NCBI GenBank assembly: GCA_029547705.1
Contig: JAKPOU010000035.1
Coordinates: 186,001 to 250,000, forward strand
Direction of reading: 5' to 3'
Origin: Bacteroidota bacterium
GTDB taxonomy: Bacteria > Bacteroidota > Bacteroidia > Bacteroidales > VadinHA17
DNA length: 64,000 bases
The notes under the pieces were generated by a model. That model saw nothing but the letters and a program-made list of their open reading frames with translations, searched no databases and was not told where the DNA came from. Within the stretch, counting starts at the first letter, position 1; the number at the start of each line of letters is the position of its first letter. The position numbers and the translations under genes are program-made. Positions 1-64,000 of the stretch are shown here, in pieces.

Positions 1-1
1 A

Positions 2-106
2 AGCGGAGCGATTAATCCTCACCTTGTTCTCAGGGATATTGCCTCAATAATTCATCCGGAAATTTTTTCCGGTTATGAGATGGTTTATTACAGGAAAATT
101 GAATGA
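2..106 (+). CDS. ABC importer substrate-binding protein, C-terminal fragment
   Basis: Only the last 34 codons lie in the window. They read in frame to a TGA that overlaps the ATG of the permease in an ATGA arrangement. The tail (NPHLVLRDIASIIHPEIF, followed by a short aromatic strand) resembles the C-terminus of periplasmic BtuF/FepB-type binding proteins, where a lobe ends in a phrase of the type LxDIAxIIHPExF. The gene would deliver an iron-siderophore, heme or cobalamin ligand to the permease that follows. Which ligand cannot be told from this fragment. The call rests on the tail motif and on the following FecCD permease and ATPase genes. Confidence 0.72.
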   Translation, partial: SGAINPHLVLRDIASIIHPEIFSGYEMVYYRKIE

Positions 107-1182
107 CTGACGGAAAAAATATTACCGGGCATATCAGCCATACCTTTTCGCCTTCAGTGCTTCCGGTGCAGAAATTGATCTTCACGGGCTTTATTGTACT
201 GCTTCTTATACTCTTTGGTCTTGACCTGTTTCTGGGATCAGTATCCATCAGGCCTGCTGACGTTATACGATCCTTAACCGGTACGGGCGATGAAACTGTT
301 CAGACACTCATTCTGAAATTCAGGCTTCCGAAAGCCATTACTGCTGTTCTTGCAGGCATTGCCCTGTCACTGAGCGGACTACAGATGCAGACCGTTTTCA
401 GGAATCCCATGGCCGGCCCTTATGTTCTTGGTGTAAGTTCAGGTGCCGGACTTGGCGTTGCGCTTGTTATCCTGGGCTTTTCTTCAGGCATGGGCCCGGC
501 ATCAGTTACTGCAGGCGGGAGCTGGCTGCTGGTTTCCGCAGCATGGACCGGTGCAGGGGCAGTCATGATCCTGATGCTGTTCATATCAGCCAGGGTGCGA
601 AGCATAATGACCGTACTTATCATTGGTATGATGCTGGCAAGCGGTATCTCCGCCATTGTCAGTATTCTTCAGTATTTCAGCGATGAGAGCATGCTGAAGG
701 CCTATGTGGTCTGGACAATGGGCAGTCTGGGCAACCTTTCCTCAGAACAGCTTAAGGTATTGGCTGTTTCTGTTGCAGCCGGTGTGATCCTGAGCATGGC
801 ATCCGTAAAAATGCTCAATGCACTGCTGATAGGGGAGAATTATGCATCGAGTGCCGGTCTTAATGTAACTGCTGCACGCATAATTATTTTTGCGGGCACA
901 AGTATTCTGTCAGGAAGCGTGACAGCATTCTGCGGTCCGATAGCATTCATAGGAATTGCAGTTCCCCACATCGTCAGGAATATGCTCAGAACATCGGATC
1001 ACCGCCTTCTTGTGCCGGGCACCGTTTTTGCCGGAGCCACCGTCATGCTCATCAGCGATATCCTTTCACAGCTGCCGGGATCAGAAAAGATTCTGCCGGT
1101 GAACTCCGTTACCTCCCTGATAGGTATTCCGGTGGTAATCTGGATTATATTGAGGAAAAACATAAGTTCCGAACTATTCTGA
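103..1182 (+). CDS. FecCD-family ABC transporter permease
   Basis: Polytopic membrane protein of 359 residues, the usual length for the BtuC/FhuB/FecCD family that moves ferric siderophores, heme or vitamin B12 across the inner membrane. Visible family marks are the RLPKAITAVLAGIALSLSG segment near residue 82, the FRNPMAGPYVLGVSSGAGLG loop near residue 105, and the cytoplasmic coupling-helix region with AFCGPIAFIGIAVPHIVR near residue 275. The start overlaps the stop of the binding-protein gene, and the stop overlaps the ATG of the ATPase, so the three genes are translationally coupled. The ligand is not identifiable from the permease alone. Confidence 0.93.
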   Translation: MTDGKNITGHISHTFSPSVLPVQKLIFTGFIVLLLILFGLDLFLGSVSIRPADVIRSLTGTGDETVQTLILKFRLPKAITAVLAGIALSLSGLQMQTVFRNPMAGPYVLGVSSGAGLGVALVILGFSSGMGPASVTAGGSWLLVSAAWTGAGAVMILMLFISARVRSIMTVLIIGMMLASGISAIVSILQYFSDESMLKAYVVWTMGSLGNLSSEQLKVLAVSVAAGVILSMASVKMLNALLIGENYASSAGLNVTAARIIIFAGTSILSGSVTAFCGPIAFIGIAVPHIVRNMLRTSDHRLLVPGTVFAGATVMLISDILSQLPGSEKILPVNSVTSLIGIPVVIWIILRKNISSELF

Positions 1183-2201
1183 TGAAACAGCAGACTGAAG
1201 AAATATTGACTGTAAACTCTCTGATAATTGGTTACCGTTATGGCAGGAAGAAAATACCCGTATTGCCGCCACTCGGTGCTTCGGCAGGGAAAGGGGAACT
1301 GACTGCGGTTCTTGGCAGGAATGGTATCGGGAAAAGTACGCTTCTCAGAACAATTACCGGCCTGCAGAAAAATATAGGAGGTTCAGTGCTTATACGGGAT
1401 GAAGATACCAGCCACTATTCCAGGTTGAAATTTGCCAGGACTGTCGGATACATTTCAACAGAGATAGTAAAGGTGAGCCATATGAGGGTATATGACCTGG
1501 TTGCACTGGGACGCTTTCCCTATACTGACTGGACCGGGAGAATTGACCGCACAGCTGATGAAATTATTAATGATTCTATAAAAAAGGCAGGACTGGCAGG
1601 CTTTTCAGACAGGATCATTTCTGAACTGTCTGACGGTGAACGGCAGAGGGCGATGATAGCCAGGGCACTTGCCCAGAATACGGATATTCTCATAATGGAT
1701 GAACCCCTTGCCTTTCTTGACATCTCGGGAAAGTTTGAAGTGCTCAGACTGATGAAGGAACTGACCGCTTCTGGCAAGACAATAGTATTTTCCACCCATG
1801 ATTTTAATATTGCAGTCACTAATGCCGATAAAATCTGGCTGATAACAGATAAGGGGATAATTGAGGGCGCCCCGGAAGATCTGTGGCTGACAAATAATTA
1901 TGAATGTCTCTTTGATTATGAGCATACGGGATTTAATCCTGAAGACGGAAGCTTCAGCTTCAGTACGGCATGCACATCAGATATATACCTGGAAGGCAGT
2001 GAGGGAAAAAAGAAAAACTGGACCGTTAAAGCCTTGAGAAGGAATGGTTTCAGAATCTCAGCCGATAAAACACAACCGTTTGTCAGGATGCTGGAAGGAG
2101 AGGAGGGATGGTCCCTGGTCCATGGTGACGAGGTCAGGAATTCGGGAAGCCTGTATGATCTGCTAAAATTACTCCGGCAGTACAATAATGTACCTACCTG
2201 A
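1182..2201 (+). CDS. FecE/BtuD-type ABC transporter ATPase with C-terminal extension
   Basis: ATP-hydrolysing subunit of the importer. Walker A is GRNGIGKS (residues 45-52), the signature is LSDGERQ near residue 150, Walker B is ILIMDEP, and the switch His lies in STHDF. The family is usually about 255 residues. This one has 339, with roughly 85 extra residues after the ATPase core (from about residue 250) that resemble no domain I recognise. Similar long versions are common in Bacteroidota. It overlaps the permease gene by one base. Its 3' end overlaps the convergent redoxin gene by 8 bp, so there is no room for a separate terminator. Confidence 0.93.
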   Translation: MKQQTEEILTVNSLIIGYRYGRKKIPVLPPLGASAGKGELTAVLGRNGIGKSTLLRTITGLQKNIGGSVLIRDEDTSHYSRLKFARTVGYISTEIVKVSHMRVYDLVALGRFPYTDWTGRIDRTADEIINDSIKKAGLAGFSDRIISELSDGERQRAMIARALAQNTDILIMDEPLAFLDISGKFEVLRLMKELTASGKTIVFSTHDFNIAVTNADKIWLITDKGIIEGAPEDLWLTNNYECLFDYEHTGFNPEDGSFSFSTACTSDIYLEGSEGKKKNWTVKALRRNGFRISADKTQPFVRMLEGEEGWSLVHGDEVRNSGSLYDLLKLLRQYNNVPT

Positions 2202-3612
2202 AATATTTTCTGTAATTATCAATGAATGAAGGTATATCATCAACCGACAGCTTCTTTGCTATAATCTTTTTGTTTTTGTCCAGTATATAAATCAAGGGTG
2301 TGGCCTGAACATTATAATAGTAATCAAAGTGTGTCTGCCGGTTGGGATCCCAGCCATTTATCCAGGTAAGTCCGTGTTTTTCTATATAATCAGCCCATTC
2401 CTGCCGGTTGCTTGTGGTACAGACCGAAAATATCTCAACCCCGTCATTTTTTGCTTTCTCATACCAAGCCTTCAGTTTTGGTGTTGCTTCATTGCAGTGG
2501 CCGCAGTTCGGCTCCCAGAAATATAAAACCGTAAATTCTTTTTCGATATCATGAAGGGCAACAAATATACCTTTGTATGAATCCATTACAAGATTCTGAG
2601 CTGTCATGCCCAACAAATTGTGTCTTAATAATTCCACCTGCCTGTGAAGGTCATTCCTGAATTCTTCCGTTATCCAGTCTGCCTTTCCTGAAAGATAAAT
2701 ATCATCGGCCAGCTTCACCAGAACAGCATCATGGCCCATGATCTCACTTTGCCTGAAATGATTGAACAGGAAAACCGAGAGGAATTGAAACATCTTCGGA
2801 TTATTTCCGGTTTTTGGAAAAATCCTGTCTATTTCCTTGTTTATTGAATCAGGAGACTGGATAATGACATTTTTGAAAAAGACCTCCAGCCTTGCCTGAA
2901 GGATGGGGGTTCTCAGCAGTCTTTCATCCGTCAGGTCAATATTGTCGAAAAAATGATCCTTGTTATAGTTGTATCTGAGATACCATCTTACAGAATCAGG
3001 ATTATTTGTTCCGGCCGGGATGCTGAATTCAGGAATCTCCAGGGGAATCATCGATTTTACAAGGACACCGAGGAAGTTTGAACTGTTTTTGCCGGCAACG
3101 GTTCTCAGGTATGCCTTCATCTCTGACTCGTACTCCCGTTGTTTTCCGGAGAGTATCCGCAGGGAGTCACTGTTGGCTTTGTTCTGCTGAAGCCTGTTTG
3201 CAATGCCCGATGCCTTTTGCTGCATCTGTGACCACTGTCTCTGGTAGTCAGTGAAAGCTGTATTGAGTGGCGAGCCGGAGAATTTCAGGGTCCTGAAGAA
3301 ATCATTGTACAGGCATGACAGGGAAAAATGCTGGTTGTCAGTCATTAAAAATTCAAAATATTTCCTGCCCGGCAGCACAATCATGTAGATGCCTTCCGGC
3401 AGCTTTTCCTTACCTTTAAAAATTCCCTGTCCTTTCCCGTCAAGTTTCAAGGTATCCGACAGGTATTGCCTATCGCCGTAATGGTATGCCAGAAATATTG
3501 TTGAATCACTTATGTCAGAAATAGTTACACTGATCTCATAACCCGCTTTTTCCTGGGAATATGTATGGATTGATAAAAACAGTAGTACGGTGATCTGCAG
3601 AAATTTTCTCAT
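2194..3612 (-). CDS. Exported TlpA/ResA-like thioredoxin-fold protein (DUF4369/DUF5106 type)
   Basis: Protein of 472 residues with an N-terminal signal peptide (hydrophobic residues 4-18). A beta-rich domain of DUF4369 type (about 25-100) follows, then a helical middle part like DUF5106 (about 110-320), and a C-terminal thioredoxin fold from about residue 335. The redox motif is CGHC in the phrase WEPNCGHCNEATPKL, and a cis-Pro segment (ATPLIYIL) lies near residue 445. In this phylum such proteins are periplasmic disulfide reductases; the partner is unknown. It stands alone between a convergent ABC operon and a divergent glycosyltransferase. Domain names are from memory of the family layout; the thioredoxin part is certain. 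Confidence 0.88.
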   Translation of the reverse strand: MRKFLQITVLLFLSIHTYSQEKAGYEISVTISDISDSTIFLAYHYGDRQYLSDTLKLDGKGQGIFKGKEKLPEGIYMIVLPGRKYFEFLMTDNQHFSLSCLYNDFFRTLKFSGSPLNTAFTDYQRQWSQMQQKASGIANRLQQNKANSDSLRILSGKQREYESEMKAYLRTVAGKNSSNFLGVLVKSMIPLEIPEFSIPAGTNNPDSVRWYLRYNYNKDHFFDNIDLTDERLLRTPILQARLEVFFKNVIIQSPDSINKEIDRIFPKTGNNPKMFQFLSVFLFNHFRQSEIMGHDAVLVKLADDIYLSGKADWITEEFRNDLHRQVELLRHNLLGMTAQNLVMDSYKGIFVALHDIEKEFTVLYFWEPNCGHCNEATPKLKAWYEKAKNDGVEIFSVCTTSNRQEWADYIEKHGLTWINGWDPNRQTHFDYYYNVQATPLIYILDKNKKIIAKKLSVDDIPSFIDNYRKYFR

Positions 3613-3738
3613 CTGAAAACAAATAACTCAATTGAATGAACACAAAAATAAATCAATACAATCTCTTTGCCAAACAGGAACTCAGTCTAATTCAGAAATT
3701 AGTTGTAAATTTAGCAGGTTAATTCGAGGGTGGATATA

Positions 3739-4680
3739 ATGACTATTTCTTTGCTCATTCCGGTTTGCGACTATGATATTGTTGCACTTGTTCATAGTAT
3801 GAAGAGCTGTATCGGAAAAGTTCCCGAACTGATTGAGATAATCATCGGCGATGATGGTTCTTCACCGGAATACAAGAAAAAGTACAAACTGCTTAAAGGG
3901 GACGGGGTTGAAATTCTTGAATCACCGGTGAATATCGGCAGGGCTGCCATCAGAAACCGGCTTGCCCTGGCTGCAAAAGGTGATTATGTTCTGTTTATTG
4001 ACGCCGATACCATGATGCCCGGAACAGCCGAAGACTATATCCGGAAATGGATACCGGCAATGAACGTTTCAAGGGTGACGTGCGGCGGGGTAATCTATCA
4101 TAAATCCCCGCCGGGTGATCCGGACAAGATTCTCAGATGGAAATACGGAAGGAAGAATGACGGAATCAGGGCCTCTGAAAGAAACAAGCATCCGTATCAT
4201 AAATTCTCAACATTCAATGTGCTGTTTGACCGTACAATATTTTCAAAGCTGAGGTTTAATGAAGATCTCAAACAGTACGGCCACGAAGATACACTTATGA
4301 GCTATCAGCTCCGCAAAGCGGGAATAAGTATCCTGCATATAGATAATGGTCTTATACATGAAGGACTGGAATCGAACCGGGAATTCCTTAACAAAACAAA
4401 ACTGGGTATCGAGAATCTCAGCAAGCTCTATGACATTGTAACGGATAAAATGACCTTCTCCTCAACAGTCAGGGTCCTGCAGATCTACAGCATCCTGAAA
4501 TGGTTCCGCCTTACCCTGATCCTGGCAGGGATTTATATCAGATACCGGGAAAGGATGGAATTGAGAATAGATTCGGCAAACCCTTCCCTGTGGCTGTTCA
4601 GATTTTATAAAGTATGCCTTTTCTGTACATACCGCGAAATTCATGGCAGAAGGAAAATATTGCCATCACTTAATATATAG
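3739..4680 (+). CDS. Family 2 glycosyltransferase (GT-A fold)
   Basis: Sugar transferase of 313 residues. The nucleotide-sugar binding strand ends in IIGDDGSS, the metal-binding DxD-like motif is DADTMMP, and a Glyco_transf_7C-like acceptor region follows with YGHEDTLMSYQLRK. An amphipathic C-terminal stretch (IYSILKWFRLTLILAGIYI) may lie on the membrane. I prefer the ATG at 3739; a GTG at 3730 in the same frame would add three residues. The gene is alone, divergent from the redoxin gene, so its acceptor cannot be inferred. Probably it acts in cell-surface glycan or glycolipid synthesis on the cytoplasmic face. Confidence 0.85.
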   Translation: MTISLLIPVCDYDIVALVHSMKSCIGKVPELIEIIIGDDGSSPEYKKKYKLLKGDGVEILESPVNIGRAAIRNRLALAAKGDYVLFIDADTMMPGTAEDYIRKWIPAMNVSRVTCGGVIYHKSPPGDPDKILRWKYGRKNDGIRASERNKHPYHKFSTFNVLFDRTIFSKLRFNEDLKQYGHEDTLMSYQLRKAGISILHIDNGLIHEGLESNREFLNKTKLGIENLSKLYDIVTDKMTFSSTVRVLQIYSILKWFRLTLILAGIYIRYRERMELRIDSANPSLWLFRFYKVCLFCTYREIHGRRKILPSLNI

Positions 4681-4688
4681 CTCTATTG

Positions 4689-4719
4689 TTGAAGTATTTA
4701 CATAGATTTTGTATATTTG
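4689..4719 (+). promoter_or_regulatory. Bacteroidota-type promoter upstream of the YihY/BrkB gene
   Basis: TTG at 4689-4691, then 20 bases, then TATATTTG at 4712-4719, matching the -33 TTG and -7 TAnnTTTG elements recognised by the phylum's primary sigma factor. Transcription would start near 4726, about 40 bases before the ATG at 4768. Confidence 0.65.
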
Positions 4720-4767
4720 TCATCATTAACTTAGTTATAAAGATATTCTGCAATCAATTCCTGACTG

Positions 4768-6114
4768 ATGGCAAATCCTGAATTATCATGGCCTTTTAAA
4801 AAAATAAAACAGTGGAACGATGCTATCTGGCATACACCATTGTCGGAATTATCGCGAAGAAAAAGCTTCCTTATACGGCAGCTGAGAATTATTGTCCTGG
4901 CAGCACAGAATTCACTTAAAGACAAGGTGAGTCTCCGTGCTTCGGCACTCACTTTCTACACCCTCATTTCAATTATCCCTATTGTCGCCATAGGGCTTGC
5001 CATTGCAAAGGGATTCGGACTTGACCAGAATCTGGAAGCGATTATCAGAAATACAAAGGAATTTACTCTTTACAATGATATTCTGAATCCGTTGCTTGAA
5101 AATGCGAAGAACACCGTTCAGCGTACCAGGGGCGGATACCTTGCCGGAATCGGTGCCGTTATCCTGATCTGGTCAGTGGTATCCCTGCTTGGTCAGATCG
5201 AAACATCCTTCAATCATATCTGGCAGACATCCGTCAGCCGGCCCTGGCACAGAAAATTTACGGATTATCTTACTATTCTTCTGATAGCACCGATATTTAT
5301 AATTCTGTCGAGCAGCATCTCAATCTTTATAATCACAAGCCTGTCGGAATACATGGACAGGGTTCCGATACTGGCATCATTCAAGTGGTTGGTCAGTTTC
5401 CTTATCAAGTCACTTCCTTATCTGCTGACATGGCTGATGCTGACACTTCTGTTCATAGTGATGCCCAATGTGAAAGTGCGCTTCGGACCTGCACTCATTT
5501 CCGGAATTATTGCCGGGACCTTTCTTAAGATACTTCAGTGGCTTTATCTTGACCTGCAGTTTAACATTACCAAGCTGAGTGCCATTTACGGCGGACTTGC
5601 AGCAATACCCCTGTTCCTGGTTTTCCTGGAAACCTGCTGGATAGTGATTCTGCTCGGCGCTGAGCTGTCCTTTGCAAATCAGAATGTTTCAAGATATGAA
5701 TTTGAAGCGGAAGCTCTGAATATTAGCCATTATCAGAAGCGTACAATAATCCTCCTGGTAATGTATCTCATTATCAGGAGCTTTTACCTGGGAGAAAAAC
5801 CTCTGACCTCTGAAGAGATAAGCCGGGAACTGAAAATTCCTGTCCGGCTGGCAAGGGACATACTGGAAGATCTGGAGGAAACCGGACTTGTATCCGTGAT
5901 CCATGAACATGAAAACAAGGAAAGGTCATATCAGCCTGCCATGGATATCAACAAGCTGACTGTCAGTTTTGTGTTGTCACGAGTGGATAAAAGGGCAACT
6001 CAGGAAAAATATTTCATGAGGAGCAGGGAATATGAAAAAGTGACTCAGATACTTGATTCTTTTGATGCACTGGCTTCCGGTTCGGAATCAAATATTCTGA
6101 TAAGGGATCTGTGA
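4768..6114 (+). CDS. YihY/virulence factor BrkB family membrane protein
   Basis: Protein of 448 residues. Residues about 35-330 form the YihY/BrkB membrane domain with about six transmembrane segments; the family-typical ASALTFYTLISIIPIVAIGL stretch is near residue 58, and a GAELSFANQ-type motif ends the last helix. From about residue 345 a cytoplasmic winged-helix-like domain follows (LTSEEISRELKIP then LVRDILEDLEETGLV-like helices), as in many members of this phylum. The family was once called RNase BN by mistake; its role remains poorly defined. A good promoter lies just upstream and the next gene is convergent, so this is a single-gene unit. Confidence 0.9.
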   Translation: MANPELSWPFKKIKQWNDAIWHTPLSELSRRKSFLIRQLRIIVLAAQNSLKDKVSLRASALTFYTLISIIPIVAIGLAIAKGFGLDQNLEAIIRNTKEFTLYNDILNPLLENAKNTVQRTRGGYLAGIGAVILIWSVVSLLGQIETSFNHIWQTSVSRPWHRKFTDYLTILLIAPIFIILSSSISIFIITSLSEYMDRVPILASFKWLVSFLIKSLPYLLTWLMLTLLFIVMPNVKVRFGPALISGIIAGTFLKILQWLYLDLQFNITKLSAIYGGLAAIPLFLVFLETCWIVILLGAELSFANQNVSRYEFEAEALNISHYQKRTIILLVMYLIIRSFYLGEKPLTSEEISRELKIPVRLARDILEDLEETGLVSVIHEHENKERSYQPAMDINKLTVSFVLSRVDKRATQEKYFMRSREYEKVTQILDSFDALASGSESNILIRDL

Positions 6115-6831
6115 TTAAAGCCCGGTGGTTTCCGGAGAAACAGACTTTATTCTTCCGCGCTTTTCCACATAATTTATGAATTCGTTGAATGAAGGCCATT
6201 TGTAGAACATGTAATGAGGAAAAGGCACAATTATCTGCCTGGTGTTCCCCATTTTATCCCAGTATTTTGTAACATTTTCAGTGGGAAATACTTTATCCGA
6301 TTTGCTTGTTACCGCGAAATCCCAGCGGAAGCCCGGCTCCCTCTGTTCCATCACCCTGTTGTACAGCCACCTTAATTCCACATGGAATGAATCCAGCGTC
6401 CTGCCGGGAATCCTGTCGGAATTGAGATTAAATGTTCTCCTGTTTCCAAACATGCGGTAGTAGAATTTCTCAATGCTTTCTTCAGTGATATCGTCCAGGG
6501 CTTCTTCAAATGATCTGGGAGGGATCCCATAATTGTCATCAAGGGGAACGGGTGTACCGTTGACGGCTATCGTCACATCAGGCATAATACCGATGGAAGG
6601 AGACAGGTATTCCGCAGCCCAGACGCCAATGGACCATCCTATAAGGGTTATTTTTTTATAAGTTTTCATTTCAGGCAGTACCAGAGCCTGATCAGCAGAA
6701 TAATTGTAGAAAAGAATGAAATCAAACTCATCGTTGCATAAGGGTTCAAACACATTCTCGTCCGTGCCCCATGCACCGTACATTACTACAAGACTATCGT
6801 TCTTTTCCCTTCTGCGTATATAGGTTTTCAT
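6115..6831 (-). CDS. BioG-like (DUF452) alpha/beta hydrolase
   Basis: Protein of 238 residues from the DUF452 family. Characterised BioG members remove the methyl group from pimeloyl-ACP methyl ester at the end of pimelate synthesis for biotin. The nucleophile elbow is GWSIGVW with Ser67, close to the GWSMGVW of BioG proteins. An oxyanion-type YGAWG segment lies near residue 18, and a C-terminal FPHYMFYKW phrase holds the expected catalytic His. No other biotin gene (bioC, bioF, bioA, bioD) is nearby, so pathway membership is inferred from the family only. It is convergent with the YihY gene, with no intergenic space (stop codons adjacent). Confidence 0.82.
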   Translation of the reverse strand: MKTYIRRREKNDSLVVMYGAWGTDENVFEPLCNDEFDFILFYNYSADQALVLPEMKTYKKITLIGWSIGVWAAEYLSPSIGIMPDVTIAVNGTPVPLDDNYGIPPRSFEEALDDITEESIEKFYYRMFGNRRTFNLNSDRIPGRTLDSFHVELRWLYNRVMEQREPGFRWDFAVTSKSDKVFPTENVTKYWDKMGNTRQIIVPFPHYMFYKWPSFNEFINYVEKRGRIKSVSPETTGL

Positions 6832-7394
6832 TTTTTAACAGAAAAACATAAAGATAATTTATTTTCCGGGAATCAATTACTGAACAGGACTGGCAGTTGG
6901 GCAGGTACAAAAAAAATAAGAGGAGGAAGGGTGGTCGTGAACATCAGGGAGCGGGTTTTATTTATGAGATAATTCCCGTGTCTACTGTCTGATAAAAGGA
7001 TGGAACCATGGTAAGCTGGCGCTATTCCTCAGGTTCCAGATGTGAAAGTCAATGTCTGCAATACAATCCTGTTGATTTTCACTCCCAACCCTTGCTCATC
7101 TCCTCTTATACCAATAGCATGAGCTTGGTAACAAATTAAAAAATAATAATTGACTTGACAAAGCATAAAAAATGACATTATGACGAAGGGCAGAATAATA
7201 TTGACTAAATGAAGTATTATTTTGACAGAATTCCTGATGATGGTTTTCATAAATCCGGATTAATAATTTACCTGCCCGAATTGACCTGTTTGCCTCCTGG
7301 TTTTTCCCAGAAAGCAACTCTGAAAACAGGGGTATGCTTAATATATTACAGCAGATGGACAGACGGGAAAATCAAACTTGAGTGACAGATTAAC
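6832..7394. other. Gene-free region between BioG-like gene and tRNA-Arg
   Basis: About 560 bp with no convincing gene. Two overlapping minus-strand frames of 73 codons (7029-7317) lack family resemblance and look like chance openings. A small inverted repeat, TACCAA at 7109-7114 and TTGGTA at 7125-7130, is visible. The base composition is more AT-rich than the flanking genes between 7130 and 7250. I see no remnant of a transposase or phage gene. Confidence 0.6.
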
Positions 7395-7424
7395 TTGCTT
7401 CAATCGAAAAATTAAATAATTTTG
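7395..7424 (+). promoter_or_regulatory. Promoter of tRNA-Arg
   Basis: TTG at 7395-7397, 19 bases, then TAATTTTG at 7417-7424, an exact TAnnTTTG. The predicted start is about five bases before the mature tRNA 5' end at 7436, so the precursor leader would be very short. Confidence 0.75.
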
Positions 7425-7435
7425 CGGCGGAAAAG

Positions 7436-7512
7436 GGTTCCGTAGCTCAGCTGGATAGAGCAACAGCCTTCTAAGCTGTGGGTCGCGCGTTCGAATCGCG
7501 CCGGAATCACCA
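7436..7512 (+). tRNA. tRNA-Arg (anticodon TCT)
   Basis: A full cloverleaf can be drawn. The acceptor GGTTCCG pairs with CGGAATC (one G-U pair). The D stem is GCTC/GAGC. The anticodon stem ACAGC/GCTGT encloses loop CTTCTAA with anticodon TCT. The T arm is GCGCG-TTCGAAT-CGCGC. The discriminator is A, and the CCA end is encoded at 7510-7512. It decodes AGA, and the AGG/AGA codons are used heavily in the neighbouring genes. A strong promoter ends 11 bases upstream. Confidence 0.97.
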
Positions 7513-7520
7513 GGGTGCCT

Positions 7521-7555
7521 CTTTCCTGTCCGGCTTGCTGCAGAATTCAGGAAAG
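7521..7555. terminator. Candidate terminator hairpin after tRNA-Arg
   Basis: Inverted repeat CTTTCCTG (7521-7528) and CAGGAAAG (7548-7555) with a 19-base loop, placed between the tRNA and the stop codon of the convergent methyltransferase gene. No long T run follows on either strand, so it may be an RNA-processing or transcript-end stem rather than a classical terminator. Confidence 0.4.
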
Positions 7556-7559
7556 GAGA

Positions 7560-8288
7560 TTATAATCTTTTGAAAGGGACAAACCGGACATAAGTGAGCC
7601 GTCTTTCCACAGGTTTTCCATTCTTTTTGGTTATCAGAATAAGTTCCTGAATTGCAGCCGGCGGCCCCACCGGAATAACCAGCCGGCCGTTTTCTGCAAG
7701 CTGGTCAATCAGGGGCTGGGGTATCTGGTCTGCTGCCGCAGTCACAACAATAATGTCGAAAGGTGCATGTTCCGGCCACCCCTGGTAACCATCCCCGTAT
7801 TTGCCTGAAATATTTTCATATTTCATTTTTTTGAACCTGCCGGCAGATTCCGCGGCAAGTTCAGGAACAATTTCAATTGTATAGACTTCTTTCACCAGTT
7901 CTGCCAGAACCGCTGCCTGATATCCGGATCCTGTTCCGATTTCCAGAGCTTTCATGTTCCCCGACGGCCGTACTGCCTCTGTCATATATGCCACAATAAA
8001 TGGCTGTGAAATGGTCTGTCCGTAACCTATAGGCAGGGGATAATCATTGTATGCTTCACTCTGATATTCATCCGGAACGAAAAGATGGCGGGGAACTTTA
8101 CGCATTGCATCAAGTACCGCAGAATTAGTCACGCCCCTGTTCTGAATCTGGATTTTTACCATCCGGTTTCTGGCAGCCTCGAATTTATCAGATTGCTGTT
8201 CAACACAGGCTGCCATAATCAAAATCTGAATTAATATAAATATTTTCACAATGACCTCCTTTCCTGCAATATATTTAAATTTCATCAA
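7560..8288 (-). CDS. pcm: Protein-L-isoaspartate O-methyltransferase with lipoprotein-like N-terminus
   Basis: Protein of 242 residues. From about residue 40 it matches PCMT enzymes, which methylate damaged isoaspartyl residues with S-adenosylmethionine: AMRKVPRHLFVP, the family loop GYGQTISQPFIVAYMTEA, SAM motif I as EIGTGSGYQAAVLAELV, and a VVTAAADQIPQPLIDQL segment. The oddity is the first 28 residues: a charged start, a hydrophobic run (IFILIQILIMAA) and a Cys at residue 28, which together look like a lipoprotein signal. A start near residue 43 (the Met of MVKIQIQ) would give a normal-length cytosolic enzyme but would cut into the conserved N-terminal helix. Single gene, convergent with the tRNA. 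Confidence 0.9.
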   Translation of the reverse strand: MMKFKYIAGKEVIVKIFILIQILIMAACVEQQSDKFEAARNRMVKIQIQNRGVTNSAVLDAMRKVPRHLFVPDEYQSEAYNDYPLPIGYGQTISQPFIVAYMTEAVRPSGNMKALEIGTGSGYQAAVLAELVKEVYTIEIVPELAAESAGRFKKMKYENISGKYGDGYQGWPEHAPFDIIVVTAAADQIPQPLIDQLAENGRLVIPVGPPAAIQELILITKKNGKPVERRLTYVRFVPFKRL

Positions 8289-8353
8289 ATTACAAAGGGA
8301 TGATTCGCCCCGTTCCGGCAGCTGAAGCAGGAATTTTCATTGAATTGTTCCTT

Positions 8354-8992
8354 TTACAAGGTAAATCCAAACAGCGACAGGAAACCATTTCCCAGAAACT
8401 GAACAAGTGACCATATGGGAAAAAGGTTCAGCCCGGAAACCAGCGACAGGACAATGAGACCCAGGAAGAAATAGCTTCCGTATTTATATAGTCCGTTGTA
8501 AAAGACAGGATATTTCCTGAAAAAGGAAAGGAGAAGATGTGATCCGTCAAGCGGGGGAACCGGGAGAAGATTAAAGATAAAGAGGCCCCAGTTGATATAT
8601 ATTGCGTAGATGAGAATTTCTGTAGTTATTGAATAATAGGCAATATTGAAAAGCCTGAAAACAATCACGAACAGAACAGAAAGCAGCATAGCAAAAAGAG
8701 CATTGGAAAGCGGTCCGGCAACAGCAATCTTAAGCGTGTCGGTCCGGGGATTGCGCAGATTCTGCTCATTGAATTCCACCGGTTTAGCCCAACCAAAACC
8801 GACAACAAGCAACATGATAAATCCCATGGGATCAATGTGCTTCAGGGGATTTAGAGAAACCCTGCCCTGATCTTTCGAAGTAGGGTCACCACACCTGTGG
8901 GCAACAAACGCATGACTGAACTCATGGACTGTAAGACCAAGAATAATCCCGGGCAGAAATTTAAGAGTCCTCAGAATATCAAATTTGTCCAT
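8354..8992 (-). CDS. Site-2 protease family (M50) membrane metalloprotease
   Basis: Small polytopic zinc protease of 212 residues, the length of the short S2P class also called RseP-like or FtsH-linked rhomboid-style M50 proteins. The zinc motif HEFSH is at residues 23-27 inside the first membrane helix. The third ligand region is LLPVPPLDGSHLL near residue 142. An internal AGPLSNALFAML segment matches the family's central helix. Substrate unknown. It overlaps the 3' end of the upstream PHP-like gene by 14 bp, so the two are probably co-transcribed and translationally coupled. Confidence 0.9.
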   Translation of the reverse strand: MDKFDILRTLKFLPGIILGLTVHEFSHAFVAHRCGDPTSKDQGRVSLNPLKHIDPMGFIMLLVVGFGWAKPVEFNEQNLRNPRTDTLKIAVAGPLSNALFAMLLSVLFVIVFRLFNIAYYSITTEILIYAIYINWGLFIFNLLPVPPLDGSHLLLSFFRKYPVFYNGLYKYGSYFFLGLIVLSLVSGLNLFPIWSLVQFLGNGFLSLFGFTL

Positions 8993-9779
8993 TTAGTCTT
9001 TTGTTAACAGGCAGATAAAAATCATCCCTGGTCAGTCTGCATTTTTTGATCATTTCCAGAGCATATTCCGCACCCGAAAAATTCTCATCGGCATTATTTG
9101 TTCCAACAGTGAATTTCAGCCCTGCCTTTTTTGCCTTTTTAATAAAATCCGCAGAAGGAATCCTGTAGCGGTTATTTATCTCAATGGCTATATTGGCGGC
9201 TCTGGCAGCCTGTATCACCCTGTCCGTCCTTTCCGCTGTCCAGAATTCATTATAACGCCCCGCCATCTGTGCAGGCAGGAAAGTGGGATTTACATAAATA
9301 TCAATCGGTTCCTCAAGAAGAATATTTACTGTTGTACTGACAAGATAATCCATAAATTCCTCTTCATCATCTATCCATGTCTCCTCTTTTAACCACAGCC
9401 TGTTCCTTCTCCCTTTTGCATCGGTGAAGGTCATGGCATCAGTGAAAACATAATCGAATTTATTTATGGATTCCCTGGAGAAAATATTTACCCACTCCCT
9501 TCCTTCAGCCTGCATTGCAGCATAAAACTGAGGATAATCCTTCATCATGGTAATCACAGAATCAATCTGACTGTCAGAATGAACAGGAAACTTCAGTCCG
9601 CAGTTAAATGCAATTCCGTAACTGATATTTTCCGCCTGTGATTTGGCAATGGCATCTTCCATGCCGAAATTTCCTTTCAGATGTATATGAAGATCCGTTA
9701 CAGGGAATGGTTCATCCCTCCTGCAATGTGTTGATATTACAAAATATAACAAAAGGAGAAGGTATAATTTCCGGTTCAT
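8979..9779 (-). CDS. PHP-superfamily-like lipoprotein, metal-dependent hydrolase fold
   Basis: Protein of 266 residues with a hydrophobic N-terminus and a Cys at about residue 19 (ISTHC), so probably a lipoprotein. The body starts with VTDLHIHLKG, the first metal-binding strand of PHP or amidohydrolase barrels. Later strands carry PIDIYVNPTFLP, IEINNRYRIP and FTVGTNNADE, the pattern seen in PHP phosphoesterases, where an Asn or His near each strand end binds metal. Some His ligands of classical PHP proteins are replaced by Asn, so activity is uncertain. Its 3' end overlaps the M50 protease gene by 14 bp. Substrate unknown. Confidence 0.72.
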   Translation of the reverse strand: MNRKLYLLLLLYFVISTHCRRDEPFPVTDLHIHLKGNFGMEDAIAKSQAENISYGIAFNCGLKFPVHSDSQIDSVITMMKDYPQFYAAMQAEGREWVNIFSRESINKFDYVFTDAMTFTDAKGRRNRLWLKEETWIDDEEEFMDYLVSTTVNILLEEPIDIYVNPTFLPAQMAGRYNEFWTAERTDRVIQAARAANIAIEINNRYRIPSADFIKKAKKAGLKFTVGTNNADENFSGAEYALEMIKKCRLTRDDFYLPVNKRLNGQI

Positions 9780-9913
9780 GAGAAGAGGTATTAATTATTT
9801 TCCGGCAATTTAATAAAATTTAAAAAAATGCTGTCCGGTTTGCTGCTATATCAGGACTTATTTGCACTTTCGTAGCTGTAATGAAGAATTCATAAATAAT
9901 TAATCTGTAATCC

Positions 9914-11098
9914 ATGGAAAAACTGTTTTCGGTATTCTCAGCAATTGTATTATTTTTTTCTGCTGGAATTTATGCGCAGGACAGGGAGGTTCCTGAGGTA
10001 TATCTGCTGACCTGCGGTCCCGGAACTGAAACTTATTCACGCTGGGGTCACAGTGCACTCAGGATAGTTGACAGCATGGAAGGTACTGACAGGGTTTACA
10101 ACTGGGGGGTTTTTGATTTCAATACTCCGGCTTTCGCGTGGAAATTTGCCAGGGGCAGACTTGAATACATGCTTGGCGTTTCAACTTATGAGCGTTTCAT
10201 CCAGGAATATTTCCTGGAAGGAAGATGGGTACAGTCACAGAAAATAAATCTTGAACCTCGGGAAACGGCGGAACTGATGCATCTGATAGGTATAAATCTC
10301 AGGCCCGAAAACGTAAAATACCGCTATGACTTTTTTTATGATGATTGTTCCACACGTATCAGGGATCTGCTGGAAGAGGCGATAGGGGATAGCATGGTGT
10401 ATCCTCCTGAAATTTTTGACGAGGCGCCTTCATTCCGCTTTCTGACCGGAAAATACCTTATGACAGCACCATGGCTGAAACTGGGAATAGACCTTCTTAT
10501 GGGATCTCCCGGAAACAAGAAGGCATCAGTACGTGACCGTATGTTTCTGCCTCTGGATATGCAGAAAGGCCTTTCGGATATTGTTATTAACAGAAACGGT
10601 AAAATGATTCCGCTCCTGCAAAATCCGGTAACCGTTCTGGAAAAAAGCCTGAAGACCGAAAAAACAAGCTTTTTAACATCACCCTTATTTGTGTTCTCAA
10701 TCCTGCTGGTAATTGTTATCATTCTTTCCGCGGTTTTCAGGGACCTTAAAAGCAACCGGATCATTGATATCCTGTTGTTCTCTGTTTTCTCGGTTCTTGC
10801 ATTAATGATGATCTTCTTTAACTTTTTCACCGATCATCAGCAAATGCGCCTGAATGCCAATGCAGTCTGGCTTAATCCTTTTATTATCCTCTGCCTTCTT
10901 TCAGTGATCCTGAAAAGAAACTGGCATACATGGTTCCGGATGGTATTCGTTCTGAACGTGCTGTGGTTTTTTGTATTGCTGATTTTTCCGCATTCAAGCA
11001 ACACGGCCTTTATGCCCCTGGTACTGGTGCTTATTGTCAGAAGTTCGGCAAGAGCAGGATATCCCTGGAATCCCCTCACGCTTCCCGAGGAGGAATGA
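9914..11098 (+). CDS. DUF4105 domain membrane protein
   Basis: Protein of 394 residues with a signal peptide (first 21 residues, ending IYAQ). Residues about 28-190 carry the DUF4105 signature: YLLTCGPGTETYSRWGHSA, then VYNWGVFDF and a YRYDFFYDDCSTRIRDLLE segment with the conserved Asp-Cys. This fold is related to NlpC/P60-like papain hydrolases, with Cys and His candidates visible, but no member has a firm function that I can name. Five C-terminal hydrophobic segments (from about residue 255) should anchor it in the membrane. The domain would face the periplasm. Monocistronic; the next operon starts 88 bp downstream. Confidence 0.88.
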   Translation: MEKLFSVFSAIVLFFSAGIYAQDREVPEVYLLTCGPGTETYSRWGHSALRIVDSMEGTDRVYNWGVFDFNTPAFAWKFARGRLEYMLGVSTYERFIQEYFLEGRWVQSQKINLEPRETAELMHLIGINLRPENVKYRYDFFYDDCSTRIRDLLEEAIGDSMVYPPEIFDEAPSFRFLTGKYLMTAPWLKLGIDLLMGSPGNKKASVRDRMFLPLDMQKGLSDIVINRNGKMIPLLQNPVTVLEKSLKTEKTSFLTSPLFVFSILLVIVIILSAVFRDLKSNRIIDILLFSVFSVLALMMIFFNFFTDHQQMRLNANAVWLNPFIILCLLSVILKRNWHTWFRMVFVLNVLWFFVLLIFPHSSNTAFMPLVLVLIVRSSARAGYPWNPLTLPEEE

Positions 11099-11185
11099 GC
11101 CTGTTTTAACAGATATTTAACACTCCTTAACACCTCCTTATTAATTACAGGGCTTTTTTTGTATTGCCTTTTAAAGATTCATATT

Positions 11186-12181
11186 ATGGAGCAGACAGCC
11201 GACATTAAAATACTAAATGAAAAGATCGAAAAGGAAAGTGCTTTTGTTGACATTGTCAGAATGGAAATGAACAAAGTTATTGTTGGACAGAAGCATCTGA
11301 TCGACAGCCTTTTGATCGGACTTCTGGGGAACGGGCACATTCTTCTGGAGGGAGTTCCCGGGCTGGCAAAGACTCTTGCCATAAAATCCCTGGCTGCCGT
11401 TATTGATGCAAAATTCAGCCGTATTCAGTTTACACCCGATCTTCTTCCGGCTGACCTTATAGGTACTATGATCTACAGCCAGAAGAAGGAAGAGTTCACT
11501 GTAAAAAAAGGTCCGGTCTTTGCCAATTTTATTCTGGCAGATGAAATCAACCGTTCGCCTGCAAAAGTGCAGAGTGCACTTCTCGAGGCCATGCAGGAAC
11601 GGCAGGTTACTATTGGGGAATCCACATTCTCGCTAGAGGAGCCTTTCCTCGTTCTTGCCACACAGAACCCGATAGAACAGGAAGGTACCTATCCGCTTCC
11701 GGAAGCACAGATGGACAGGTTTATGCTTAAGGTACTGATCACTTACCCCTCAATGGAGGAGGAAAAACTTATTATCAGGGAAAATCTTGCAAAAGAGTTT
11801 CCGAAAACAAATACGGTAATCAGGCCTTCAGATATTATCCGCGCAAGGGACGTTGTCAGGGAAGTGTACATGGACGAAAAAATAGAAAAATATATTCTGG
11901 ATATTGTTTTTGCAAGCAGGGAACCTGAGAAATACGGTCTTACACAATTCAGGAACATGATTTCATACGGAGCATCACCCAGGGCTTCAATTTATCTGTC
12001 TGTTGCGGCCAAGGCATACGCCTTCATAAGAAGAAGGGGATATGTGATCCCGGAAGATGTCAGGGCTTTGTGTCCCGATGTTATGCGCCACAGGATCGGC
12101 CTGACCTATGAGGCTGAAGCAGAAAATATGAATCAGGACAAGATAATTGCAGAAATACTGAATGTAGTTGAGGTTCCGTAA
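11186..12181 (+). CDS. MoxR family AAA+ ATPase, first gene of the Bat operon
   Basis: Chaperone-like ATPase of 331 residues. Walker A is GVPGLAKT, Walker B is ILADEINRSPAK, sensor 1 is ATQNPIEQEGTYPLPEAQ, and a C-terminal lid follows (AKAYAFIRRRGYVIPEDV). MoxR proteins act with VWA-domain partners, which here are the DUF58, BatA and BatB products downstream. The ATG at 11186 is the likely start; a TTG 27 bases earlier extends the frame but adds an unlikely N-terminus. The 75-bp gap to the next gene is the largest in the operon. Confidence 0.95.
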   Translation: MEQTADIKILNEKIEKESAFVDIVRMEMNKVIVGQKHLIDSLLIGLLGNGHILLEGVPGLAKTLAIKSLAAVIDAKFSRIQFTPDLLPADLIGTMIYSQKKEEFTVKKGPVFANFILADEINRSPAKVQSALLEAMQERQVTIGESTFSLEEPFLVLATQNPIEQEGTYPLPEAQMDRFMLKVLITYPSMEEEKLIIRENLAKEFPKTNTVIRPSDIIRARDVVREVYMDEKIEKYILDIVFASREPEKYGLTQFRNMISYGASPRASIYLSVAAKAYAFIRRRGYVIPEDVRALCPDVMRHRIGLTYEAEAENMNQDKIIAEILNVVEVP

Positions 12182-12256
12182 GACACGGGGGGAGGATCAA
12201 ACCCTCAGGATATGCGGCCTGCGCAGTGAATCAGGAATAATACTGAAGGAATTACT

Positions 12257-13129
12257 TTGCTGAAAGTGGAAGCAACGGATTTATTAAGAAAAGTAAGGAG
12301 GATTGAAATAAAGGCACGCGGACTCACGAGACATATTTTTGCCGGTGAGTATCACAGTGCATTCAAGGGAAGGGGTATTGCCTTCAGTGAAGTAAGGGAA
12401 TACCATTACGGCGATGATATCAGGAATATCGACTGGAATGTCACCGCACGCTTCAATCATCCTTATGTCAAAATATTTGAAGAGGAACGGGAGCTTACCG
12501 TAATGCTTCTGATCGATGTAAGCGGATCAGGAAGATTCGGAACCAGCATAAGCTTCAAACAGGATCTTATGACCGAAGTGGCAGCGGTACTGTCCTTCTC
12601 TGCAATTTTCAACAATGACAAGATCGGTGTGATCTTCTTTTCTGACAGAATCGAGAAGTTTATTCCGCCCCAGAAAGGGAGAAAGCATATATTGGTTATA
12701 ATAAGGGAATTGTTGAGTTTCAGGCCTGAAAGCCGGAAAACAGATCTGGATGTTCCCCTGAGATTTCTTACCAATGCGATAAAGAAAAGATGCACAGCTT
12801 TCATTCTTTCTGATTTTTTTGCCCCCGGTTTTGAGGAAGCTCTGAGAATTGCTTCAAGCAAGCATGATATAGCAGCAATCAAGGTATATGATCCTGCCGA
12901 AACCGGAATTCCCGATATCGGAATGTTAAAAATTTCCGATGCTGAAACAGGTGCGGAAAGATGGATAGATACTTCCTCAAAAGAATCCAGGAATGCCTAT
13001 GCCCGGTGGTGGGATAAGCATGTATCAGCCATTGATGGCATATTTAAAAAATGCGGAGTCGATTCGGCATTTATAAGTACAGCTGAGGATTATGTTAAAC
13101 CGCTGATAAAACTGTTTGAGAAACGGTGA
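12257..13129 (+). CDS. DUF58 domain protein with VWA-like fold
   Basis: Protein of 290 residues, cytosolic, following the MoxR gene as in nearly all Bacteroidota. The N-terminus carries the family phrase HSAFKGRGIAFSEVREY, then GDDIRNIDWNVTARF. The MIDAS-like metal site is DVSGSG near residue 92, within a VWA-type fold. It is thought to be the first client or adaptor of the MoxR ATPase. The start is TTG at 12257; no ATG fits better without losing the conserved KVRRIEIKARG helix. The stop overlaps the GTG of the next gene. Confidence 0.93.
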   Translation: MLKVEATDLLRKVRRIEIKARGLTRHIFAGEYHSAFKGRGIAFSEVREYHYGDDIRNIDWNVTARFNHPYVKIFEEERELTVMLLIDVSGSGRFGTSISFKQDLMTEVAAVLSFSAIFNNDKIGVIFFSDRIEKFIPPQKGRKHILVIIRELLSFRPESRKTDLDVPLRFLTNAIKKRCTAFILSDFFAPGFEEALRIASSKHDIAAIKVYDPAETGIPDIGMLKISDAETGAERWIDTSSKESRNAYARWWDKHVSAIDGIFKKCGVDSAFISTAEDYVKPLIKLFEKR

Positions 13130-14109
13130 AATTTCAGATACATATTTATACCGGCCTCTTCCTGTTCAGCTGCCTTTTACCTCTGGATGCCCAGGAAGTA
13201 AATGTGAGTGCCCGTTTTGATACATCACGGATTTATATCGGCGACCAGATCAATTATACTGTTATAGTTGACCAGCCGGCCGAAATAAGTCTTGACATTG
13301 TATCTGCAAAGGATACCCTGGTGAAAGGCATTGAAGTCCTCTCGGGTCCGTTAACTGATACACTGGCACTCGATAACGGCAAACTGAGAATTGTTCAGAA
13401 CTACCTTATAACATCATTTGATTCAGGATTCTATGAGGTACCACCCCGTTATGCGGAATTAATTCTTGAATCGGGAATCAGGAGATATTATTCTGATTAT
13501 GCTGCCCTCGAAGTAGTAAGGGTGAATATTACACCTCCTGACACGGCATCCGGAATTTTCGATATAATAGGGCCCTACGGTGCACCTCTCACATTCGGGG
13601 AAATAGTGCCGTGGATTCTTCTGGCAGCCCTTTCGGCAGTGCTGATATGGGTAGTGTTGCGGCTTATGAAACGGTTCAGGAAGGCCCGGCCGGGATATGA
13701 ACCTGTTATCATCAGGGAAGCGGCACATGTTATTGCTTTCCGTGAACTTGAAAAACTCAGGGACCAGAAATTATGGCAGAAAGGTGAAGTCAAGCACTAT
13801 TTTTCAAGGCTGACCGAAATAGTCAGACAATACCTGGAGGACCGGTACGGAGTCTTTTCCCTGGAACTGACTACTTCGGAAACTCTGGAAGAGTTGCTGA
13901 AAACCGGTTTTAAAAAAGACGAAACCTATATCATTTTACGAGATATTCTGAACGCGGGAGATCTGGTGAAATTTGCCAGATACAAACCCGATCCTTCGGA
14001 AAATGAGTTTCATTTTGAAAACTCGTGGAAATTTGTCGACATGACAAGGCAGAGGGAGATACCAGAGGAACAAGTTCCCGGAAATAACGATAAGGGAGAT
14101 AAACAATGA
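13126..14109 (+). CDS. Bat-operon membrane protein with N-terminal Ig-like domain
   Basis: Protein of 327 residues found at this place in many Bacteroidota Bat operons. It has a signal peptide (ending LDAQ, about residue 23), a periplasmic beta-domain related to the repeats of BatD (DTSRIYIGDQINYTVIVDQ), one membrane helix near residue 165 (WILLAALSAVLIWVVL), and a cytoplasmic helical domain of DUF4381 type (HYFSRLTEIVRQYLEDRYG). Start is GTG at 13126, overlapping the DUF58 stop; its own stop overlaps the ATG of BatA. Its role is unknown, probably scaffolding of the Bat complex. Confidence 0.82.
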   Translation: MKFQIHIYTGLFLFSCLLPLDAQEVNVSARFDTSRIYIGDQINYTVIVDQPAEISLDIVSAKDTLVKGIEVLSGPLTDTLALDNGKLRIVQNYLITSFDSGFYEVPPRYAELILESGIRRYYSDYAALEVVRVNITPPDTASGIFDIIGPYGAPLTFGEIVPWILLAALSAVLIWVVLRLMKRFRKARPGYEPVIIREAAHVIAFRELEKLRDQKLWQKGEVKHYFSRLTEIVRQYLEDRYGVFSLELTTSETLEELLKTGFKKDETYIILRDILNAGDLVKFARYKPDPSENEFHFENSWKFVDMTRQREIPEEQVPGNNDKGDKQ

Positions 14110-15098
14110 AAGGAATTACATTTGCAAATCCTGTATTTTTATGGTTGCTGGTGCTTGTTCCGGTGATTGTTGCCTATTATGTAATCAGGCAGCATAAAAC
14201 TGTTTCCTCGTTAACAATGCCTCATATTGATGCTTTCGGAAATGCCGGAAAGAGTTTCAGGAACTGGCTGAGGCATCTTCTGTTCGGTTTCAGGGTGCTT
14301 GTCATTGGTCTTCTGATTGTGGCGGCTGCCCGTCCCCAGAAATCAGACAGGTTTCAGGATGTGAGCACGGAAGGAATAGACATTATCATTGCCCTGGATA
14401 TTTCGGGAAGCATGCTTGCGCGCGACTTCAGGCCCGACAGACTGGAAGCCTCAAAGAACGTGGCAACTGAATTTATTTCCGGAAGACCATACGACCGCAT
14501 AGGACTGGTTGTTTTCAGCGGTGTGAGCTTTACCCAGTGTCCGCTCACAACCGACCATGCTGTCCTGATAAACCTGATGCGGGAGCTTAAAAGCGGCATG
14601 ATAGAAGACGGGACCGCAATAGGAAACGGACTGGCAACGGCTATAAGCAGAATAAAGGATTCCGGATCGAAAGGAAAGGTGATCATTCTTCTTACAGACG
14701 GGGTAAACAACAGGGGTGAGATTGCCCCGGCCACTGCTGCAGATATTGCAAAAGTCTATGGCATCCGGGTCTATACCATCGGAGTGGGAACCCTGGGAAC
14801 GGCTCCCTTCCCGGTCCAGACACCCTACGGAACCCAGATCATGAATATGGCCGTTGAAATTGATGAAGGCATACTGAAGGAGATCTCTGCCAAAACAGGA
14901 GGAAAATATTTCCGGGCAACGGATAACAATAAACTTGTTGAGATCTACGCTGAAATAGACAAGCTGGAGAAATCGAGAATCGAAGTGCGTCAATATATAC
15001 GGAAGGAGGAAAAATTCCTGCTTCCCGCACTGATTGCCTTTATTCTTCTGGCTGTTGATATGCTTGCAAGATATACTATTTATAAAAAAATTACCTAA
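14106..15098 (+). CDS. batA: BatA, VWA-domain membrane protein
   Basis: Protein of 330 residues. Two N-terminal membrane segments (about 9-25 and 58-78) and one at the C-terminus flank a von Willebrand factor A domain. The MIDAS motif is DISGSM near residue 97, with a DGTAIGNGL metal-site loop and a LLTDGVNN strand further on. Bat proteins were linked to aerotolerance in Bacteroides fragilis; the molecular job is still unclear. The phrase GTAIGNGLA also occurs in BatB, showing the two are paralogues. Confidence 0.93.
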   Translation: MKGITFANPVFLWLLVLVPVIVAYYVIRQHKTVSSLTMPHIDAFGNAGKSFRNWLRHLLFGFRVLVIGLLIVAAARPQKSDRFQDVSTEGIDIIIALDISGSMLARDFRPDRLEASKNVATEFISGRPYDRIGLVVFSGVSFTQCPLTTDHAVLINLMRELKSGMIEDGTAIGNGLATAISRIKDSGSKGKVIILLTDGVNNRGEIAPATAADIAKVYGIRVYTIGVGTLGTAPFPVQTPYGTQIMNMAVEIDEGILKEISAKTGGKYFRATDNNKLVEIYAEIDKLEKSRIEVRQYIRKEEKFLLPALIAFILLAVDMLARYTIYKKIT

Positions 15099-15109
15099 AC
15101 GAGAGCAAA

Positions 15110-16150
15110 ATGCAGTTATTCCGGTTTGCAAATTCCGCTTTCCTGTACCTGTTGCTTCTGCTTCCGGTAATGATCCTGCTTTGGATACTGAATGAAAGGA
15201 GAAAAAGAAAGGCTCTCCGCAAATTCGGAAACACTGATCTTGTAAAAAAGCTCATGCCGGAATATTCGGCAGTGAGACCGGGACTTAAATTCTTTTTCAG
15301 TCTGCTGGCAATGGGACTTATAATCCTGGTTCTTGCCAGACCCCAGTTCGGATCAAAGCTCGAGGAGGTGAAAAAGCAGGGAGTTGAGGTTATTATAGCC
15401 CTTGATGTCAGTAATTCAATGCTTGCGGAGGATATTCAGCCCGACAGGCTCACCAGGGCCAAGCAGGCCCTTAACAGACTTATTGACAAGCTCGAAAATG
15501 ACAGGATCGGATTAATTGTTTTTGCAGGCGATGCCTATACGCAAATTCCGATTACCACTGATTACATTTCGGCAAAAATGTTCCTCTCCTCCATCAGTCC
15601 TGAAATGGTTCCGAAGCAGGGAACCGCCATAGGCTCGGCAATAGCCCTGGGAATGCGCTCCTTCACCCCCGGGGAGGACAAGAGCAGGGCCATGATAATC
15701 ATCACTGACGGCGAGAATCATGAGGATGACCCGGTAGCTGCCGCGGAAGAAGCCGCCAGGGCCGGGATTGTCATTCACACTGTGGGAATAGGATCGGTGG
15801 AGGGTGTGCCTGTTCCGCTTTCTGTAGGAGGCAGGAAAGATTATCTGAAGGATCATGAGGGCAATACCGTTATTACAAAACTTGACGAGGAAACACTGAA
15901 GAAAATTGCAGTAAGCACTTCAGGAACCTATGTCCGGGCCGGTGTCACCAGCATAGGGCTCGATGAGGTTTTTAATGAAATAAGAAAAATGAAAAAACAG
16001 GATCTGGAAAGTAAAATGTATACAGAATACAACGATCAGTTCCGTATTTTTGCAATTGCAGCATTAATATTCCTGATTGCCGAATTCCTTATTATGGACA
16101 GGAAGAACAGGAAACTTGCTGATATTAAATTATTCAGATACAAAATATGA
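15110..16150 (+). CDS. batB: BatB, VWA-domain membrane protein
   Basis: Paralogue of BatA (346 residues) with the same arrangement: N-terminal membrane segments (about 8-26 and 58-76), a VWA domain with MIDAS DVSNSM near residue 98 and GTAIGSAIALG loop, and a C-terminal membrane helix. Lies 11 bp after BatA and 13 bp before the ATG of BatC. It likely forms the membrane complex with BatA in which MoxR-driven remodelling acts. Confidence 0.93.
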   Translation: MQLFRFANSAFLYLLLLLPVMILLWILNERRKRKALRKFGNTDLVKKLMPEYSAVRPGLKFFFSLLAMGLIILVLARPQFGSKLEEVKKQGVEVIIALDVSNSMLAEDIQPDRLTRAKQALNRLIDKLENDRIGLIVFAGDAYTQIPITTDYISAKMFLSSISPEMVPKQGTAIGSAIALGMRSFTPGEDKSRAMIIITDGENHEDDPVAAAEEAARAGIVIHTVGIGSVEGVPVPLSVGGRKDYLKDHEGNTVITKLDEETLKKIAVSTSGTYVRAGVTSIGLDEVFNEIRKMKKQDLESKMYTEYNDQFRIFAIAALIFLIAEFLIMDRKNRKLADIKLFRYKI

Positions 16151-16163
16151 TATTCCCGGGCAT

Positions 16164-16919
16164 ATGAATCATAAGAATAAATACCACAACAAACTTCTCC
16201 GGCAGCTGTCTGTCCTGATTCTCGCCGTGTTGTCCGTTCCGCCGTCAGCATATTCCCAGGGAGACAAAAAATATATCAGGGAGGGAAACCGGGAATACGA
16301 AAAGGCCAATTATGCTGATTCCGAAATATCATACCGGAAGGCGCTGGATAAGAACAATTCCTCCGGAAATGCTGTTTTTAACATTGGCAATGCCCTTTAC
16401 AAACAGGAAAAGTATGAAGATGCGGGCAGGCAGTACAGCACTAACTTTGAAATGAATGACGACAGGCGGAAAAAATCGGCCAGCCTGTATAACCTCGGCA
16501 ATTCCCTTCTCAAGGGCGGCAGGATTCCCGAAAGCATCGAGGCGTATAAGAGATCCCTTAAACTGGATCCGCGCAACATGGAAGCAAAATATAACCTTGC
16601 CTTTGCCCAGGATCTTCTGAAACAGCAGGAAGAACAGCAACAGCAACAGCAGAATCAGAACCAGGAACAGGAAAACCAGGATGACAGGCAGCAGCAGGAA
16701 CAGCAACGGCAGGATAATGAACAGGATCAGCAGCAGCAGGATAATAAGCAGGATCAGCAGCAGGAACAGCAGCAGGAACAGGACCGGGAATCGCAGATAT
16801 CCAGGGAAGATGCGGAAAGGATACTGAACTCCCTTGCCAATGATGAAAAGGATATCCAGGAACAGCTGAAACTGGATAAGGCAAAACAGCAAAAAGTTAA
16901 AACTCTCAGGAACTGGTAG
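16164..16919 (+). CDS. batC: BatC, TPR protein with Gln/Glu-rich tail
   Basis: Protein of 251 residues with a signal peptide (ending AYSQ, about residue 32) and about three tetratricopeptide repeats (residues 35-150, including ASLYNLGNSLLKGGRIPESI). A low-complexity tail of Gln, Glu, Asp and Asn covers about 155-215, and a charged C-terminal helix ends the protein. The ATG at 16164 is preferred over an in-frame upstream Met at 16077, because that one lies inside batB and would hide the signal peptide. The tail is encoded by CAG/GAA-rich repeats (16620-16790). It is periplasmic and probably bridges the VWA proteins and BatD. Confidence 0.9.
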   Translation: MNHKNKYHNKLLRQLSVLILAVLSVPPSAYSQGDKKYIREGNREYEKANYADSEISYRKALDKNNSSGNAVFNIGNALYKQEKYEDAGRQYSTNFEMNDDRRKKSASLYNLGNSLLKGGRIPESIEAYKRSLKLDPRNMEAKYNLAFAQDLLKQQEEQQQQQQNQNQEQENQDDRQQQEQQRQDNEQDQQQQDNKQDQQQEQQQEQDRESQISREDAERILNSLANDEKDIQEQLKLDKAKQQKVKTLRNW

Positions 16920-16937
16920 CACGACAGGCACGAAAGA

Positions 16938-18767
16938 ATGAAAAAGTTGCTGATATATAATCTTCTGTTTCTCATAACTGCAAATTTAAGCGCTCAGGAT
17001 ATCGTTGTTGAAGCAGAATACCCGCGGACTGTCCGGGCAGGAGAACAGTTTGCCATACAGTGGCGCATAAATGCAAGAGGAGGGGATTTCACCGCACCCT
17101 CCTTTGCCGGTTTTATCAGACTGATGGGGCCCCAGACATCTTACAGTTCCAGCACACAGATCATAAACGGCCGGGTGACCCATGAAACATCGGAATCATA
17201 CCTGTTTTACCTTCAGGCAGTTGATGAAGGAATATTTGTTCTGCCTCCGGCCTCTGTCACAATCAAAAATAAAACCTACCATTCCGATTCAGTCCGAATA
17301 GTAGTAACGGGAGGCAGTGCTCCCCCGGCTGCGGGACAGCCGGGAACTGCCGGTCAGCAGGGTGCTGCCGGTCAGCAGCAAAGAACATCCCCGTCTTCTC
17401 CTCCTGAAGGGGAGATATCGCTTGATCTTTCCGTAAACAGGAGAGAAGTCTATATGGGAGAACCCGTATCCGTGACGGTAAAATTATATACCAGGGTCGA
17501 TATTTCCGGCTATAATGAGATTAAATATCCTTCGTTTACCGGATTCCTTAAAACCGATCTTGAGACACCCCCGCTCAGCTCCCTCCGTCAGGAGAACATA
17601 AACGGAACCATTTACGGAACGGGTGTGCTGCAGCAGTTTCTTCTCTATCCGCAGATTACCGGGGAGATTACCATTGATCCGGTTCAGATAACCGTCCTCG
17701 TCCGGCAAAGATCAGGAAGATCGGATCCTTTCTTCGGCGATTTCTTTTCAACATATACAACCGTACCCCGTGCTGTTGCCAGCACACCGGTAAAAATAAC
17801 GGTCAGACCCCTCCCCGGCATCAAACCGGAGGATTTCTCGGGCATTGCCGGTAAAATCAGCATCAAGGCAGGCATAAACAGGGATACCATTAATGTAAAT
17901 GATGCCCTGAACTATAAAATAACAATATCCGGAACAGGAAATCTCAGGCTGGCCGGTATACCGGCTCTGAAGCTTCCTCCCGACATAGAGGTCTATGATC
18001 CGAAAGTAACGGAAGACCTCAGGAATACCGTTAACGGCACAAGCGGACAGAAAATATTTGAATATCTGCTTATTCCCAGGCATCATGGAGATTATGTCAT
18101 TCCTGCAGTATCCTATTCATATTTTAATGTTTCAACAGGAAAATATGAACATCTCAGAACTCCGGAGTTCAGGTTCCATGCCAGAAAAGGCAGTGCACAG
18201 GGCTCTGAGATAGCTGTTTTCGGAGGAGTGGCAAAGGAAGATGTGCGGTATCTGGGCAAGGACATACGCTTCATCCGGACAAACCCGGGAAAGCTTTCCA
18301 AACCCGGCAGACAGATACTGTCTCAGAATTATTTCTACCTGGCCTATGTGATCACTTTGTTCTTGTTCCTTGTCATTTTGTTCTTAAGGCGGGAACATAT
18401 CCGAAGGAATGCGGACATTGCCGCCGTTAAGAACCGCAGGGCAGGCAAGGTTGCGGCAAAACGGCTGAAAGCGGCTTCCGACTGTATGAAGAAAGGTGAA
18501 ACGGACAGATTCTATGAGGAGATACTGAAAGCCATATGGGGTTATCTGAGCGATAAACTCAGCATTCCTGTTTCGGACCTTACCAGGAACAGTGCCATGG
18601 ATGCCCTGCAGAAAAGAGGCATTGACGATGAAAAAATAAAAAATCTGGCGGACATTCTCGATAAGTGCGAATACGCGAGATATGCACCTGCCTCCTCAGG
18701 TACTGCAGTGCCGGAGATTTACAATGACGCATCAGGATTTATCAGGTCAGTTGAAAATGAAATTTAA
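16938..18767 (+). CDS. batD: BatD, multi-domain periplasmic membrane protein
   Basis: Protein of 609 residues. It has a signal peptide (ending LSAQ, about residue 20) and several Ig-like beta-domains, each opening with a phrase such as VNRREVYMGEPVSVTVKLY or INRDTINVNDALNYKITI. One membrane helix lies near residue 470 (YFYLAYVITLFLFLVILFL), and a cytoplasmic helical tail follows. A Gly/Pro/Gln linker (about 127-155, with repeated GTAGQQ-like units) joins the first two domains. Typical of the BatD family in length and arrangement. Follows BatC by 18 bp and precedes BatE by 2 bp. Confidence 0.92.
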   Translation: MKKLLIYNLLFLITANLSAQDIVVEAEYPRTVRAGEQFAIQWRINARGGDFTAPSFAGFIRLMGPQTSYSSSTQIINGRVTHETSESYLFYLQAVDEGIFVLPPASVTIKNKTYHSDSVRIVVTGGSAPPAAGQPGTAGQQGAAGQQQRTSPSSPPEGEISLDLSVNRREVYMGEPVSVTVKLYTRVDISGYNEIKYPSFTGFLKTDLETPPLSSLRQENINGTIYGTGVLQQFLLYPQITGEITIDPVQITVLVRQRSGRSDPFFGDFFSTYTTVPRAVASTPVKITVRPLPGIKPEDFSGIAGKISIKAGINRDTINVNDALNYKITISGTGNLRLAGIPALKLPPDIEVYDPKVTEDLRNTVNGTSGQKIFEYLLIPRHHGDYVIPAVSYSYFNVSTGKYEHLRTPEFRFHARKGSAQGSEIAVFGGVAKEDVRYLGKDIRFIRTNPGKLSKPGRQILSQNYFYLAYVITLFLFLVILFLRREHIRRNADIAAVKNRRAGKVAAKRLKAASDCMKKGETDRFYEEILKAIWGYLSDKLSIPVSDLTRNSAMDALQKRGIDDEKIKNLADILDKCEYARYAPASSGTAVPEIYNDASGFIRSVENEI

Positions 18768-18769
18768 AC

Positions 18770-19540
18770 ATGAATTTTAAATCTTCTCTAATACCATTAA
18801 TTCTGCTTCTTCTTTTTGTGATTCCTGATGCGGGGGCACAGGATCCGGCCGCTGAAAGGTTCAACAGGGGAACTGAATATTTTTCCGAAGGCAATTATGA
18901 AAAGGCCCTTGAAGAGTGGACCGGTCTGTATACTGCCGGTTACCGCTCAGCCACCCTGGATTACAATATTGGCAATGCATATTTCAAACTTGGTAATATT
19001 CCGGGATCCATACTCTTCTATGAAAGGGCCCGCCTCAGGAAACCGGCCGATGAGAACATCAGATACAATCTCGGCATTGCCAGGGCCATGACCACGGACC
19101 GGCTTGATGAAATCCCTGAACTTTTTTTCGTCAGGTGGTACGATTTTCTCTCCCTCATCCTTTCATCAGACAACTGGGCAGTAATAAGCCTTGTTTCCTT
19201 TATCATATGCCTTGCCTTCCTTTCACTCTATTTCTATTCCTCAAAATACAACATGAAAGTTGCCGGATTCTGGCTTGCAGTCCTGGCATTGTTAATTTCT
19301 CTCGCTTCGCTTTCTTTCTCCCTGCGGAATAAAAGACTGATTTATGAAAGCAATAAAGCCATTATCTTCAGTCCCATCGTCAATGCCAAAAGCTCACCCG
19401 ACGACAGCGGAACCGACCTTTTTGTGATACACGAAGGGCTCAGGGTGAGTGTTGAGGACGAAGTCGGTGAGTGGAAGGAAATAAGACTTCCCGATGGCAA
19501 TAAAGGTTGGGTTCCGGCTAACAGTCTCGAAATTATCTGA
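18770..19540 (+). CDS. batE: BatE, TPR protein with C-terminal SH3-like domain
   Basis: Protein of 256 residues, last of the Bat operon. Signal peptide (ending AGAQ, about residue 24), then two TPR motifs (YNIGNAYFKLGNIPGSI) up to about 115, two membrane helices (about 133-152 and 162-182), and a C-terminal bacterial SH3 domain (about 200-255) with the closing phrase NKGWVPANSLEII. The domain set is standard for BatE. It starts 2 bp after BatD. No terminator hairpin with T run is visible in the 63 bp before the next gene. Confidence 0.9.
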   Translation: MNFKSSLIPLILLLLFVIPDAGAQDPAAERFNRGTEYFSEGNYEKALEEWTGLYTAGYRSATLDYNIGNAYFKLGNIPGSILFYERARLRKPADENIRYNLGIARAMTTDRLDEIPELFFVRWYDFLSLILSSDNWAVISLVSFIICLAFLSLYFYSSKYNMKVAGFWLAVLALLISLASLSFSLRNKRLIYESNKAIIFSPIVNAKSSPDDSGTDLFVIHEGLRVSVEDEVGEWKEIRLPDGNKGWVPANSLEII

Positions 19541-19603
19541 TAAAATGCAACATTTTTGCTGAATTTTTCGTCTGATAATTGTGATCTGTAATTCAGTCCG
19601 CAA

Positions 19604-20020
19604 ATGAGAAAAAATATCTGCCTTTTATTTGTTTTACTGGCATTGTCTGCCTGTAAAAAGGAAAAATGGGAACCTGAAGGTCCCACGGATGTCAGAATCA
19701 GAAATTTACAAACAGATGAACTTATGGCTGATGTGGTGATAAACACCGCAGGGGTAAGGGATACTGTCGGGAATGTTAAAAAACTAGGAATGGTGAAACC
19801 CGGACGAACATCGGAATACAGGAGGGTATCCATTGCATTCCCGAAAGCTGAAATTACGGCTGAAATCAACGGGGAAACATTTTCAACCGGTCCGGTCAAC
19901 AGTACCTATATGCACTACATAGGGCTGATGCGGATTACCTATGAGGTTCAGATAAAGGATCCGGAAAAGAGGCTGCTCGAAATAAAAAACATCATTCCGG
20001 ATGAAGCCCTGAAGCCCTGA
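19604..20020 (+). CDS. Hypothetical lipoprotein, 138 residues
   Basis: Small exported protein. The first 16 residues form a lipoprotein signal (LLFVLLALSAC, Cys at about 17), followed by a short charged linker and a beta-rich domain. I recognise no family. Homologues in this phylum would be expected as surface or periplasmic lipoproteins. It lies 63 bp after the Bat operon on the same strand and could be read through from it. Its 3' end contains a triple 8-bp repeat TGAAGCCC (20002-20025), the last unit containing the stop codon. Confidence 0.72.
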   Translation: MRKNICLLFVLLALSACKKEKWEPEGPTDVRIRNLQTDELMADVVINTAGVRDTVGNVKKLGMVKPGRTSEYRRVSIAFPKAEITAEINGETFSTGPVNSTYMHYIGLMRITYEVQIKDPEKRLLEIKNIIPDEALKP

Positions 20021-20169
20021 AGCACCGCAGCCCCGGAATTTTGCAGTACTGAAATCCGGAAGCACAGAAACTGTCAGACACTGAAGTGCTGAAGCCTGTA
20101 GTTCGATAATCCTGAACCTTTTCGTCGATAAAACTCAGAAAATCACGGATGAAGCCGGCCTGAACCGGT

Positions 20170-20835
20170 TTATCTCCAGTCTACCGGAGCAATACCATGA
20201 TCCGTAAGATACTTATTGCAGCGGCTGAAATGCCTGTTTCCGAAAAATCCCCTTGAGGCGGAAAGGGGGGAAGGATGAACGGATTCAAGAACAAGATGCC
20301 TGTTCCTGTCAATTGATGTTCCCTTCTTCTGTGCATAGGCGCCCCACAGAAAAAAAACAAGATTGTCCCTGTCGTTGTTTAATACGCTGATCGCTGCATC
20401 CGTGAATTCTTCCCAGCCCTTGCCCTGGTGCGATGCTGCCTGGCGGGCTCTCACCGTCAGGGTTGCATTTAAAAGAAACACACCCTGGGCGGCCCAACGC
20501 GAAAGATTTCCCGAAGAATATGGTTTAATTCCCAGATCCGATTCAATTTCTTTGAAAATATTGACAAGGCTTGGAGGGAAATCAATTCCTTCCCTTACGG
20601 AAAAACACAGTCCGTGTGCCTGTCCCGGACCGTGGTAAGGATCCTGGCCAATGATCACTACTTTAACCCTGTCGAAGGGACACAGATCAAAAGCCTTGAA
20701 TATCAATCCGCCGGGTGGAAAAACCTGAGTCTTTCCGTATTCTTCCCTTACAAAGCCGGTAAGACTTATAAAATAATCCTTACTGAACTCATCCTTAAGT
20801 TTCTCTTTCCAGCTGCTTTCTATTTTTACGTCCAT
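20170..20835 (-). CDS. ung: Uracil-DNA glycosylase, family 1
   Basis: DNA repair enzyme of 221 residues that removes uracil from DNA. The catalytic water-activating motif is GQDPYHGPGQAHGLCFSV, and the second active-site loop is HPSPLSASRGFFG near the C-terminus. The substrate-reading segment LLNATLTVRA is also present. The Met at 20835 (MDVKIE) is the likely start; a Met six codons earlier overlaps the upstream acetyltransferase gene. It follows the GNAT gene by 14 bp, so it is probably the last gene of the aminomutase operon, though functionally separate. Confidence 0.96.
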   Translation of the reverse strand: MDVKIESSWKEKLKDEFSKDYFISLTGFVREEYGKTQVFPPGGLIFKAFDLCPFDRVKVVIIGQDPYHGPGQAHGLCFSVREGIDFPPSLVNIFKEIESDLGIKPYSSGNLSRWAAQGVFLLNATLTVRARQAASHQGKGWEEFTDAAISVLNNDRDNLVFFLWGAYAQKKGTSIDRNRHLVLESVHPSPLSASRGFFGNRHFSRCNKYLTDHGIAPVDWR

Positions 20836-20849
20836 GGTAAGAAAAAAAA

Positions 20850-21326
20850 TCACAGTCTGCGGGCATAGATTTGTTTTGGATCACCGGGTCCGTAAAAATC
20901 CTGCAGGCTGACCTCAAGCCTGTATCCGTTTTTTTTATAAAATTCTTCGGTGGGTTTATATAAAGGGCGGCCTGATGTTTCAATCCAGAGTATCTTTCCT
21001 CCCTTCTGTCTGATTCTTTCCTCGGCAGCCTGTAAAAGAGCTCTGCCATAACTGTGGTTTCTGAAATCCTGATGTACTGCGATCCAGTAAAGTTCCCATG
21101 AATGAACCGAGAAGTCATTTTTTCCGTAACATGCAAAGCCGATTAACTGTTCCCCTTCAGTTATTCTGATCCAGAAATAGCCGCTTGCATCCATGCCTTG
21201 CGAAACAGTCTGGACGGCTATTTCCAGTGCAGTGCGTATTTCGAAATCGTAAAAATATCCTGTAGACGCCAGTATCTTCTCCAGTCCCGGTATGTCTTCA
21301 TCTCCTATCCCTTCAGATATTCTCAT
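20850..21326 (-). CDS. GNAT family N-acetyltransferase, candidate beta-lysine acetyltransferase
   Basis: Protein of 158 residues with a GNAT fold. The acetyl-CoA pyrophosphate loop is QDFRNHSYGRALLQAAEER (a Q/RxxGxG/A-like turn with Gly at the expected place), preceded by the beta4 strand WELYWIAV, and a C-terminal YKKNGYR strand. It lies 7 bp after an ATP-grasp ligase gene and is the fourth gene from lysine 2,3-aminomutase. In archaea and some bacteria, AblA (aminomutase) and AblB (a GNAT) make N-epsilon-acetyl-beta-lysine. The position here suggests a similar amine target, but with ligases in between the true acceptor may be a dipeptide. This is inference. Confidence 0.8.
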   Translation of the reverse strand: MRISEGIGDEDIPGLEKILASTGYFYDFEIRTALEIAVQTVSQGMDASGYFWIRITEGEQLIGFACYGKNDFSVHSWELYWIAVHQDFRNHSYGRALLQAAEERIRQKGGKILWIETSGRPLYKPTEEFYKKNGYRLEVSLQDFYGPGDPKQIYARRL

Positions 21327-21333
21327 ATCCGTT

Positions 21334-22308
21334 TCAGTTATTCAGATCGGTGATTATGCGGCGGATAACTTCAGAAAACTTCAGTCCCGCAACCCTTGTG
21401 GCGGCCACCAGGCCACTGTCAGGCGACAGGCAGGGATTTGCATTTACCTCAATTACATAGGGTATGTTGTTTTTATCAACGCGCAAATCTATTCTTGCAT
21501 ATCCCCTGAGACCAAATATCTTCCAGCATTTCAGGGCAATATCGCAGATTTGCTTTTCAAGGGCCTTGTCCAGCTTATCCCCGGGGAAATGTCTCAGGGT
21601 ATTCTGAAATTCAAAGGAATCTTCTTCCCACTTAGCCTTGAAATCGACAATCTTGGGCTTATCGTCCCATGAATCATGAAAAATCATTTCTGCTGCGGGC
21701 ATGACTTCCGGTCCTGTTTCACCCGAAATAATACTGATGTTGAATTCCCTCCCCTCTATGTAATCCTGTATTAGCCAGTGGGTATCATCGTATTTTTTAA
21801 GTTTTTTGATGATTTCCGGTGTGCAGGTGAAAACCGAATCACTTGTTATTCCCAGGGAGCCGTCCTCCCATACCGGTTTGATTATATAGGTGTTGCCGGG
21901 AATGAGCTGGCCTGACTGGGACGGAGCGAATCCTCCCGGATTATTTATTCCTGCCTGTTTCAGCGATCTGGCAGTAAAAGCTTTGCTGGTTGTCACGAAG
22001 ATCGCTTCCACGGGATTGCCCGTATAGGGTATTGAATAGGCATTGAGGAGTGCGGGGATGAAATAGCATAATTCCCCTTTGCCGATAATGGATTCCACAA
22101 GGTTGAAAACGAAATCCACTTTGCCGGCAGCAAGTCCGGCAATTTCTTTCATAAAATCAACGGTAATGCCCGTCCTGAATGTCTCAACCCCTATCTCACT
22201 GAGATTCTTCTCAACAAATTCCACCTGATCAAGAACATCAAGCTCATCTGCCAATGCATTTTCAAGGGGCTGGTTGTACAGGATACAACATCTCTTTTTA
22301 TTCATCAC
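21334..22308 (-). CDS. ATP-grasp ligase, D-Ala-D-Ala-ligase-like (second copy)
   Basis: Protein of 324 residues with the ATP-grasp fold. Visible are the N-terminal VDFVFNLVE strand, the IPYTGNPVEA loop, the ATP-binding lysine strand TYIIKPVWEDGSLGI, the hinge LIQDYIEGREFNISII, and the metal-binding C-terminus YARIDLRVDKNNIPYVIEVNANPCLSPDSG with Asp, Glu and Asn ligands. Such enzymes join an amino acid carboxylate to an amine through an acyl phosphate. True D-Ala-D-Ala ligases have a conserved HGxxGEDG loop near the N-terminal third; here it is VESIIGKGE, so the substrate probably differs. It overlaps the upstream ligase by 4 bp. Confidence 0.88.
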   Translation of the reverse strand: MMNKKRCCILYNQPLENALADELDVLDQVEFVEKNLSEIGVETFRTGITVDFMKEIAGLAAGKVDFVFNLVESIIGKGELCYFIPALLNAYSIPYTGNPVEAIFVTTSKAFTARSLKQAGINNPGGFAPSQSGQLIPGNTYIIKPVWEDGSLGITSDSVFTCTPEIIKKLKKYDDTHWLIQDYIEGREFNISIISGETGPEVMPAAEMIFHDSWDDKPKIVDFKAKWEEDSFEFQNTLRHFPGDKLDKALEKQICDIALKCWKIFGLRGYARIDLRVDKNNIPYVIEVNANPCLSPDSGLVAATRVAGLKFSEVIRRIITDLNN

Positions 22309-23276
22309 ACTAGATTATGGCGTTTCAGGGATGATTTTACAATCATTTCAATCAAAGTCTGAAAGTCAATACCTCTCATGCCTGCCAGGATAGGCAGGTC
22401 GGAATGGACCGGGTGAAGGCCTGCAAGCGGATTTACTTCCATAAAGCATATTCTTCCCTTTCTGTCAGCTTTCAGATCAATCCTTCCTGCATCGGCAGCC
22501 CCGATTGCCTTCCATGCGTCAAGGGCAATTTTACTGCATTCGTCACTGAACTCTTCAGCTATGGGAATATACTGACAGTACTCACGGTAATTTTCCTTGA
22601 ATTCCACGGAATAGGGATTATTCCCGGCACACTCGATTTCCATACCTCCGATGACCATGGCATCACTGCCCGTACCAACGACACCGACAGTGAATTCCCT
22701 GCCGGGGAGATATTCTTCAACAAGTGCGGGTTGTCCGAATCTTGTAATAAGATATCCTGCCATCTCTTTCAGTTCTGCCGGCGAATTTAAGAGATTTTTT
22801 TCAGTTATGCCTTTTCCGGTACCTTCAGATACAGGTTTTACAAAGAGAGGATATTCCAGTGTGAGGTTTTCTGTTTCTTCAGCGGAACTAACAAGTATGC
22901 CCGGACTTACCGGAATTCCTGCTGATTCCACGATTAACCGGGTGATGTATTTATTGAGGGAAACACCCATGGTCACCGGGCCGCTGAAAACATAGGGTAT
23001 GCGGTACTGATCAAGAATGGCCGGCACAACTGATTCCCTGCCATCGCCGTACAGTCCTTCGGCAATATTGAAAACCAGATCCCACCGTTTTCCGGAAGAC
23101 AGTGCTTCAATCAGCTGAAAACAGTTACCCACCGCTTCTGTTTCAAATCCCATTCTGCACAATGCCCCGTCAATTGCATCAACAGTTTCCTGCCTGTCAA
23201 ATTCTGCAGTATCTTCCATAGAATACCCGCGGTCGAGATACCACGACCGCAGGTCATAAGTCAAGCCTATTTTCAT
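22305..23276 (-). CDS. ATP-grasp ligase, D-Ala-D-Ala-ligase-like (first copy)
   Basis: Protein of 323 residues, paralogous to the next gene. It has WDLVFNIAEGLYGDGRES in the place of the ligase substrate loop, IPYVFSGPVTMGVSLNKYITR, the ATP lysine strand LFVKPVSEGTGKGI, the hinge LVEEYLPGREFTVGVV, and the metal site GRIDLKADRKGRICFMEVNPLAG. It starts 6 bp after the aminomutase stop codon and overlaps the second ligase by 4 bp. Two unlike ligases in tandem suggest two successive amide bonds, with one substrate possibly being beta-lysine from the aminomutase. This is inference. Confidence 0.88.
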   Translation of the reverse strand: MKIGLTYDLRSWYLDRGYSMEDTAEFDRQETVDAIDGALCRMGFETEAVGNCFQLIEALSSGKRWDLVFNIAEGLYGDGRESVVPAILDQYRIPYVFSGPVTMGVSLNKYITRLIVESAGIPVSPGILVSSAEETENLTLEYPLFVKPVSEGTGKGITEKNLLNSPAELKEMAGYLITRFGQPALVEEYLPGREFTVGVVGTGSDAMVIGGMEIECAGNNPYSVEFKENYREYCQYIPIAEEFSDECSKIALDAWKAIGAADAGRIDLKADRKGRICFMEVNPLAGLHPVHSDLPILAGMRGIDFQTLIEMIVKSSLKRHNLV

Positions 23277-23282
23277 TGAATA

Positions 23283-24524
23283 TTATTTTTCAGGATATTC
23301 GCACAAAACGCCCTGATAATTGCGAAGCACAATTTTTTCACTGCCATGTTCAACCACATAATCGGGGAGGAGAGGGATTTTACCGCCTCCGCCCGGTGCA
23401 TCGATCACGTAAGTCGGAACGGCATAGCCGCTTGTAAACCCCCTCAGGCCTTTTATTATCTCAATGCCTTTTCTGACACTTGTTCTGAAATGGCCCGAAC
23501 CGGGAATGAGGTCACACTGATACAGATAATAGGGTTTTACTCTTATTTTCAATAATTTATGCATGAGTTCCCTCATAACGGCGATATTGTCATTGATTCC
23601 TTTCAGAAGGACTGTCTGACTGCCCAGCGGAAATCCGTTATCAGCCAGTAGTGTACATGCCCTGGTGCATTCCGGGGTTATTTCTGCCGGATGTGAGAAA
23701 TGAAGACTGATATACAGCGGATGGTATTTCCTGAGAATGGCAAGCAGTTTGTCAGTTATCCGCTGTGGCAGAACAACGGGAACCCTTGTTCCGATACGTA
23801 TTATCTCGACATGTTCAATCCTTCTTATATTGAACAGAATATAATCCAGCACCTCATCGCTGAGAGTAAGCGGATCACCGCCACTGACAAGGACATCCCT
23901 TATTTCACTGTGAGCCCCTATATAGCTGAATGCCTTCTCGAAATCCTGTTTCCCGAGCCTGTCAAGCCTGCCCACGGAATGTGAACGGGTACAGTATCTG
24001 CAGTAATTTGAACAGACCTGGGTCACGGTGAAGAGGACCCTGTCGGGATATCGGTGCACAATACCCTTTACCGGGGAGAAAGCTTTCTCGTGCAGGGGAT
24101 CAGGTTGCTCGGCAGAGGTATGGATCAGTTCCTCAACAACAGGAATGACATTCCGGCGAAGCGGATGTGAAAAGCCTGTCTTATAAATCAGGGATGCAAA
24201 ATATGGTGTTATTCTCAGTGGAAGCCGACCTTTGAGATTATTGATGGCCATGATTTCCTTCTGAGATAATTTCATGATCTTTTTCAGCTCATCAATTGTT
24301 GTAATTGAATTTCTGAGCTGCCATTTCCAATCGTTCCAGGAATCGATAGTCGTTAGGGGGAAGAAGCGGTTTCTGAAGTCAGTGCTTCTGTTGCTAACTA
24401 ACTGAGTTTGGATCTCGTTTTGCGAAAAAAACATGGTTTTCGCGCCAGGCTCTTCATCGGAAGAACGACCCACGAGGCGGCCCTCACCGCGGAGCGCCGT
24501 AGCCTCATTATTGTTAGCATTCAT
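23283..24524 (-). CDS. kamA: Lysine 2,3-aminomutase (KamA family radical SAM enzyme)
   Basis: Protein of 413 residues. The radical SAM cluster ligands are Cys171, Cys175 and Cys178 (CSNYCRYC). The PLP lysine is Lys382 in PGGGGK. Asp338 (YQCD) and Asp375 (VIDAPGGGG) sit 37 residues apart and 7 before the PLP lysine, the spacing of the two aspartates that hold the epsilon-amino group of lysine in the clostridial enzyme; glutamate 2,3-aminomutases change these residues. The product is beta-lysine. The first 40 residues are poorly conserved; Met31 at 24434 is an alternative start. First gene of the ligase-acetyltransferase operon. Confidence 0.9.
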   Translation of the reverse strand: MNANNNEATALRGEGRLVGRSSDEEPGAKTMFFSQNEIQTQLVSNRSTDFRNRFFPLTTIDSWNDWKWQLRNSITTIDELKKIMKLSQKEIMAINNLKGRLPLRITPYFASLIYKTGFSHPLRRNVIPVVEELIHTSAEQPDPLHEKAFSPVKGIVHRYPDRVLFTVTQVCSNYCRYCTRSHSVGRLDRLGKQDFEKAFSYIGAHSEIRDVLVSGGDPLTLSDEVLDYILFNIRRIEHVEIIRIGTRVPVVLPQRITDKLLAILRKYHPLYISLHFSHPAEITPECTRACTLLADNGFPLGSQTVLLKGINDNIAVMRELMHKLLKIRVKPYYLYQCDLIPGSGHFRTSVRKGIEIIKGLRGFTSGYAVPTYVIDAPGGGGKIPLLPDYVVEHGSEKIVLRNYQGVLCEYPEK

Positions 24525-24785
24525 GGCTGGAGATGAAATAATTCATCTGTTTGTTTTTAATAGATAATGTGGTTTTAAATTATTACTAGTACTTTTTTTA
24601 ATGATGCGAAAGTATATAATCTGATAATACGTTGTATCACCTGTAAGCCATAAATATTAACAGGGGATTCAAATTATCAACAGCTTTAATGTCATAAGCC
24701 TTTAGTGGCCTGTTAATTCGCTGTAAGACTATATGTTGGGACTGATGTAAGGATACGGAACTCCTGTGTCCGGAATTCTTCTTGT

Positions 24786-25691
24786 TTAAAGAAAAAACAG
24801 GGCAACGCCGCTGACGCTTATCAGGGCTCCGGCAATTTCAGGCAATGTCACTTTCTGCCTGTACAGGAAAACGGCCGGTAAAAGGATAAACACCGGGGTC
24901 AGCGCCATGATGGTTGAAGCGATTCCGGCTTTTGTGAGTTGTACGGCAACAAGTGAAAATGATACCCCGAGGAAGGGTCCGAAAAGCGCTCCGACGGTCA
25001 GTGCTTTCATTCCGGCCTTATCCCTGAGTGAAACAATCACACTTGTCCATCTTTTCATAAAGGTTATCAGTACTGCGAATCCTCCTATTCCTGCGATTAT
25101 CCGTATCTGTGTCGATGCGAAGGGATCATAATCCTTCATTCCCATTTTGCTGAGAATCAGTCCGAGTGCCTGACCCAGAGTGCCGCCGAAGGCATAGAGA
25201 ACCCCGACCGGCTTGAGTTTCAGTGTAAGCTTTTCCTTTTTGCTGCCATCCCTGGTAAGAATGGCCAGACCTATGCCGGAAAATGTAAGGATCATACCCA
25301 GCAGATTCAGCAGGGTGAGATGCTCTCCCAGCATTAACCATCCGAAAAATGCTGTGACGGGGGGCACCAGGGTCATTATCAGCATTGAAAACCTTGAGCC
25401 GATAATTGCATATGATTTGAACAGGAAGAGGTCACCGAATACAAATCCTACCAGTCCCGACAGTATTAGCCAGAACCAGTTGTCGATGCCGGCATCTGAA
25501 GGAAACGGAAGTCCCCTTCTGACGGCATTGAGAATTGCAAGGAACATAAAACCCAGAATAAGCCTGAGAATGTTAACCGCTACAGATCCCAGTCTGATCG
25601 TTGCGGTTTCAAAGGCAAGAGCACTTACTGCCCAGAAAACAGCCGTAAGGAGAGCAGCAAACTCTCCGGTATGATTTTCTATGAATCCCAT
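24786..25691 (-). CDS. EamA/DMT family transporter
   Basis: Ten-helix membrane protein of 301 residues made of two EamA repeats. The first repeat opens with AALLTAVFWAVSALAFE, the second with GVLYAFGGTLGQALGLILSK near residue 167, and each ends in a glycine-rich helix (LLGMILTFSGIGLAIL and EIAGALISVSGVALFFL). DMT transporters export metabolites or amino acids. It reads toward the aminomutase operon but is separated from it by a 261-bp gap, and the rhamnosidase gene upstream ends 25 bp before it, so it may belong with either. Substrate unknown. Confidence 0.88.
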   Translation of the reverse strand: MGFIENHTGEFAALLTAVFWAVSALAFETATIRLGSVAVNILRLILGFMFLAILNAVRRGLPFPSDAGIDNWFWLILSGLVGFVFGDLFLFKSYAIIGSRFSMLIMTLVPPVTAFFGWLMLGEHLTLLNLLGMILTFSGIGLAILTRDGSKKEKLTLKLKPVGVLYAFGGTLGQALGLILSKMGMKDYDPFASTQIRIIAGIGGFAVLITFMKRWTSVIVSLRDKAGMKALTVGALFGPFLGVSFSLVAVQLTKAGIASTIMALTPVFILLPAVFLYRQKVTLPEIAGALISVSGVALFFL

Positions 25692-25716
25692 CCGGAGAGT
25701 GTGTCAGGTTTCGGTT

Positions 25717-28458
25717 CTATTCGGTGTATTCAAAGGTATACTCACCTGATCCTTTTGCAATGCCAATTCTTTTGCCTTCCCTGGTTTCTTCACTGATCAG
25801 GTTTTGTTTCTCCTGCTCAGTCAGTGGCATACCATTCTGTGTTATTTTTGCAGGATCGTCAACCGGAAGGAATACAACAGCATCGGAGTTTGCCGGGATT
25901 TTTACCCTTACAGTTATCTTTCCGTCTTTTCTTTCCCAGCCCGAGGCAACCGTCCCGTAGGGGGACTCATAGCTTGCCCTGGCAAAATCCATCCTTTTTG
26001 TCGGATGAGGCTGCAGCAGGAGATGCCTGTATCCCGGTGTTCCGGTTTCAATGCCGGCAGACACCCTGTACATCCAGTCGCCTATCGCACCGTAAGCATA
26101 ATGATTGAAGGAGTTCATTCCCGCATCCTGAAAAGTACTGTCGGGCTTCTGTCCGTCCCATCTTTCCCAGATGGTTGTGGCACCCATTTTAACCGGATAT
26201 ATCCATGAGGGGTAAGTTTCCTGGAGAAGGAGATCATAGGCAACATCAGTATATCCTGCATTTGTCAGTTCATGACAGATGAATATGGTACCAAGAAAAC
26301 CGGTTGACAGATGGTTTCCTCTTTTTTTGATATCCTCTGCAAGGAAGCGTGCTGCATTTTCCCGCAGGTTATCAGGCAGGAGATTGAATTTAAGCGCCAG
26401 TATATAGGAAGTCTGTGAACATGTGCCGACCCTTCCTGCCGGTGTTACATATTCCCTGATAAACACTTCCCTTATTTTATTGAACAGTTCCTTATAGGTT
26501 TTTTCATCTTCCGTTTTTCCGAGTTCAGCGGCAGCCTGTGCTAGTAGGCTTGCAGAATTGGCAAAAAAGGCTGTTGCAATGAAATCGGGTTCAGTATATC
26601 CGTCAGCGGCGGTATGATTGTTTACCGGGGGATGATAAAAGAGCCAGTCGCCATATTTGCTGCCGCCCTTCCACTGGTAAGTATCCCCGGCTTTATTACG
26701 GATGTATTCAACCCATCTTTTCATGCTCGGATATTGTGTTTCCAGCAATCTCTTATCCCCGTAAACGAGATACATGGTCCATGGTGTGATGACAGCCGCG
26801 TCCCCCCAGCCTGCTGAAGGCTGTGCGCTGACAGCGTTCTGAGGGTTAAGGACATCGGGAATCACATCAGGAACCTCGCCTCCCTGTTTCTGATCAAGTG
26901 CAAGATCCTTCAGCCACTTTGTAAAGAAGGGAGCAACATTGAAATTAAAGGCTGCAGTCCTGCAGAAAGCAACTACATCACCGGTCCATCCGAGGCGTTC
27001 ATCCCTTTGTGGGCAATCGGTGGGAACATCCAGAAAATTTCCTTTTTGTCCCCATACTATGTTATGCTGCAACTGATTAATAAGAGGATTTGAGCTTTCA
27101 TAGCTTCCGGATTTCTCCATGTCGGAATGAACAACGATTCCCGTAATGTCATCAGTGCCGGGGGTTCCGGGGAAGCCGTTTATTTCCAGGTATCTGAATC
27201 CCATGAAGGTAAAGCGCGGTTCAAACACCTCATCCTCACCTGTTCCGGCGAGTGTCAGTGTGAGCCGGGCCTTGGCGCCTCTGAGATTTTCCGTATAGAA
27301 TTCACCGTATTTATCAAGAATTTCAGCATGACGTACCGTGATGACTGTGCCCCGGGGCCCTCTGGCTTTCAGTCTTATCCATCCGACCATATTCTGACCC
27401 ATGTCAACCAGAAGGCTGCCTTTGGGAGACCTGAACACCTTTAAGGGTTTGATCTCTTCGATTTTCCTGATCGGAGCTCCTTCAGAGGCAATCAGATTAT
27501 TACTATAACTACCGGTGCTCACCTTTTTCCAGCTGCTGTCGTCATAACCCGGACTGCTCCAGCCTGTCAGCCGCTTTGTCGCATCATAGACAAAGCCGTT
27601 GTAAATATCAGACATACGGATGGCCGGATCATTATGTCCCTTCCATGATTCATCGGTAATGATCATTGTTTCAGTTCCGTCCGTATGAACAATTTTCAGC
27701 TGCATAAGCAATCCCAGCCTTTTTCCGTAGACAGCCCAGTTATTGCCCCATGCAAGTGTACCCCTGTACCACCCGTCACCCAGAAAAGCACCGATGGCAT
27801 TTCTGCCTCTGGTGATCTGCGGTGTAACATCATATACCTGATACTGAAGCCTCTTCCCGTAGGATGTCCAGCCCGGTGTCATTACCTGGTCCCCCACCTT
27901 TGTGCCATTGCAGTGAAGTTCATATAATCCGTGTGCACTGACATATACCGTCGCTTTCCTGACCGGTTTCGACACTGTGAATTCTTTCCGGAAATGAGGT
28001 GATGGAGCATATCTGACAGTGTCATCATCAAGTTCAATCCACTTTGCCTTCCAGTCGGAAGGGGAAAGAAGGCCCGTCTCCCAGTAGGCGGTTTCGCTCC
28101 AGCGTGTTGACCGGCCCTTGTTATCCCATATTCTTACCTGCCAGTAATACCGCTGCCCTGATTTCAGATCCGGTCCTTTATAGGCAAGCAGATGGGATTC
28201 GTCTGAAGCAACCCTGCCTGATTCCCAGACAATACTTTTTGGAGAAAAGCGGGGATCGGTGGCAATCCTGAGCGAATAGGCCGTCTGGAGAATGTTGTTC
28301 CCTGTGCCGTTTATCTTCCATGAGAAACGCGGCTGCAATACATCAATGCCCTCAGGATTGATTTTGTATTCACACCTGAGGTCCCTGACTGCAAGATTCT
28401 GTGCAGAAAGACATGCAGTTAAGATCATCAGCAGAAGAGAAATTTTTATGGATTTCAT
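25717..28458 (-). CDS. GH78 alpha-L-rhamnosidase
   Basis: Secreted glycoside hydrolase of 913 residues that releases terminal alpha-L-rhamnose. It has a signal peptide (ending LSAQ, about residue 20), N-terminal beta-domains opening with VRDLRCEYKINPEGIDVLQP, and the family's Bac_rhamnosid region. The catalytic barrel carries DCPQRDERLGWTGD near residue 490, where the general-acid Glu lies in GH78, and TIWERWDG near residue 740. A C-terminal beta-domain follows. It is divergent from the rhaT-rhaM-rhaA-kinase run, which takes up and degrades the released sugar. The 121-bp divergent region holds two inverted repeats. Confidence 0.95.
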   Translation of the reverse strand: MKSIKISLLLMILTACLSAQNLAVRDLRCEYKINPEGIDVLQPRFSWKINGTGNNILQTAYSLRIATDPRFSPKSIVWESGRVASDESHLLAYKGPDLKSGQRYYWQVRIWDNKGRSTRWSETAYWETGLLSPSDWKAKWIELDDDTVRYAPSPHFRKEFTVSKPVRKATVYVSAHGLYELHCNGTKVGDQVMTPGWTSYGKRLQYQVYDVTPQITRGRNAIGAFLGDGWYRGTLAWGNNWAVYGKRLGLLMQLKIVHTDGTETMIITDESWKGHNDPAIRMSDIYNGFVYDATKRLTGWSSPGYDDSSWKKVSTGSYSNNLIASEGAPIRKIEEIKPLKVFRSPKGSLLVDMGQNMVGWIRLKARGPRGTVITVRHAEILDKYGEFYTENLRGAKARLTLTLAGTGEDEVFEPRFTFMGFRYLEINGFPGTPGTDDITGIVVHSDMEKSGSYESSNPLINQLQHNIVWGQKGNFLDVPTDCPQRDERLGWTGDVVAFCRTAAFNFNVAPFFTKWLKDLALDQKQGGEVPDVIPDVLNPQNAVSAQPSAGWGDAAVITPWTMYLVYGDKRLLETQYPSMKRWVEYIRNKAGDTYQWKGGSKYGDWLFYHPPVNNHTAADGYTEPDFIATAFFANSASLLAQAAAELGKTEDEKTYKELFNKIREVFIREYVTPAGRVGTCSQTSYILALKFNLLPDNLRENAARFLAEDIKKRGNHLSTGFLGTIFICHELTNAGYTDVAYDLLLQETYPSWIYPVKMGATTIWERWDGQKPDSTFQDAGMNSFNHYAYGAIGDWMYRVSAGIETGTPGYRHLLLQPHPTKRMDFARASYESPYGTVASGWERKDGKITVRVKIPANSDAVVFLPVDDPAKITQNGMPLTEQEKQNLISEETREGKRIGIAKGSGEYTFEYTE

Positions 28459-28464
28459 GATCGG

Positions 28465-28486
28465 GGATTTTAGGTAATAAATCCCA
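28465..28486. promoter_or_regulatory. Inverted repeat next to the rhamnosidase start
   Basis: GGGATTT (28465-28471) and AAATCCC (28480-28486), perfect 7-bp arms around an 8-base AT-rich spacer, located 7-28 bp upstream of the GH78 start codon in the divergent rhamnose regulatory region. Position and symmetry suit a transcription-factor operator. No regulator gene is in the window. Confidence 0.45.
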
Positions 28487-28516
28487 AGATTATAAAATTT
28501 GTGTGAATAAAAAAAC

Positions 28517-28560
28517 TGATCCGCAGTTTTCCTGACTGAAAGTTATTAAATTGCGGATCA
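28517..28560. promoter_or_regulatory. Inverted repeat upstream of rhaT
   Basis: TGATCCGCA (28517-28525) and TGCGGATCA (28552-28560) are perfect 9-bp inverted arms separated by 26 bases; a further TTT/AAA pairing extends them after one mismatch. The right arm ends 19 bp before the rhaT ATG. It could be two half-sites for a dimeric activator of the AraC type, or a leader stem-loop. Both arms contain the sequence GATCCGCA/TGCGGATC, not seen elsewhere nearby. Confidence 0.5.
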
Positions 28561-28579
28561 CTTCAAGAAAAACTCAAAT

Positions 28580-29608
28580 ATGGATCCGCTTAGTGGTATT
28601 TTTCTCATTGCGCTGGGCAGTATCGGGGCTGCCAGTTTTTATGTTCCCTTTAAAAAAGTCAAATCCTGGGCCTGGGAATCCTACTGGATCAGCCAGGGAT
28701 TTTTTGCATGGATTGTCATTCCCTGGATTTTTGCCTTTATATTCGTTCCCCGAGGCGAACTGATACCAATTATTAAGGAATCCCCTGCATCTGTGAAGTT
28801 TATGGTAGCATTTTTCGGCATGCTCTGGGGATTTGGCGGACTTACATTCGGACTTGCACTCAGATATCTGGGAATAGCTCTCGGACAGAGCATAGCGCTG
28901 GGTCTTTGCGCTGCCTTCGGAACTCTTCTTCCGCCGGTAATTGCGGGAGAAAATCTTTTCTCCACAAAGGGGGGTATCCTTACAGTGATAGGCGTGGCTG
29001 TCACTGTTGCGGGAATAATCATAATCGGATATGCCGGTTCCCTGAAAAGCAGGGAAATGCCTGAGGAGGACAAAAAAGCTGCCGTGAGGGAGTTTGCCCT
29101 GAAGAAAGGGATTCTGATAGCTGTGTTTGCCGGAATCATGAGTGCCTGTTTCAATTTCGGCTATGAAGCAGGAAAGCCTATGGAAGAGATTGCCCTGGCT
29201 CACGGAACAAATCCCCTCTATCAGAAAAACCCCTCCCTGATTTTCATTCTTCTGGGAGGATTTCTGACCAACCTGGTTTACTGTGTATTCCTGAATATAA
29301 AAAACAAAACATATAAGGACTATTATACCGTTTCGGGCGGCATATTTGCCAATAATCTGGTATTCACCTTTCTTGCCGGACTGCTATGGTTCCTGCAGTT
29401 TCATTTTTTCGGAATGGGTTCCAGCAAGCTGCCGGCCGGAATGGCAATCTTCGGATGGAGCATTCTCATGGCACTGAATATATCAATCAGCAATATATGG
29501 GGGATAATTCTCAGGGAATGGAAGGGCGTTTCAGCAAAAACGATTGCAGTGCTCATAACCGGGATCGTTGTTCTCATCCTTTCAGCCTTCCTGGTTAAAC
29601 TGGGTTAG
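28580..29608 (+). CDS. rhaT: L-rhamnose/proton symporter
   Basis: Ten-helix membrane transporter of 342 residues of the RhaT family, bringing rhamnose into the cell with a proton. Family marks are GSIGAASFYVPFKKVKSWAW at the N-terminus, WGFGGLTFGLALRYLGIALGQS near residue 85, and FGMGSSKLPAGMAIFGWS near residue 275. First of four rhamnose genes on this strand; the mutarotase follows after 61 bp. Confidence 0.94.
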   Translation: MDPLSGIFLIALGSIGAASFYVPFKKVKSWAWESYWISQGFFAWIVIPWIFAFIFVPRGELIPIIKESPASVKFMVAFFGMLWGFGGLTFGLALRYLGIALGQSIALGLCAAFGTLLPPVIAGENLFSTKGGILTVIGVAVTVAGIIIIGYAGSLKSREMPEEDKKAAVREFALKKGILIAVFAGIMSACFNFGYEAGKPMEEIALAHGTNPLYQKNPSLIFILLGGFLTNLVYCVFLNIKNKTYKDYYTVSGGIFANNLVFTFLAGLLWFLQFHFFGMGSSKLPAGMAIFGWSILMALNISISNIWGIILREWKGVSAKTIAVLITGIVVLILSAFLVKLG

Positions 29609-29669
29609 ATTGTCCATGTGCAGCAGCCGCTGGCCGGACACAGATTCTCATGCAAAAAATTCTGTTACG

Positions 29670-29987
29670 ATGAAAAAAAGATTTGGATTCAAAATGAAAC
29701 TTTTTCCCGGGTTCAGGGAAGAATACCGCAAAAGACATAGTGAAATATGGCCGGAACTTGTAAAACTCCTCCGTGAGGCTGGCATAGGGAATTATTCCAT
29801 CTGGTACGACGAGGAGACTGATTTTCTGTTCGCCTACCAGGAACAGACCGGGGAAAGCTCATCCCAGGATCTGGGAACCACGGAAATTGTTCAGAAATGG
29901 TGGAAATACATGGCTGACATAATGGAAACGAATCCGGACAGTTCCCCGGTAAGTGTTCCGCTTGAAGAAGTATTCTATATGGAATAA
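29670..29987 (+). CDS. rhaM: L-rhamnose mutarotase
   Basis: Small enzyme of 105 residues, the usual size, that interconverts alpha and beta rhamnopyranose. Family phrases are MKLFPGFREEYRKRHSEIWPEL at the start, with the catalytic His in KRHSEIWPEL, and NYSIWYDEE, then QKWWKYMADIM at the end. The true start is the ATG at 29670; an open frame extends upstream into rhaT but is not conserved. It ends 19 bp before the isomerase start. Confidence 0.93.
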   Translation: MKKRFGFKMKLFPGFREEYRKRHSEIWPELVKLLREAGIGNYSIWYDEETDFLFAYQEQTGESSSQDLGTTEIVQKWWKYMADIMETNPDSSPVSVPLEEVFYME

Positions 29988-30006
29988 TCATAAATATTTA
30001 AGGAAT

Positions 30007-31272
30007 ATGAAAAAAGAGACAATTGAAAAGGCTTATAAACTTGCAAAGGACCAGTATGCAGAGCTTGGCATTGACACCGATAAGGCACTGTCCGCCCTTT
30101 CGGAAATAGTTATCAGTCTGCACTGCTGGCAGACGGATGATGTAGGCGGTTTTGAAAAGGAAGGAGCCGAACTTGGGGGTGGCGGCATACAGGCTACGGG
30201 AAATTATCCCGGCAAGGCAAAAACCATCGGTCAGATGAGAGATGATCTGGACAAGGCAATGTCGCTTATTCCGGGAAAAAAGAGACTTAACCTTCATGCC
30301 AGCTACGGGGAATTCGGTGGGAAACTGACTGACCGCGACGCGATAGAAGTAAAGCATTACCAGGGATGGATTGACTGGGCAAAGGAGAGGAATACAGGAC
30401 TCGATTTCAACTGTACCTGTTTTTCTCATCCCCTGGCCGACGACGGATTCACTCTTTCAAGTAAGAACGAGAAGACCCGTGCCTTCTGGGTAGAGCATGT
30501 GAAACGATGCCGGGCCATCGGAGCTGAAATGGGAAAACAGCTGGGAACCCCAACCGTACATAATCTGTGGATACCGGATGGATCAAAGGACATACCCGTT
30601 GACAGGTACGGTGTCCGCAAAATACTGAAGAAGTCGCTTGACGAAATATTTTTAGTGAAATATCCGAAAAAATATCTCAGGGACTCCGTTGAAAGCAAGC
30701 TTTTCGGCATAGGATCCGAAGCCATGGTGGTGGGTTCACACGATTTCTACATGGGATATGCCCTGAAAAATGATCTGATGATCACTCTCGACAACGGGCA
30801 TTTCCATCCGACGGAATCGGTCGGGGACAAAATATCCTCGCTTCTTTTGTTTTATGATGAGCTTCTTCTGCATATGACACGGGGTGTCAGATGGGACAGT
30901 GATCATGTCACAACCCTGAATGAGGAGATTGTACTGATCGCCCAGGAGATTGTCCGGGCCAAAGCCCTGGGGCGCGTGAATATCGGACTCGATTATTTTG
31001 ATGCCAGCCTTAACAGGGTAGGTGCCTATGTTCTCGGAACAAGGGCTGTTCAGCAGGCATTTCTCTTTGCATTGCTCGAACCCCATGCGGCACTCGTAAA
31101 AATGGAAGAGCAGGGAAAAACCTTTCAGCGGCTTGCCATGCTGGAGCTTATGAAATCCAAACCATTTGGTGCAATATGGGACTATCACTGCCTGAAAAAC
31201 AATGTGCCGGCAGGAGGGGATTATATTGCTGAAATAGAAAAATACGAAAAGGACGTTCTTCTTAAAAGATAA
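30007..31272 (+). CDS. rhaA: L-rhamnose isomerase
   Basis: Converts L-rhamnose to L-rhamnulose. The 421 residues match E. coli-type RhaA along the full length: SLHCWQTDDVGGFE at the N-terminus, GGGIQATGNYPGKA, RLNLHASYGEFGG, a metal-binding TLDNGHFHPTESV near residue 265, and VRWDSDHVTTLN near residue 295. The ATG at 30007 is the start; the longer open frame upstream lies within rhaM. Preceded by the mutarotase and followed, after a 180-bp gap with a stem-loop, by the kinase. Confidence 0.96.
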   Translation: MKKETIEKAYKLAKDQYAELGIDTDKALSALSEIVISLHCWQTDDVGGFEKEGAELGGGGIQATGNYPGKAKTIGQMRDDLDKAMSLIPGKKRLNLHASYGEFGGKLTDRDAIEVKHYQGWIDWAKERNTGLDFNCTCFSHPLADDGFTLSSKNEKTRAFWVEHVKRCRAIGAEMGKQLGTPTVHNLWIPDGSKDIPVDRYGVRKILKKSLDEIFLVKYPKKYLRDSVESKLFGIGSEAMVVGSHDFYMGYALKNDLMITLDNGHFHPTESVGDKISSLLLFYDELLLHMTRGVRWDSDHVTTLNEEIVLIAQEIVRAKALGRVNIGLDYFDASLNRVGAYVLGTRAVQQAFLFALLEPHAALVKMEEQGKTFQRLAMLELMKSKPFGAIWDYHCLKNNVPAGGDYIAEIEKYEKDVLLKR

Positions 31273-31366
31273 TTTGTATATTGATGTTTTCCGGATAATC
31301 CGCAGGGCTGTTCATACACCAGGCAGCCATGCGGAGATCCATCCCGCTTTGCCACCGGCAGAATAA

Positions 31367-31408
31367 ACAGGACGGGAGACAGTCGTGCTCCCCGTATTGC
31401 TGTCCTGT
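31367..31408 (+). other. Stem-loop between rhaA and the sugar kinase gene
   Basis: Outer arms ACAGGAC (31367-31373) and GTCCTGT (31402-31408), inner arms GGGAG (31374-31378) and CTCCC (31388-31392), with a 9-base loop and a one-sided 9-base bulge. No T run follows, so it is more likely an RNA stability or processing element within the operon than a full terminator. Confidence 0.4.
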
Positions 31409-31452
31409 ACAGACCAGTCAAAGGGTACTTAATTAAACATCAGGAACCGTGT

Positions 31453-32814
31453 ATGAAAGAAAAGATTATTGCTGTATTTGATGTAGGCAAGACCAATAAA
31501 AAGGTTATCCTCTTCAATTATAAACTGAAAGTGATTTCAGAGCTGGAGGAAAAATTTGCTGAAACAGTTGATGATGACGGATTTCCATGTGACGATATCG
31601 GACATATTGAACAATGGATCAGGGAATCTGTTCTCAGGCTGGTCAGGTCGGATAAGTACGATCTTACTGCAGTTAACTTTGCCACATACGGAGCCACCAT
31701 TGTGTATCTTGATGCCGAAGGAAACCGGCTGACGCCTGTTTATAATTACCTCAAGCCCATGGACGAAAGGCTGCAGGAAAGGATATACAGGAAATACGGC
31801 GGGCAGGATGAATTCTGCAGGAGAACCGCGTCTCCCGCACTGGGAATGCTGAACTCAGGAATGCAGATAGTATGGCTTAAACATGAAAAACCGGAACAGT
31901 ATTCAAGAGTCAGGCATATTCTCCATTTTCCGCAGTACCTGTCTTTTCTTCTTACAGGAAAGATTTATACGGAGCACACTTCCATAGGCTGCCACACTGC
32001 CCTGTGGGATTTTGACAATATGGCCTATCACCCCTGGGTGGGGAATGAGGGAATTGTTCTTCCGGAACCGGCTGATGCAGGTACAATTGATGAGATTGAA
32101 ATTGAAGGTAAAAGGATAAAGGTCGGAATAGGCATTCACGACAGTTCCTCATCGCTGGTACCATATTTTTCGAGCAGCAAGGGAAAATTCCTGCTGATTT
32201 CGACAGGCACATGGTGTATAAACATGAATCCCTTCAATACGGAAATACTGACAGCCGCCCAGCTTGACCATGATTGTCTGTGTTACATGAGTATTGCAAA
32301 ACAGCCTGTCAAGTCTTCCCGGCTCTTCCTTGGCAACTTTCATGAAAATGGGGTAAGGAAGCTGTCAGAATATTTCAAGACACGGCCTGATCATTATAAG
32401 AGTGTAAAGCCCAGCAAAAAGCTGATCGAAATCTGCAGGGCCAGATCGGCAGAAAACAGATGTTTTTTCGACATGCTGCCATATTCCAGGGAGCTGAGGG
32501 AAAAACCGGATCTGTTTATTTTTAATTCCTTTGAAGAAGGTTATCACCAGCTTATGGTGGAACTCACCGAACTTACCGCAGAAGCGATTGATCTTGTGAT
32601 CCCTGCGAATGATGACATTGAAAATATCTATATCACCGGTGGTTTCTCCGCGAACAGCCTGTTCCGCAAGTTGATCTGTGCCTCATATCCCGGCAAGAAT
32701 GTTTATACTTCGGAAATCCTGAATGCCACAGCGCTGGGTGCTGCACTTGTAATACTCCGGACAATGAATCCGGAGGCAAGCCCGGTTCTGAACCTGGGGC
32801 TCAGGCGCTGCTGA
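31453..32814 (+). CDS. FGGY-family carbohydrate kinase, probable rhamnulokinase
   Basis: Sugar kinase of 453 residues. The N-terminal phosphate-binding turn is VFDVGKTNKKVILFN, an actin-like fold mark; the second turn is LISTGTWCINMNPFN near residue 255; and the adenosine motif is YITGGFSANSLFRKLI near residue 395. Position after rhamnose isomerase points to L-rhamnulose as substrate. The N-terminal turn (GKTNKK) differs from the classical RhaB turn (DLGASSGR), so it may be a distinct subgroup. I leave the symbol open. It converges on the ABC permease gene with a 19-bp gap. Confidence 0.85.
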   Translation: MKEKIIAVFDVGKTNKKVILFNYKLKVISELEEKFAETVDDDGFPCDDIGHIEQWIRESVLRLVRSDKYDLTAVNFATYGATIVYLDAEGNRLTPVYNYLKPMDERLQERIYRKYGGQDEFCRRTASPALGMLNSGMQIVWLKHEKPEQYSRVRHILHFPQYLSFLLTGKIYTEHTSIGCHTALWDFDNMAYHPWVGNEGIVLPEPADAGTIDEIEIEGKRIKVGIGIHDSSSSLVPYFSSSKGKFLLISTGTWCINMNPFNTEILTAAQLDHDCLCYMSIAKQPVKSSRLFLGNFHENGVRKLSEYFKTRPDHYKSVKPSKKLIEICRARSAENRCFFDMLPYSRELREKPDLFIFNSFEEGYHQLMVELTELTAEAIDLVIPANDDIENIYITGGFSANSLFRKLICASYPGKNVYTSEILNATALGAALVILRTMNPEASPVLNLGLRRC

Positions 32815-32833
32815 ATGCAGGTACAGGTAGAAG

Positions 32834-35800
32834 CTATTCCTTTCGCAGAAGGGAGATCAGTTCACTGCTTTTTATTCCTCCGGCCGAAAAATAAAGCACA
32901 GCCGTTCCGGTGATAATTACCAGGAGTATCATTGCTGCCAGCAGTCCAAGCGGCATTTCGCTCCCGCTGCGTAATGAAGGTATTGTTGCAGTGATGCCTG
33001 ATACGGTACCGCATACCACCCCCCAGGCAAGAATGATCAGCTGATCCCTGAGAATAAGCTTCCTTATTCGTTCCACAGTGTAGCCGCTTGCCGAAAGAAA
33101 GGCAAATTCATGCTTCCTGATATTATAGTTCCGCAGAAGAACAAATCCCAGTCCCGTTATTCCCAGTATCATTCCGAAGGTTCCGAATACTGCGAACACA
33201 TTCAGATAGGTATTGGTTACCCGGAAAAAGGATGCAAGCTTTTCACCGGCACTTATTGCAGAGAAGCCGTAACCGGACAAACGCTCATTGAGTATCTTCC
33301 CGTAAAATTCCGATAATTCTGGCAGTCCGTCAACAAGAAAGACTGAACTGCCTTCCACAGACGGGTAAAAATGTGAGAGGTTTTCTTTGCTGATCAGCAG
33401 ATATCCCTGGAAAACAGATGATTTCAGTCCGGCCCCAATAATTACGTTCAGAGGCTGGCCGTTTTCAGATCTGAATACCAGGGTATCGCCGGTTCTGACC
33501 TGAAGACCCCACTGAAGAACCGTCTGGTCGGCTATCCCGTAAATCGTATTTTCTCCCGGATTATTGCCAAGAAGTTCCCAGGGATCAGTGTACTTCCCCG
33601 GTCTGATGACTGAAGCAAAAGAAAAAGCCTTCCTTTTGATGAATTCCCTGTAATCGACGCCCAGCAGCGGGGGAGATGCAACATAATTTAGATTGAGACA
33701 GCTGGCATCATCCCCCGTTACTCTGCTGCACTGGATTACAGACATGTCCTTAAGTTCCTCTTCGTTAAGGCCATATTCCGCCCTGCCGGATCCGGCCGAC
33801 AGATCTTCCTTTACCGGAACAGCTGACTCTGCCCATAGAAGGTATCCTCCGGTACCACCCGGCCGCTCCAGCATTTTATCTGTCAGTATCAGTTTGTTGG
33901 CTCCTGTTATCATGAGGGCAAAAATGCCTGCCGCAATAAAAATAACGGGAGTGACAATGTGGGAGGGATGAAAAGAATAATACTTTTTCTGAAAAGTAAA
34001 GGCGGAGGGGGCTTTGCTGCCTGCTTCAGGACTTTCCCTTATGTAGAAAAACCTTGCCAGCAGCACAACCGAAGCAAACAGGATAGTTCCCGAAACGAAG
34101 AAGAGTGTTGTGGAATAGTCCGGTAAGGTGAATCCGCAAACAAATACAATGATGAAAACTGTCAGTACAGCCGAAAAAGCTGCCAGATTTATCCGGGGTG
34201 AGTGTTTTTTCATTACACCCCCTGCCGGTTTGGTAAGCTGCCTCAGAAATTGCCGGGATTTGAAAAAGATGAGAATCAGGGATATAACCAGTACTGATGA
34301 AAAGGCATAAAGGAGAGGCAGGATGCTGAAATCAGCTGACAGGGCAGTGGTTTGCACAGCTCCGGACCATACTGAGTTGAGTGCCCTTATGATCAGGAGG
34401 TTCAGCAGATATCCGAGGAACACTCCGGGCAATGCCCCGGCAAATGACAATAAGCCCGATTCGCAGAAAAGCTGATTTCTTAAAAAACTGTTCCTGAATC
34501 CCAGTGCATACATGATTGCTGTCTGCTTCTTCCTTGTGTCGAAATACACCGAAACAGCAAACGATAAAAGTATCAGGCATGATACAATCATGAAGAAGCT
34601 GAGGCTGAGGAAAAGTGAGCTGAAATCCACGCTTTGTGCAGCACCTTCCAGGGCTGAGTCCCTGGCATTTGAAATGCTGAAGCCCGTAACGGACGGAATG
34701 AGGGAAGACCTGAGCCTTCCGTCTATTTCCTCAATGGATAACGATGAGGGAAACCTTAATGCAGTGGCTGTTCCGAAATTATTTCCCCACAGTCTTTTCC
34801 CGATTTCATAGCTGATGAATGCTTTCGGCGTCCCCCTGTATCTGTTCCAGTAATCCTCATCCTTCTTCCTTATCTGAGCGAGCAGGATGGGAACCCCGGC
34901 ATCCCAGCCCGCACAGGTGGTACTGCCCGATATTCCCGGAAAATCGGGCATAAGAGAGGAGTCTGCATAGTGGCCATTATCCCCGGCAATGGCAGCAATG
35001 TAAAAATCCCTGCTTTTCTCCTCCAGGCTTTTCCCTGAAGCAGGATCATACCAGCTTAATCTTACCGTATCTCCCGGAACAGCATCAAGATCGGCGGCAA
35101 GCCATTTGTTGATAATGATGCCTCCGGTATCAATGCCCGGGTACAAATGTCCGGGAAGGGCAGCGACAAATGAATATGGAGTTGATTTGTCCCTGATCCG
35201 GAAACTGTTGACAAGATAAGTCAGAACCGGCTCTCCCGTTGGTATGTTTCCAAGTATTTCCGAAACCAGAAGGCTGTCGAGAAATATCCGGTCGGAGATG
35301 AGTTCCCTTTCTCCAGTTTTGGCAGAAGTTCTTAAGGATAATCCGATATCAGCCGGTGTAAGCACGCTTGATAATATTTCATTATAATCAGCCTTGTTCA
35401 CCTGACTGACAAGAATCCTGTTGGCCTGTATCCTTTTGTTCTGTCCCCCGGCCATGTCGGCCATGTTCAGGAAAAGGACCATGGGTATCTGCTGGCTGAT
35501 CCCCGGTGAAAAATTGCCTCCCCTTTCCGGAGGAATTATATGACTTACTTTCAGCACTACAGAACCATGATCATCCTTTGCCGGGGCAAAAGGGGCATTT
35601 GACGGGAGGGGATCGGTTTCCCTGAAGCGTACAATGATTTCTTCACCTTCGCCAATGTCCAGATGCCGTGCAAGGCTCTGGTTAATACCAGCCTCACCCC
35701 TGGCTATCCGGAGTGAACCTGATCCGTGGAAGGGAAAGAAAGTGTCATCTGTTCCATAGATCCTTACGTTCAGTGCCGTTACTCCTGTTGAGAAATTACT

Positions 35801-36118
35801 GCAATATCCGTCTGTTTCCAGAATTGAAACAGCCGGGTTTCCTGTAGCTGCCGAAACTTTTTCTGAAAGGGCGGGGTCAAAATATCTCAGCCCTGAACTG
35901 ATTATAATATCGGTGCTGCCAAGTTTTTCCAGTGATGCCCGCTTCAGGCTGCTGCGCACGGAATGTCCCGTGAAAAGGGAACCGCTGATTACAGCTGACA
36001 GAACTGATATGATAATGATTTGATAAACAGCATCCTTCCTGTGATATACCAGGGATTTTAATATCATTCTGAGGATGTCTGACTTCATTGGTATGATGTT
36101 TTTCAGTTTACTGTTCAA
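32834..36118 (-). CDS. Large FtsX-type ABC transporter permease (1094 residues)
   Basis: Membrane protein with the duplicated layout of LolC/LolE- and MacB-like exporters: an N-terminal helix and large periplasmic region (about 45-510), a block of three or four helices (about 515-640) with YALGFRNSFLRNQLF coupling motif, further helices (about 650-745), a second periplasmic region (about 750-960), and a C-terminal FtsX block with LSASGYTVERIRKLILRDQL. Such permeases use ATP to move lipoproteins or other substrates out of the inner membrane, not across it. It is the last gene of a twelve-gene run, 14 bp after its ATPase. A second Met at 36088 is an alternative start. Confidence 0.9.
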   Translation of the reverse strand: MNSKLKNIIPMKSDILRMILKSLVYHRKDAVYQIIIISVLSAVISGSLFTGHSVRSSLKRASLEKLGSTDIIISSGLRYFDPALSEKVSAATGNPAVSILETDGYCSNFSTGVTALNVRIYGTDDTFFPFHGSGSLRIARGEAGINQSLARHLDIGEGEEIIVRFRETDPLPSNAPFAPAKDDHGSVVLKVSHIIPPERGGNFSPGISQQIPMVLFLNMADMAGGQNKRIQANRILVSQVNKADYNEILSSVLTPADIGLSLRTSAKTGERELISDRIFLDSLLVSEILGNIPTGEPVLTYLVNSFRIRDKSTPYSFVAALPGHLYPGIDTGGIIINKWLAADLDAVPGDTVRLSWYDPASGKSLEEKSRDFYIAAIAGDNGHYADSSLMPDFPGISGSTTCAGWDAGVPILLAQIRKKDEDYWNRYRGTPKAFISYEIGKRLWGNNFGTATALRFPSSLSIEEIDGRLRSSLIPSVTGFSISNARDSALEGAAQSVDFSSLFLSLSFFMIVSCLILLSFAVSVYFDTRKKQTAIMYALGFRNSFLRNQLFCESGLLSFAGALPGVFLGYLLNLLIIRALNSVWSGAVQTTALSADFSILPLLYAFSSVLVISLILIFFKSRQFLRQLTKPAGGVMKKHSPRINLAAFSAVLTVFIIVFVCGFTLPDYSTTLFFVSGTILFASVVLLARFFYIRESPEAGSKAPSAFTFQKKYYSFHPSHIVTPVIFIAAGIFALMITGANKLILTDKMLERPGGTGGYLLWAESAVPVKEDLSAGSGRAEYGLNEEELKDMSVIQCSRVTGDDASCLNLNYVASPPLLGVDYREFIKRKAFSFASVIRPGKYTDPWELLGNNPGENTIYGIADQTVLQWGLQVRTGDTLVFRSENGQPLNVIIGAGLKSSVFQGYLLISKENLSHFYPSVEGSSVFLVDGLPELSEFYGKILNERLSGYGFSAISAGEKLASFFRVTNTYLNVFAVFGTFGMILGITGLGFVLLRNYNIRKHEFAFLSASGYTVERIRKLILRDQLIILAWGVVCGTVSGITATIPSLRSGSEMPLGLLAAMILLVIITGTAVLYFSAGGIKSSELISLLRKE

Positions 36119-36132
36119 AGGATGATCTTCAT

Positions 36133-36801
36133 TTATATTGTTTTCAGTTTGCCGTTTTCAAGGATCAGGTGTGTTTTCATTCTTGAGGCAAGTGCATCTG
36201 AATGGGTTACAATGAGCAGTGTGAGGCCCGTTTCCCGGTTGATCTCCACAAGCAGATCGCCAAGTATTCTGGCATTTTCCGCGTCGAGAGATCCGGTCGG
36301 CTCATCAGCGAGAAGGAGGGAGGGTTTGTTTATCAGTGCCCGGACCAGGGTAGCCCTCTGTGCCTCGCCTCCCGATATCTGAAAGGGATACTTGCCGGCA
36401 AGGGGTGAGATGCCGATCCTCTTCATCAGTCCGGATGCATTTTTCTTTTTTTCTTCATATTCTGAAAGTCCGATATCTGAGGCAAAGAGCGGAAGAAGTA
36501 TGTTTTCCCCGACTGTAAGATGGGGAAGAAGAAGATGGTCCTGGAAAACGAATCCGATATTCCTGTTCCTGTAGGAAGCTGATTCATCTGCATCCAGTGT
36601 ACTTACTGACCTGCCCCGGAAGATCACATCCCCCGAATCGGGATGATCAAGTGTGCCGATAATGTTAATCAGGGTGGTCTTTCCGGAGCCGGACGGCCCT
36701 GTCACGGCAATGGCATCACCATCCCTGACGACAAGATCCAGATCCCCGAGAACCATTCCCCGTTGTGTGTAGGACTTTGATACTTTTTTAAGCTCCAGCA
36801 T
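36133..36801 (-). CDS. LolD/MacB-type ABC transporter ATPase
   Basis: ATPase of 222 residues partnering the FtsX-type permease. Walker A is GPSGSGKT (about residue 36), the Q-loop is FVFQDHLLLPHLTV, the signature is ISGGEAQRATLVRALINKP, Walker B is LLADEPTGSLD, and the switch His is in IVTHSDAL. All catalytic residues are present. Located 12 bp after the GT4 gene and 14 bp before the permease gene. Confidence 0.95.
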   Translation of the reverse strand: MLELKKVSKSYTQRGMVLGDLDLVVRDGDAIAVTGPSGSGKTTLINIIGTLDHPDSGDVIFRGRSVSTLDADESASYRNRNIGFVFQDHLLLPHLTVGENILLPLFASDIGLSEYEEKKKNASGLMKRIGISPLAGKYPFQISGGEAQRATLVRALINKPSLLLADEPTGSLDAENARILGDLLVEINRETGLTLLIVTHSDALASRMKTHLILENGKLKTI

Positions 36802-36813
36802 ACTGTTCTGAAT

Positions 36814-38094
36814 TTATTTATACACTTCATACATGCCGGCCGACATTTTCTCAATCGAAAGTTTTGTCAGAACCCGTTCCTTCCCGGTCTGCCCCAGTTT
36901 TGCAGCCAGCTCCCTGTCCGTTAAGAGCCTGTGCAGTGATGAAGACAGTTCCTCAACGGTATCAGGCTGATAAGTAATTCCTCCACCGGTTGTGGCAATT
37001 ATTTCGGGGAATGCGCCCGTGGCAGGTTGTACCACAGGTATTCCGCTGCTGTTGGCTTCCAGTATATACAGGCCGTATCCGTCATATTTCCGTACAGGAA
37101 CACTGATCACGTCAACATTGTTAAAAAATTCCATTTTTTTGTTACCCTGGAATTCAGGATAGATTCTTATGCTTTTCTGAAAGCCATGATCCCTGATTTT
37201 TCTGATCTGGTCTGAAATAAAAGCCTTGTCAATACCGGTATAGCCTCCGCAGACATGAAAACCGAGGTCATGCATTGAATATTTTGTTTTCAGTTCAATG
37301 AATGCGTCTGTGAGTTTATCAAATCCGTTGTGTTGACTGATGCGGCTGAAATAACCCAGGGCAGGAGGGCGGTTTGTGTTTCTTTCCCCGTAAGGCGGCT
37401 CCGGATCGAAGCCCAGGGGGATTACATGAATATTGTCTCCTTTCACACCGGTCTTTGAAATGAACAACTGCCTGTAATAGTTGCTGGGTGTGATGAAATG
37501 ATCCACGTACACCGATTCCCTGCCTATCATTTCCCATGCCCTGCTCTGCCATGGCTCCGCCATGTCATCAATCCAGTCATCCTCATTGAGCAGGGAGCAT
37601 ACCACCTTTACCTTCATCCTGTTCTTGAGCTGCCTGGCCAGGCCCAGGATAAGCGCGTTGGAGAGATGAATCACATCCGGCTTTCCTCCCTTCATCAGGT
37701 ATTTTACCAGCCTGTCAACCTCATTTTTGCGGAAGGCATTGTCGCCTTCTATCATGTTTATTGTAAGTTCCTCATATCCTTCCACGCTGGTTGTTCCCGC
37801 CTGCCGGGAGGCAAGTTTCAGAAAGGGTGTCATGTCGAAAAACCTTTCCAGAAAGGCCGGCATATTTTTGAGGAAGCCGGCTTTTTCCCTGAGGAACATC
37901 GAGATGGCACCAAAAAAGACATGCCTGTCAAATCCTGTTACCGAGCTGTCATCTTCAGGCGGGAGATACAGTGGTATGGCATTTGCGGTTATTCCGGGAA
38001 CCTGGCGGATTGCCCTGAAATAAAGCATGTCGCGGTAACAGTTTGCACAGTAGAATGATCCTCCCGATCCCGTTATCAGATAAATAACCTTCAT
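36814..38094 (-). CDS. Family 4 glycosyltransferase (GT-B fold)
   Basis: Protein of 426 residues. The N-terminal domain opens with IYLITGSGGSFYCANCYRD; the C-terminal Rossmann domain carries ALGYFSRISQHNGFDKLTDA and the donor-binding segment YDGYGLYILEANSSGIPVVQP, where the Glu of the EX7E-like motif is visible. It uses a nucleotide sugar; donor and acceptor are unknown. The CANCYRD segment with two Cys near residue 17 is unusual for GT4. Placed between a beta-propeller gene (135 bp upstream) and the ABC ATPase (12 bp downstream) in a single direction. Confidence 0.88.
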   Translation of the reverse strand: MKVIYLITGSGGSFYCANCYRDMLYFRAIRQVPGITANAIPLYLPPEDDSSVTGFDRHVFFGAISMFLREKAGFLKNMPAFLERFFDMTPFLKLASRQAGTTSVEGYEELTINMIEGDNAFRKNEVDRLVKYLMKGGKPDVIHLSNALILGLARQLKNRMKVKVVCSLLNEDDWIDDMAEPWQSRAWEMIGRESVYVDHFITPSNYYRQLFISKTGVKGDNIHVIPLGFDPEPPYGERNTNRPPALGYFSRISQHNGFDKLTDAFIELKTKYSMHDLGFHVCGGYTGIDKAFISDQIRKIRDHGFQKSIRIYPEFQGNKKMEFFNNVDVISVPVRKYDGYGLYILEANSSGIPVVQPATGAFPEIIATTGGGITYQPDTVEELSSSLHRLLTDRELAAKLGQTGKERVLTKLSIEKMSAGMYEVYK

Positions 38095-38229
38095 GCTTAC
38101 ATCCTTTCTTCCATATATTTTAATACTCTTTCAGATCCGGTACAGGTTCGAAGTTACTGCCTCCTGCGAAAGCCCTTTACCGGCAATCTTCACTTTGTGG
38201 CGAAGGCAGCCGGAAGCCAATGCTGTTCC

Positions 38230-39345
38230 TTACTTTGTTCCGAAAGCCAGTAAACGTCCGTCTTCGGTAAGGAAATAAAATCTTCCTGTTGTGACAGCCG
38301 GAGAGCTGCTGACCGGCGCTCCGGCATTGAAGCTCCATTTTTTCCCGCCATCCTGCAGTCCAAGGATATAAACATTTCCGTCCATGCTTCCGAAAAGCAC
38401 TCCCGATGGCGTTATCACTGCCGAACCGGTGATCCGGCCGTTTGTCCTGAATTTCCAGATAAGCTCACCTGACCCGGAGTTGTAACAGTAAAGGTATTTA
38501 TCCTCATTTCCCACAACAAGCATATTCCTGCCGGCAGCCGGAATAGCCATTATTGCGCCGGATCCTTTCCCTGCAGGCACTTCCCATACCATTTTGCCGC
38601 TTATCATATCCAGGCAGTAAAGGTTTCCGTCATAATCGCCGAACCAGGCCCTTTCGCCGGATATTGCCGGAGACGCGGCTATATATCCGCCGGTTTCGAA
38701 CCTGTTTCTTTCCCTTCCGGTGAGAGGATCCGCAATTCTGACCATACCGTCGCAACCCCCGAAAACTATCCTGTTATTCATCACAGCCGGGGTGCCGTTG
38801 ACATAATTTTCCGTTTCAAGTTTCCACAGTAAGCGGCCGGTGAGCGGATCAACACAATGAAGATAGTAGTCATAACTGCCGAAAATCAGTCCGGTTGATT
38901 TTCCGGCACTCCAGATATTTGCCGATCCCACTATCTGGTTATCTGTTGAATATGACCATAACAGCCTGCCCGTTTTTTTGTCAAAGGCACGCATTATCCC
39001 GTCACCGCCGCCGATGAAAAGATAATCGCCGTAAATCATTGGCGGTGATTCAGCCGTTCCCCCTGTTTCCTTTTTCCATATGATTTTGCCTTCCGGGGAT
39101 ACAGCATACACATTGCCTTTCAGATTGCCGAAATAGATTATTCCGTCGCTGATCACTGGAGATGATTTGGAACCCTCACCCGTTGAGACGCTCCAGAGAA
39201 GTGCGGGAGCGGCCGGCAGGGCGGAGGCTGCATATCCGGTAAGATTGTATGTGCCCCGGAAAACAGGCCAGTCCGCTCCGGGTTTTTGTGACAGGGAAAC
39301 AAGACTGAGCGCTGAGAAAAATATCAATAGGAAAAGTTGATTCAT
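38230..39345 (-). CDS. Secreted PQQ-like beta-propeller protein (BamB-like repeats)
   Basis: Protein of 371 residues with a signal peptide (first about 19 residues, ending LSLVSLSQ). It consists of about seven blades, each closing with a tryptophan-docking phrase such as GKIIWKKETGG, GRLLWSYSTDNQ, GRLLWKLETEN, GKMVWEVPAG, GELIWKFRTNG and GKKWSFNAGAP. This is the PQQ-like fold shared by quinoprotein dehydrogenases and BamB. The Cys pair, calcium ligands and catalytic Asp of real PQQ dehydrogenases are not evident, so a scaffold or binding role is more likely. 84 bp after the NuoG-like gene and in the same direction. Confidence 0.9.
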   Translation of the reverse strand: MNQLFLLIFFSALSLVSLSQKPGADWPVFRGTYNLTGYAASALPAAPALLWSVSTGEGSKSSPVISDGIIYFGNLKGNVYAVSPEGKIIWKKETGGTAESPPMIYGDYLFIGGGDGIMRAFDKKTGRLLWSYSTDNQIVGSANIWSAGKSTGLIFGSYDYYLHCVDPLTGRLLWKLETENYVNGTPAVMNNRIVFGGCDGMVRIADPLTGRERNRFETGGYIAASPAISGERAWFGDYDGNLYCLDMISGKMVWEVPAGKGSGAIMAIPAAGRNMLVVGNEDKYLYCYNSGSGELIWKFRTNGRITGSAVITPSGVLFGSMDGNVYILGLQDGGKKWSFNAGAPVSSSPAVTTGRFYFLTEDGRLLAFGTK

Positions 39346-39429
39346 TATGGCTTAAACTTGATTATATAACGGTTTTATTCCGGCATCATGAAGTCTTAAA
39401 ATGTTTTCATTGCTTTTTCTTATGTTTTA

Positions 39430-40485
39430 TTAAAAAAAGCTCAGGGCTCCTGTGGGGCAGACATTAACGCACAGCTCTGCCTGTGCTGCCGGTATATCAT
39501 CAAACTCAGCCGTAAGCGGTTCCGATATAAGGGATACAAATCCCCTGTTTATGAAGCACAGGGAGGGTTCTTCCTTTTTGTCCTCACAGATTCTCACACA
39601 AAGCCCGCATTTAATACATTTTGCATGTTCAAAAATCAGGCCTGTTCCCTGGCTGATCTTTTTTGTAAGCGGCAAACCGGCCACTTTGTTTCCCCTGTCC
39701 CTTATTCCGAGTTCCTGTGCAAGTTCCCTCAGACGGCAATTGTCCGATGCCCTGCAGTCGCAGTGCATACAGTTTTTTGCTTCTTCACCTGCTGAAATGA
39801 AGTCTGTGACAGATTCAAACCGTTTCCCGGCCTCCCTGCATTCCTTAAGCCATTCCTTCAGTTCCTCTTCCTCAATTCTCCCGGTCCGGGATGAAAAGAT
39901 TTTTTTGAAATCAGGGAATTCAGTCAGTTCTACAGGTTTCTGAGGACCGCCCTGGTAATTCAGATTGTGATAAATAAAGATTCTGATGTTCCGGATGGAC
40001 ACCTGTCTGTCAATTTTTCTTCTTCTGCATGCATTTTCGCAATACCCCCGGCAGCTGAGGCATCTAATCTCCGGTGCATCCAGTTCCGACATCACAAGTT
40101 CTATGGCTTTAATATATTCTCCTGCGGCAAGCAGCCTGTTCAGGCGCGGAATGTCATAACCTGCCGGACAGACTATCCTGCAGGGTGCCTCGCATTCGGC
40201 GCGGTGTTCCGAAAGCAGAAGCTCCACCGCCTTTTTCCTGGCTGACACAACATCCTCTCCGGAAGCATCTATGTCCATCCCTTCCCGTACAAGTGCCGTG
40301 CATGAGGGAAGGTAGCTGTCCGAAGCCTTATCCCTGACCATGCATACCATGCATGAGGTATAATGTTCAATACCGTCCATGTGGCACAGTGTGGGAATGG
40401 AAACACCGGCCCTCTGGCTGACTGACAGAATGGTTTCACCGGCTTCGGCATCCACTTCAATATTGTTTATTCTGATCTTAAACAT
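39430..40485 (-). CDS. NuoG-like iron-sulfur protein without a catalytic domain
   Basis: Protein of 351 residues, cytosolic. An N-terminal plant-type [2Fe-2S] ferredoxin domain has Cys34, Cys45, Cys48 and Cys62. A middle region with Cys98/102/106 and Cys142/145/149/153 resembles the N-terminal iron-sulfur domain of glutamate synthase small subunit (Fer4_20 type). Another Cys cluster is at 239-250. A C-terminal ferredoxin-like region has Cys290/293/296/300 and Cys339/343. There is no hydrogenase H-cluster, molybdopterin or flavin domain, so it can only relay electrons. It overlaps the NuoE-NuoF gene by 8 bp and is surely its partner. Confidence 0.88.
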   Translation of the reverse strand: MFKIRINNIEVDAEAGETILSVSQRAGVSIPTLCHMDGIEHYTSCMVCMVRDKASDSYLPSCTALVREGMDIDASGEDVVSARKKAVELLLSEHRAECEAPCRIVCPAGYDIPRLNRLLAAGEYIKAIELVMSELDAPEIRCLSCRGYCENACRRRKIDRQVSIRNIRIFIYHNLNYQGGPQKPVELTEFPDFKKIFSSRTGRIEEEELKEWLKECREAGKRFESVTDFISAGEEAKNCMHCDCRASDNCRLRELAQELGIRDRGNKVAGLPLTKKISQGTGLIFEHAKCIKCGLCVRICEDKKEEPSLCFINRGFVSLISEPLTAEFDDIPAAQAELCVNVCPTGALSFF

Positions 40486-42886
40486 TATTATCCATTATTT
40501 CGACAGCATTTTCAGGACAAACAATTCTGCAATTATCACATTTAGTACACAATTCCTGGTTTATTTCATGTTTTTCGTAGGGTCTGAAACCTATCGCGCC
40601 TACCGGGCATTCCTGAGAGCATTTTGTACAGCCCGTGCACTTATCGGTAATAACATACCTGATCAGTTCCCTGCATTTTTTCGCAGGACAGATACCTGAA
40701 GCATGAGCCTCATATTCCTTACGGAAATATTTCAGTCCTGTTATCACCGGATTGGGAGCAGTTTTTCCAAGACCGCACAGACTTCCGTTCTTAACATAGT
40801 GACAAAGTGATTCCAGTTCATCTATTTCCTTCATGTCCGCCTTTCCTTCACTGAGGCGGGTCAGTATGTCCAGCATATGCTTTGTTCCGACCCTGCAGAA
40901 TGTACATTTCCCGCAAGACTGCTTATGGGTGAAGCTCAGAAAATATTTTGCCACATCCACCATACAGTCTGTGTTGTCAAGCACGACGAGGCCTCCTGAT
41001 CCCATCATTGCACCCATTCTGTTCAGCTCCTCGTAGTCAACCGGGGTGTCCGCCATGGAAGCAGGAATACAGCCGCCCGATGGTCCTCCAATCTGTACCG
41101 CCTTGAATTTTCTTCCTTCCGCCACACCCTCGCCTATATCCTCAATTATTTCACGAACAGTAATTCCCATGGGCACCTCGATCAATCCCCCCCGTGCCGT
41201 TTTACCCGCAAGAGCAAAAACCTTGGTTCCCTTGCTTTTCTCGCTTCCTGTCCTGCTGAAGGCTTCCGCTCCCATATTTATAATCCATGGAACCACTGCA
41301 AGGGTTTCCACGTTGTTCACAAGGGTGGGCCGGTTCCTGTATCCCCTGACAGCCGGGAAGGGAGGCCGCAGATGGGGTGTCCCGCGTCTGCCTTCGAGTG
41401 ATGTTATCAATGCGGTTTCCTCACCACATACAAAGGCACCGGCACCTTCAAATATCTCTGCCCTGAAGGAAAATTCCGAACCAAGGATATTTTCCCCGAG
41501 AAAGCCTTTCTCATAACAATGCTTCAGTGCATTTCCTATTCTTTCCACTGCCAGCGGATATTCCGCCCTTATATAGAATATTCCTTCAGAGGCCCCTGTG
41601 GCATAGGCAGCTATAAGCATTCCTTCAATTATCCGGTAGGGGAATGATTCAAGAAGCATCCTGTCCATGAATGCACCGGGATCACCCTCATCGCCGTTAC
41701 AGACTATGTATTTCAGTTTTCCCGGCTCATTTGCCACAATACGCCATTTTTCACCCGTGGGGAATCCTGCACCGCCACGGCCTCTCAAATCGCTTTTTAT
41801 AATAATATCGGTTATTTGTCCGGGGTCGCCCGACTGAATTGTTTTTTTCAGTGCATCAAAACCGCCGAGCATCAGGTACTCTTCAACAGAATCGGGAGTG
41901 AGGATGCCGCAGTGCATGGTAGCCAGCCTGACCTGCTTCCTGGTGAAATTGTTCAGGTATTTTTCCCTTTCATCAGCAGGTATATTAACCGGGCTTTCAA
42001 GCAGGTGATCCGTGACAAAAGTGTCAGCCAGATCATTGATTCTGTACCGGATTTTCTTTGTCAGTGATTCCGGGCCGATATGCCTGAGAAGAATTTCCTC
42101 AACCTGATCCTGAGTTACGTTTGTATATCTTGAATGTTCACCGTTTCCGGCAACTATTTCCAGTAAAGGGGTTTGATTGCATACTCCCACGCAGCCAACC
42201 GGCTTGATTTTGATTCTGAGGTCAAAGCTGTCGGTGATCTCAATGAGCCTGGAAAGTATGTTTCTGCTGCCGCCGGCGATGCAGCATGAACCCAGACCGA
42301 TCCTGACCTCGGCGTCATGACCGGCCAGGGATGCTTTGTCTTCTGAACGGGATACCTTGCCTCCCGAAACAAGAAAATCCTTCAGTATATCTCCGGCCTG
42401 TGTCGGCTTTACATGTCCGTATGTTTTGTCATCGATCTGTACAACAGGCGCCAGTGTGCAACAACCCAGACAGGCAACTTCCTCTATTGAAAACAGGTTG
42501 TCCGGGGAAGTGTTCTTCCGGTCACCGATGTTAAGAACTCTTCTGAATGAATCGCTTATGAGTTGTGAGCCTTTCACGTGACAGGCTGTTCCGGAGCAAA
42601 CCTTAATAATATGCTTTCCTGTGGGAAGATGATGGAACTGGCTGTAAAAGGTGGATACTCCGGATATCTGTCCGGGTGTTATATCAGTTATTTTGCATAT
42701 ATGCCTGAGTGCTTCTGACGGGATGTAAGACAGTCTTTTCTGGACTTCCTGAAGTATGGGGATCACCCTGTCCTTCCCTTTTCCTGTCAGGGCGACAACC
42801 TCCTCAACAACCGGAATGATTTTGTCTGTGCCGGTTGACTGGCAACTGCATGTCTCTTCTCTTGTATTTACTGTCTTTTTATTCAA
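40478..42886 (-). CDS. NuoE-NuoF fusion, NADH-oxidising flavin/iron-sulfur subunit
   Basis: Protein of 802 residues. Residues about 20-172 are NuoE with [2Fe-2S] ligands Cys97, Cys102, Cys139 and Cys143. About 193-270 is a second thioredoxin-like ferredoxin with Cys201/202, Cys232 and Cys236. About 320-715 is NuoF with the FMN/NADH loop GRGGAGFPTG (369-378), an SLBB segment and N3 cluster ligands Cys658, 661, 664 and 704. The C-terminus has two [4Fe-4S] motifs (Cys750/753/756/760 and 780/783/786/790). This is the NADH module seen in bifurcating hydrogenases and formate dehydrogenases, but no hydrogenase or dehydrogenase gene is present. Overlaps both neighbours by 8 bp. Confidence 0.93.
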   Translation of the reverse strand: MNKKTVNTREETCSCQSTGTDKIIPVVEEVVALTGKGKDRVIPILQEVQKRLSYIPSEALRHICKITDITPGQISGVSTFYSQFHHLPTGKHIIKVCSGTACHVKGSQLISDSFRRVLNIGDRKNTSPDNLFSIEEVACLGCCTLAPVVQIDDKTYGHVKPTQAGDILKDFLVSGGKVSRSEDKASLAGHDAEVRIGLGSCCIAGGSRNILSRLIEITDSFDLRIKIKPVGCVGVCNQTPLLEIVAGNGEHSRYTNVTQDQVEEILLRHIGPESLTKKIRYRINDLADTFVTDHLLESPVNIPADEREKYLNNFTRKQVRLATMHCGILTPDSVEEYLMLGGFDALKKTIQSGDPGQITDIIIKSDLRGRGGAGFPTGEKWRIVANEPGKLKYIVCNGDEGDPGAFMDRMLLESFPYRIIEGMLIAAYATGASEGIFYIRAEYPLAVERIGNALKHCYEKGFLGENILGSEFSFRAEIFEGAGAFVCGEETALITSLEGRRGTPHLRPPFPAVRGYRNRPTLVNNVETLAVVPWIINMGAEAFSRTGSEKSKGTKVFALAGKTARGGLIEVPMGITVREIIEDIGEGVAEGRKFKAVQIGGPSGGCIPASMADTPVDYEELNRMGAMMGSGGLVVLDNTDCMVDVAKYFLSFTHKQSCGKCTFCRVGTKHMLDILTRLSEGKADMKEIDELESLCHYVKNGSLCGLGKTAPNPVITGLKYFRKEYEAHASGICPAKKCRELIRYVITDKCTGCTKCSQECPVGAIGFRPYEKHEINQELCTKCDNCRIVCPENAVEIMDNNV

Positions 42887-44585
42887 TTTCTGATATGCAA
42901 TACAGATTTTCTCTTCCTCTTATATAAATACACCCGTCGGAAAATGCCGGTGTGCAGTCGGCAGCTTCTCCCAGGGGTGATTCAGCAAGCAGCTCAAACC
43001 TTGAATCCGCTTTTATCACCTTCATGACGCCGCTTCTGTTAAGCAGCCATACCCTGTCATCGGCAATCACCGGGGAAGCATAGAACTGATCCATGAGATA
43101 GTGGGTCCACAGTGTATCGCCCTTCATTGCATCATAACACACTACATCGCCGTAGCCTGTTGCAAGGAAAAGATACTCATCCGTTGCAACCGGGCTTGAT
43201 ACATCGGGAGTGAACATATCGTCCGACCATATTATTGATGCCCCCGTCCCTGGCCTTATTGCTGCAAGTACTGCATAGTCTGTTACGGCATACACCATTG
43301 TGCCGTTTACCGCGACAGAAGGGGCAACATCGCCCGACATGCATTCGACTGCCCATAATTCCTTTCCGCTGACGGGATCAAAGCCGGTGACCCAGGGATT
43401 GCCGTTTATTATCACCTGGGCGGTACCGTTGAAGTTCGCAAGGACGGGGGAAGACCATGAAGGCCTGTCACGGCGGATTGTTTCCCATTTCAGTTCTCCG
43501 CTTTCCAGCTCAAAACCCATAAGTGAAACCTTTATGTCTGCATCATACTGTACAAGAAGAAGATCTTCATGGATAATAAGAGAACATGAATAGCCATATA
43601 CATTTTCAGGTGTCTCCAGGTTCTTTGCCCATTTTGTGTTGCCGTCGTGGTCAAGGCATATCAGATTTCCGTTGGCAAATATTGCGCATACCGAGCTGGC
43701 GTTAACTGCTGCCGTTGACACGGCCATTCCTGCATCATAATCCATTTCAGGAACTACGGAAGGTTCTCCGGGGATTCCGGATGCTGATGCACTCCACAAA
43801 ATTTCACCCGATTTCTTGTCAATGCAGTAAACCTCACAATCAGTGTTTTCTGCCCCGGTAACGAATAATTTATCACCCCATATTACCGGAGAGCTCTTAC
43901 CATCTTTGGGTATCTGTAACTTCCATTTGATATTAGTGCCATCTTCACCGTTCCAGTGCAGGGGATAATTCCTGCCCCCGGCTATGCCTCGGCTGTCCTG
44001 GCCCCTGAAAAAGGGAAAATTAACGGCATCCGGTTCATAGCTGCCTTTAACAAGTGCCGGTCTGCCTGTTTTTTCCTTCTTTCCTGCGGGTCTTTTCCGG
44101 TCCAGGTCGGGCAGACCGGATCTCAGGAAAAAGGAGGCAATAATTGCCGTTGCCGTTATAATCGAAACGGATACAAGCATGTGCTTCATCCCCTTTTTGC
44201 GGACATCTGTTTCATCGGGCAGCTCACCGGGAATAACGGGAACAGCTTTTTTATTTTCCGACAGGACATACTGGCTGAAAAAAAAGACTATGGCGCCTGC
44301 CAGTAAAAGATAGGAACCGGTTTCTATCTGTCTCCGTGAAGCGAAATAGGCTTTCCTGGCCATCAGGTCCAGGGCCCTTACCTGTTCAGCCTTGACGGTA
44401 TTGCCGGGATCATTGTCATATTGTTCCTTTATTTCTGTCAGCACAGGATTGTCCAGCGGATCAATGGCTTTCAGCTGAATAATGCTGAAAAGCATCGTCA
44501 GGGCCACGAGGATGGTGAAAATACCTGCAATCAGGCTGACTTTCCTCAGAACATCTATATCCTTTTCTTTAAGATTCATTTTCAA
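42879..44585 (-). CDS. Membrane-anchored PQQ-like beta-propeller protein
   Basis: Protein of 568 residues. The N-terminus has membrane helices at about 15-37, 85-105 and 132-153, separated by a charged loop. The rest is a periplasmic PQQ-like propeller with blade phrases GTNIKWKLQIPK, GEILWSASAS, GNTKWAKNL, GELKWETIRR, GKELWAVECM and GDTLWTHYLM. Starts in an ATGA overlap with the NapH-like gene and overlaps the NuoE-NuoF gene by 8 bp at its end. This coupling ties an exported propeller directly to redox subunits on both sides. Cofactor binding is unproven. Confidence 0.9.
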   Translation of the reverse strand: MKMNLKEKDIDVLRKVSLIAGIFTILVALTMLFSIIQLKAIDPLDNPVLTEIKEQYDNDPGNTVKAEQVRALDLMARKAYFASRRQIETGSYLLLAGAIVFFFSQYVLSENKKAVPVIPGELPDETDVRKKGMKHMLVSVSIITATAIIASFFLRSGLPDLDRKRPAGKKEKTGRPALVKGSYEPDAVNFPFFRGQDSRGIAGGRNYPLHWNGEDGTNIKWKLQIPKDGKSSPVIWGDKLFVTGAENTDCEVYCIDKKSGEILWSASASGIPGEPSVVPEMDYDAGMAVSTAAVNASSVCAIFANGNLICLDHDGNTKWAKNLETPENVYGYSCSLIIHEDLLLVQYDADIKVSLMGFELESGELKWETIRRDRPSWSSPVLANFNGTAQVIINGNPWVTGFDPVSGKELWAVECMSGDVAPSVAVNGTMVYAVTDYAVLAAIRPGTGASIIWSDDMFTPDVSSPVATDEYLFLATGYGDVVCYDAMKGDTLWTHYLMDQFYASPVIADDRVWLLNRSGVMKVIKADSRFELLAESPLGEAADCTPAFSDGCIYIRGRENLYCISEIE

Positions 44586-45856
44586 TCTTTTTTACTGACT
44601 TGAACAGGACAGTATTTAAAACAGCGGCCGCAACTGTAGCATTTGCCCCTGTGCGGCTCATAACCGGTGCGGCCGGTTCTTATGGTTAGAGCCACCAGGC
44701 TTATGCCCAGGGACAATCCAAGAAAGCCTCCCGCCCAGGGAGAAGCTTTCCTGAACCTGTGAATGATCGCAAGTTCCTCTGTGAAAAGCTCATCTTCTGT
44801 TTTCCCCGCTTCCTTGAAGGCGACAGCATCCTTCGACACAGCCTCGATGCCGGATTCCTTTTCAAGCCGTATTTCCCCGGCAAGACGTACTTCCCGGGTT
44901 ATTCCGGCCATAACCGGTCCGAGATTATGGAAGACCAGTGCTCCTGCCGCAGTAAAGACCGGAATAAGAATGATCCATGTCAGAAACATTTTTCTGATTT
45001 TTTTTCTTTCCTCTGCTGTCGGGACTGCATCCGGTTTAAGAATTGCATCATAGGGACATGCGTTTTCACACAGGCGGCAGTTAATGCACTCAGCTGGTGT
45101 AATGGAAAGATGTTTCCCTGAAAAGCGTGAAAAAATATTGAGTATAGCTCCGTAGGGGCACAGGTATCTGCAGTATGGCCGGTTGACGAAAATTCCGGCA
45201 AGCAGGAGCAGAGCCCCGAAAATCAGTATGGTGTGGGGAGCGTCAAGCCGGAAGATACCTACGAAAGGGTCATAGCGGCAGATGAGGAAATGACTCTTCA
45301 TTGCAGCAAACAACACTGCAACAGCGAGATAAATAAAAGGAACAGATGCAAGTACTGTCTCTGCAGCTTTCGGCAGCTTAACCGGACTGAAGCCTGTCAG
45401 TTCCTGAATTGCACCCAGCGGACAGACACCGGCACAGAAGACTCTTCCGTAAAGCAGGGCGAAAACAAGGGGAACAATAAAGAAGAGAAGTGCAGTGAGA
45501 GGAATTGAATAATCCGAATTGAACAATGCCAGTGAAACATTCTGTACCGAGCCTACCGGACAGATACAGCCCTTTCTGAAAAAACCGAAATACAGCAGTG
45601 AAAAAACAGACATCCCGACCAGCCCCCGGCGGGATCTCTTTTTAACTGCAAGCCAGGCTGTCACGGACAAGGCAGCGATCAGTACTGCCACGTCGAGATA
45701 GTCAAGGAGATACGACCTCTGAAATGGAGCCTGGTGTTCAGGATACACGTAGTCGGATTCAAATTCCGGTCTTGGGAATCTGTCCTGTGCGTGAAGGCCT
45801 GAATACCAGTTCAGGAAAATAAAAACAAAGATATATGGCAGTAATTTTTTCAGCAT
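44582..45856 (-). CDS. NapH/NosR-like membrane polyferredoxin
   Basis: Integral membrane iron-sulfur protein of 424 residues with an N-terminal signal or anchor and about seven further helices. Cys-Pro motifs lie at helix ends: CICP (97-100), CAGVCP (141-146) and CRYLCP (229-234), with another Cys at 193, as in NapH and the NosR C-terminus. A [4Fe-4S] site has Cys257, 260, 263 and 267, and a last C-terminal site reads CYSCGRCFKYCP. NapH-type proteins pass electrons between the quinone pool or cytosolic ferredoxins and the periplasm. It starts 29 bp after the Tat ferredoxin gene. Confidence 0.9.
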   Translation of the reverse strand: MLKKLLPYIFVFIFLNWYSGLHAQDRFPRPEFESDYVYPEHQAPFQRSYLLDYLDVAVLIAALSVTAWLAVKKRSRRGLVGMSVFSLLYFGFFRKGCICPVGSVQNVSLALFNSDYSIPLTALLFFIVPLVFALLYGRVFCAGVCPLGAIQELTGFSPVKLPKAAETVLASVPFIYLAVAVLFAAMKSHFLICRYDPFVGIFRLDAPHTILIFGALLLLAGIFVNRPYCRYLCPYGAILNIFSRFSGKHLSITPAECINCRLCENACPYDAILKPDAVPTAEERKKIRKMFLTWIILIPVFTAAGALVFHNLGPVMAGITREVRLAGEIRLEKESGIEAVSKDAVAFKEAGKTEDELFTEELAIIHRFRKASPWAGGFLGLSLGISLVALTIRTGRTGYEPHRGKCYSCGRCFKYCPVQVSKKD

Positions 45857-45885
45857 CTCATTTCTGCAGTTTCAGTGTTGAAGAC

Positions 45886-46479
45886 TTATGATTCCGGAAC
45901 CGGCGGGCCATCTGCCTTATGGATATACTGCCTGCCGGCGGGCACCCTGGATATTGCATCCGAAGGACATTTCCTGGCAATAAGACAGTCGTTGCAGTTA
46001 TCGCAAAGCTCCTGGTTTATCTGCAGATACAGTGACCCGTTGCCGAAATCGATGCATCCCTTCACGCATTTACCGCAGCCGTCGCACAGATCTTCATTGA
46101 TAGTATACTCAAAATATGGTTCCTCCACGAAGCGCCTGGTAATTGCCCCTGTGGGACAAAGCTGATTTTCGGCGCCGGTGCTGATTGTTCTCACTCCCTG
46201 CCGCAGATACCCGCCGCAGAGATCGCAGTAACCGCACATAACAAATGCATGGTAGCATTTTACAGCCGAGGGGGTTTTTACACAATTGGTTTTGCACTGG
46301 CCACACTGGGTGCATTTAAAGGGGTCAATCTGCCAGACATATCCCGAAGCCGTTGTTTTCCGCGAAAGTGCCAGGGGCAGTGCAACAAGCGGAGCCGTAA
46401 CAAGTATCTTTCCCGCCTTGCTTACAAAATCCCTTCTGCTGCTGTATTTGTTTTTCTGTCTGCTCATTTGATCCTGCAC
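45886..46479 (-). CDS. Tat-exported polyferredoxin (NapG-like)
   Basis: Protein of 197 residues. The twin-arginine signal is SSRRDFVSKAGK (Arg15, Arg16), followed by a hydrophobic run. Four cysteine groups suit up to four [4Fe-4S] clusters: CTQCGQCKTNC (from 56), CGYCDLC with LCPTGA, CDGCGKCVKGC, and CDNCNDCLIARKCP. The Tat signal implies it folds with its clusters in the cytosol and works in the periplasm, as NapG does. It is the natural periplasmic partner of the NapH-like protein encoded next. Met5 at 46467 is an alternative start. Confidence 0.91.
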   Translation of the reverse strand: MQDQMSRQKNKYSSRRDFVSKAGKILVTAPLVALPLALSRKTTASGYVWQIDPFKCTQCGQCKTNCVKTPSAVKCYHAFVMCGYCDLCGGYLRQGVRTISTGAENQLCPTGAITRRFVEEPYFEYTINEDLCDGCGKCVKGCIDFGNGSLYLQINQELCDNCNDCLIARKCPSDAISRVPAGRQYIHKADGPPVPES

Positions 46480-46512
46480 TTGCTGATTATTTTGTGATAT
46501 TGTATCCTTTCA

Positions 46513-46722
46513 TTAAGCCCTGCCTCTCCTAAACTTATTCCTGTTCCGGTATTTATCACAATCCGTTTTCTCCCGGCAAATTCCATTCACCGGACAAAGC
46601 GAACAATCCCTGTCAAAAACAATCCTGCTTCCAAGTAGTGCAGCAATAAGAGCCAGAATGCCGGCCATGAGCAGCCTGACTGTTTTTTTTATGAATTCAT
46701 TTCTTGTTGTCAATGCAGACAT
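46513..46722 (-). CDS. Small Cys-rich single-pass membrane protein, 69 residues
   Basis: One membrane helix (about residues 15-33) and then a short tail with four cysteines spaced C-x2-C-x5-C-x5-C (CSLCPVNGICREKTDC), then a very basic end. The cysteine spacing could hold an iron-sulfur cluster or another metal. It lies in the middle of the redox run, 33 bp before the Tat ferredoxin gene and 44 bp after the NHL gene. I know no family. The conserved-looking layout and operon position argue that it is a real gene. Confidence 0.7.
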   Translation of the reverse strand: MSALTTRNEFIKKTVRLLMAGILALIAALLGSRIVFDRDCSLCPVNGICREKTDCDKYRNRNKFRRGRA

Positions 46723-46766
46723 ATATATATAGGTATACTTAATTATCGTTTGTTTTCAATAAGGGT

Positions 46767-47702
46767 TCAGATATTTTCATTCTTTCTCCGGAATACATAA
46801 AGTTTTGAATCGTCCGGGTTTGCGGCATAGATCGTCTTTCCGTCCGCTGAAGCTATATCCAGCGGAACCGAAGGTGTAAATGTATTCCGGGATGATACAA
46901 ATTCAACAAAAGCACCCTGGTGGTCAAGTATCTTAATCCTGTTGATTCCTTTCTCGGCAGTTACGAAACCCTGCGGTATCACGGCAAAGTGGGCGGGATT
47001 GCAGCAGCCGCAGAATGCTTCAGGGGCAGTGCCTGCTTCCCCGAACTGTCCTTTCTTTATACCGCCGGGAGTCCATGTTTCAATTCTTCTGTATCCCGTA
47101 TTTGCCGCATAGAAGAGTCCTTCATCCGTCAGTGCAACATCGAAATACGGACTGGGTATAATGAATTTATCAACAGAATGTCCTGCCATTGATATTACTT
47201 CCCCGGTTTTATCGAGAATGAATACCCTCTTGTTTTCTGAATCAGCAAAGCCAACATTTTTCGCGCTGGCAGAGACTGAAGTAATATAACTGCGGGATTC
47301 ATAGGGGCCCCATTCCGTGATCATTTTTCCGTCGCTGCCCACCAGGTGAATAATACTTGCTGAAGCTGCATAGACCGTATCACCGTAAACCGCCACGGCA
47401 GTGATGCCATCCGGTGTTGAGGTCTTCCAGACCAGGTTCAGTGAATTATTGTAGCGCGACAGGAATGATTTTCCTCCCAGAAAGATATCTCCGTCAGGCG
47501 ATACTGCCACAGACATCAGTTGCCCGTAATCAATGTCAAGCTGCTTTCCGGCCTGCCATAGGTCGGGAGGATCTTCCGCCGCAGCAGTTTTTTCCGGTGT
47601 TTCACGGTTTTTTTCCGGTTTAACGGAATCATAGACAATATAGGCGATAAAGGTCAGTATTATCACCAATGATATTATCGCATAGCTTTTTTTGTTCATC
47701 AT
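46767..47702 (-). CDS. Membrane-anchored NHL-type beta-propeller with CGCCNP motif
   Basis: Protein of 311 residues with an N-terminal membrane anchor (about 7-25) and a six-bladed NHL or SMP-30-like propeller: DGDIFLGGKSFLSRY, DTVYAASASIIHLV, ENKRVFILDKTGEV, EGLFYAANTGYRRIETW, KGINRIKILDHQGAF and KTIYAANPDDSKLYVF. A striking segment, EAFCGCCNPAHFAV, lies near residue 230; its cysteines may bind a metal or cluster or form a disulfide. The start codon lies in an ATGATGA overlap with the stop of the upstream propeller gene; a longer frame reaching 47789 lies inside that gene and is rejected. Confidence 0.85.
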   Translation of the reverse strand: MMNKKSYAIISLVIILTFIAYIVYDSVKPEKNRETPEKTAAAEDPPDLWQAGKQLDIDYGQLMSVAVSPDGDIFLGGKSFLSRYNNSLNLVWKTSTPDGITAVAVYGDTVYAASASIIHLVGSDGKMITEWGPYESRSYITSVSASAKNVGFADSENKRVFILDKTGEVISMAGHSVDKFIIPSPYFDVALTDEGLFYAANTGYRRIETWTPGGIKKGQFGEAGTAPEAFCGCCNPAHFAVIPQGFVTAEKGINRIKILDHQGAFVEFVSSRNTFTPSVPLDIASADGKTIYAANPDDSKLYVFRRKNENI

Positions 47703-49183
47703 GAAGAATTTTTTCCAATTGTAAGACAAATCATATTTCTTGAATCCCTCAGTATAAGGTAGTTGCCGGCAATGGCCATTGGTCCCCATGCCTCGATACC
47801 ATCGAGAATATCATATCTGGCTATCAGCGATGCAGAGGCCCCGTCAAGCTGAAAGAAAAACAGGTTTGCATCATCATCCATGAGAAACATCTTGTCTTCT
47901 TTCACAACATAGGGTCCCAGACCCCGTCCGAATCTGCTGTCCTTTCCGCTGGTCCACACCGGCTTCCGGAGATCCGACAGATGGTAACAGACAAGCTGCC
48001 TTTTCAGGGGGCCTGCATTTTCAGGCATCACCGACCAGATATAATCCCCTGTGATAACGGGTGTCTGCTGATCGCTTGACAGTCCCTCCATGGCTTTGTG
48101 GCTTTCAATCACTGAAGCCGTGTATCCCGAACCGTCATAGCTGATTTTTATTCTGGCTCCCCCTGCACCATAGCTGCCGAAAACAGCAATCTCATTATCA
48201 TTCAGAAGAACGGGCGATGCTGCCACGGTGAGCGGATTCCATTTCGTGGTCTGCCAGAGCAGTTTTCCCCTGTCGGCACCTTCCGCCGACACAGCGCAAA
48301 CACCTCCGATGGCATTGTAAACGTACATTTTTTTTCCGTGTATCCTCATCGGAATGATGGAACAGTGCGACATTCTGAGAGTATCAGGATTGGGAGTGGT
48401 CCACAATACCTGTCCGCTTTCGCAGTCAATGCCTGTCATCAGGGCTTTTCCGCCGGGTGCCAGCACTGCAACCCCATCATCAATCAACGGACACTGACCG
48501 GTATAAAAATCCGGAGTGATCCTGCCCTTTGTCTTTCCCGGAATTTCGAATTCCTTTTCCATGTCGAGGCTCCACCTAAGATCTCCGCTCAGCGGATCCA
48601 GGCACATCACATGGGAGCGCGGACCAATTGTCAGCAGGTAATCATCCGTTATTGCAGGAATGGTACGCGAGTAACCGTGATTTCTCTTTATGTCAACATA
48701 ATACCATCTTCTCCAGAGTTCCGTCCCCGATTTAAGGGAAAAGCATCTGAGCATATCTGCTTTCCGCCGTTCGTTGTAATCCATAACATATACCCGGCCG
48801 TTCCAGACTGCGGGTCCGGCATATCCCTCACCCAGTGTAACCTTCCAGGCCACCGGCGGACCTGAGGAATCCCATAATTCCGCAAGATTAAAAGTGTCCC
48901 TGCATATATTGTCGAAATTGGTCCCGCGGAATCTGGGCCAGCTTCCCGGAACATATTCGTCAAAACTGTTAAGGGTATCAAAAAATTCACCAATGATCAC
49001 GGAATCGGATCTGGGCTCTAGTTCCGGCCTGTTATCCATTCCGGGAACACGGGCGACCATTTCTGCCGGATAGTGGTCGTCTGCGATCCACCAAACCAGG
49101 AAGCCGCCTGACAGAAGCGCTGTAAGCATGATAATAAGCGTATATCTTTTCCCTGATCCCATTACCCGTTTAAGCAACATCAA
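47699..49183 (-). CDS. Membrane-anchored PQQ-like beta-propeller protein, first gene of the redox run
   Basis: Protein of 494 residues with one N-terminal membrane helix (about 17-35) and a periplasmic PQQ-like propeller. Blade phrases are GPPVAWKVTLGEG, GTELWRRWYYV, GDLRWSLDMEK, GQVLWTTPNPD and GKLLWQTTKWNP. The propeller opens with PGSWPRFRGTNFDN, a phrase common to exported PQQ-like proteins of Bacteroidota and Planctomycetota. It is the most upstream of twelve same-direction genes; the 473-bp region before it should hold their promoter. Cofactor not evident. Confidence 0.9.
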   Translation of the reverse strand: MMLLKRVMGSGKRYTLIIMLTALLSGGFLVWWIADDHYPAEMVARVPGMDNRPELEPRSDSVIIGEFFDTLNSFDEYVPGSWPRFRGTNFDNICRDTFNLAELWDSSGPPVAWKVTLGEGYAGPAVWNGRVYVMDYNERRKADMLRCFSLKSGTELWRRWYYVDIKRNHGYSRTIPAITDDYLLTIGPRSHVMCLDPLSGDLRWSLDMEKEFEIPGKTKGRITPDFYTGQCPLIDDGVAVLAPGGKALMTGIDCESGQVLWTTPNPDTLRMSHCSIIPMRIHGKKMYVYNAIGGVCAVSAEGADRGKLLWQTTKWNPLTVAASPVLLNDNEIAVFGSYGAGGARIKISYDGSGYTASVIESHKAMEGLSSDQQTPVITGDYIWSVMPENAGPLKRQLVCYHLSDLRKPVWTSGKDSRFGRGLGPYVVKEDKMFLMDDDANLFFFQLDGASASLIARYDILDGIEAWGPMAIAGNYLILRDSRNMICLTIGKNSS

Positions 49184-49271
49184 CTTTAAAGCCAGAACGC
49201 ATCACCATTTATGTTATCATGAATTATCAGGCAAAACGTAACACCATTGACTGTCCGGAATTTGCATGCAA

Positions 49272-49285
49272 GCCCGGAACCGGGC
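49272..49285. repeat. GC-rich palindrome in the divergent region
   Basis: GCCCGG and CCGGGC separated by AA, a perfect 14-bp palindrome in an otherwise AT-rich stretch, 90 bp upstream of the redox run. It could be an operator or part of a hairpin. Confidence 0.45.
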
Positions 49286-49554
49286 AATGTATATGACAAG
49301 TCCGCGGATTCCGGTTTTGCAGGTTTTGCAATATAACAAAAGCTGAATTAATAAACTATAATTATCATGATTGCATATGTCTGCTGACGGCTTTCAGGAG
49401 TTTCAGGATTTGAATAAATATGAGGCTCAGGCAGGAGATGTGCAGGAAAATTAAAGCCATTTCCCCATATAAAAGGGTTTTGTTATAATATTTCCCTAAT
49501 TTATTTTACTTTTATTGCTGACGAACCGGTAACAAAAACCATCAATCCGTAAAA

Positions 49555-49638
49555 ATGGACATAGATGAATTTGATGATCTTAAAATAATTCTCTGGCTGA
49601 TACTTTTTCTTATCTTCGGCATACTGATTATAACCTGA
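49555..49638 (+). CDS. Possible 27-residue single-pass membrane peptide
   Basis: ATG at 49555 opens a 27-codon frame: an acidic start (MDIDEFDDLK) followed by a purely hydrophobic run of about 16 residues ending in Thr. That is the shape of a small inner-membrane peptide. It ends 18 bp before the first sulfatase, inside an 11-bp tandem repeat. The preceding bases (CCGTAAAA) do not give a Shine-Dalgarno site, as usual here. Function unknown; it could also be chance. Confidence 0.4.
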   Translation: MDIDEFDDLKIILWLILFLIFGILIIT

Positions 49639-49656
49639 TTATAACCTGATTATATT
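49624..49656 (+). repeat. Three 11-bp tandem units before the first sulfatase
   Basis: CTGATTATAAC at 49624-49634 and 49635-49645, and CTGATTATATT at 49646-49656, directly abutting the sulfatase ATG. The stop codon of the small upstream frame lies in the second unit. Such a repeat in a ribosome-entry region could vary in copy number and tune translation. Confidence 0.75.
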
Positions 49657-51087
49657 ATGAACAATAAAATCTACCTTGCACTTCTGGCATCAGTGACGGC
49701 AATATCCTGTTCCCAGAAGGATAAACCACTTCCGAACATCGTATTTATCCTGGCGGATGATCTTGGTTATGGTGACATAAGTTGTTACGGGCAGGAGAAA
49801 TTTTCAACCCCGAATATTGACAGGCTGGCCCGGGATGGCATGCTGTTCACTCAGCATTATGCAGGATGCACCGTATCGGCTCCGTCGAGATCCTCCCTGA
49901 TGACCGGTCTTCATACGGGCCATACCCCCATCAGGGGCAACAAGGAATGGCAGCCTGAGGGTCAGTGGCCCCTGCCGGCAGATGCATTTACCATCGGGAA
50001 GATGTTGAAAACAAAAGGCTATGCAACGGGGACATATGGAAAATGGGGACTGGGGTTCGTTGATACGGAGGGTGACCCTGCCAGACAGGGAATAGATGAT
50101 TTTTTCGGTTACAACTGCCAGCGCCTTGCACATAATTATTATCCGGATCATCTGTGGCACAATCATGAAAAAATCCTTCTGCAGGAAAATGACAGCGGAA
50201 GGACGGGTGCCTACAGCGCCGATCTGACTCATGAGGCTGCCATTCGTTTTATGGAAGCCAACAGGGAGAATCCCTTCTTTCTCTTTTATGCCACTACCAT
50301 TCCACATGCTGAATTGTTCGCGAAAGAGGAGTATATGGAAATGTACAGGGGTAAATTCGATCCGGAGAAAGTCTTTACAGGAACAGACAGCGGGCCAGAT
50401 TTCAGACTTGGTCCCTATGGGTCCCAGCCCGAATCCCATGCTGCCTTTGCTGCCATGATAAAACAACTTGATGACTATGTGGGAGAATTGCTCGCCAAAC
50501 TCACTGAACTGGGAATCGAAAAAAATACCATTGTCTTTTTTGCCTCTGACAACGGGCCCCATCTGGAGGGGGGTGCGGATCCGGACTATTTCAACAGTAA
50601 CGGAGGACTGAAAGGGTACAAGCGGGATATGTATGAAGGAGGAATCAGAAGCCCCCTCCTGGTTAAATGGCCGGGAAAGATAAAGGAAGGTTCAAGGACA
50701 GATCATATTTCAGCATTCTGGGATTTAATGCCGACACTTGCAGACATAACCGGCGCGGAAATACCTGAAAAGACTGACGGGATATCATTTCTTCCCACCC
50801 TTCTCGGGAAAAGAAAACAGAAAGAACACAGGTACCTCTACTGGGAATTCCATGAGCAGGGCGGAAAAATGGCTGTCAGAATGGGCGACTGGAAGGCAGT
50901 GAGGCTGAATGTCAACAGCAGCACCAAAGCCAGAACTGAGCTGTACGACCTCTCGGCAGATACCGGGGAAACAAATGACCTGGCCGGTTCACATCCTGAG
51001 ATAGTCAGAAAAATGGAAGAAATTATGGAGGAAGCACATGAGCCTTCCCCTGTTTTCCCTTTCGACTTTGAAGTGAAAGGCAGATAA
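49657..51087 (+). CDS. Sulfatase, serine type, lipoprotein
   Basis: Family S1 sulfatase of 476 residues. Lipoprotein signal with Cys18 (TAISC). Metal-binding start is FILADDLGYGDISCYG. The formylglycine motif reads S-A-P-S-R with Ser74 at the catalytic place, so it needs the radical SAM maturase. Also present are KWGLGFVD, the SDNGPHLEGG metal site, and a KWPGKI segment near residue 345. It hydrolyses a sulfate ester, probably on a polysaccharide; which one cannot be told. First of four sulfatases in the same direction. Confidence 0.93.
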   Translation: MNNKIYLALLASVTAISCSQKDKPLPNIVFILADDLGYGDISCYGQEKFSTPNIDRLARDGMLFTQHYAGCTVSAPSRSSLMTGLHTGHTPIRGNKEWQPEGQWPLPADAFTIGKMLKTKGYATGTYGKWGLGFVDTEGDPARQGIDDFFGYNCQRLAHNYYPDHLWHNHEKILLQENDSGRTGAYSADLTHEAAIRFMEANRENPFFLFYATTIPHAELFAKEEYMEMYRGKFDPEKVFTGTDSGPDFRLGPYGSQPESHAAFAAMIKQLDDYVGELLAKLTELGIEKNTIVFFASDNGPHLEGGADPDYFNSNGGLKGYKRDMYEGGIRSPLLVKWPGKIKEGSRTDHISAFWDLMPTLADITGAEIPEKTDGISFLPTLLGKRKQKEHRYLYWEFHEQGGKMAVRMGDWKAVRLNVNSSTKARTELYDLSADTGETNDLAGSHPEIVRKMEEIMEEAHEPSPVFPFDFEVKGR

Positions 51088-51145
51088 TAAGCCAGCATTC
51101 TATTTTATTCCTATAAACAAGAAAAATTAACCTAATCAGATTGAT

Positions 51146-52693
51146 ATGAAAAAAAACTATTCCCGGAATCAACTGATAACCGGAGCCCTGGGGATTGCAG
51201 CTTTGAGTTCGGCATTCTCAGGATGCTCCCGCCAGGCAGATTATCCCAATATTGTCATCATTTATGCTGATGATCTCGGATATGGTGATATAAGCTGTTA
51301 CGGGGCAACAAGTCTGAGTACTCCCAATATTGACAGGGTGGCAGAGAATGGCTTACTGTTTACGAATGCCCATTCAACATCTGCAACAAGCACCCCTTCG
51401 CGCTATTCACTGCTGACGGGTGAATATGCCTGGAGGAGGGAGGGGACCGGCATTGCAACGGGTGATGCGCCGGCAATAATCACACCCGGAAGGACAACAA
51501 TTGCTTCCGTTCTGAAAAACGCCGGATATGTAACCGGAGTGGTTGGCAAATGGCATCTGGGCATGGGTCCGGAAGGCGGGGCCGACTGGAACGGGGAAAT
51601 CACGTCAGGTCCCCTGGATATAGGATTTGATTATAATTACGTTATGCCCGCTACCGGAGACAGGGTTCCCACAGTTTTTGTGGAAAACAGGAGGGTGGTG
51701 AATCTCGATCCTGAAGATCCGATAAGAGTCAGTTTCAGGGAGCCCATCCTTGTTGAACCGACCGGACGGGATCATCCGGAACTGCTTAAAATGCATCCCA
51801 GTCATGGTCATGATATGACAATAGTTAACGGAATCAGCAGAATTGGGTATATGAGCGGCGGGAGATCGGCATGGTGGACAGATGAAGACATAGCGGATGT
51901 AATCACCGGAAAGGCCGTTGACTTCATAAAGCAAAACAAGGACAACAGGTTTTTTCTCTATTTTGCAACCAATGACATACATGTTCCAAGGGTTCCGCAT
52001 CCGAGGTTTGCCGGCAGGAGCACCATGGGTCCCCGGGGAGATGTCATCCTGGAACTTGACTGGACTGTAGGGGAAATAGTAAAAACCCTTGATGAGCTCA
52101 ATCTTTCCCGTAACACCATTCTGATTGTGACAAGCGACAACGGGCCCGTTGTTGATGACGGCTACAGGGATGATGCAGTGGAAAAGCTTGGTGACCATAA
52201 GCCCGCCGGTCCGCTGAGAGGCGGGAAATACAGTGCATTCGACGGGGGCACACGTATACCTTTTATTATATACTGGCCGGAGAAAATCAGACCGGGTACA
52301 ACAGATGCCCTCTTTTCGCAGATTGACCTGATGGCATCCTTCGCATCACTTACAGGCCAGGAACTGAGCTCCGGCACGGGACCTGACAGTTTCAACAGTC
52401 TGGCTGCCCTGACGGGAAAGACGAAAAAAGGACGTGAATGGCTGGTGGAGCATTCCCTTAACGGCAGATTGTCACTGATAAAGGATGACTGGAAATATAT
52501 TGAACCCGGACCCGGTCCGAAGATTGCAAGTTATACCAATATAGAACTGGGAAATGATACCATTCCGCAGTTATACAATCTCAAAGCGGATATTGGCGAA
52601 AAAGTCAATGTTGCGGCTGACAATGAAAGCAAGGTAAAGGAATTGAGCACACTGCTCAGCAGTATCAAGGAGGGCACAATTAAAAGCAAATGA
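51146..52693 (+). CDS. Sulfatase, serine type
   Basis: Protein of 515 residues. The N-terminus has a signal with a lipobox-like FSGC (Cys27). Metal site IIYADDLGYGDISCYG; formylglycine motif S-T-P-S-R with Ser82; KWHLGMG His; SDNGPVVDDG second metal site; RGGKYSAFDGGTRIPF near residue 360. All features of the S1 fold are intact. It starts 58 bp after the first sulfatase, and its stop overlaps the start of the third. Confidence 0.93.
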   Translation: MKKNYSRNQLITGALGIAALSSAFSGCSRQADYPNIVIIYADDLGYGDISCYGATSLSTPNIDRVAENGLLFTNAHSTSATSTPSRYSLLTGEYAWRREGTGIATGDAPAIITPGRTTIASVLKNAGYVTGVVGKWHLGMGPEGGADWNGEITSGPLDIGFDYNYVMPATGDRVPTVFVENRRVVNLDPEDPIRVSFREPILVEPTGRDHPELLKMHPSHGHDMTIVNGISRIGYMSGGRSAWWTDEDIADVITGKAVDFIKQNKDNRFFLYFATNDIHVPRVPHPRFAGRSTMGPRGDVILELDWTVGEIVKTLDELNLSRNTILIVTSDNGPVVDDGYRDDAVEKLGDHKPAGPLRGGKYSAFDGGTRIPFIIYWPEKIRPGTTDALFSQIDLMASFASLTGQELSSGTGPDSFNSLAALTGKTKKGREWLVEHSLNGRLSLIKDDWKYIEPGPGPKIASYTNIELGNDTIPQLYNLKADIGEKVNVAADNESKVKELSTLLSSIKEGTIKSK

Positions 52694-54162
52694 TGAACCT
52701 GAAATCTATAGCAGGAATAGGCGCAGCCACACTGGCAACTCTGCCAATGCAGGCTCAGAAGGCACTTCCCCCGGAAGCTGCCACGCCGAACATAATACTC
52801 ATACTCATGGATGACATGGGATACGGTGATTTAGGTGTGACCGGGGCCAGCCAGTATGATACACCCAATATTGACAGACTGGCAAGGGACGGAATGCAGT
52901 TTACCTGGTTTTACAGTCCACAGGCAGTGAGCAGTGCTTCGCGTGCCGGACTGCTTACAGGCTGCTATCCCAACCGTATAGGAATAACCGGGGCACTTAT
53001 GCCATGGGCTGTTCATGGGATAAATCCTGAGGAAACGACAATAGCCGAAATGCTCGGAACAAAGGGTTATCATACCGGTGCCATCGGGAAATGGCATCTG
53101 GGGCATCACCGGAAATTCCTTCCCCTTCAGCATGGATTCGATTACTATTACGGAATTCCCTATTCAAATGACATGTGGCCCGTTGATTTTGACGGAGTGC
53201 CCATTCATCTGAAGGATACAACAAGCAGGCTGATGAAATATCCGCCGCTGCCGCTAATTGAGGGAAATGAAAAAATATATGAAATCGGGAATCTTGACGG
53301 CCAGGACCGGCTCACAACCGCTTATACGGAAAAGGCAGTCAGCTTCATTGAAAAAAACCGGAACAAGCCGTTCTTCCTCTATATGCCCCATTCAATGGTT
53401 CACATTCCTCTCGGGGTATCCGAAAAATTCCGGGGGAAAAGCAGGCAGGGATTATACGGCGATGTAATGATGGAAGTCGACTGGTCGGTGGGCGAGATTC
53501 TGAATGCACTTGAAAAACACGAACTCGAAAAGAACACACTTGTTATTTTCATGAGCGACAACGGTCCCTGGCTGAATTTCGGAAATCACGCGGGAACGAC
53601 GGGTGGCCTTCGTGAAGGCAAGGGATGCAGCTGGGAGGGAGGTCAGCGTGTTCCCTGTATAATGAAATGGCCGGGAAAAATTCCTGAAGGAACAATCTGC
53701 AACAAGCTTGCTTCCGGAATAGATATCCTTCCTACACTGGCGGAAATTACCGGAGCGGCCCTTCCGGAGAGGAAAATAGACGGAATAAGCATACTGCCGC
53801 TGATGCTGGGTGACAGGGATGCCATGCCCCGCACGGAATTCTATTATTATTACCAGGAAAACAGCCTGGAAGCAGTTCAGAAAGATTACTGGAAGCTTGT
53901 TTTCCCCCACAGCGGAAGAACCTACCGCGGATTCAGGCCGGGTAATGACGGCTGGCCGGGACAGACAGGAACGGAGAAAATTGAAAAAACAGAATTGTAT
54001 GATCTGCGACGTGATCCCGGAGAATGGTATGACGTGGCTGAAGCATATCCTGAGAAGGTAAGGGAACTGGAGGCCCTGGCTGAAAAAGCACGTCAGGATC
54101 TTGGGGATGATCTGAGGAAGATCCCGGGGAAAAACCGCCGCAAGCCCGGATATCAGGATTAA
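52690..54162 (+). CDS. Sulfatase, serine type
   Basis: Protein of 490 residues with a signal peptide ending MQAQ (about 23). Metal site ILMDDMGYGDLGVTG; formylglycine motif S-S-A-S-R with Ser81; KWHLGHH; second site SDNGPWLNFG; REGKGCSWEGGQRVP near residue 310. The ASR version of the motif is common in one branch of S1 sulfatases. Start codons at 52690 and 52693 overlap the stop of the second sulfatase, so translation is coupled. Confidence 0.93.
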   Translation: MMNLKSIAGIGAATLATLPMQAQKALPPEAATPNIILILMDDMGYGDLGVTGASQYDTPNIDRLARDGMQFTWFYSPQAVSSASRAGLLTGCYPNRIGITGALMPWAVHGINPEETTIAEMLGTKGYHTGAIGKWHLGHHRKFLPLQHGFDYYYGIPYSNDMWPVDFDGVPIHLKDTTSRLMKYPPLPLIEGNEKIYEIGNLDGQDRLTTAYTEKAVSFIEKNRNKPFFLYMPHSMVHIPLGVSEKFRGKSRQGLYGDVMMEVDWSVGEILNALEKHELEKNTLVIFMSDNGPWLNFGNHAGTTGGLREGKGCSWEGGQRVPCIMKWPGKIPEGTICNKLASGIDILPTLAEITGAALPERKIDGISILPLMLGDRDAMPRTEFYYYYQENSLEAVQKDYWKLVFPHSGRTYRGFRPGNDGWPGQTGTEKIEKTELYDLRRDPGEWYDVAEAYPEKVRELEALAEKARQDLGDDLRKIPGKNRRKPGYQD

Positions 54163-54259
54163 CCGGGCCCTGGAACCGGTCGGAGATAGAATGTGATCTG
54201 TTTTCAGGAAATCATGACCATGCAGGACTGGCCATATGTGTAAATCATTTTGACAAGCT

Positions 54260-55936
54260 ATGAAATATATCGGAAAGATTGCCGGACTTGGAGCCGCAGC
54301 CCTGTTATGCACAAATGCCTGGGCTCAGCAGAGTCAGAAAAGTCCGAATATACTGTGGATATCCACTGAGGATATGGGACCTCATCTGGGCTGCTACGGG
54401 GATGAGACAGCCCGGACGCCAAATCTTGACAGACTGGCCTCGCAGGGAGTAAGATATACCAATGTTTTCACCACTGCCGCAATAAGCGCTCCGGTACGGG
54501 CCGGAATCATAACCGGCATGTATCAGACATCGATCGGATGCATGCACATGAGGACGACATCATACAGGAGATCGGCGGAGAATCCCCTGCAGTTCACTGC
54601 AGTGCCTCCGCACTATGTGAAAACATTTACGGAATACATGCGGACTGCGGGATATTACTGCACCAATAATGCCAAGACTGATTACCAGTTTGCCGGAGCT
54701 GATGTTCCTGCAAGCATATGGGATGAATGCAGCACCACGGCTCATTACAGGAACAGACCGGACAAGAGTCAGCCTTTTTTTGCGGTATTTAACTGGACGG
54801 GCACACATGAAAGCCAGAACTGGGACATCAGTAAAGTAAAGACAGATCCGGAAAAAATAAAAGTTCCGCCTTATTATCCAGATACCGAGATTGTCAGAAA
54901 GAACCTTGCAAAAATGTATGACAATGTTGCAAGGCTTGATTCCGTTGCCGGTACTTTGCTGAATGAACTTGAAGCGGAAGGGGAACTCGGCAATACCATT
55001 ATTTTTTTCTGGGGAGACCATGGTGACGGATTGCCGAGATGCAAAAGGTGGTTATATGATTCGGGGCTAAATATTCCCCTGATAATAAAATGGCCCGATA
55101 ACAGGAATGCCGGAACTGTTGATGACAGGCTGATCAGTTCCATTGATTTCGGGCCAACGGTACTGTCCCTTGCCGGAATTCCCGTTCCTGCCCATATGCA
55201 GGGGATTCCCTTTCTGGGAAGCCGGGCAGGCGTGGCCCGTGATGCCGTGTTTGCCGCCCGCGACAGGGTGGATGAATCATATGACATGATAAGATCGGTA
55301 AGGACAAAGGACTATTTGTATATACGCAACTATTACCCGAATGAACCCTTTCCGATCTGGATTCCCTACAAGAGCAGGATGCCCATATACCAGGAGATGC
55401 TGAGGCTTGACGCGGAAGACAGGCTTAGTGGTCCGCAGAAGGCCTGGATGTCATACAGCCGGCCTCCTGAAGAACTTTATAATGTAAAGGCAGATCCCTT
55501 CCAGATAAAAAACCTCGTAAATGACGAAAAGCTGAAACCGGTGCTGGATGATCTGCGTAAGCGGCATGAGCAGTGGACGCTGGAAACGGGAGATATGGGA
55601 CACCTTAATGAGCCTGAGATGATAGAAAGGATGTGGCCTGGAGGGCAACAGCCGATCACGGACATACCCTATTTCATAATCAACTCGCCTGAAGAACGGG
55701 CCTCAGGGAATTACAGGACAGGAGGAACCTACTCGTCGCCCATGACGCTTGGTTTCTACTGCCCGACTCACGGAGCCTCGATCGTCTATTCTCTTGATGA
55801 AAAGGAAGATACCAGATGGAAGCTATATTCCGGACCACTTCATCTTAAACCGGGAATCCACAATATCAGGGTCAGGGCCGTAAGATACGGCTATAAGGAC
55901 AGTGATGAGCTGAAAGGGACATTTGTCATCAAATGA
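54260..55936 (+). CDS. Sulfatase, serine type, with C-terminal beta-domain
   Basis: Protein of 558 residues with a signal peptide ending AWAQ (about 22). Metal site WISTEDMGPHLGCYGD; formylglycine motif S-A-P-V-R with Ser76, typical of the branch acting on longer chains; GDHGDGLPRCKRW metal site. The last 80 residues form a small beta-domain like the C-terminal chitobiase/FN3-type module (TLGFYCPTHGASIVYSLDE and KPGIHNIRVRAVRYGY). It begins 97 bp after the third sulfatase. Confidence 0.92.
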   Translation: MKYIGKIAGLGAAALLCTNAWAQQSQKSPNILWISTEDMGPHLGCYGDETARTPNLDRLASQGVRYTNVFTTAAISAPVRAGIITGMYQTSIGCMHMRTTSYRRSAENPLQFTAVPPHYVKTFTEYMRTAGYYCTNNAKTDYQFAGADVPASIWDECSTTAHYRNRPDKSQPFFAVFNWTGTHESQNWDISKVKTDPEKIKVPPYYPDTEIVRKNLAKMYDNVARLDSVAGTLLNELEAEGELGNTIIFFWGDHGDGLPRCKRWLYDSGLNIPLIIKWPDNRNAGTVDDRLISSIDFGPTVLSLAGIPVPAHMQGIPFLGSRAGVARDAVFAARDRVDESYDMIRSVRTKDYLYIRNYYPNEPFPIWIPYKSRMPIYQEMLRLDAEDRLSGPQKAWMSYSRPPEELYNVKADPFQIKNLVNDEKLKPVLDDLRKRHEQWTLETGDMGHLNEPEMIERMWPGGQQPITDIPYFIINSPEERASGNYRTGGTYSSPMTLGFYCPTHGASIVYSLDEKEDTRWKLYSGPLHLKPGIHNIRVRAVRYGYKDSDELKGTFVIK

Positions 55937-56092
55937 ATTTTCCGCGGGACAGCTTGCGCTCATAGTAACCCTTGCAATAATGAAAAGATCTTCGGATTAT
56001 GCGGACGCATGTTCAATCATGTTACCGGGCATTATATATCGGGTTATAAGTTGCCTTTTATTAACATACGGAATATTTTAATCTGAAAATAT
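55937..56092. other. Gene-free region after the sulfatases, with antiporter promoter region downstream
   Basis: The 366-bp gap between the last sulfatase and the antiporter contains no open frame of interest. The first 155 bp show no hairpin with T run. The regulatory part at 56093-56125 is listed separately, and 56126-56302 shows nothing recognisable. Confidence 0.5.
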
Positions 56093-56125
56093 TATATTTG
56101 GCAATTCAAAAATCGGATTTTGAAT
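56093..56125 (+). promoter_or_regulatory. TATATTTG element with adjoining palindrome upstream of the antiporter
   Basis: TATATTTG at 56093-56100 is an exact -7 element, though no TTG lies at the usual -33 distance. Directly after it, ATTCAAAA (56104-56111) and TTTTGAAT (56118-56125) form perfect 8-bp inverted arms around 6 bases, across the predicted start site. An activator-dependent promoter or a repressor site would both fit. The antiporter ATG is 178 bp downstream. Confidence 0.5.
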
Positions 56126-56302
56126 GGATTAATTCATAAACGATTTGAATTTGCAGGTCTCTTTTCATGTAAAACAATAAGGTATTGACCATGAGATTCC
56201 GTTATGCGGAACAGTTCCCGGAAAGTCCGGAAACCGTGAAGCGGAAAACGGCGGATACCTCTACTTGAAAAGATCTGAAACATGAGGTAATTTTGTCAGC
56301 AG

Positions 56303-57760
56303 ATGACGCTTAGCACAGAAAACATACTCCTTATCGGTTCCGTACTGCTTTTTATCAGCATTCTGGCCGGCAAGACCTCATTCCGTCTGGGGATTCCCAC
56401 TCTAATACTTTTTCTCGTCGTCGGAATGCTTGCCGGAAGTGAAGGCATCGGCAGGATATCCTTCGACAATCCGGGCGTTGCACAATTCATCGGAGTATTT
56501 GCCCTGTGCTTCATACTTTTCTCCGGGGGATTTGAAACAGACTGGGTGACGGTAAAACCGGTATTCGGCAAGGCACTCACCCTTTCAATATTCGGAGTAT
56601 TGCTTACTGCGGGAATCCTGGGCCTTTTTGTCTGGTGGATAACCGATTTCACCCTTTATGAAGCCTTGCTGCTGGGATCAATAGTATCCTCAACGGATGC
56701 AGCAGCAGTCTTTTCAATACTCAGATCAAAAAACCTTGCCCTTAAAGGCCATATCCGGCCCACTCTCGAATTCGAGAGCGGAAGCAATGATCCGATGGCC
56801 TATATCCTCACGATAGTCTTCATAGGTCTGATACAGAGCGGAGAAGGAATAAATGCCTCGGTGGTTTTTATGTTTTTCAAGCAAATGATTATCGGCGGAA
56901 TCAGCGGATTCCTTTTCGGTATTGCAGGAAAGCGTATTAACAACAGGATAAAACTTGATTATGAAGGACTTCATCCCGTTCTGATAATTTCCATCATGCT
57001 GATGACCTATTCCATTACTACGGCAATATCGGGCAACGGGTTCCTGGCGGTGTATCTGGCTGCCCTCTATCTGGGCAACAGTGAACTGCTGCACAAACGG
57101 ACTATAATGATGGTTTTTGACGGAATGGCATGGCTGATGCAGATAATCCTGTTTGTCACCCTCGGACTGCTGGTTTTCCCGAGCCGGATAATACCCTTCA
57201 TAGGTGTGGGCATGCTTATATCCGGATTTCTGATTCTTGTGGCCAGGCCGGTCAGCGTGTTCCTTTGCCTTATTCCGTTCAGGATACAGATGAGGGTGAA
57301 GACCTTCTATGCATGGGTCGGGCTCAGGGGAGCGGTACCCATTGTCTTTGCAACATTTCCCCTTATGGCCGGGCTGGAAAAGGCAGATATGATATTCAAT
57401 ATTGTATTCTTTATTTCCCTGACATCCGTCCTCATTCAGGGCACATCAATACCATGGGTTGCAAGATTGCTCCATCTGGCCCTGCCGGCAAAAGTAAAAC
57501 CTGTAACGCCCGCGGACGTTCTGCTGTCGGAGCCTATCAATTCAGCAATGGCTGAGCTGGTCATTCCGGCTCATTCAGAGTCGGTCGGGCTCAAGATAGT
57601 TGAACTCAAATTCCCTCCCAATGCAAGGATTGCCCTGATAAAGAGAGATGACAAGTACATCATCCCTGAGGGTGAAACGGAAATACATTCGGGTGACAAG
57701 CTGTTTCTGATAGCAACAACCAAGGATATCCTGTCACAGGTTACCAGCCGCCTGGAATGA
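56303..57760 (+). CDS. K+/H+ antiporter, CPA1 family (NhaP2-like) with TrkA-C domain
   Basis: Membrane protein of 485 residues. About twelve helices form the exchanger (residues 5-385), with GMLAGSEGIG, the ion-site segment SIVSSTDAAAVFSILR near residue 130, LEFESGSNDPMAYIL near residue 155, and WVGLRGAVPIVFATFPL near residue 335. The cytosolic C-terminus (about 405-485) is a TrkA-C-like regulatory domain ending in IHSGDKLFLIATTKDIL. It exports K+ or Na+ in exchange for protons. The 3' end overlaps the convergent maturase gene by 27 bp. Confidence 0.92.
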   Translation: MTLSTENILLIGSVLLFISILAGKTSFRLGIPTLILFLVVGMLAGSEGIGRISFDNPGVAQFIGVFALCFILFSGGFETDWVTVKPVFGKALTLSIFGVLLTAGILGLFVWWITDFTLYEALLLGSIVSSTDAAAVFSILRSKNLALKGHIRPTLEFESGSNDPMAYILTIVFIGLIQSGEGINASVVFMFFKQMIIGGISGFLFGIAGKRINNRIKLDYEGLHPVLIISIMLMTYSITTAISGNGFLAVYLAALYLGNSELLHKRTIMMVFDGMAWLMQIILFVTLGLLVFPSRIIPFIGVGMLISGFLILVARPVSVFLCLIPFRIQMRVKTFYAWVGLRGAVPIVFATFPLMAGLEKADMIFNIVFFISLTSVLIQGTSIPWVARLLHLALPAKVKPVTPADVLLSEPINSAMAELVIPAHSESVGLKIVELKFPPNARIALIKRDDKYIIPEGETEIHSGDKLFLIATTKDILSQVTSRLE

Positions 57761-59116
57761 CCACGGAGGCTTGCCGGCACAGCAATTCTTGAATTTTCTG
57801 CCGCTTCCGCAGGGACAGGGATCATTGCGCTCGGGCCGGGCCTGCCTTACCGCCTGATTCTCCCTGTTCCTTATCCAGTTCATCACGTTTGCAGGCGGAC
57901 GCTTTGCCTTCAGTTCCCGGGTCATAAACTCCATATATGGTTTAACATGATTGAAAAACATTTTCAGTCCTTCACACAGGTAGTTCAGACCGGGCGTTCC
58001 TTCGGGCGTAGTGAGGAATCTGTGTTTCGGACATTCGCCATGGCAGGCAAACCTGACGTCGCATGTGAGGCAGTAACGCGGAAGACTGTTCCTTTTATCA
58101 ATACCGAAATCAAACTGCCTCTGCGATTTCACCATATCAATAAGAGGAGTCTCGTAAATGTTTCCCAGGTAATAGTCAGGATACACAAAATGGTCACAGG
58201 AATACACGTCGCCATTATGCTCCATTGCCAGTGCATCCCCGCAGGTCTCGTTATATACACATATACCCGGATTCTCGCCTGCAAAGTTTGCCAGTGTGGC
58301 ATCGAATATCTGAACATAATATTTTGCAACATCATTCCTTACCCATTCATCAAATATCGTGATCAGAAATTCTCCGTAATCCCTTGCCCCGACAGTCCAT
58401 GGTGCCAGCTTTGCCTCCCCGTGAACGGGAGCAACAAGTTTCAGGGATTTATCATCCGTGTTATCCGATATCCGTTCAACCACAGGCAGAAACTGCATGA
58501 AGCCGCTTCCTGTCTTCTTGAGAAACCGGTAAGTTTCAGAAGCCATTGACACGTTATAATCATTTACAACGCTGAGGGTATTGAATTCAACACTGTGCCT
58601 GTGAAGAAACTCTATGCCCTTCATTACCCGTTTGAAAGTAGGAGCACCCGACCTTGTCCGCCTGTAGTGGTCGTGATTCTTTTCGGTGCCGTCAATGGAT
58701 ATCCCGACAAGGATATTGTTGTCTTTGAAAAACCTGCACCAGTCGTCATTCAGCAGGGTGCCGTTTGTCTGAAAAGCATTGTCAATCCGTTTGCCGCCGG
58801 AGTACTTCTTCTGATACTCAATGGCTTTCCGGAAAAAATCCAGACCCATCAGGGTTGGTTCGCCTCCCTGCCATGTGAACATTACCACCGGAACCTCATG
58901 AGCTTCGATAAACTGCCTGGTGAATTCTTCGAGGAGTTCGTCTGACATACGGGTGGTTGCCGGATTGCCGAAAAGTTTGCTCTTTTCAAGATAATAGCAG
59001 TAATTGCAATTAAGGTTACAGGCCGGACCTGCAGGTTTCAGCATCACCTGGAAAGCGTTGGGACGCTTCAGCTTCAGGGCATCAGTGAACAGGAGAGTTG
59101 ATTTTCCTTTCTGCAT
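57734..59116 (-). CDS. Anaerobic sulfatase-maturating enzyme (radical SAM/SPASM) with SEC-C tail
   Basis: Enzyme of 460 residues that oxidises the Ser or Cys of sulfatases to formylglycine without oxygen. The SAM cluster ligands are Cys33, Cys37 and Cys40 (CNLNCNYCYY). TWQGGEPTLMG follows near residue 82. The SPASM cysteines are in CVYNETCG, YSCDHFVYP, and CLTCDVRFACHGECPKHRF. Unusually, the last 31 residues form a SEC-C zinc motif (DPCPCGSGRKFKNCC, Cys434/436/445/446), best known from the C-terminus of SecA. Its targets are presumably the four serine-type sulfatases encoded next door. It converges with, and overlaps, the antiporter gene. Confidence 0.95.
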   Translation of the reverse strand: MQKGKSTLLFTDALKLKRPNAFQVMLKPAGPACNLNCNYCYYLEKSKLFGNPATTRMSDELLEEFTRQFIEAHEVPVVMFTWQGGEPTLMGLDFFRKAIEYQKKYSGGKRIDNAFQTNGTLLNDDWCRFFKDNNILVGISIDGTEKNHDHYRRTRSGAPTFKRVMKGIEFLHRHSVEFNTLSVVNDYNVSMASETYRFLKKTGSGFMQFLPVVERISDNTDDKSLKLVAPVHGEAKLAPWTVGARDYGEFLITIFDEWVRNDVAKYYVQIFDATLANFAGENPGICVYNETCGDALAMEHNGDVYSCDHFVYPDYYLGNIYETPLIDMVKSQRQFDFGIDKRNSLPRYCLTCDVRFACHGECPKHRFLTTPEGTPGLNYLCEGLKMFFNHVKPYMEFMTRELKAKRPPANVMNWIRNRENQAVRQARPERNDPCPCGSGRKFKNCCAGKPPWSFQAAGNL

Positions 59117-59275
59117 ATAAATACAAAAGTAATATTCCCCGGAGAAAGAGCAATAAATGATAATATAAAGCAGGATGCGGAGAAGGGGAAGAAAGACTTC
59201 CTGTATTGAGTATATTGAGGGAAAAATTATAATTTAGTGAATAGTTTATTTCAAAATTCTTAAACCCGAAAAAGT

Positions 59276-60553
59276 ATGAAAAGACGGATCTTTCTGAAAA
59301 CCGCAGCTCTGGGATCTGCGGGGATGGCTTCATCAGTCTACTTCCCCCGGCCGGCGGATGACCGTAAAATAAAAATCGGTCTCATTGGTGCCGGCTGGTA
59401 CGGGATGGTTATCACAACAGCGGCTCTTAAGTCAGGCAATGTGGAAGTTGCCGGCATATGCGACATTGACAGCGAGCATCTCAGTTCAGCTGCCTCTCAG
59501 ATTGAAAAGCTGCAGGGCACCCGTCCGGAAACGTTCAGGCATTATGAGGACCTTATAGGCCTCAAGGGGCTGGAAGCACTGTTTATAGGAACCATTCCCC
59601 ACTGGCATGCCCTTCAGTTCATTGCGGGTTGTGAGAAAGGACTTGATATCTATTGTGAAAAACCCCTTTCCTATGACGTGATGGAAGGTATTGCAATGGT
59701 AAATGCCTGGAAAAAAGCAGGAAACATAGTTCAGATTGGTTTTCAGCGGCGCCAGAGCGGAGCATTCAGGAAAGCCGGGGAACTGATAAGAGAGGGAAGG
59801 ATAGGGGATGTTCATCAGATTGTTGCACAGATACACTATAATCCCGGTATTCAGGATACAAGGATTCAGGCTCCGCCTCCTTCCCTGGACTGGGATGCGT
59901 GGTGCGGGCCCGCACCCCTGCTCGACTACCGTCCGAGTATAGGTCACCGGTCATGGAGGCTTGAAAAGGAATACGGAAACGGTCATCTCGTTGACTGGGG
60001 GATACACCATATTGATATAATTAGGAAGATAATGGATGAAGGAATGCCGGATGCGTTTCATGCATCGGGTGGCATCTTTGCCTTGAAAGACCAGATAACG
60101 ACACCCGATACGCTTACTGCCGGACTGGAATTTGCCCGTGCCCCGGTATTGTGGCAGCACAGGCTGTGGGGCAATGGCGATGTAACACGGGAATTCAATA
60201 ACGGTATCTTTTTTCACGGTGAGAAAGGCAGCCTGTTTGCGGAAGATGAACGTCTGGCAATATTCCCTGCAGGGAGGGAGGGCAAAAGGGAGGATATTTC
60301 CGTTCCGGCGCCCCTGATGCAGGAAAATCATGTCTGGAACTTCCTTGATGCAGTCAGGAAGAAAAACAGAAATCTTATCAGCTGTGATCCTGAAGATGCA
60401 TTTCATTCAACTGCCACAGTGCAACTGGCCATGATATCCTATTATACCGGAACAAAGGTGAAATGGGACAATGATAAAAAGGAGATCATCGGCAATCCCG
60501 CGGCATCTGCGCTGCTGAAGAGGAATTACCGTGGAAAATACGTGCATCCCTGA
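59276..60553 (+). CDS. Tat-exported Gfo/Idh/MocA family oxidoreductase
   Basis: Protein of 425 residues with a short twin-arginine signal (MKRRIFLKTAALGSAG). The NAD(P)-binding fold begins IKIGLIGAGWYGMVI; the family catalytic EKP is in DIYCEKPLSYDVMEG near residue 128, and the substrate-domain phrase LVDWGIHHIDIIRKIM is near residue 240. Members in this phylum oxidise, epimerise or (GH109-like) hydrolyse sugars in the periplasm, with the NAD carried through the Tat pathway. Near the sulfatases and maturase but on its own transcript. Substrate unknown. Confidence 0.9.
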   Translation: MKRRIFLKTAALGSAGMASSVYFPRPADDRKIKIGLIGAGWYGMVITTAALKSGNVEVAGICDIDSEHLSSAASQIEKLQGTRPETFRHYEDLIGLKGLEALFIGTIPHWHALQFIAGCEKGLDIYCEKPLSYDVMEGIAMVNAWKKAGNIVQIGFQRRQSGAFRKAGELIREGRIGDVHQIVAQIHYNPGIQDTRIQAPPPSLDWDAWCGPAPLLDYRPSIGHRSWRLEKEYGNGHLVDWGIHHIDIIRKIMDEGMPDAFHASGGIFALKDQITTPDTLTAGLEFARAPVLWQHRLWGNGDVTREFNNGIFFHGEKGSLFAEDERLAIFPAGREGKREDISVPAPLMQENHVWNFLDAVRKKNRNLISCDPEDAFHSTATVQLAMISYYTGTKVKWDNDKKEIIGNPAASALLKRNYRGKYVHP

Positions 60554-60674
60554 CCAGGGACTGTATTTAATAAGGAAGTATTTAAGCAGAAATTGATTAA
60601 CAAGGCATTAAGTACATTGCCTGATAAGGGAGAGGGGAGTGGTAATTCAGGATACGGATCCGTTTTTTATTGAG

Positions 60675-60742
60675 GAGCTGCTTTTCTGAGGCAGTTTTCA
60701 GATACTGTTTTTCAGAAGCTACTTTTCAGAAACTGCTTTTCA
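60675..60742. repeat. Five 13-14-bp imperfect tandem units at the prs 3' end
   Basis: Units with consensus GAAACTGCTTTTCA start at 60675, 60688, 60701, 60715 and 60729. The fifth unit encodes the end of the PRPP synthetase (the last residues and stop codon, 60726-60745), and the others run on downstream. Copy-number change here would alter the tail of the protein or the transcript end. Confidence 0.8.
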
Positions 60743-61709
60743 GAACTCTTTCGGGAAGCGAATCAAACAATGAACTGAGAGAGCCTTCATGCTGGATTAT
60801 ATTCACTGCTTCCGCGAAAAGGGGGGCAACTGAAATGATCTCAATTTTCTCGTTGTTCAGCAGATTGGGATTTTCAACAGTATCGGTGGCGATAAGCCTG
60901 TGAATCGGGCTTTTCATCAGTTCTTCAATTGCCTTTTCATGCAGCAGGGCATGCGTCACCATTGCATAAACCTGGTCCACACCCTTCTCTTTCATCAGGT
61001 TTGCCGTTTCAATCAATGTTCCTCCCGAAATGGTAAAATCATCCACTATCAGTGCATTTTTCGCCGCCAGCGGGCCTGAAAGAATGTTTACGCTTGCCCT
61101 TTCGGAATGATCCGTTCTGGTTTTCTCACATATATATACAGGAACACCCAGGTATGATCCGTACCTTCGCGCATCCCTGGCGAATCCCGCATCGGGGGAT
61201 ACCACGACCAGATCCGCTGTTCCCCTTGATTTCATATACTCACAAAGCAGGGGATAGGCATACAGGTTGTCAACAGGCTTCTTGAAAAAGCCCTGAATCT
61301 GCGGACTGTGAAGATCTATCGTTATTACCCTGTCAGCACCGGCAATTTCTATACAGTCGGCACAAACACGGGCACGTATCGACACTCTCGGTTCATCCTT
61401 TTTGTCAGCCTTGGCATAACTGAAATATGGCATTATTACCGTGACCGATCTGGCACTGGACCGTTTGAACGAATCGATCCAGAAAAGAAGCTCCATGAAT
61501 GAATCATTGGCTTTCAGCCCGACTGTCTGAACAATATAAACATCCTTGTTACGCACGTTTTCCCCGATCTTCACATATGTATTCCCTTCGCTGAACTGGA
61601 ATACTTCCGATATCCCGGCTTCTATACCCAGGTAGCTGCACATTTTTCCGGCGAAGGCCCTGCTTGAAGAACCGGCAAAAATCCTTATCCGCTCGTTTCT
61701 TTTTTCCAC
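60726..61709 (-). CDS. prs: Ribose-phosphate pyrophosphokinase, atypical PRPP loop
   Basis: PRPP synthetase of 327 residues. Shared with class I enzymes are MELLFWIDSFKRSSARSVTVIMPYFSYAKADKK, the ATP and ribose region, and TIDLHSPQIQGFFKKPVDNL with the catalytic His. The PRPP-binding loop, however, reads IVDDFTISGGTLIE instead of the usual DMIDTAGT form, and the SPDAGFARDARRYGSYLG segment replaces SPDxGGxxRA. A GGT-type loop is seen in plant class II PRS proteins, which do not need phosphate. Function as PRPP synthase is likely; regulation may differ. The tail includes part of a tandem repeat. Confidence 0.88.
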   Translation of the reverse strand: MEKRNERIRIFAGSSSRAFAGKMCSYLGIEAGISEVFQFSEGNTYVKIGENVRNKDVYIVQTVGLKANDSFMELLFWIDSFKRSSARSVTVIMPYFSYAKADKKDEPRVSIRARVCADCIEIAGADRVITIDLHSPQIQGFFKKPVDNLYAYPLLCEYMKSRGTADLVVVSPDAGFARDARRYGSYLGVPVYICEKTRTDHSERASVNILSGPLAAKNALIVDDFTISGGTLIETANLMKEKGVDQVYAMVTHALLHEKAIEELMKSPIHRLIATDTVENPNLLNNEKIEIISVAPLFAEAVNIIQHEGSLSSLFDSLPERVLKSSF

Positions 61710-61946
61710 TATGCTAAATTTTTATATCAAGTTTTTATCTGAAAAGCCAGACAGCATCAAAATTAATACTTTTTTCAGGCTTCTGATTCCTGGCAGATGA
61801 AATTGGATAAAGCAAAACTAATTTTACTAATACATTGATATTCAGCAATATAAAAAATCGCTGAAATACTGCTGGCCAGCAGTCCCGGCAATTCTTTCCA
61901 GTTTATCCGATCTTGCTAATATCCTGCAACTTATGGTTGAAAAAAT
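61710..61946. other. Gene-free region upstream of the small coiled-coil gene
   Basis: AT-rich stretch after the prs start, with two symmetric elements: TTCAGC (61841-61846) with GCTGAA (61860-61865) around 13 AT-rich bases, then the 16-bp perfect palindrome listed separately. It should also hold the minus-strand prs promoter; no clean match was found. The plus-strand promoter that follows is listed on its own. Confidence 0.5.
61868..61883. repeat. 16-bp perfect palindrome
   Basis: ACTGCTGGCCAGCAGT at 61868-61883 is fully self-complementary, GC-rich, and stands in an AT-rich intergenic region between prs and the coiled-coil gene, 64 bp upstream of the promoter -33 element. It has the look of a homodimer binding site, close to a second inverted repeat (61841-61865). 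Confidence 0.6.
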
Positions 61947-61977
61947 TTGGATTTTCTCAAACTAGTTCTTATATTTG
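61947..61977 (+). promoter_or_regulatory. Promoter of the small coiled-coil gene
   Basis: TTG at 61947-61949, 20 bases, then TATATTTG at 61970-61977. The predicted start near 61984 gives a 5' leader of about 110 bases before the ATG at 62094, longer than usual here. Confidence 0.68.
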
Positions 61978-62093
61978 TGATGCAATACTGTTAGTCCTGA
62001 ACATACGTAACTACTTACTACCGGTTTAGGTTTTACTGTTCTGTTTTACCATCGTACTACCTGAATGTGATGTGAAGTTTAAAATGTAAAATT

Positions 62094-62384
62094 ATGGAAC
62101 TGAAAGAACTAACTGTTGAGAAATTGACCGATCAATGCCGGGATCTGGACAGGAAGTATGAGCTTCTACGCGCTGAATACGAGCAATCAAAGGATCTGTA
62201 CTCAGCAATGCCTTCTTTTGAGAATCACGAAAAGCTGCATGACGTTCACGACAGGCTGATCCGGTGTCTGGAAGAATTGAGTGATTCCCAGAACAAGCTG
62301 ATTGAAGCCTATTGGTCTTATTTTGGAGTAAGACACTGGCAGTTCAAGGCGATTAAGGACGGAAGCGGAATAATGCGGGCATGA
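62094..62384 (+). CDS. Hypothetical small coiled-coil protein, 96 residues
   Basis: Mostly helical, charged protein. Heptad-like leucine spacing runs through residues 5-70 (LTVEKLTDQCRDLDRKYELL and DRLIRCLEELSDSQNKLIE), and a short aromatic end follows (YWSYFGVRHWQFKAI). No signal peptide or membrane helix. I recognise no family. A good promoter 110 bases upstream supports it as a real, separately expressed gene. Confidence 0.75.
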   Translation: MELKELTVEKLTDQCRDLDRKYELLRAEYEQSKDLYSAMPSFENHEKLHDVHDRLIRCLEELSDSQNKLIEAYWSYFGVRHWQFKAIKDGSGIMRA

Positions 62385-62643
62385 ATAATCCTTAATTCTG
62401 AAATTTTAAATAAGTGAAACGGAAAAGAATCCGCATCCCTGCGGCTGCCGGCTGATTTCCTGACTGCACAGGCCTGATTCACTGATTTTCTTTTTTACCT
62501 GATCCCCAAATCATCCTGTAAAGACTATCTGCATTCTGGTGCCGGAAAGAAAATACATGACATATCAAATGTTTGATAAGAGTATTTTAGTTTAATTTGC
62601 GGTTAAAACCGGAATAACTTATTCAGAACAAAATAACACACCT

Positions 62644-63378
62644 ATGGACAAAAAGGATCTTGAACAAACGCTGGTACTTATAAAACCGGACGCACTAAAA
62701 AATTCTCTGACAGGATATATTCTTTCCGTATTATCAGAATTCCACACGGGGCTGCATTACTGCGGGACCAAGATTGTGCATGTTGGCAGGATGCTGGCTG
62801 AGGAACATTATGCCGAACACAGGGGGAAGGTGTTTTTTCCTGCTATTCTTGAATACCTGATGGGAGAGAGTCATTATCCTGACAATCCGATGAAGCGCAG
62901 GGTTATTGCTATCGTATACCAGGGAAGGGATGCCATAAAAAAAATCAGGGAGGTTGTAGGACCTACGAATCCTCTTAATGCCAGAGTGGAAAAACCGGGA
63001 AGTATCCGTTCACTCGGTACAATGGTTCCACTGAAGGATGATGACGGCAATGTGATCGGGCAGCGTATGGACAATCTCATTCACGCATCTGACACGCCAC
63101 AATCGGCAGAAAGGGAAATTAAACTGTGGTTCAGGCCTGATGACATGCCGCCTTTGATGCACACCTACCCGACGGAGGCAAGCGGTGAATTTTATTATTT
63201 CAGGGATAACAGGCTTTTCAGGGAATATGAAAAGGGCAGCGTTTGTATTCTTGCTCCTGCCGATGTTGCATGGAAATCAGATCTGGAAATATTGCACAAT
63301 ATAAGCAGGGGGCTTCCCGCAGCCGGATCCCTTCAGTCGGTTGTTGCAAAATATCTGATAAATTCCGCAACTGAATAA
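62644..63378 (+). CDS. ndk: Nucleoside diphosphate kinase, long form
   Basis: Protein of 244 residues; ordinary NDKs have about 140-155. The N-terminus TLVLIKPDAL is the family start with the ATP-site Lys. The catalytic His lies in DNLIHASDTPQSAEREIKLWF near residue 148, and the RxxxGxxP-like VVGPTNPLNA loop is present. An insertion of about 20 residues precedes the catalytic His (near EHRGKVFFPAILEYL), and about 75 extra residues follow the core. Transfers the gamma phosphate between nucleotides. A weak promoter-like pair (TTTG at 62572-62575, TAATTTG at 62593-62599) lies upstream. Confidence 0.9.
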   Translation: MDKKDLEQTLVLIKPDALKNSLTGYILSVLSEFHTGLHYCGTKIVHVGRMLAEEHYAEHRGKVFFPAILEYLMGESHYPDNPMKRRVIAIVYQGRDAIKKIREVVGPTNPLNARVEKPGSIRSLGTMVPLKDDDGNVIGQRMDNLIHASDTPQSAEREIKLWFRPDDMPPLMHTYPTEASGEFYYFRDNRLFREYEKGSVCILAPADVAWKSDLEILHNISRGLPAAGSLQSVVAKYLINSATE

Positions 63379-63406
63379 GCATAAAAGGCTGATCAGATTT
63401 TACGGT

Positions 63407-64000
63407 TTATTTTCCTATACAGAAGTTTCTGAAAATATTCTGAAGTATCTCGTCGGTGGTTATTTCCCCCGTTATTTCGCCTAGGTAATGAATTGCATGG
63501 CGGATATCGGTGGCAATGAAGTCTTCCTGGAGATTGTTTTCAAGTCCGGTCCTTACCCTTTCCAGGCTTTCGGCAACATGAAGCAGGGCCTCATAATGCC
63601 TCACATTGGAAATTATCACATTTTCCGTATTCAGTCTTCCGGCACCGGCAAGCCTTCCCAGAAGCTTTTTCAGTTCATCAATGCCTTCACCGGTTTTTGC
63701 CGATATGAACAACATTGATTCATCCTGCTTTGGTAAAATATTCTCCTGCATCAGCTGCCTGTTTCCGTATAAATCATTATCCGTCTTGTTTACGAGTATC
63801 ACTATCCTTTTTTCATCCGTAAGCTGCCCGCGTATTTTTTTCAGCAGGGCATTAAGCGGACCGGCCCCTTCGTTAATATCCGCCAGCAGGAGAATAACCG
63901 AGGCAGCTGAAATTTTTTCATGTGTCTTTTTTATTCCCAGGTTTTCAATTATGTCGGTTGTGTCCCTCAGACCGGCTGTATCAATAAACCTGAACCGGAT
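63407..64000 (-). CDS. mnmE: tRNA modification GTPase MnmE, C-terminal part (truncated by window end)
   Basis: The last 198 codons are present, entering from the right edge. The GTPase G3 motif is DTAGLRDT within the first residues, and G4 is NKTD. The conserved C-terminal end is FRNFCIGK, where the Cys is characteristic and may be catalytic. MnmE with MnmG modifies uridine 34 in certain tRNAs. The open frame continues past 64000 with no start codon in the window. Confidence 0.97.
   Translation of the reverse strand: MRFRFIDTAGLRDTTDIIENLGIKKTHEKISAASVILLLADINEGAGPLNALLKKIRGQLTDEKRIVILVNKTDNDLYGNRQLMQENILPKQDESMLFISAKTGEGIDELKKLLGRLAGAGRLNTENVIISNVRHYEALLHVAESLERVRTGLENNLQEDFIATDIRHAIHYLGEITGEITTDEILQNIFRNFCIGK

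Follow-up and report, generated by a model that had tools for sequence, protein, structure and literature searches.

In a 64,000-nucleotide stretch of a Bacteroidota genome (GCA_029547705.1, contig JAKPOU010000035.1; hereafter the window) we identified a run of twelve genes that is real and inherited as a unit, since the same genes recur in the same order in about 100 Bacteroidota loci. With a chance that we put slightly short of even, the run codes for a redox assembly of the inner membrane and periplasm that is normally connected to an electron-bifurcating core of the Bfu type in the cytosol; the third substrate of this core would reside in the membrane or the periplasm. This reading draws on gene content, cofactor ligands, a missing NADPH motif, conservation, co-occurrence and covariation. 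The twelve ORFs are all located on the minus strand between positions 32834 and 49183, at intergenic distances of -8 to +135 bp, the widest gap separating the genes for the glycosyltransferase (GT4) and the secreted propeller. ORFs and distances thus agree with the initial annotation (twelve minus-strand genes, overlapping or separated by at most 135 bp), and Pfam and NCBIfam agree with its domain names, with four corrections.

The cytosolic part of the run consists of two genes. The product of the first (40478..42886, minus strand) had been described as a NuoE-NuoF fusion. The NuoE and NuoF domains are indeed present, and judged by its domains and ligands the protein represents a fusion of BfuC with BfuB, the core of the electron-bifurcating (HydBC-like) Bfu family. 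It matches PF01257 (in two stretches), PF01512, PF10589 and Fer4, and combines a NuoE part, a [2Fe-2S] thioredoxin-like part, a NuoF part for FMN and NADH and a 4Fe-4S dicluster domain; the second thioredoxin-like [2Fe-2S] stretch and the C-terminal dicluster domain are additions to the initial annotation. The domains required for BfuB (PF01512, PF10589 and PF00037) score above cut-off. No Pfam match at E 0.01 corresponds to the region of IPR019554, which we take to be the SLBB domain, and the NuoF model TIGR01959 spans that region. The nearest PDB chains are 9n5u_B, 8oh5_B, 9bov_B and 7t2r_B, and the best matches include Stn, NfnB, NiFe hydrogenase subunit B and electron bifurcating HydB (8OH5 and 8OH9 are given as Stn structures in an excerpt of PMC10482914). 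The B2 cluster of Bfu enzymes has a His ligand that is absent from non-bifurcating homologs, and a Cys or Thr at the fifth position (PMC9304861). In the alignment the B2 ligands C641, H728, C733 and C738 are found in all 84 operon proteins that have letters there (3 of the 87 are gapped). L002 and L004, paralogs from the same genome, keep them as well, and the paralogs L005 and L006 do not. The fifth position is variable (Thr 44, Cys 24, Ser 10, Arg 4, Val 2) and is Ser in the window. A strict text pattern for the His motif retrieves only 18 of 86 proteins, because the residue before the His varies, and the alignment is the proper test. The [2Fe-2S] ligands of the BfuC cluster C1 (C97, C102, C139 and C143), in a protein matched by PF01257, are conserved in 74/74.

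The second gene (39430..40485, minus strand) had been read as a NuoG-like relay. Fer2 and Fer4_20 domains are to be added to that description, and the identity is revised to an Nfn-type BfuA that lacks the FAD and NADPH domains. The window protein scores 50.4 bits for Fer2_4, 30.0 for Fer4_20 and 21.4 for Fer4 (cut-off 21.1), with 8oh5_C, 9bov_A and 9n5u_A as nearest PDB chains. The NADPH motif G[GAS]G[NDS][VTAS]A occurs in none of the 56 long forms of BfuA, three partial sequences (264, 279 and 445 aa) being omitted; in one control, a thioredoxin-reductase-like ORF, the pattern did detect the motif. The FAD motif is present in 49 of the 56 long and in none of the 12 short forms, and the FAD domain is absent from BfuA throughout the window's genus, G017 excepted.

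The Nfn-Bfu/Stn enzymes (StnABC of Sporomusa ovata, Nfn-Bfu of Thermococcus sibiricus) share with these two proteins the BfuB and BfuC domains, the cluster ligands and an Nfn-type BfuA with Fer2 and Fer4_20, and they provide the best PDB matches. They differ in that BfuC and BfuB are fused here, that BfuA is devoid of the NADPH motif and, in most of the window's genus, of the FAD domain as well, and that the core is tightly coupled genetically to a NapH-like protein, a Tat-exported ferredoxin (TatFd) and propellers. The membrane-bound Mbh-Bfu and Nuo-Bfu systems predicted by Schut et al. 2022 likewise tie a Bfu core to membrane proteins, but these are proton-pumping modules of the complex-I or Mbh type, whereas here they are NapH and an exported ferredoxin; neither "naph" nor "propeller" occurs in the main text of that paper.

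The genes upstream of the core, and one downstream, encode a putative envelope relay. Gene 1 of the run (PQQ1; 47699..49183) specifies a BamB/PQQ-like beta-propeller (PF13360), which hydropathy predicts to be anchored by a single N-terminal TM segment. Its model (pLDDT 88.4, pTM 0.83) has BamB, tetrathionate hydrolase and PQQ-ADH as nearest folds, and R167, N168, H169, R173, T174, C194, C231 and H273 are invariant in 40 aligned sequences and at least 97% conserved in 101. The second gene (46767..47702) encodes a membrane-anchored NHL propeller with a GCCNP motif (pLDDT 92.1; NHL fold, TRIM2 nearest), in which C233, C234, T248, E250, K251 and R255 are at least 97% conserved in 110 sequences. 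Its start is most likely 47702 (MMNKK) rather than 47789, because 19 of the 25 long non-self matches align from residues 26-39 of the long form; five others align from residue 1 but contain internal stops, and one aligns from residue 93. A 69-aa protein with one TM segment and the motif C-x2-C-x5-C-x5-C follows (46513..46722); the Cys motif is found in 18 of 108 NHL-TatFd gaps, in the window's genus only. TatFd (45886..46479; Fer4 families) carries an RRxF-type signal in 102 of 107 cases, and its 16 cysteines, invariant in 21/21 aligned sequences, could potentially bind four [4Fe-4S] clusters. The NapH-like protein (44582..45856) is a polytopic [4Fe-4S] membrane protein with TM segments, Fer4 and two stretches of PF12801; it scores above the cut-off of this broader family and below that of TIGR02163 (62.0 against 213.05 bits). 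PQQm (42879..44585) has three TM segments, predicted from hydropathy, in addition to a PF13360 propeller, and PQQs (38230..39345; PF13570 and PF13360) is a secreted propeller with an N-terminal hydrophobic segment.

NapGH and NosGH are quinol-linked relays, consisting of a polytopic [4Fe-4S] protein and an exported polyferredoxin. The same pair is encountered here, but the NapH score is under the curated cut-off, there is usually a cytosolic Bfu core, and Pfam and NCBIfam detected neither NapA nor NosZ among the twelve proteins; that the run has no terminal enzyme had been noted before. Flavinylated systems with a NapH-like conductor to the extracytosolic side, as portrayed in a section of Meheust et al. 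2021 (PMC8238504), resemble the relay as well. The clusters covered in that section contain an FMN-binding domain, whereas Pfam returned no match to such a domain among the twelve proteins at E 0.01.

The association of these genes is not due to chance. Among loci that extend far enough, TatFd is accompanied on the same strand by PQQ1 in 93/97, NHL in 109/111, NapH in 106/107, PQQm in 92/93, the fused core (NuoEF) in 77/80 and NuoG in 65/70 cases, where the counts for propellers may take in related propellers. Stepwise, PQQs follows NuoG in 50/55, GT4 follows PQQs in 29/32, ABC follows GT4 in 10/10 and FtsX follows ABC in 7/7. Loci too short for a partner are omitted from the count of that partner: L147-L149 drop out for most partners, L056 and L058 for NuoEF. 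In an alternative count NuoEF was found in 59 of the 61 loci having both PQQm and PQQs. Loci without a TatFd match (L039, L044, L057) are outside the TatFd counts, L062 and L079 were left out beforehand as duplicates of L038 and L037, and other cross-collection duplicates were removed only when the protein sequences were identical. Pairwise distances among nine gene families correlate with r 0.86-0.96, partly through shared ancestry (multi-copy loci omitted per family). Genes are inserted between NuoEF and NuoG in L067, L070, L084 and L127; the parts read look unrelated.

In the 344 genomes of the order, TatFd was found in 58, the fused core in 53 and both in 50 among the matches listed (Fisher 8e-48, without correction for phylogeny and partly reflecting shared ancestry). 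The fused-core set was delimited by hand and contains matches down to E 4e-253 plus G559 (64% identity, 846-aa frame); the matches below it have 48-50% identity and mostly a stop between BfuC and BfuB. Both genes are on one contig in 39 of the 50 genomes, always on the same strand and 3.0-4.6 kb apart. The three genomes with a fused core and no TatFd match (G543, G561, G577) have contigs that stop short of the expected site, ending beside NapH, PQQm or BfuC-BfuB. Within the window's genus the fused core is present in 17 of 25 genomes, all 17 among the 21 NHL carriers. In two phylum-wide samples, with few genomes of the order as listed, TatFd was detected in 1/296 (E 1e-20) and the L148-type TatFd in 1/395 (E 1e-18), in both cases the window's own genome. 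The contig scan was confined to the 80 best relatives out of at least 529; among these, the named isolates Mariniphaga, Tangfeifania, Maribellus and Gaoshiqia have the locus.

The conserved order and partners support the earlier proposal of one conserved system, and the gene set, for which falling apart in relatives had been named as a test, mostly holds together. It is separable in some genomes. The loci L058 and L056, of G014 (97% complete) and G023 (90%), both congeners of the window's genome, retain PQQ1, NHL, TatFd, NapH, PQQm and PQQs, with every cysteine of TatFd and NapH, and G014 also retains GT4, ABC and FtsX. The Bfu pair is missing, PQQs lying 97-113 bp beyond PQQm, and a search of both genomes found no fused core at any other place. 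Since the relay is kept there, a different donor probably serves the envelope part in these two genomes. L147-L149, on contigs of 5-9 kb, show a minimal relay without Bfu genes. The Bfu core is therefore replaceable, being the usual and not the only possible electron source, and a strictly indivisible unit is rejected on account of L056 and L058. Other cases are mixed: L091 has the relay with no fused core alongside; L160 and L150 lack it at the locus and have a match on another contig of the genome; G454 and G533 have other Bfu-like genes elsewhere; in L039 the NHL gene is followed by unrelated genes; and no fused core was found in G002 (75% complete) and G020 (89%), where the operon contigs end before its place. 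It could be argued from G014 and G023, and on the visible contigs from L147-L149 and L091, that the operon merely houses two modules, a Bfu enzyme that is soluble and an envelope relay that is independent of it. We consider this distinctly unlikely, as no example of the converse turned up (among the matches listed, 50 of the 53 genomes with the fused core have TatFd too, the other three being cut by contig ends), BfuA is without the NADPH motif and no other third substrate is offered in the run, and in one metagenomic ORF (L158) BfuA is fused in frame to PQQs.

In the wired assembly that we prefer, BfuC-BfuB would exchange electrons with NAD(H) and ferredoxin, and BfuA, no longer equipped for NADPH, would hand the electrons of the third substrate to NapH, from which they would reach the exported ferredoxin. 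The third substrate would be a component of the membrane or periplasm, and the assembly would comprise NapH, the exported ferredoxin and the NHL, PQQ1, PQQm and PQQs propellers. We infer a contact between BfuA and NapH, as well as the direction, the acceptor and the roles of the propellers and of GT4, ABC and FtsX. With outward flow, NADH and reduced ferredoxin might jointly reduce the third substrate (confurcation), or NADH might reduce it while ferredoxin is reduced too (bifurcation). The route proposed initially, which starts at NADH and leads via Fe-S centres in the cytosol and a ferredoxin in the membrane to an exported one, corresponds to a plausible chain of redox centres. "NADH-driven" reduction is too narrow, because the Bfu-type core in the cytosol also has a branch to ferredoxin and flow could go either way. 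This branch, like menaquinone as a live partner, had been missed.

PMC9304861 describes Bfu enzymes as reversible, and an inward route, in which a propeller enzyme oxidises a periplasmic mid-potential donor and the core bifurcates the electrons between NAD+ and ferredoxin, would suit the strong conservation of PQQ1 and the enzymes among its nearest folds. We regard it as very unlikely: the run has no known donor or dehydrogenase signature, and the heme motif CxxCH is absent from the twelve proteins and from the relatives' 13 families, on which ground a hidden cytochrome is rejected, and which agrees with the earlier description of an operon without cytochrome c. PqqE is above cut-off in 0/29 genomes (25 NHL carriers and 4 non-carriers), a weak argument because 0/14 control genomes pass either.

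Menaquinone is the main rival as partner of NapH. The system would then be a menaquinone-linked bifurcating NADH:ferredoxin oxidoreductase, EtfABCX-like in its result, or a quinol-fed relay to which the Bfu core gives a second entry. NapH is called a putative quinone-binding subunit in a section of PMC8238504, and an excerpt of PMC10734219 has EtfABCX couple NADH oxidation to the reduction of ferredoxin and menaquinone. The genus at first seemed quinone-free, MenB being above cut-off in 1/29 genomes. This was overturned by PF02621, above cut-off in 27 of the 29 and mostly in duplicate, in line with the futalosine pathway (the MenB genome is a further one), and by cytochrome bd in 28, and menaquinone is kept as a rival for these reasons; the relay without a Bfu core in G014 and G023 would fit it too. 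It nevertheless seems somewhat unlikely, for reduction of a quinone needs neither a Tat ferredoxin with 16 cysteines nor several periplasmic propellers, and one carrier, G038 (90% complete), has neither PF02621 nor MenB above cut-off.

A search of one open-access library found no description of a conserved block that, as this one appears to do, links a Bfu core to a membrane Fe-S wire and external propellers, in keeping with the initial statement that no named system of this composition is known. Schut et al. list 17 BfuB clades without assignable function; the system would place one BfuB group, as a core wired to the envelope via a NapH-type conductor. If true, ferredoxin-level energetics would be tied to extracytoplasmic chemistry by an operon without cytochromes c or flavinylated carriers. 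The named isolates open the reading to experiment, and a natural comparison is offered by congeners that have the Bfu pair and those that lack it.

The last three genes encode a GT4-type glycosyltransferase with a YCxNC motif (36814..38094; PF00534, PF13439), in which Y15, C16, N18 and C19 are at least 97% conserved in 41 sequences, a LolD/YbbA-like ABC ATPase (36133..36801; PF00005), with LolD as best NCBIfam match (211.7 bits, under the cut-off of 307.75), and an FtsX-type permease (32834..36118; PF02687 in two stretches, ten TM segments predicted from hydropathy). Together they would probably prepare or transport an envelope partner. They are linked to the run, and a terpenoid cluster is found largely among carriers (13/15), but a glycoconjugate or lipoprotein substrate is speculation. 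It is unlikely, though conceivable, that the propeller assembly constitutes a novel type of redox enzyme in the periplasm, acting on an exported lipid-linked or terpenoid substrate supplied by GT4, ABC-FtsX or the terpenoid cluster, so that the third substrate of a bifurcating enzyme would be handled outside the cytoplasm; PQQ1 and the vicinal-cysteine motif of NHL would then be candidate sites. GT4 was found neither in the stretches fetched for G522 nor in the part of the G017 contig fetched. Loss of GT4 from loci with the terpenoid cluster was considered and dropped: in G342 a GT4 gene is located after FtsX (L171).

The twelve-gene run on the minus strand (32834-49183), in a host genome of 3.78 Mb on 70 contigs, is laid out as the initial annotation described it, with intergenic gaps of -8 to +135 bp. 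In order of transcription it encodes the propeller protein PQQ1, an NHL propeller, a 69-aa protein, a Tat-exported ferredoxin (TatFd), a NapH-like membrane protein, a propeller PQQm, a BfuC-BfuB fusion, BfuA, a propeller PQQs, a GT4 glycosyltransferase, an ABC ATPase and an FtsX-type permease. With exceptions, the genes of the run have been inherited together. A search with the NHL protein matched 25 of 41 genomes (including the window's own), and the concern raised earlier, that the set might fall apart in relatives, applies to few of them: the gene order is kept in nearly all 25 loci as far as the contigs extend, but L056 and L058 lack the Bfu gene pair and in L039 the NHL gene is followed by unrelated genes. 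Locus L046 carries an additional propeller within the run, and in many loci further propellers (PQQx) are found upstream of the operon.

The cytosolic part of the operon, initially named NuoE-NuoF and NuoG-like, is, as judged from its sequence, the core of an electron-bifurcating enzyme of the Bfu family. The fusion (802 aa) contains two stretches of PF01257 as well as PF01512, PF10589 and Fer4 domains, and among solved structures its best matches are 9n5u_B (NfnB, E 5e-209), 8oh5_B (Stn; identified as such in PMC10482914), 9bov_B, 7t2r_B (NiFe hydrogenase subunit B) and 8a6t_B (electron bifurcating HydB). In Schut et al. 2022 (PMC9304861) the family is defined by its BfuBC core, and the B2 cluster is singled out by its histidine, which is missing from non-bifurcating homologs. 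The B2 residues C641, H728, C733 and C738 are kept in all 84 operon proteins with letters at these positions (3 of the 87 are gapped), and the fifth position holds Thr, Cys or Ser in 78 of the 84 and Arg or Val in six. Among the paralogs in the window's own genome, those of L002 and L004 have the four residues and those of L005 and L006 do not.

BfuA occurs in two forms. The 71 sequences collected comprise 56 long ones (at least 492 aa), 12 short ones (323-366 aa) and three partial ones. An FAD GxGPAG motif is present in 49 of the 56 long proteins and in none of the 12 short ones; the long form of L038 combines Fer2, Fer4_20 and Pyr_redox-type domains. The window's genus, apart from genome G017, has the short form, as do L152, L154 and L165. 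Since an NADPH-type motif was found in none of the 56 long proteins, the third substrate of the core is likely something other than NADPH. In a single case (L158, 1447-4050, minus strand) BfuA and PQQs form a single reading frame, joined through the hydrophobic leader of PQQs, a topologically sensible arrangement for a predicted cytosol-to-periplasm protein.

On the envelope side, 16 cysteines of TatFd are invariant in 21 of 21 aligned sequences and an RRxF-type signal is present in 102 of 107, while the NapH-like protein has Fer4_5 motifs. The NHL protein is modelled as an NHL propeller (pLDDT 92) with a Cys-Cys pair in the loop preceding strand 238-242 and a Glu-Lys pair directly after strand 245-249; both pairs would probably lie on one face near the central channel. 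The nearest folds to the model of PQQ1 (pLDDT 88) are those of BamB, tetrathionate hydrolase and PQQ-ADH, and the invariant polar residues of PQQ1 form an enzyme-like set.

This envelope relay of NapH-like protein, TatFd and propellers also occurs by itself. In two genomes of the window's genus, G014 (97% complete; L058/L198) and G023 (90%; L056), PQQs follows PQQm at about 100 bp, the Bfu pair is missing and a fused core was found nowhere in either genome; all TatFd and NapH cysteines are retained, as are the other genes of the run as far as the contigs extend. Three divergent loci (L147, L148 and L149) hold a minimal variant, consisting only of an NHL protein with a GCCNP motif, a PhnD-like lipoprotein whose cysteines are conserved (PF12974 in both tested), TatFd and NapH, and no Bfu or PQQ-like genes were found on their contigs. 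The relay is therefore the constant element, and the Bfu core is its usual yet replaceable partner.

Among 344 genomes of the order, TatFd was found in 58, the fused core in 53 and both in 50 (uncorrected for shared ancestry). The two genes share a contig in 39 of the 50, always on the same strand and with 3.0-4.6 kb between them. In the three genomes with the fused core alone the contigs end next to it or to NapH, and the eight with TatFd alone are the three minimal variants plus G377, G446, G505, G573 and G580. Pairwise distances correlate across nine gene families at 0.86-0.96, again uncorrected for shared ancestry. For six genes tested, the version in G017, listed in the window's genus, is at least as distant from the window's version as it is from the versions in two other families, which suggests either a binning error or an exchange of the whole set. 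An alignment search of contigs with TatFd gave at least 529 relatives, of which the best 80 were taken; all of these carry Bacteroidota titles, and among them are isolates of Mariniphaga, Tangfeifania, Maribellus and Gaoshiqia. Loci L062 and L079 are protein-identical to L038 and L037, from genomes of the window's order.

At the level of sequence, a core of the Bfu type is mostly inherited together with an altered BfuA, a membrane conductor and an exported ferredoxin. In the third-substrate branch, electrons would run, in one direction or the other, between BfuA and the NapH-like protein and on to TatFd, within the propeller assembly. The main rival is that menaquinone serves as the partner, and in its favour PF02621 scores over cut-off in 27 and cytochrome bd is present in 28 of the 29 genomes examined; MenB is over cut-off in just 1 of the 29. 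The Bfu family itself is already known; what we rate as new is a Bfu core whose third branch faces the envelope, and among the papers listed by an open-access library none was recognised as describing this gene composition.

A cluster encoding a ferredoxin-like protein, a radical SAM protein, a DUF116-polyprenyl synthase fusion, a protein of about 290 aa and a squalene-cyclase-like protein (L152/L169, L154/L170, L040/L168 and L185-L194) gives at most a hint that some carriers have a terpenoid or lipid link. The DUF116 fusion is found in 15 of the 344 genomes, 13 of which carry TatFd (Fisher 2e-9, uncorrected for shared ancestry); the other two, G482 and G484, belong to genera that include genomes with both. 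This cluster lies next to the operon in G342, G522 and G574, likewise in G017 (outside the 344-genome sample), and in G653 it borders PQQx genes at the end of a contig. Within the stretch viewed it lies apart from the operon in G430, G418, G585, G514 and G484, and the remaining contigs are short. In the window's genome the cluster was not found at E 1e-60.

The GT4 family (36814-38094 in the window, plus relatives) has an N-terminal YCxNC motif, conserved to at least 97% in 41 sequences and, to our knowledge, not known from other glycosyltransferases. A rhamnose locus (25717-32814) with alpha-L-rhamnosidase, L-rhamnose isomerase and FGGY kinase lies at the 3' end of the operon; the latter two genes are found 3' of FtsX in G014 too. 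Upstream of the operon in L041-L043 stands a divergent gene of about 360 aa, putatively phosphotriesterase-like by its family resemblance. An ORF in the window (49555-49638, plus strand) closely matches its N-terminus, ends after 27 codons and is therefore remnant-like in appearance. Also next to the operon (49657-55936, plus strand, and 57734-59116, minus strand) are four genes for sulfatases (PF00884) and one for an anaerobic sulfatase maturase (TIGR03942 and NF010308 over cut-off), and among the 25 loci relatives of these sulfatases stand beside it in L041, L043, L044, L058 and L060.
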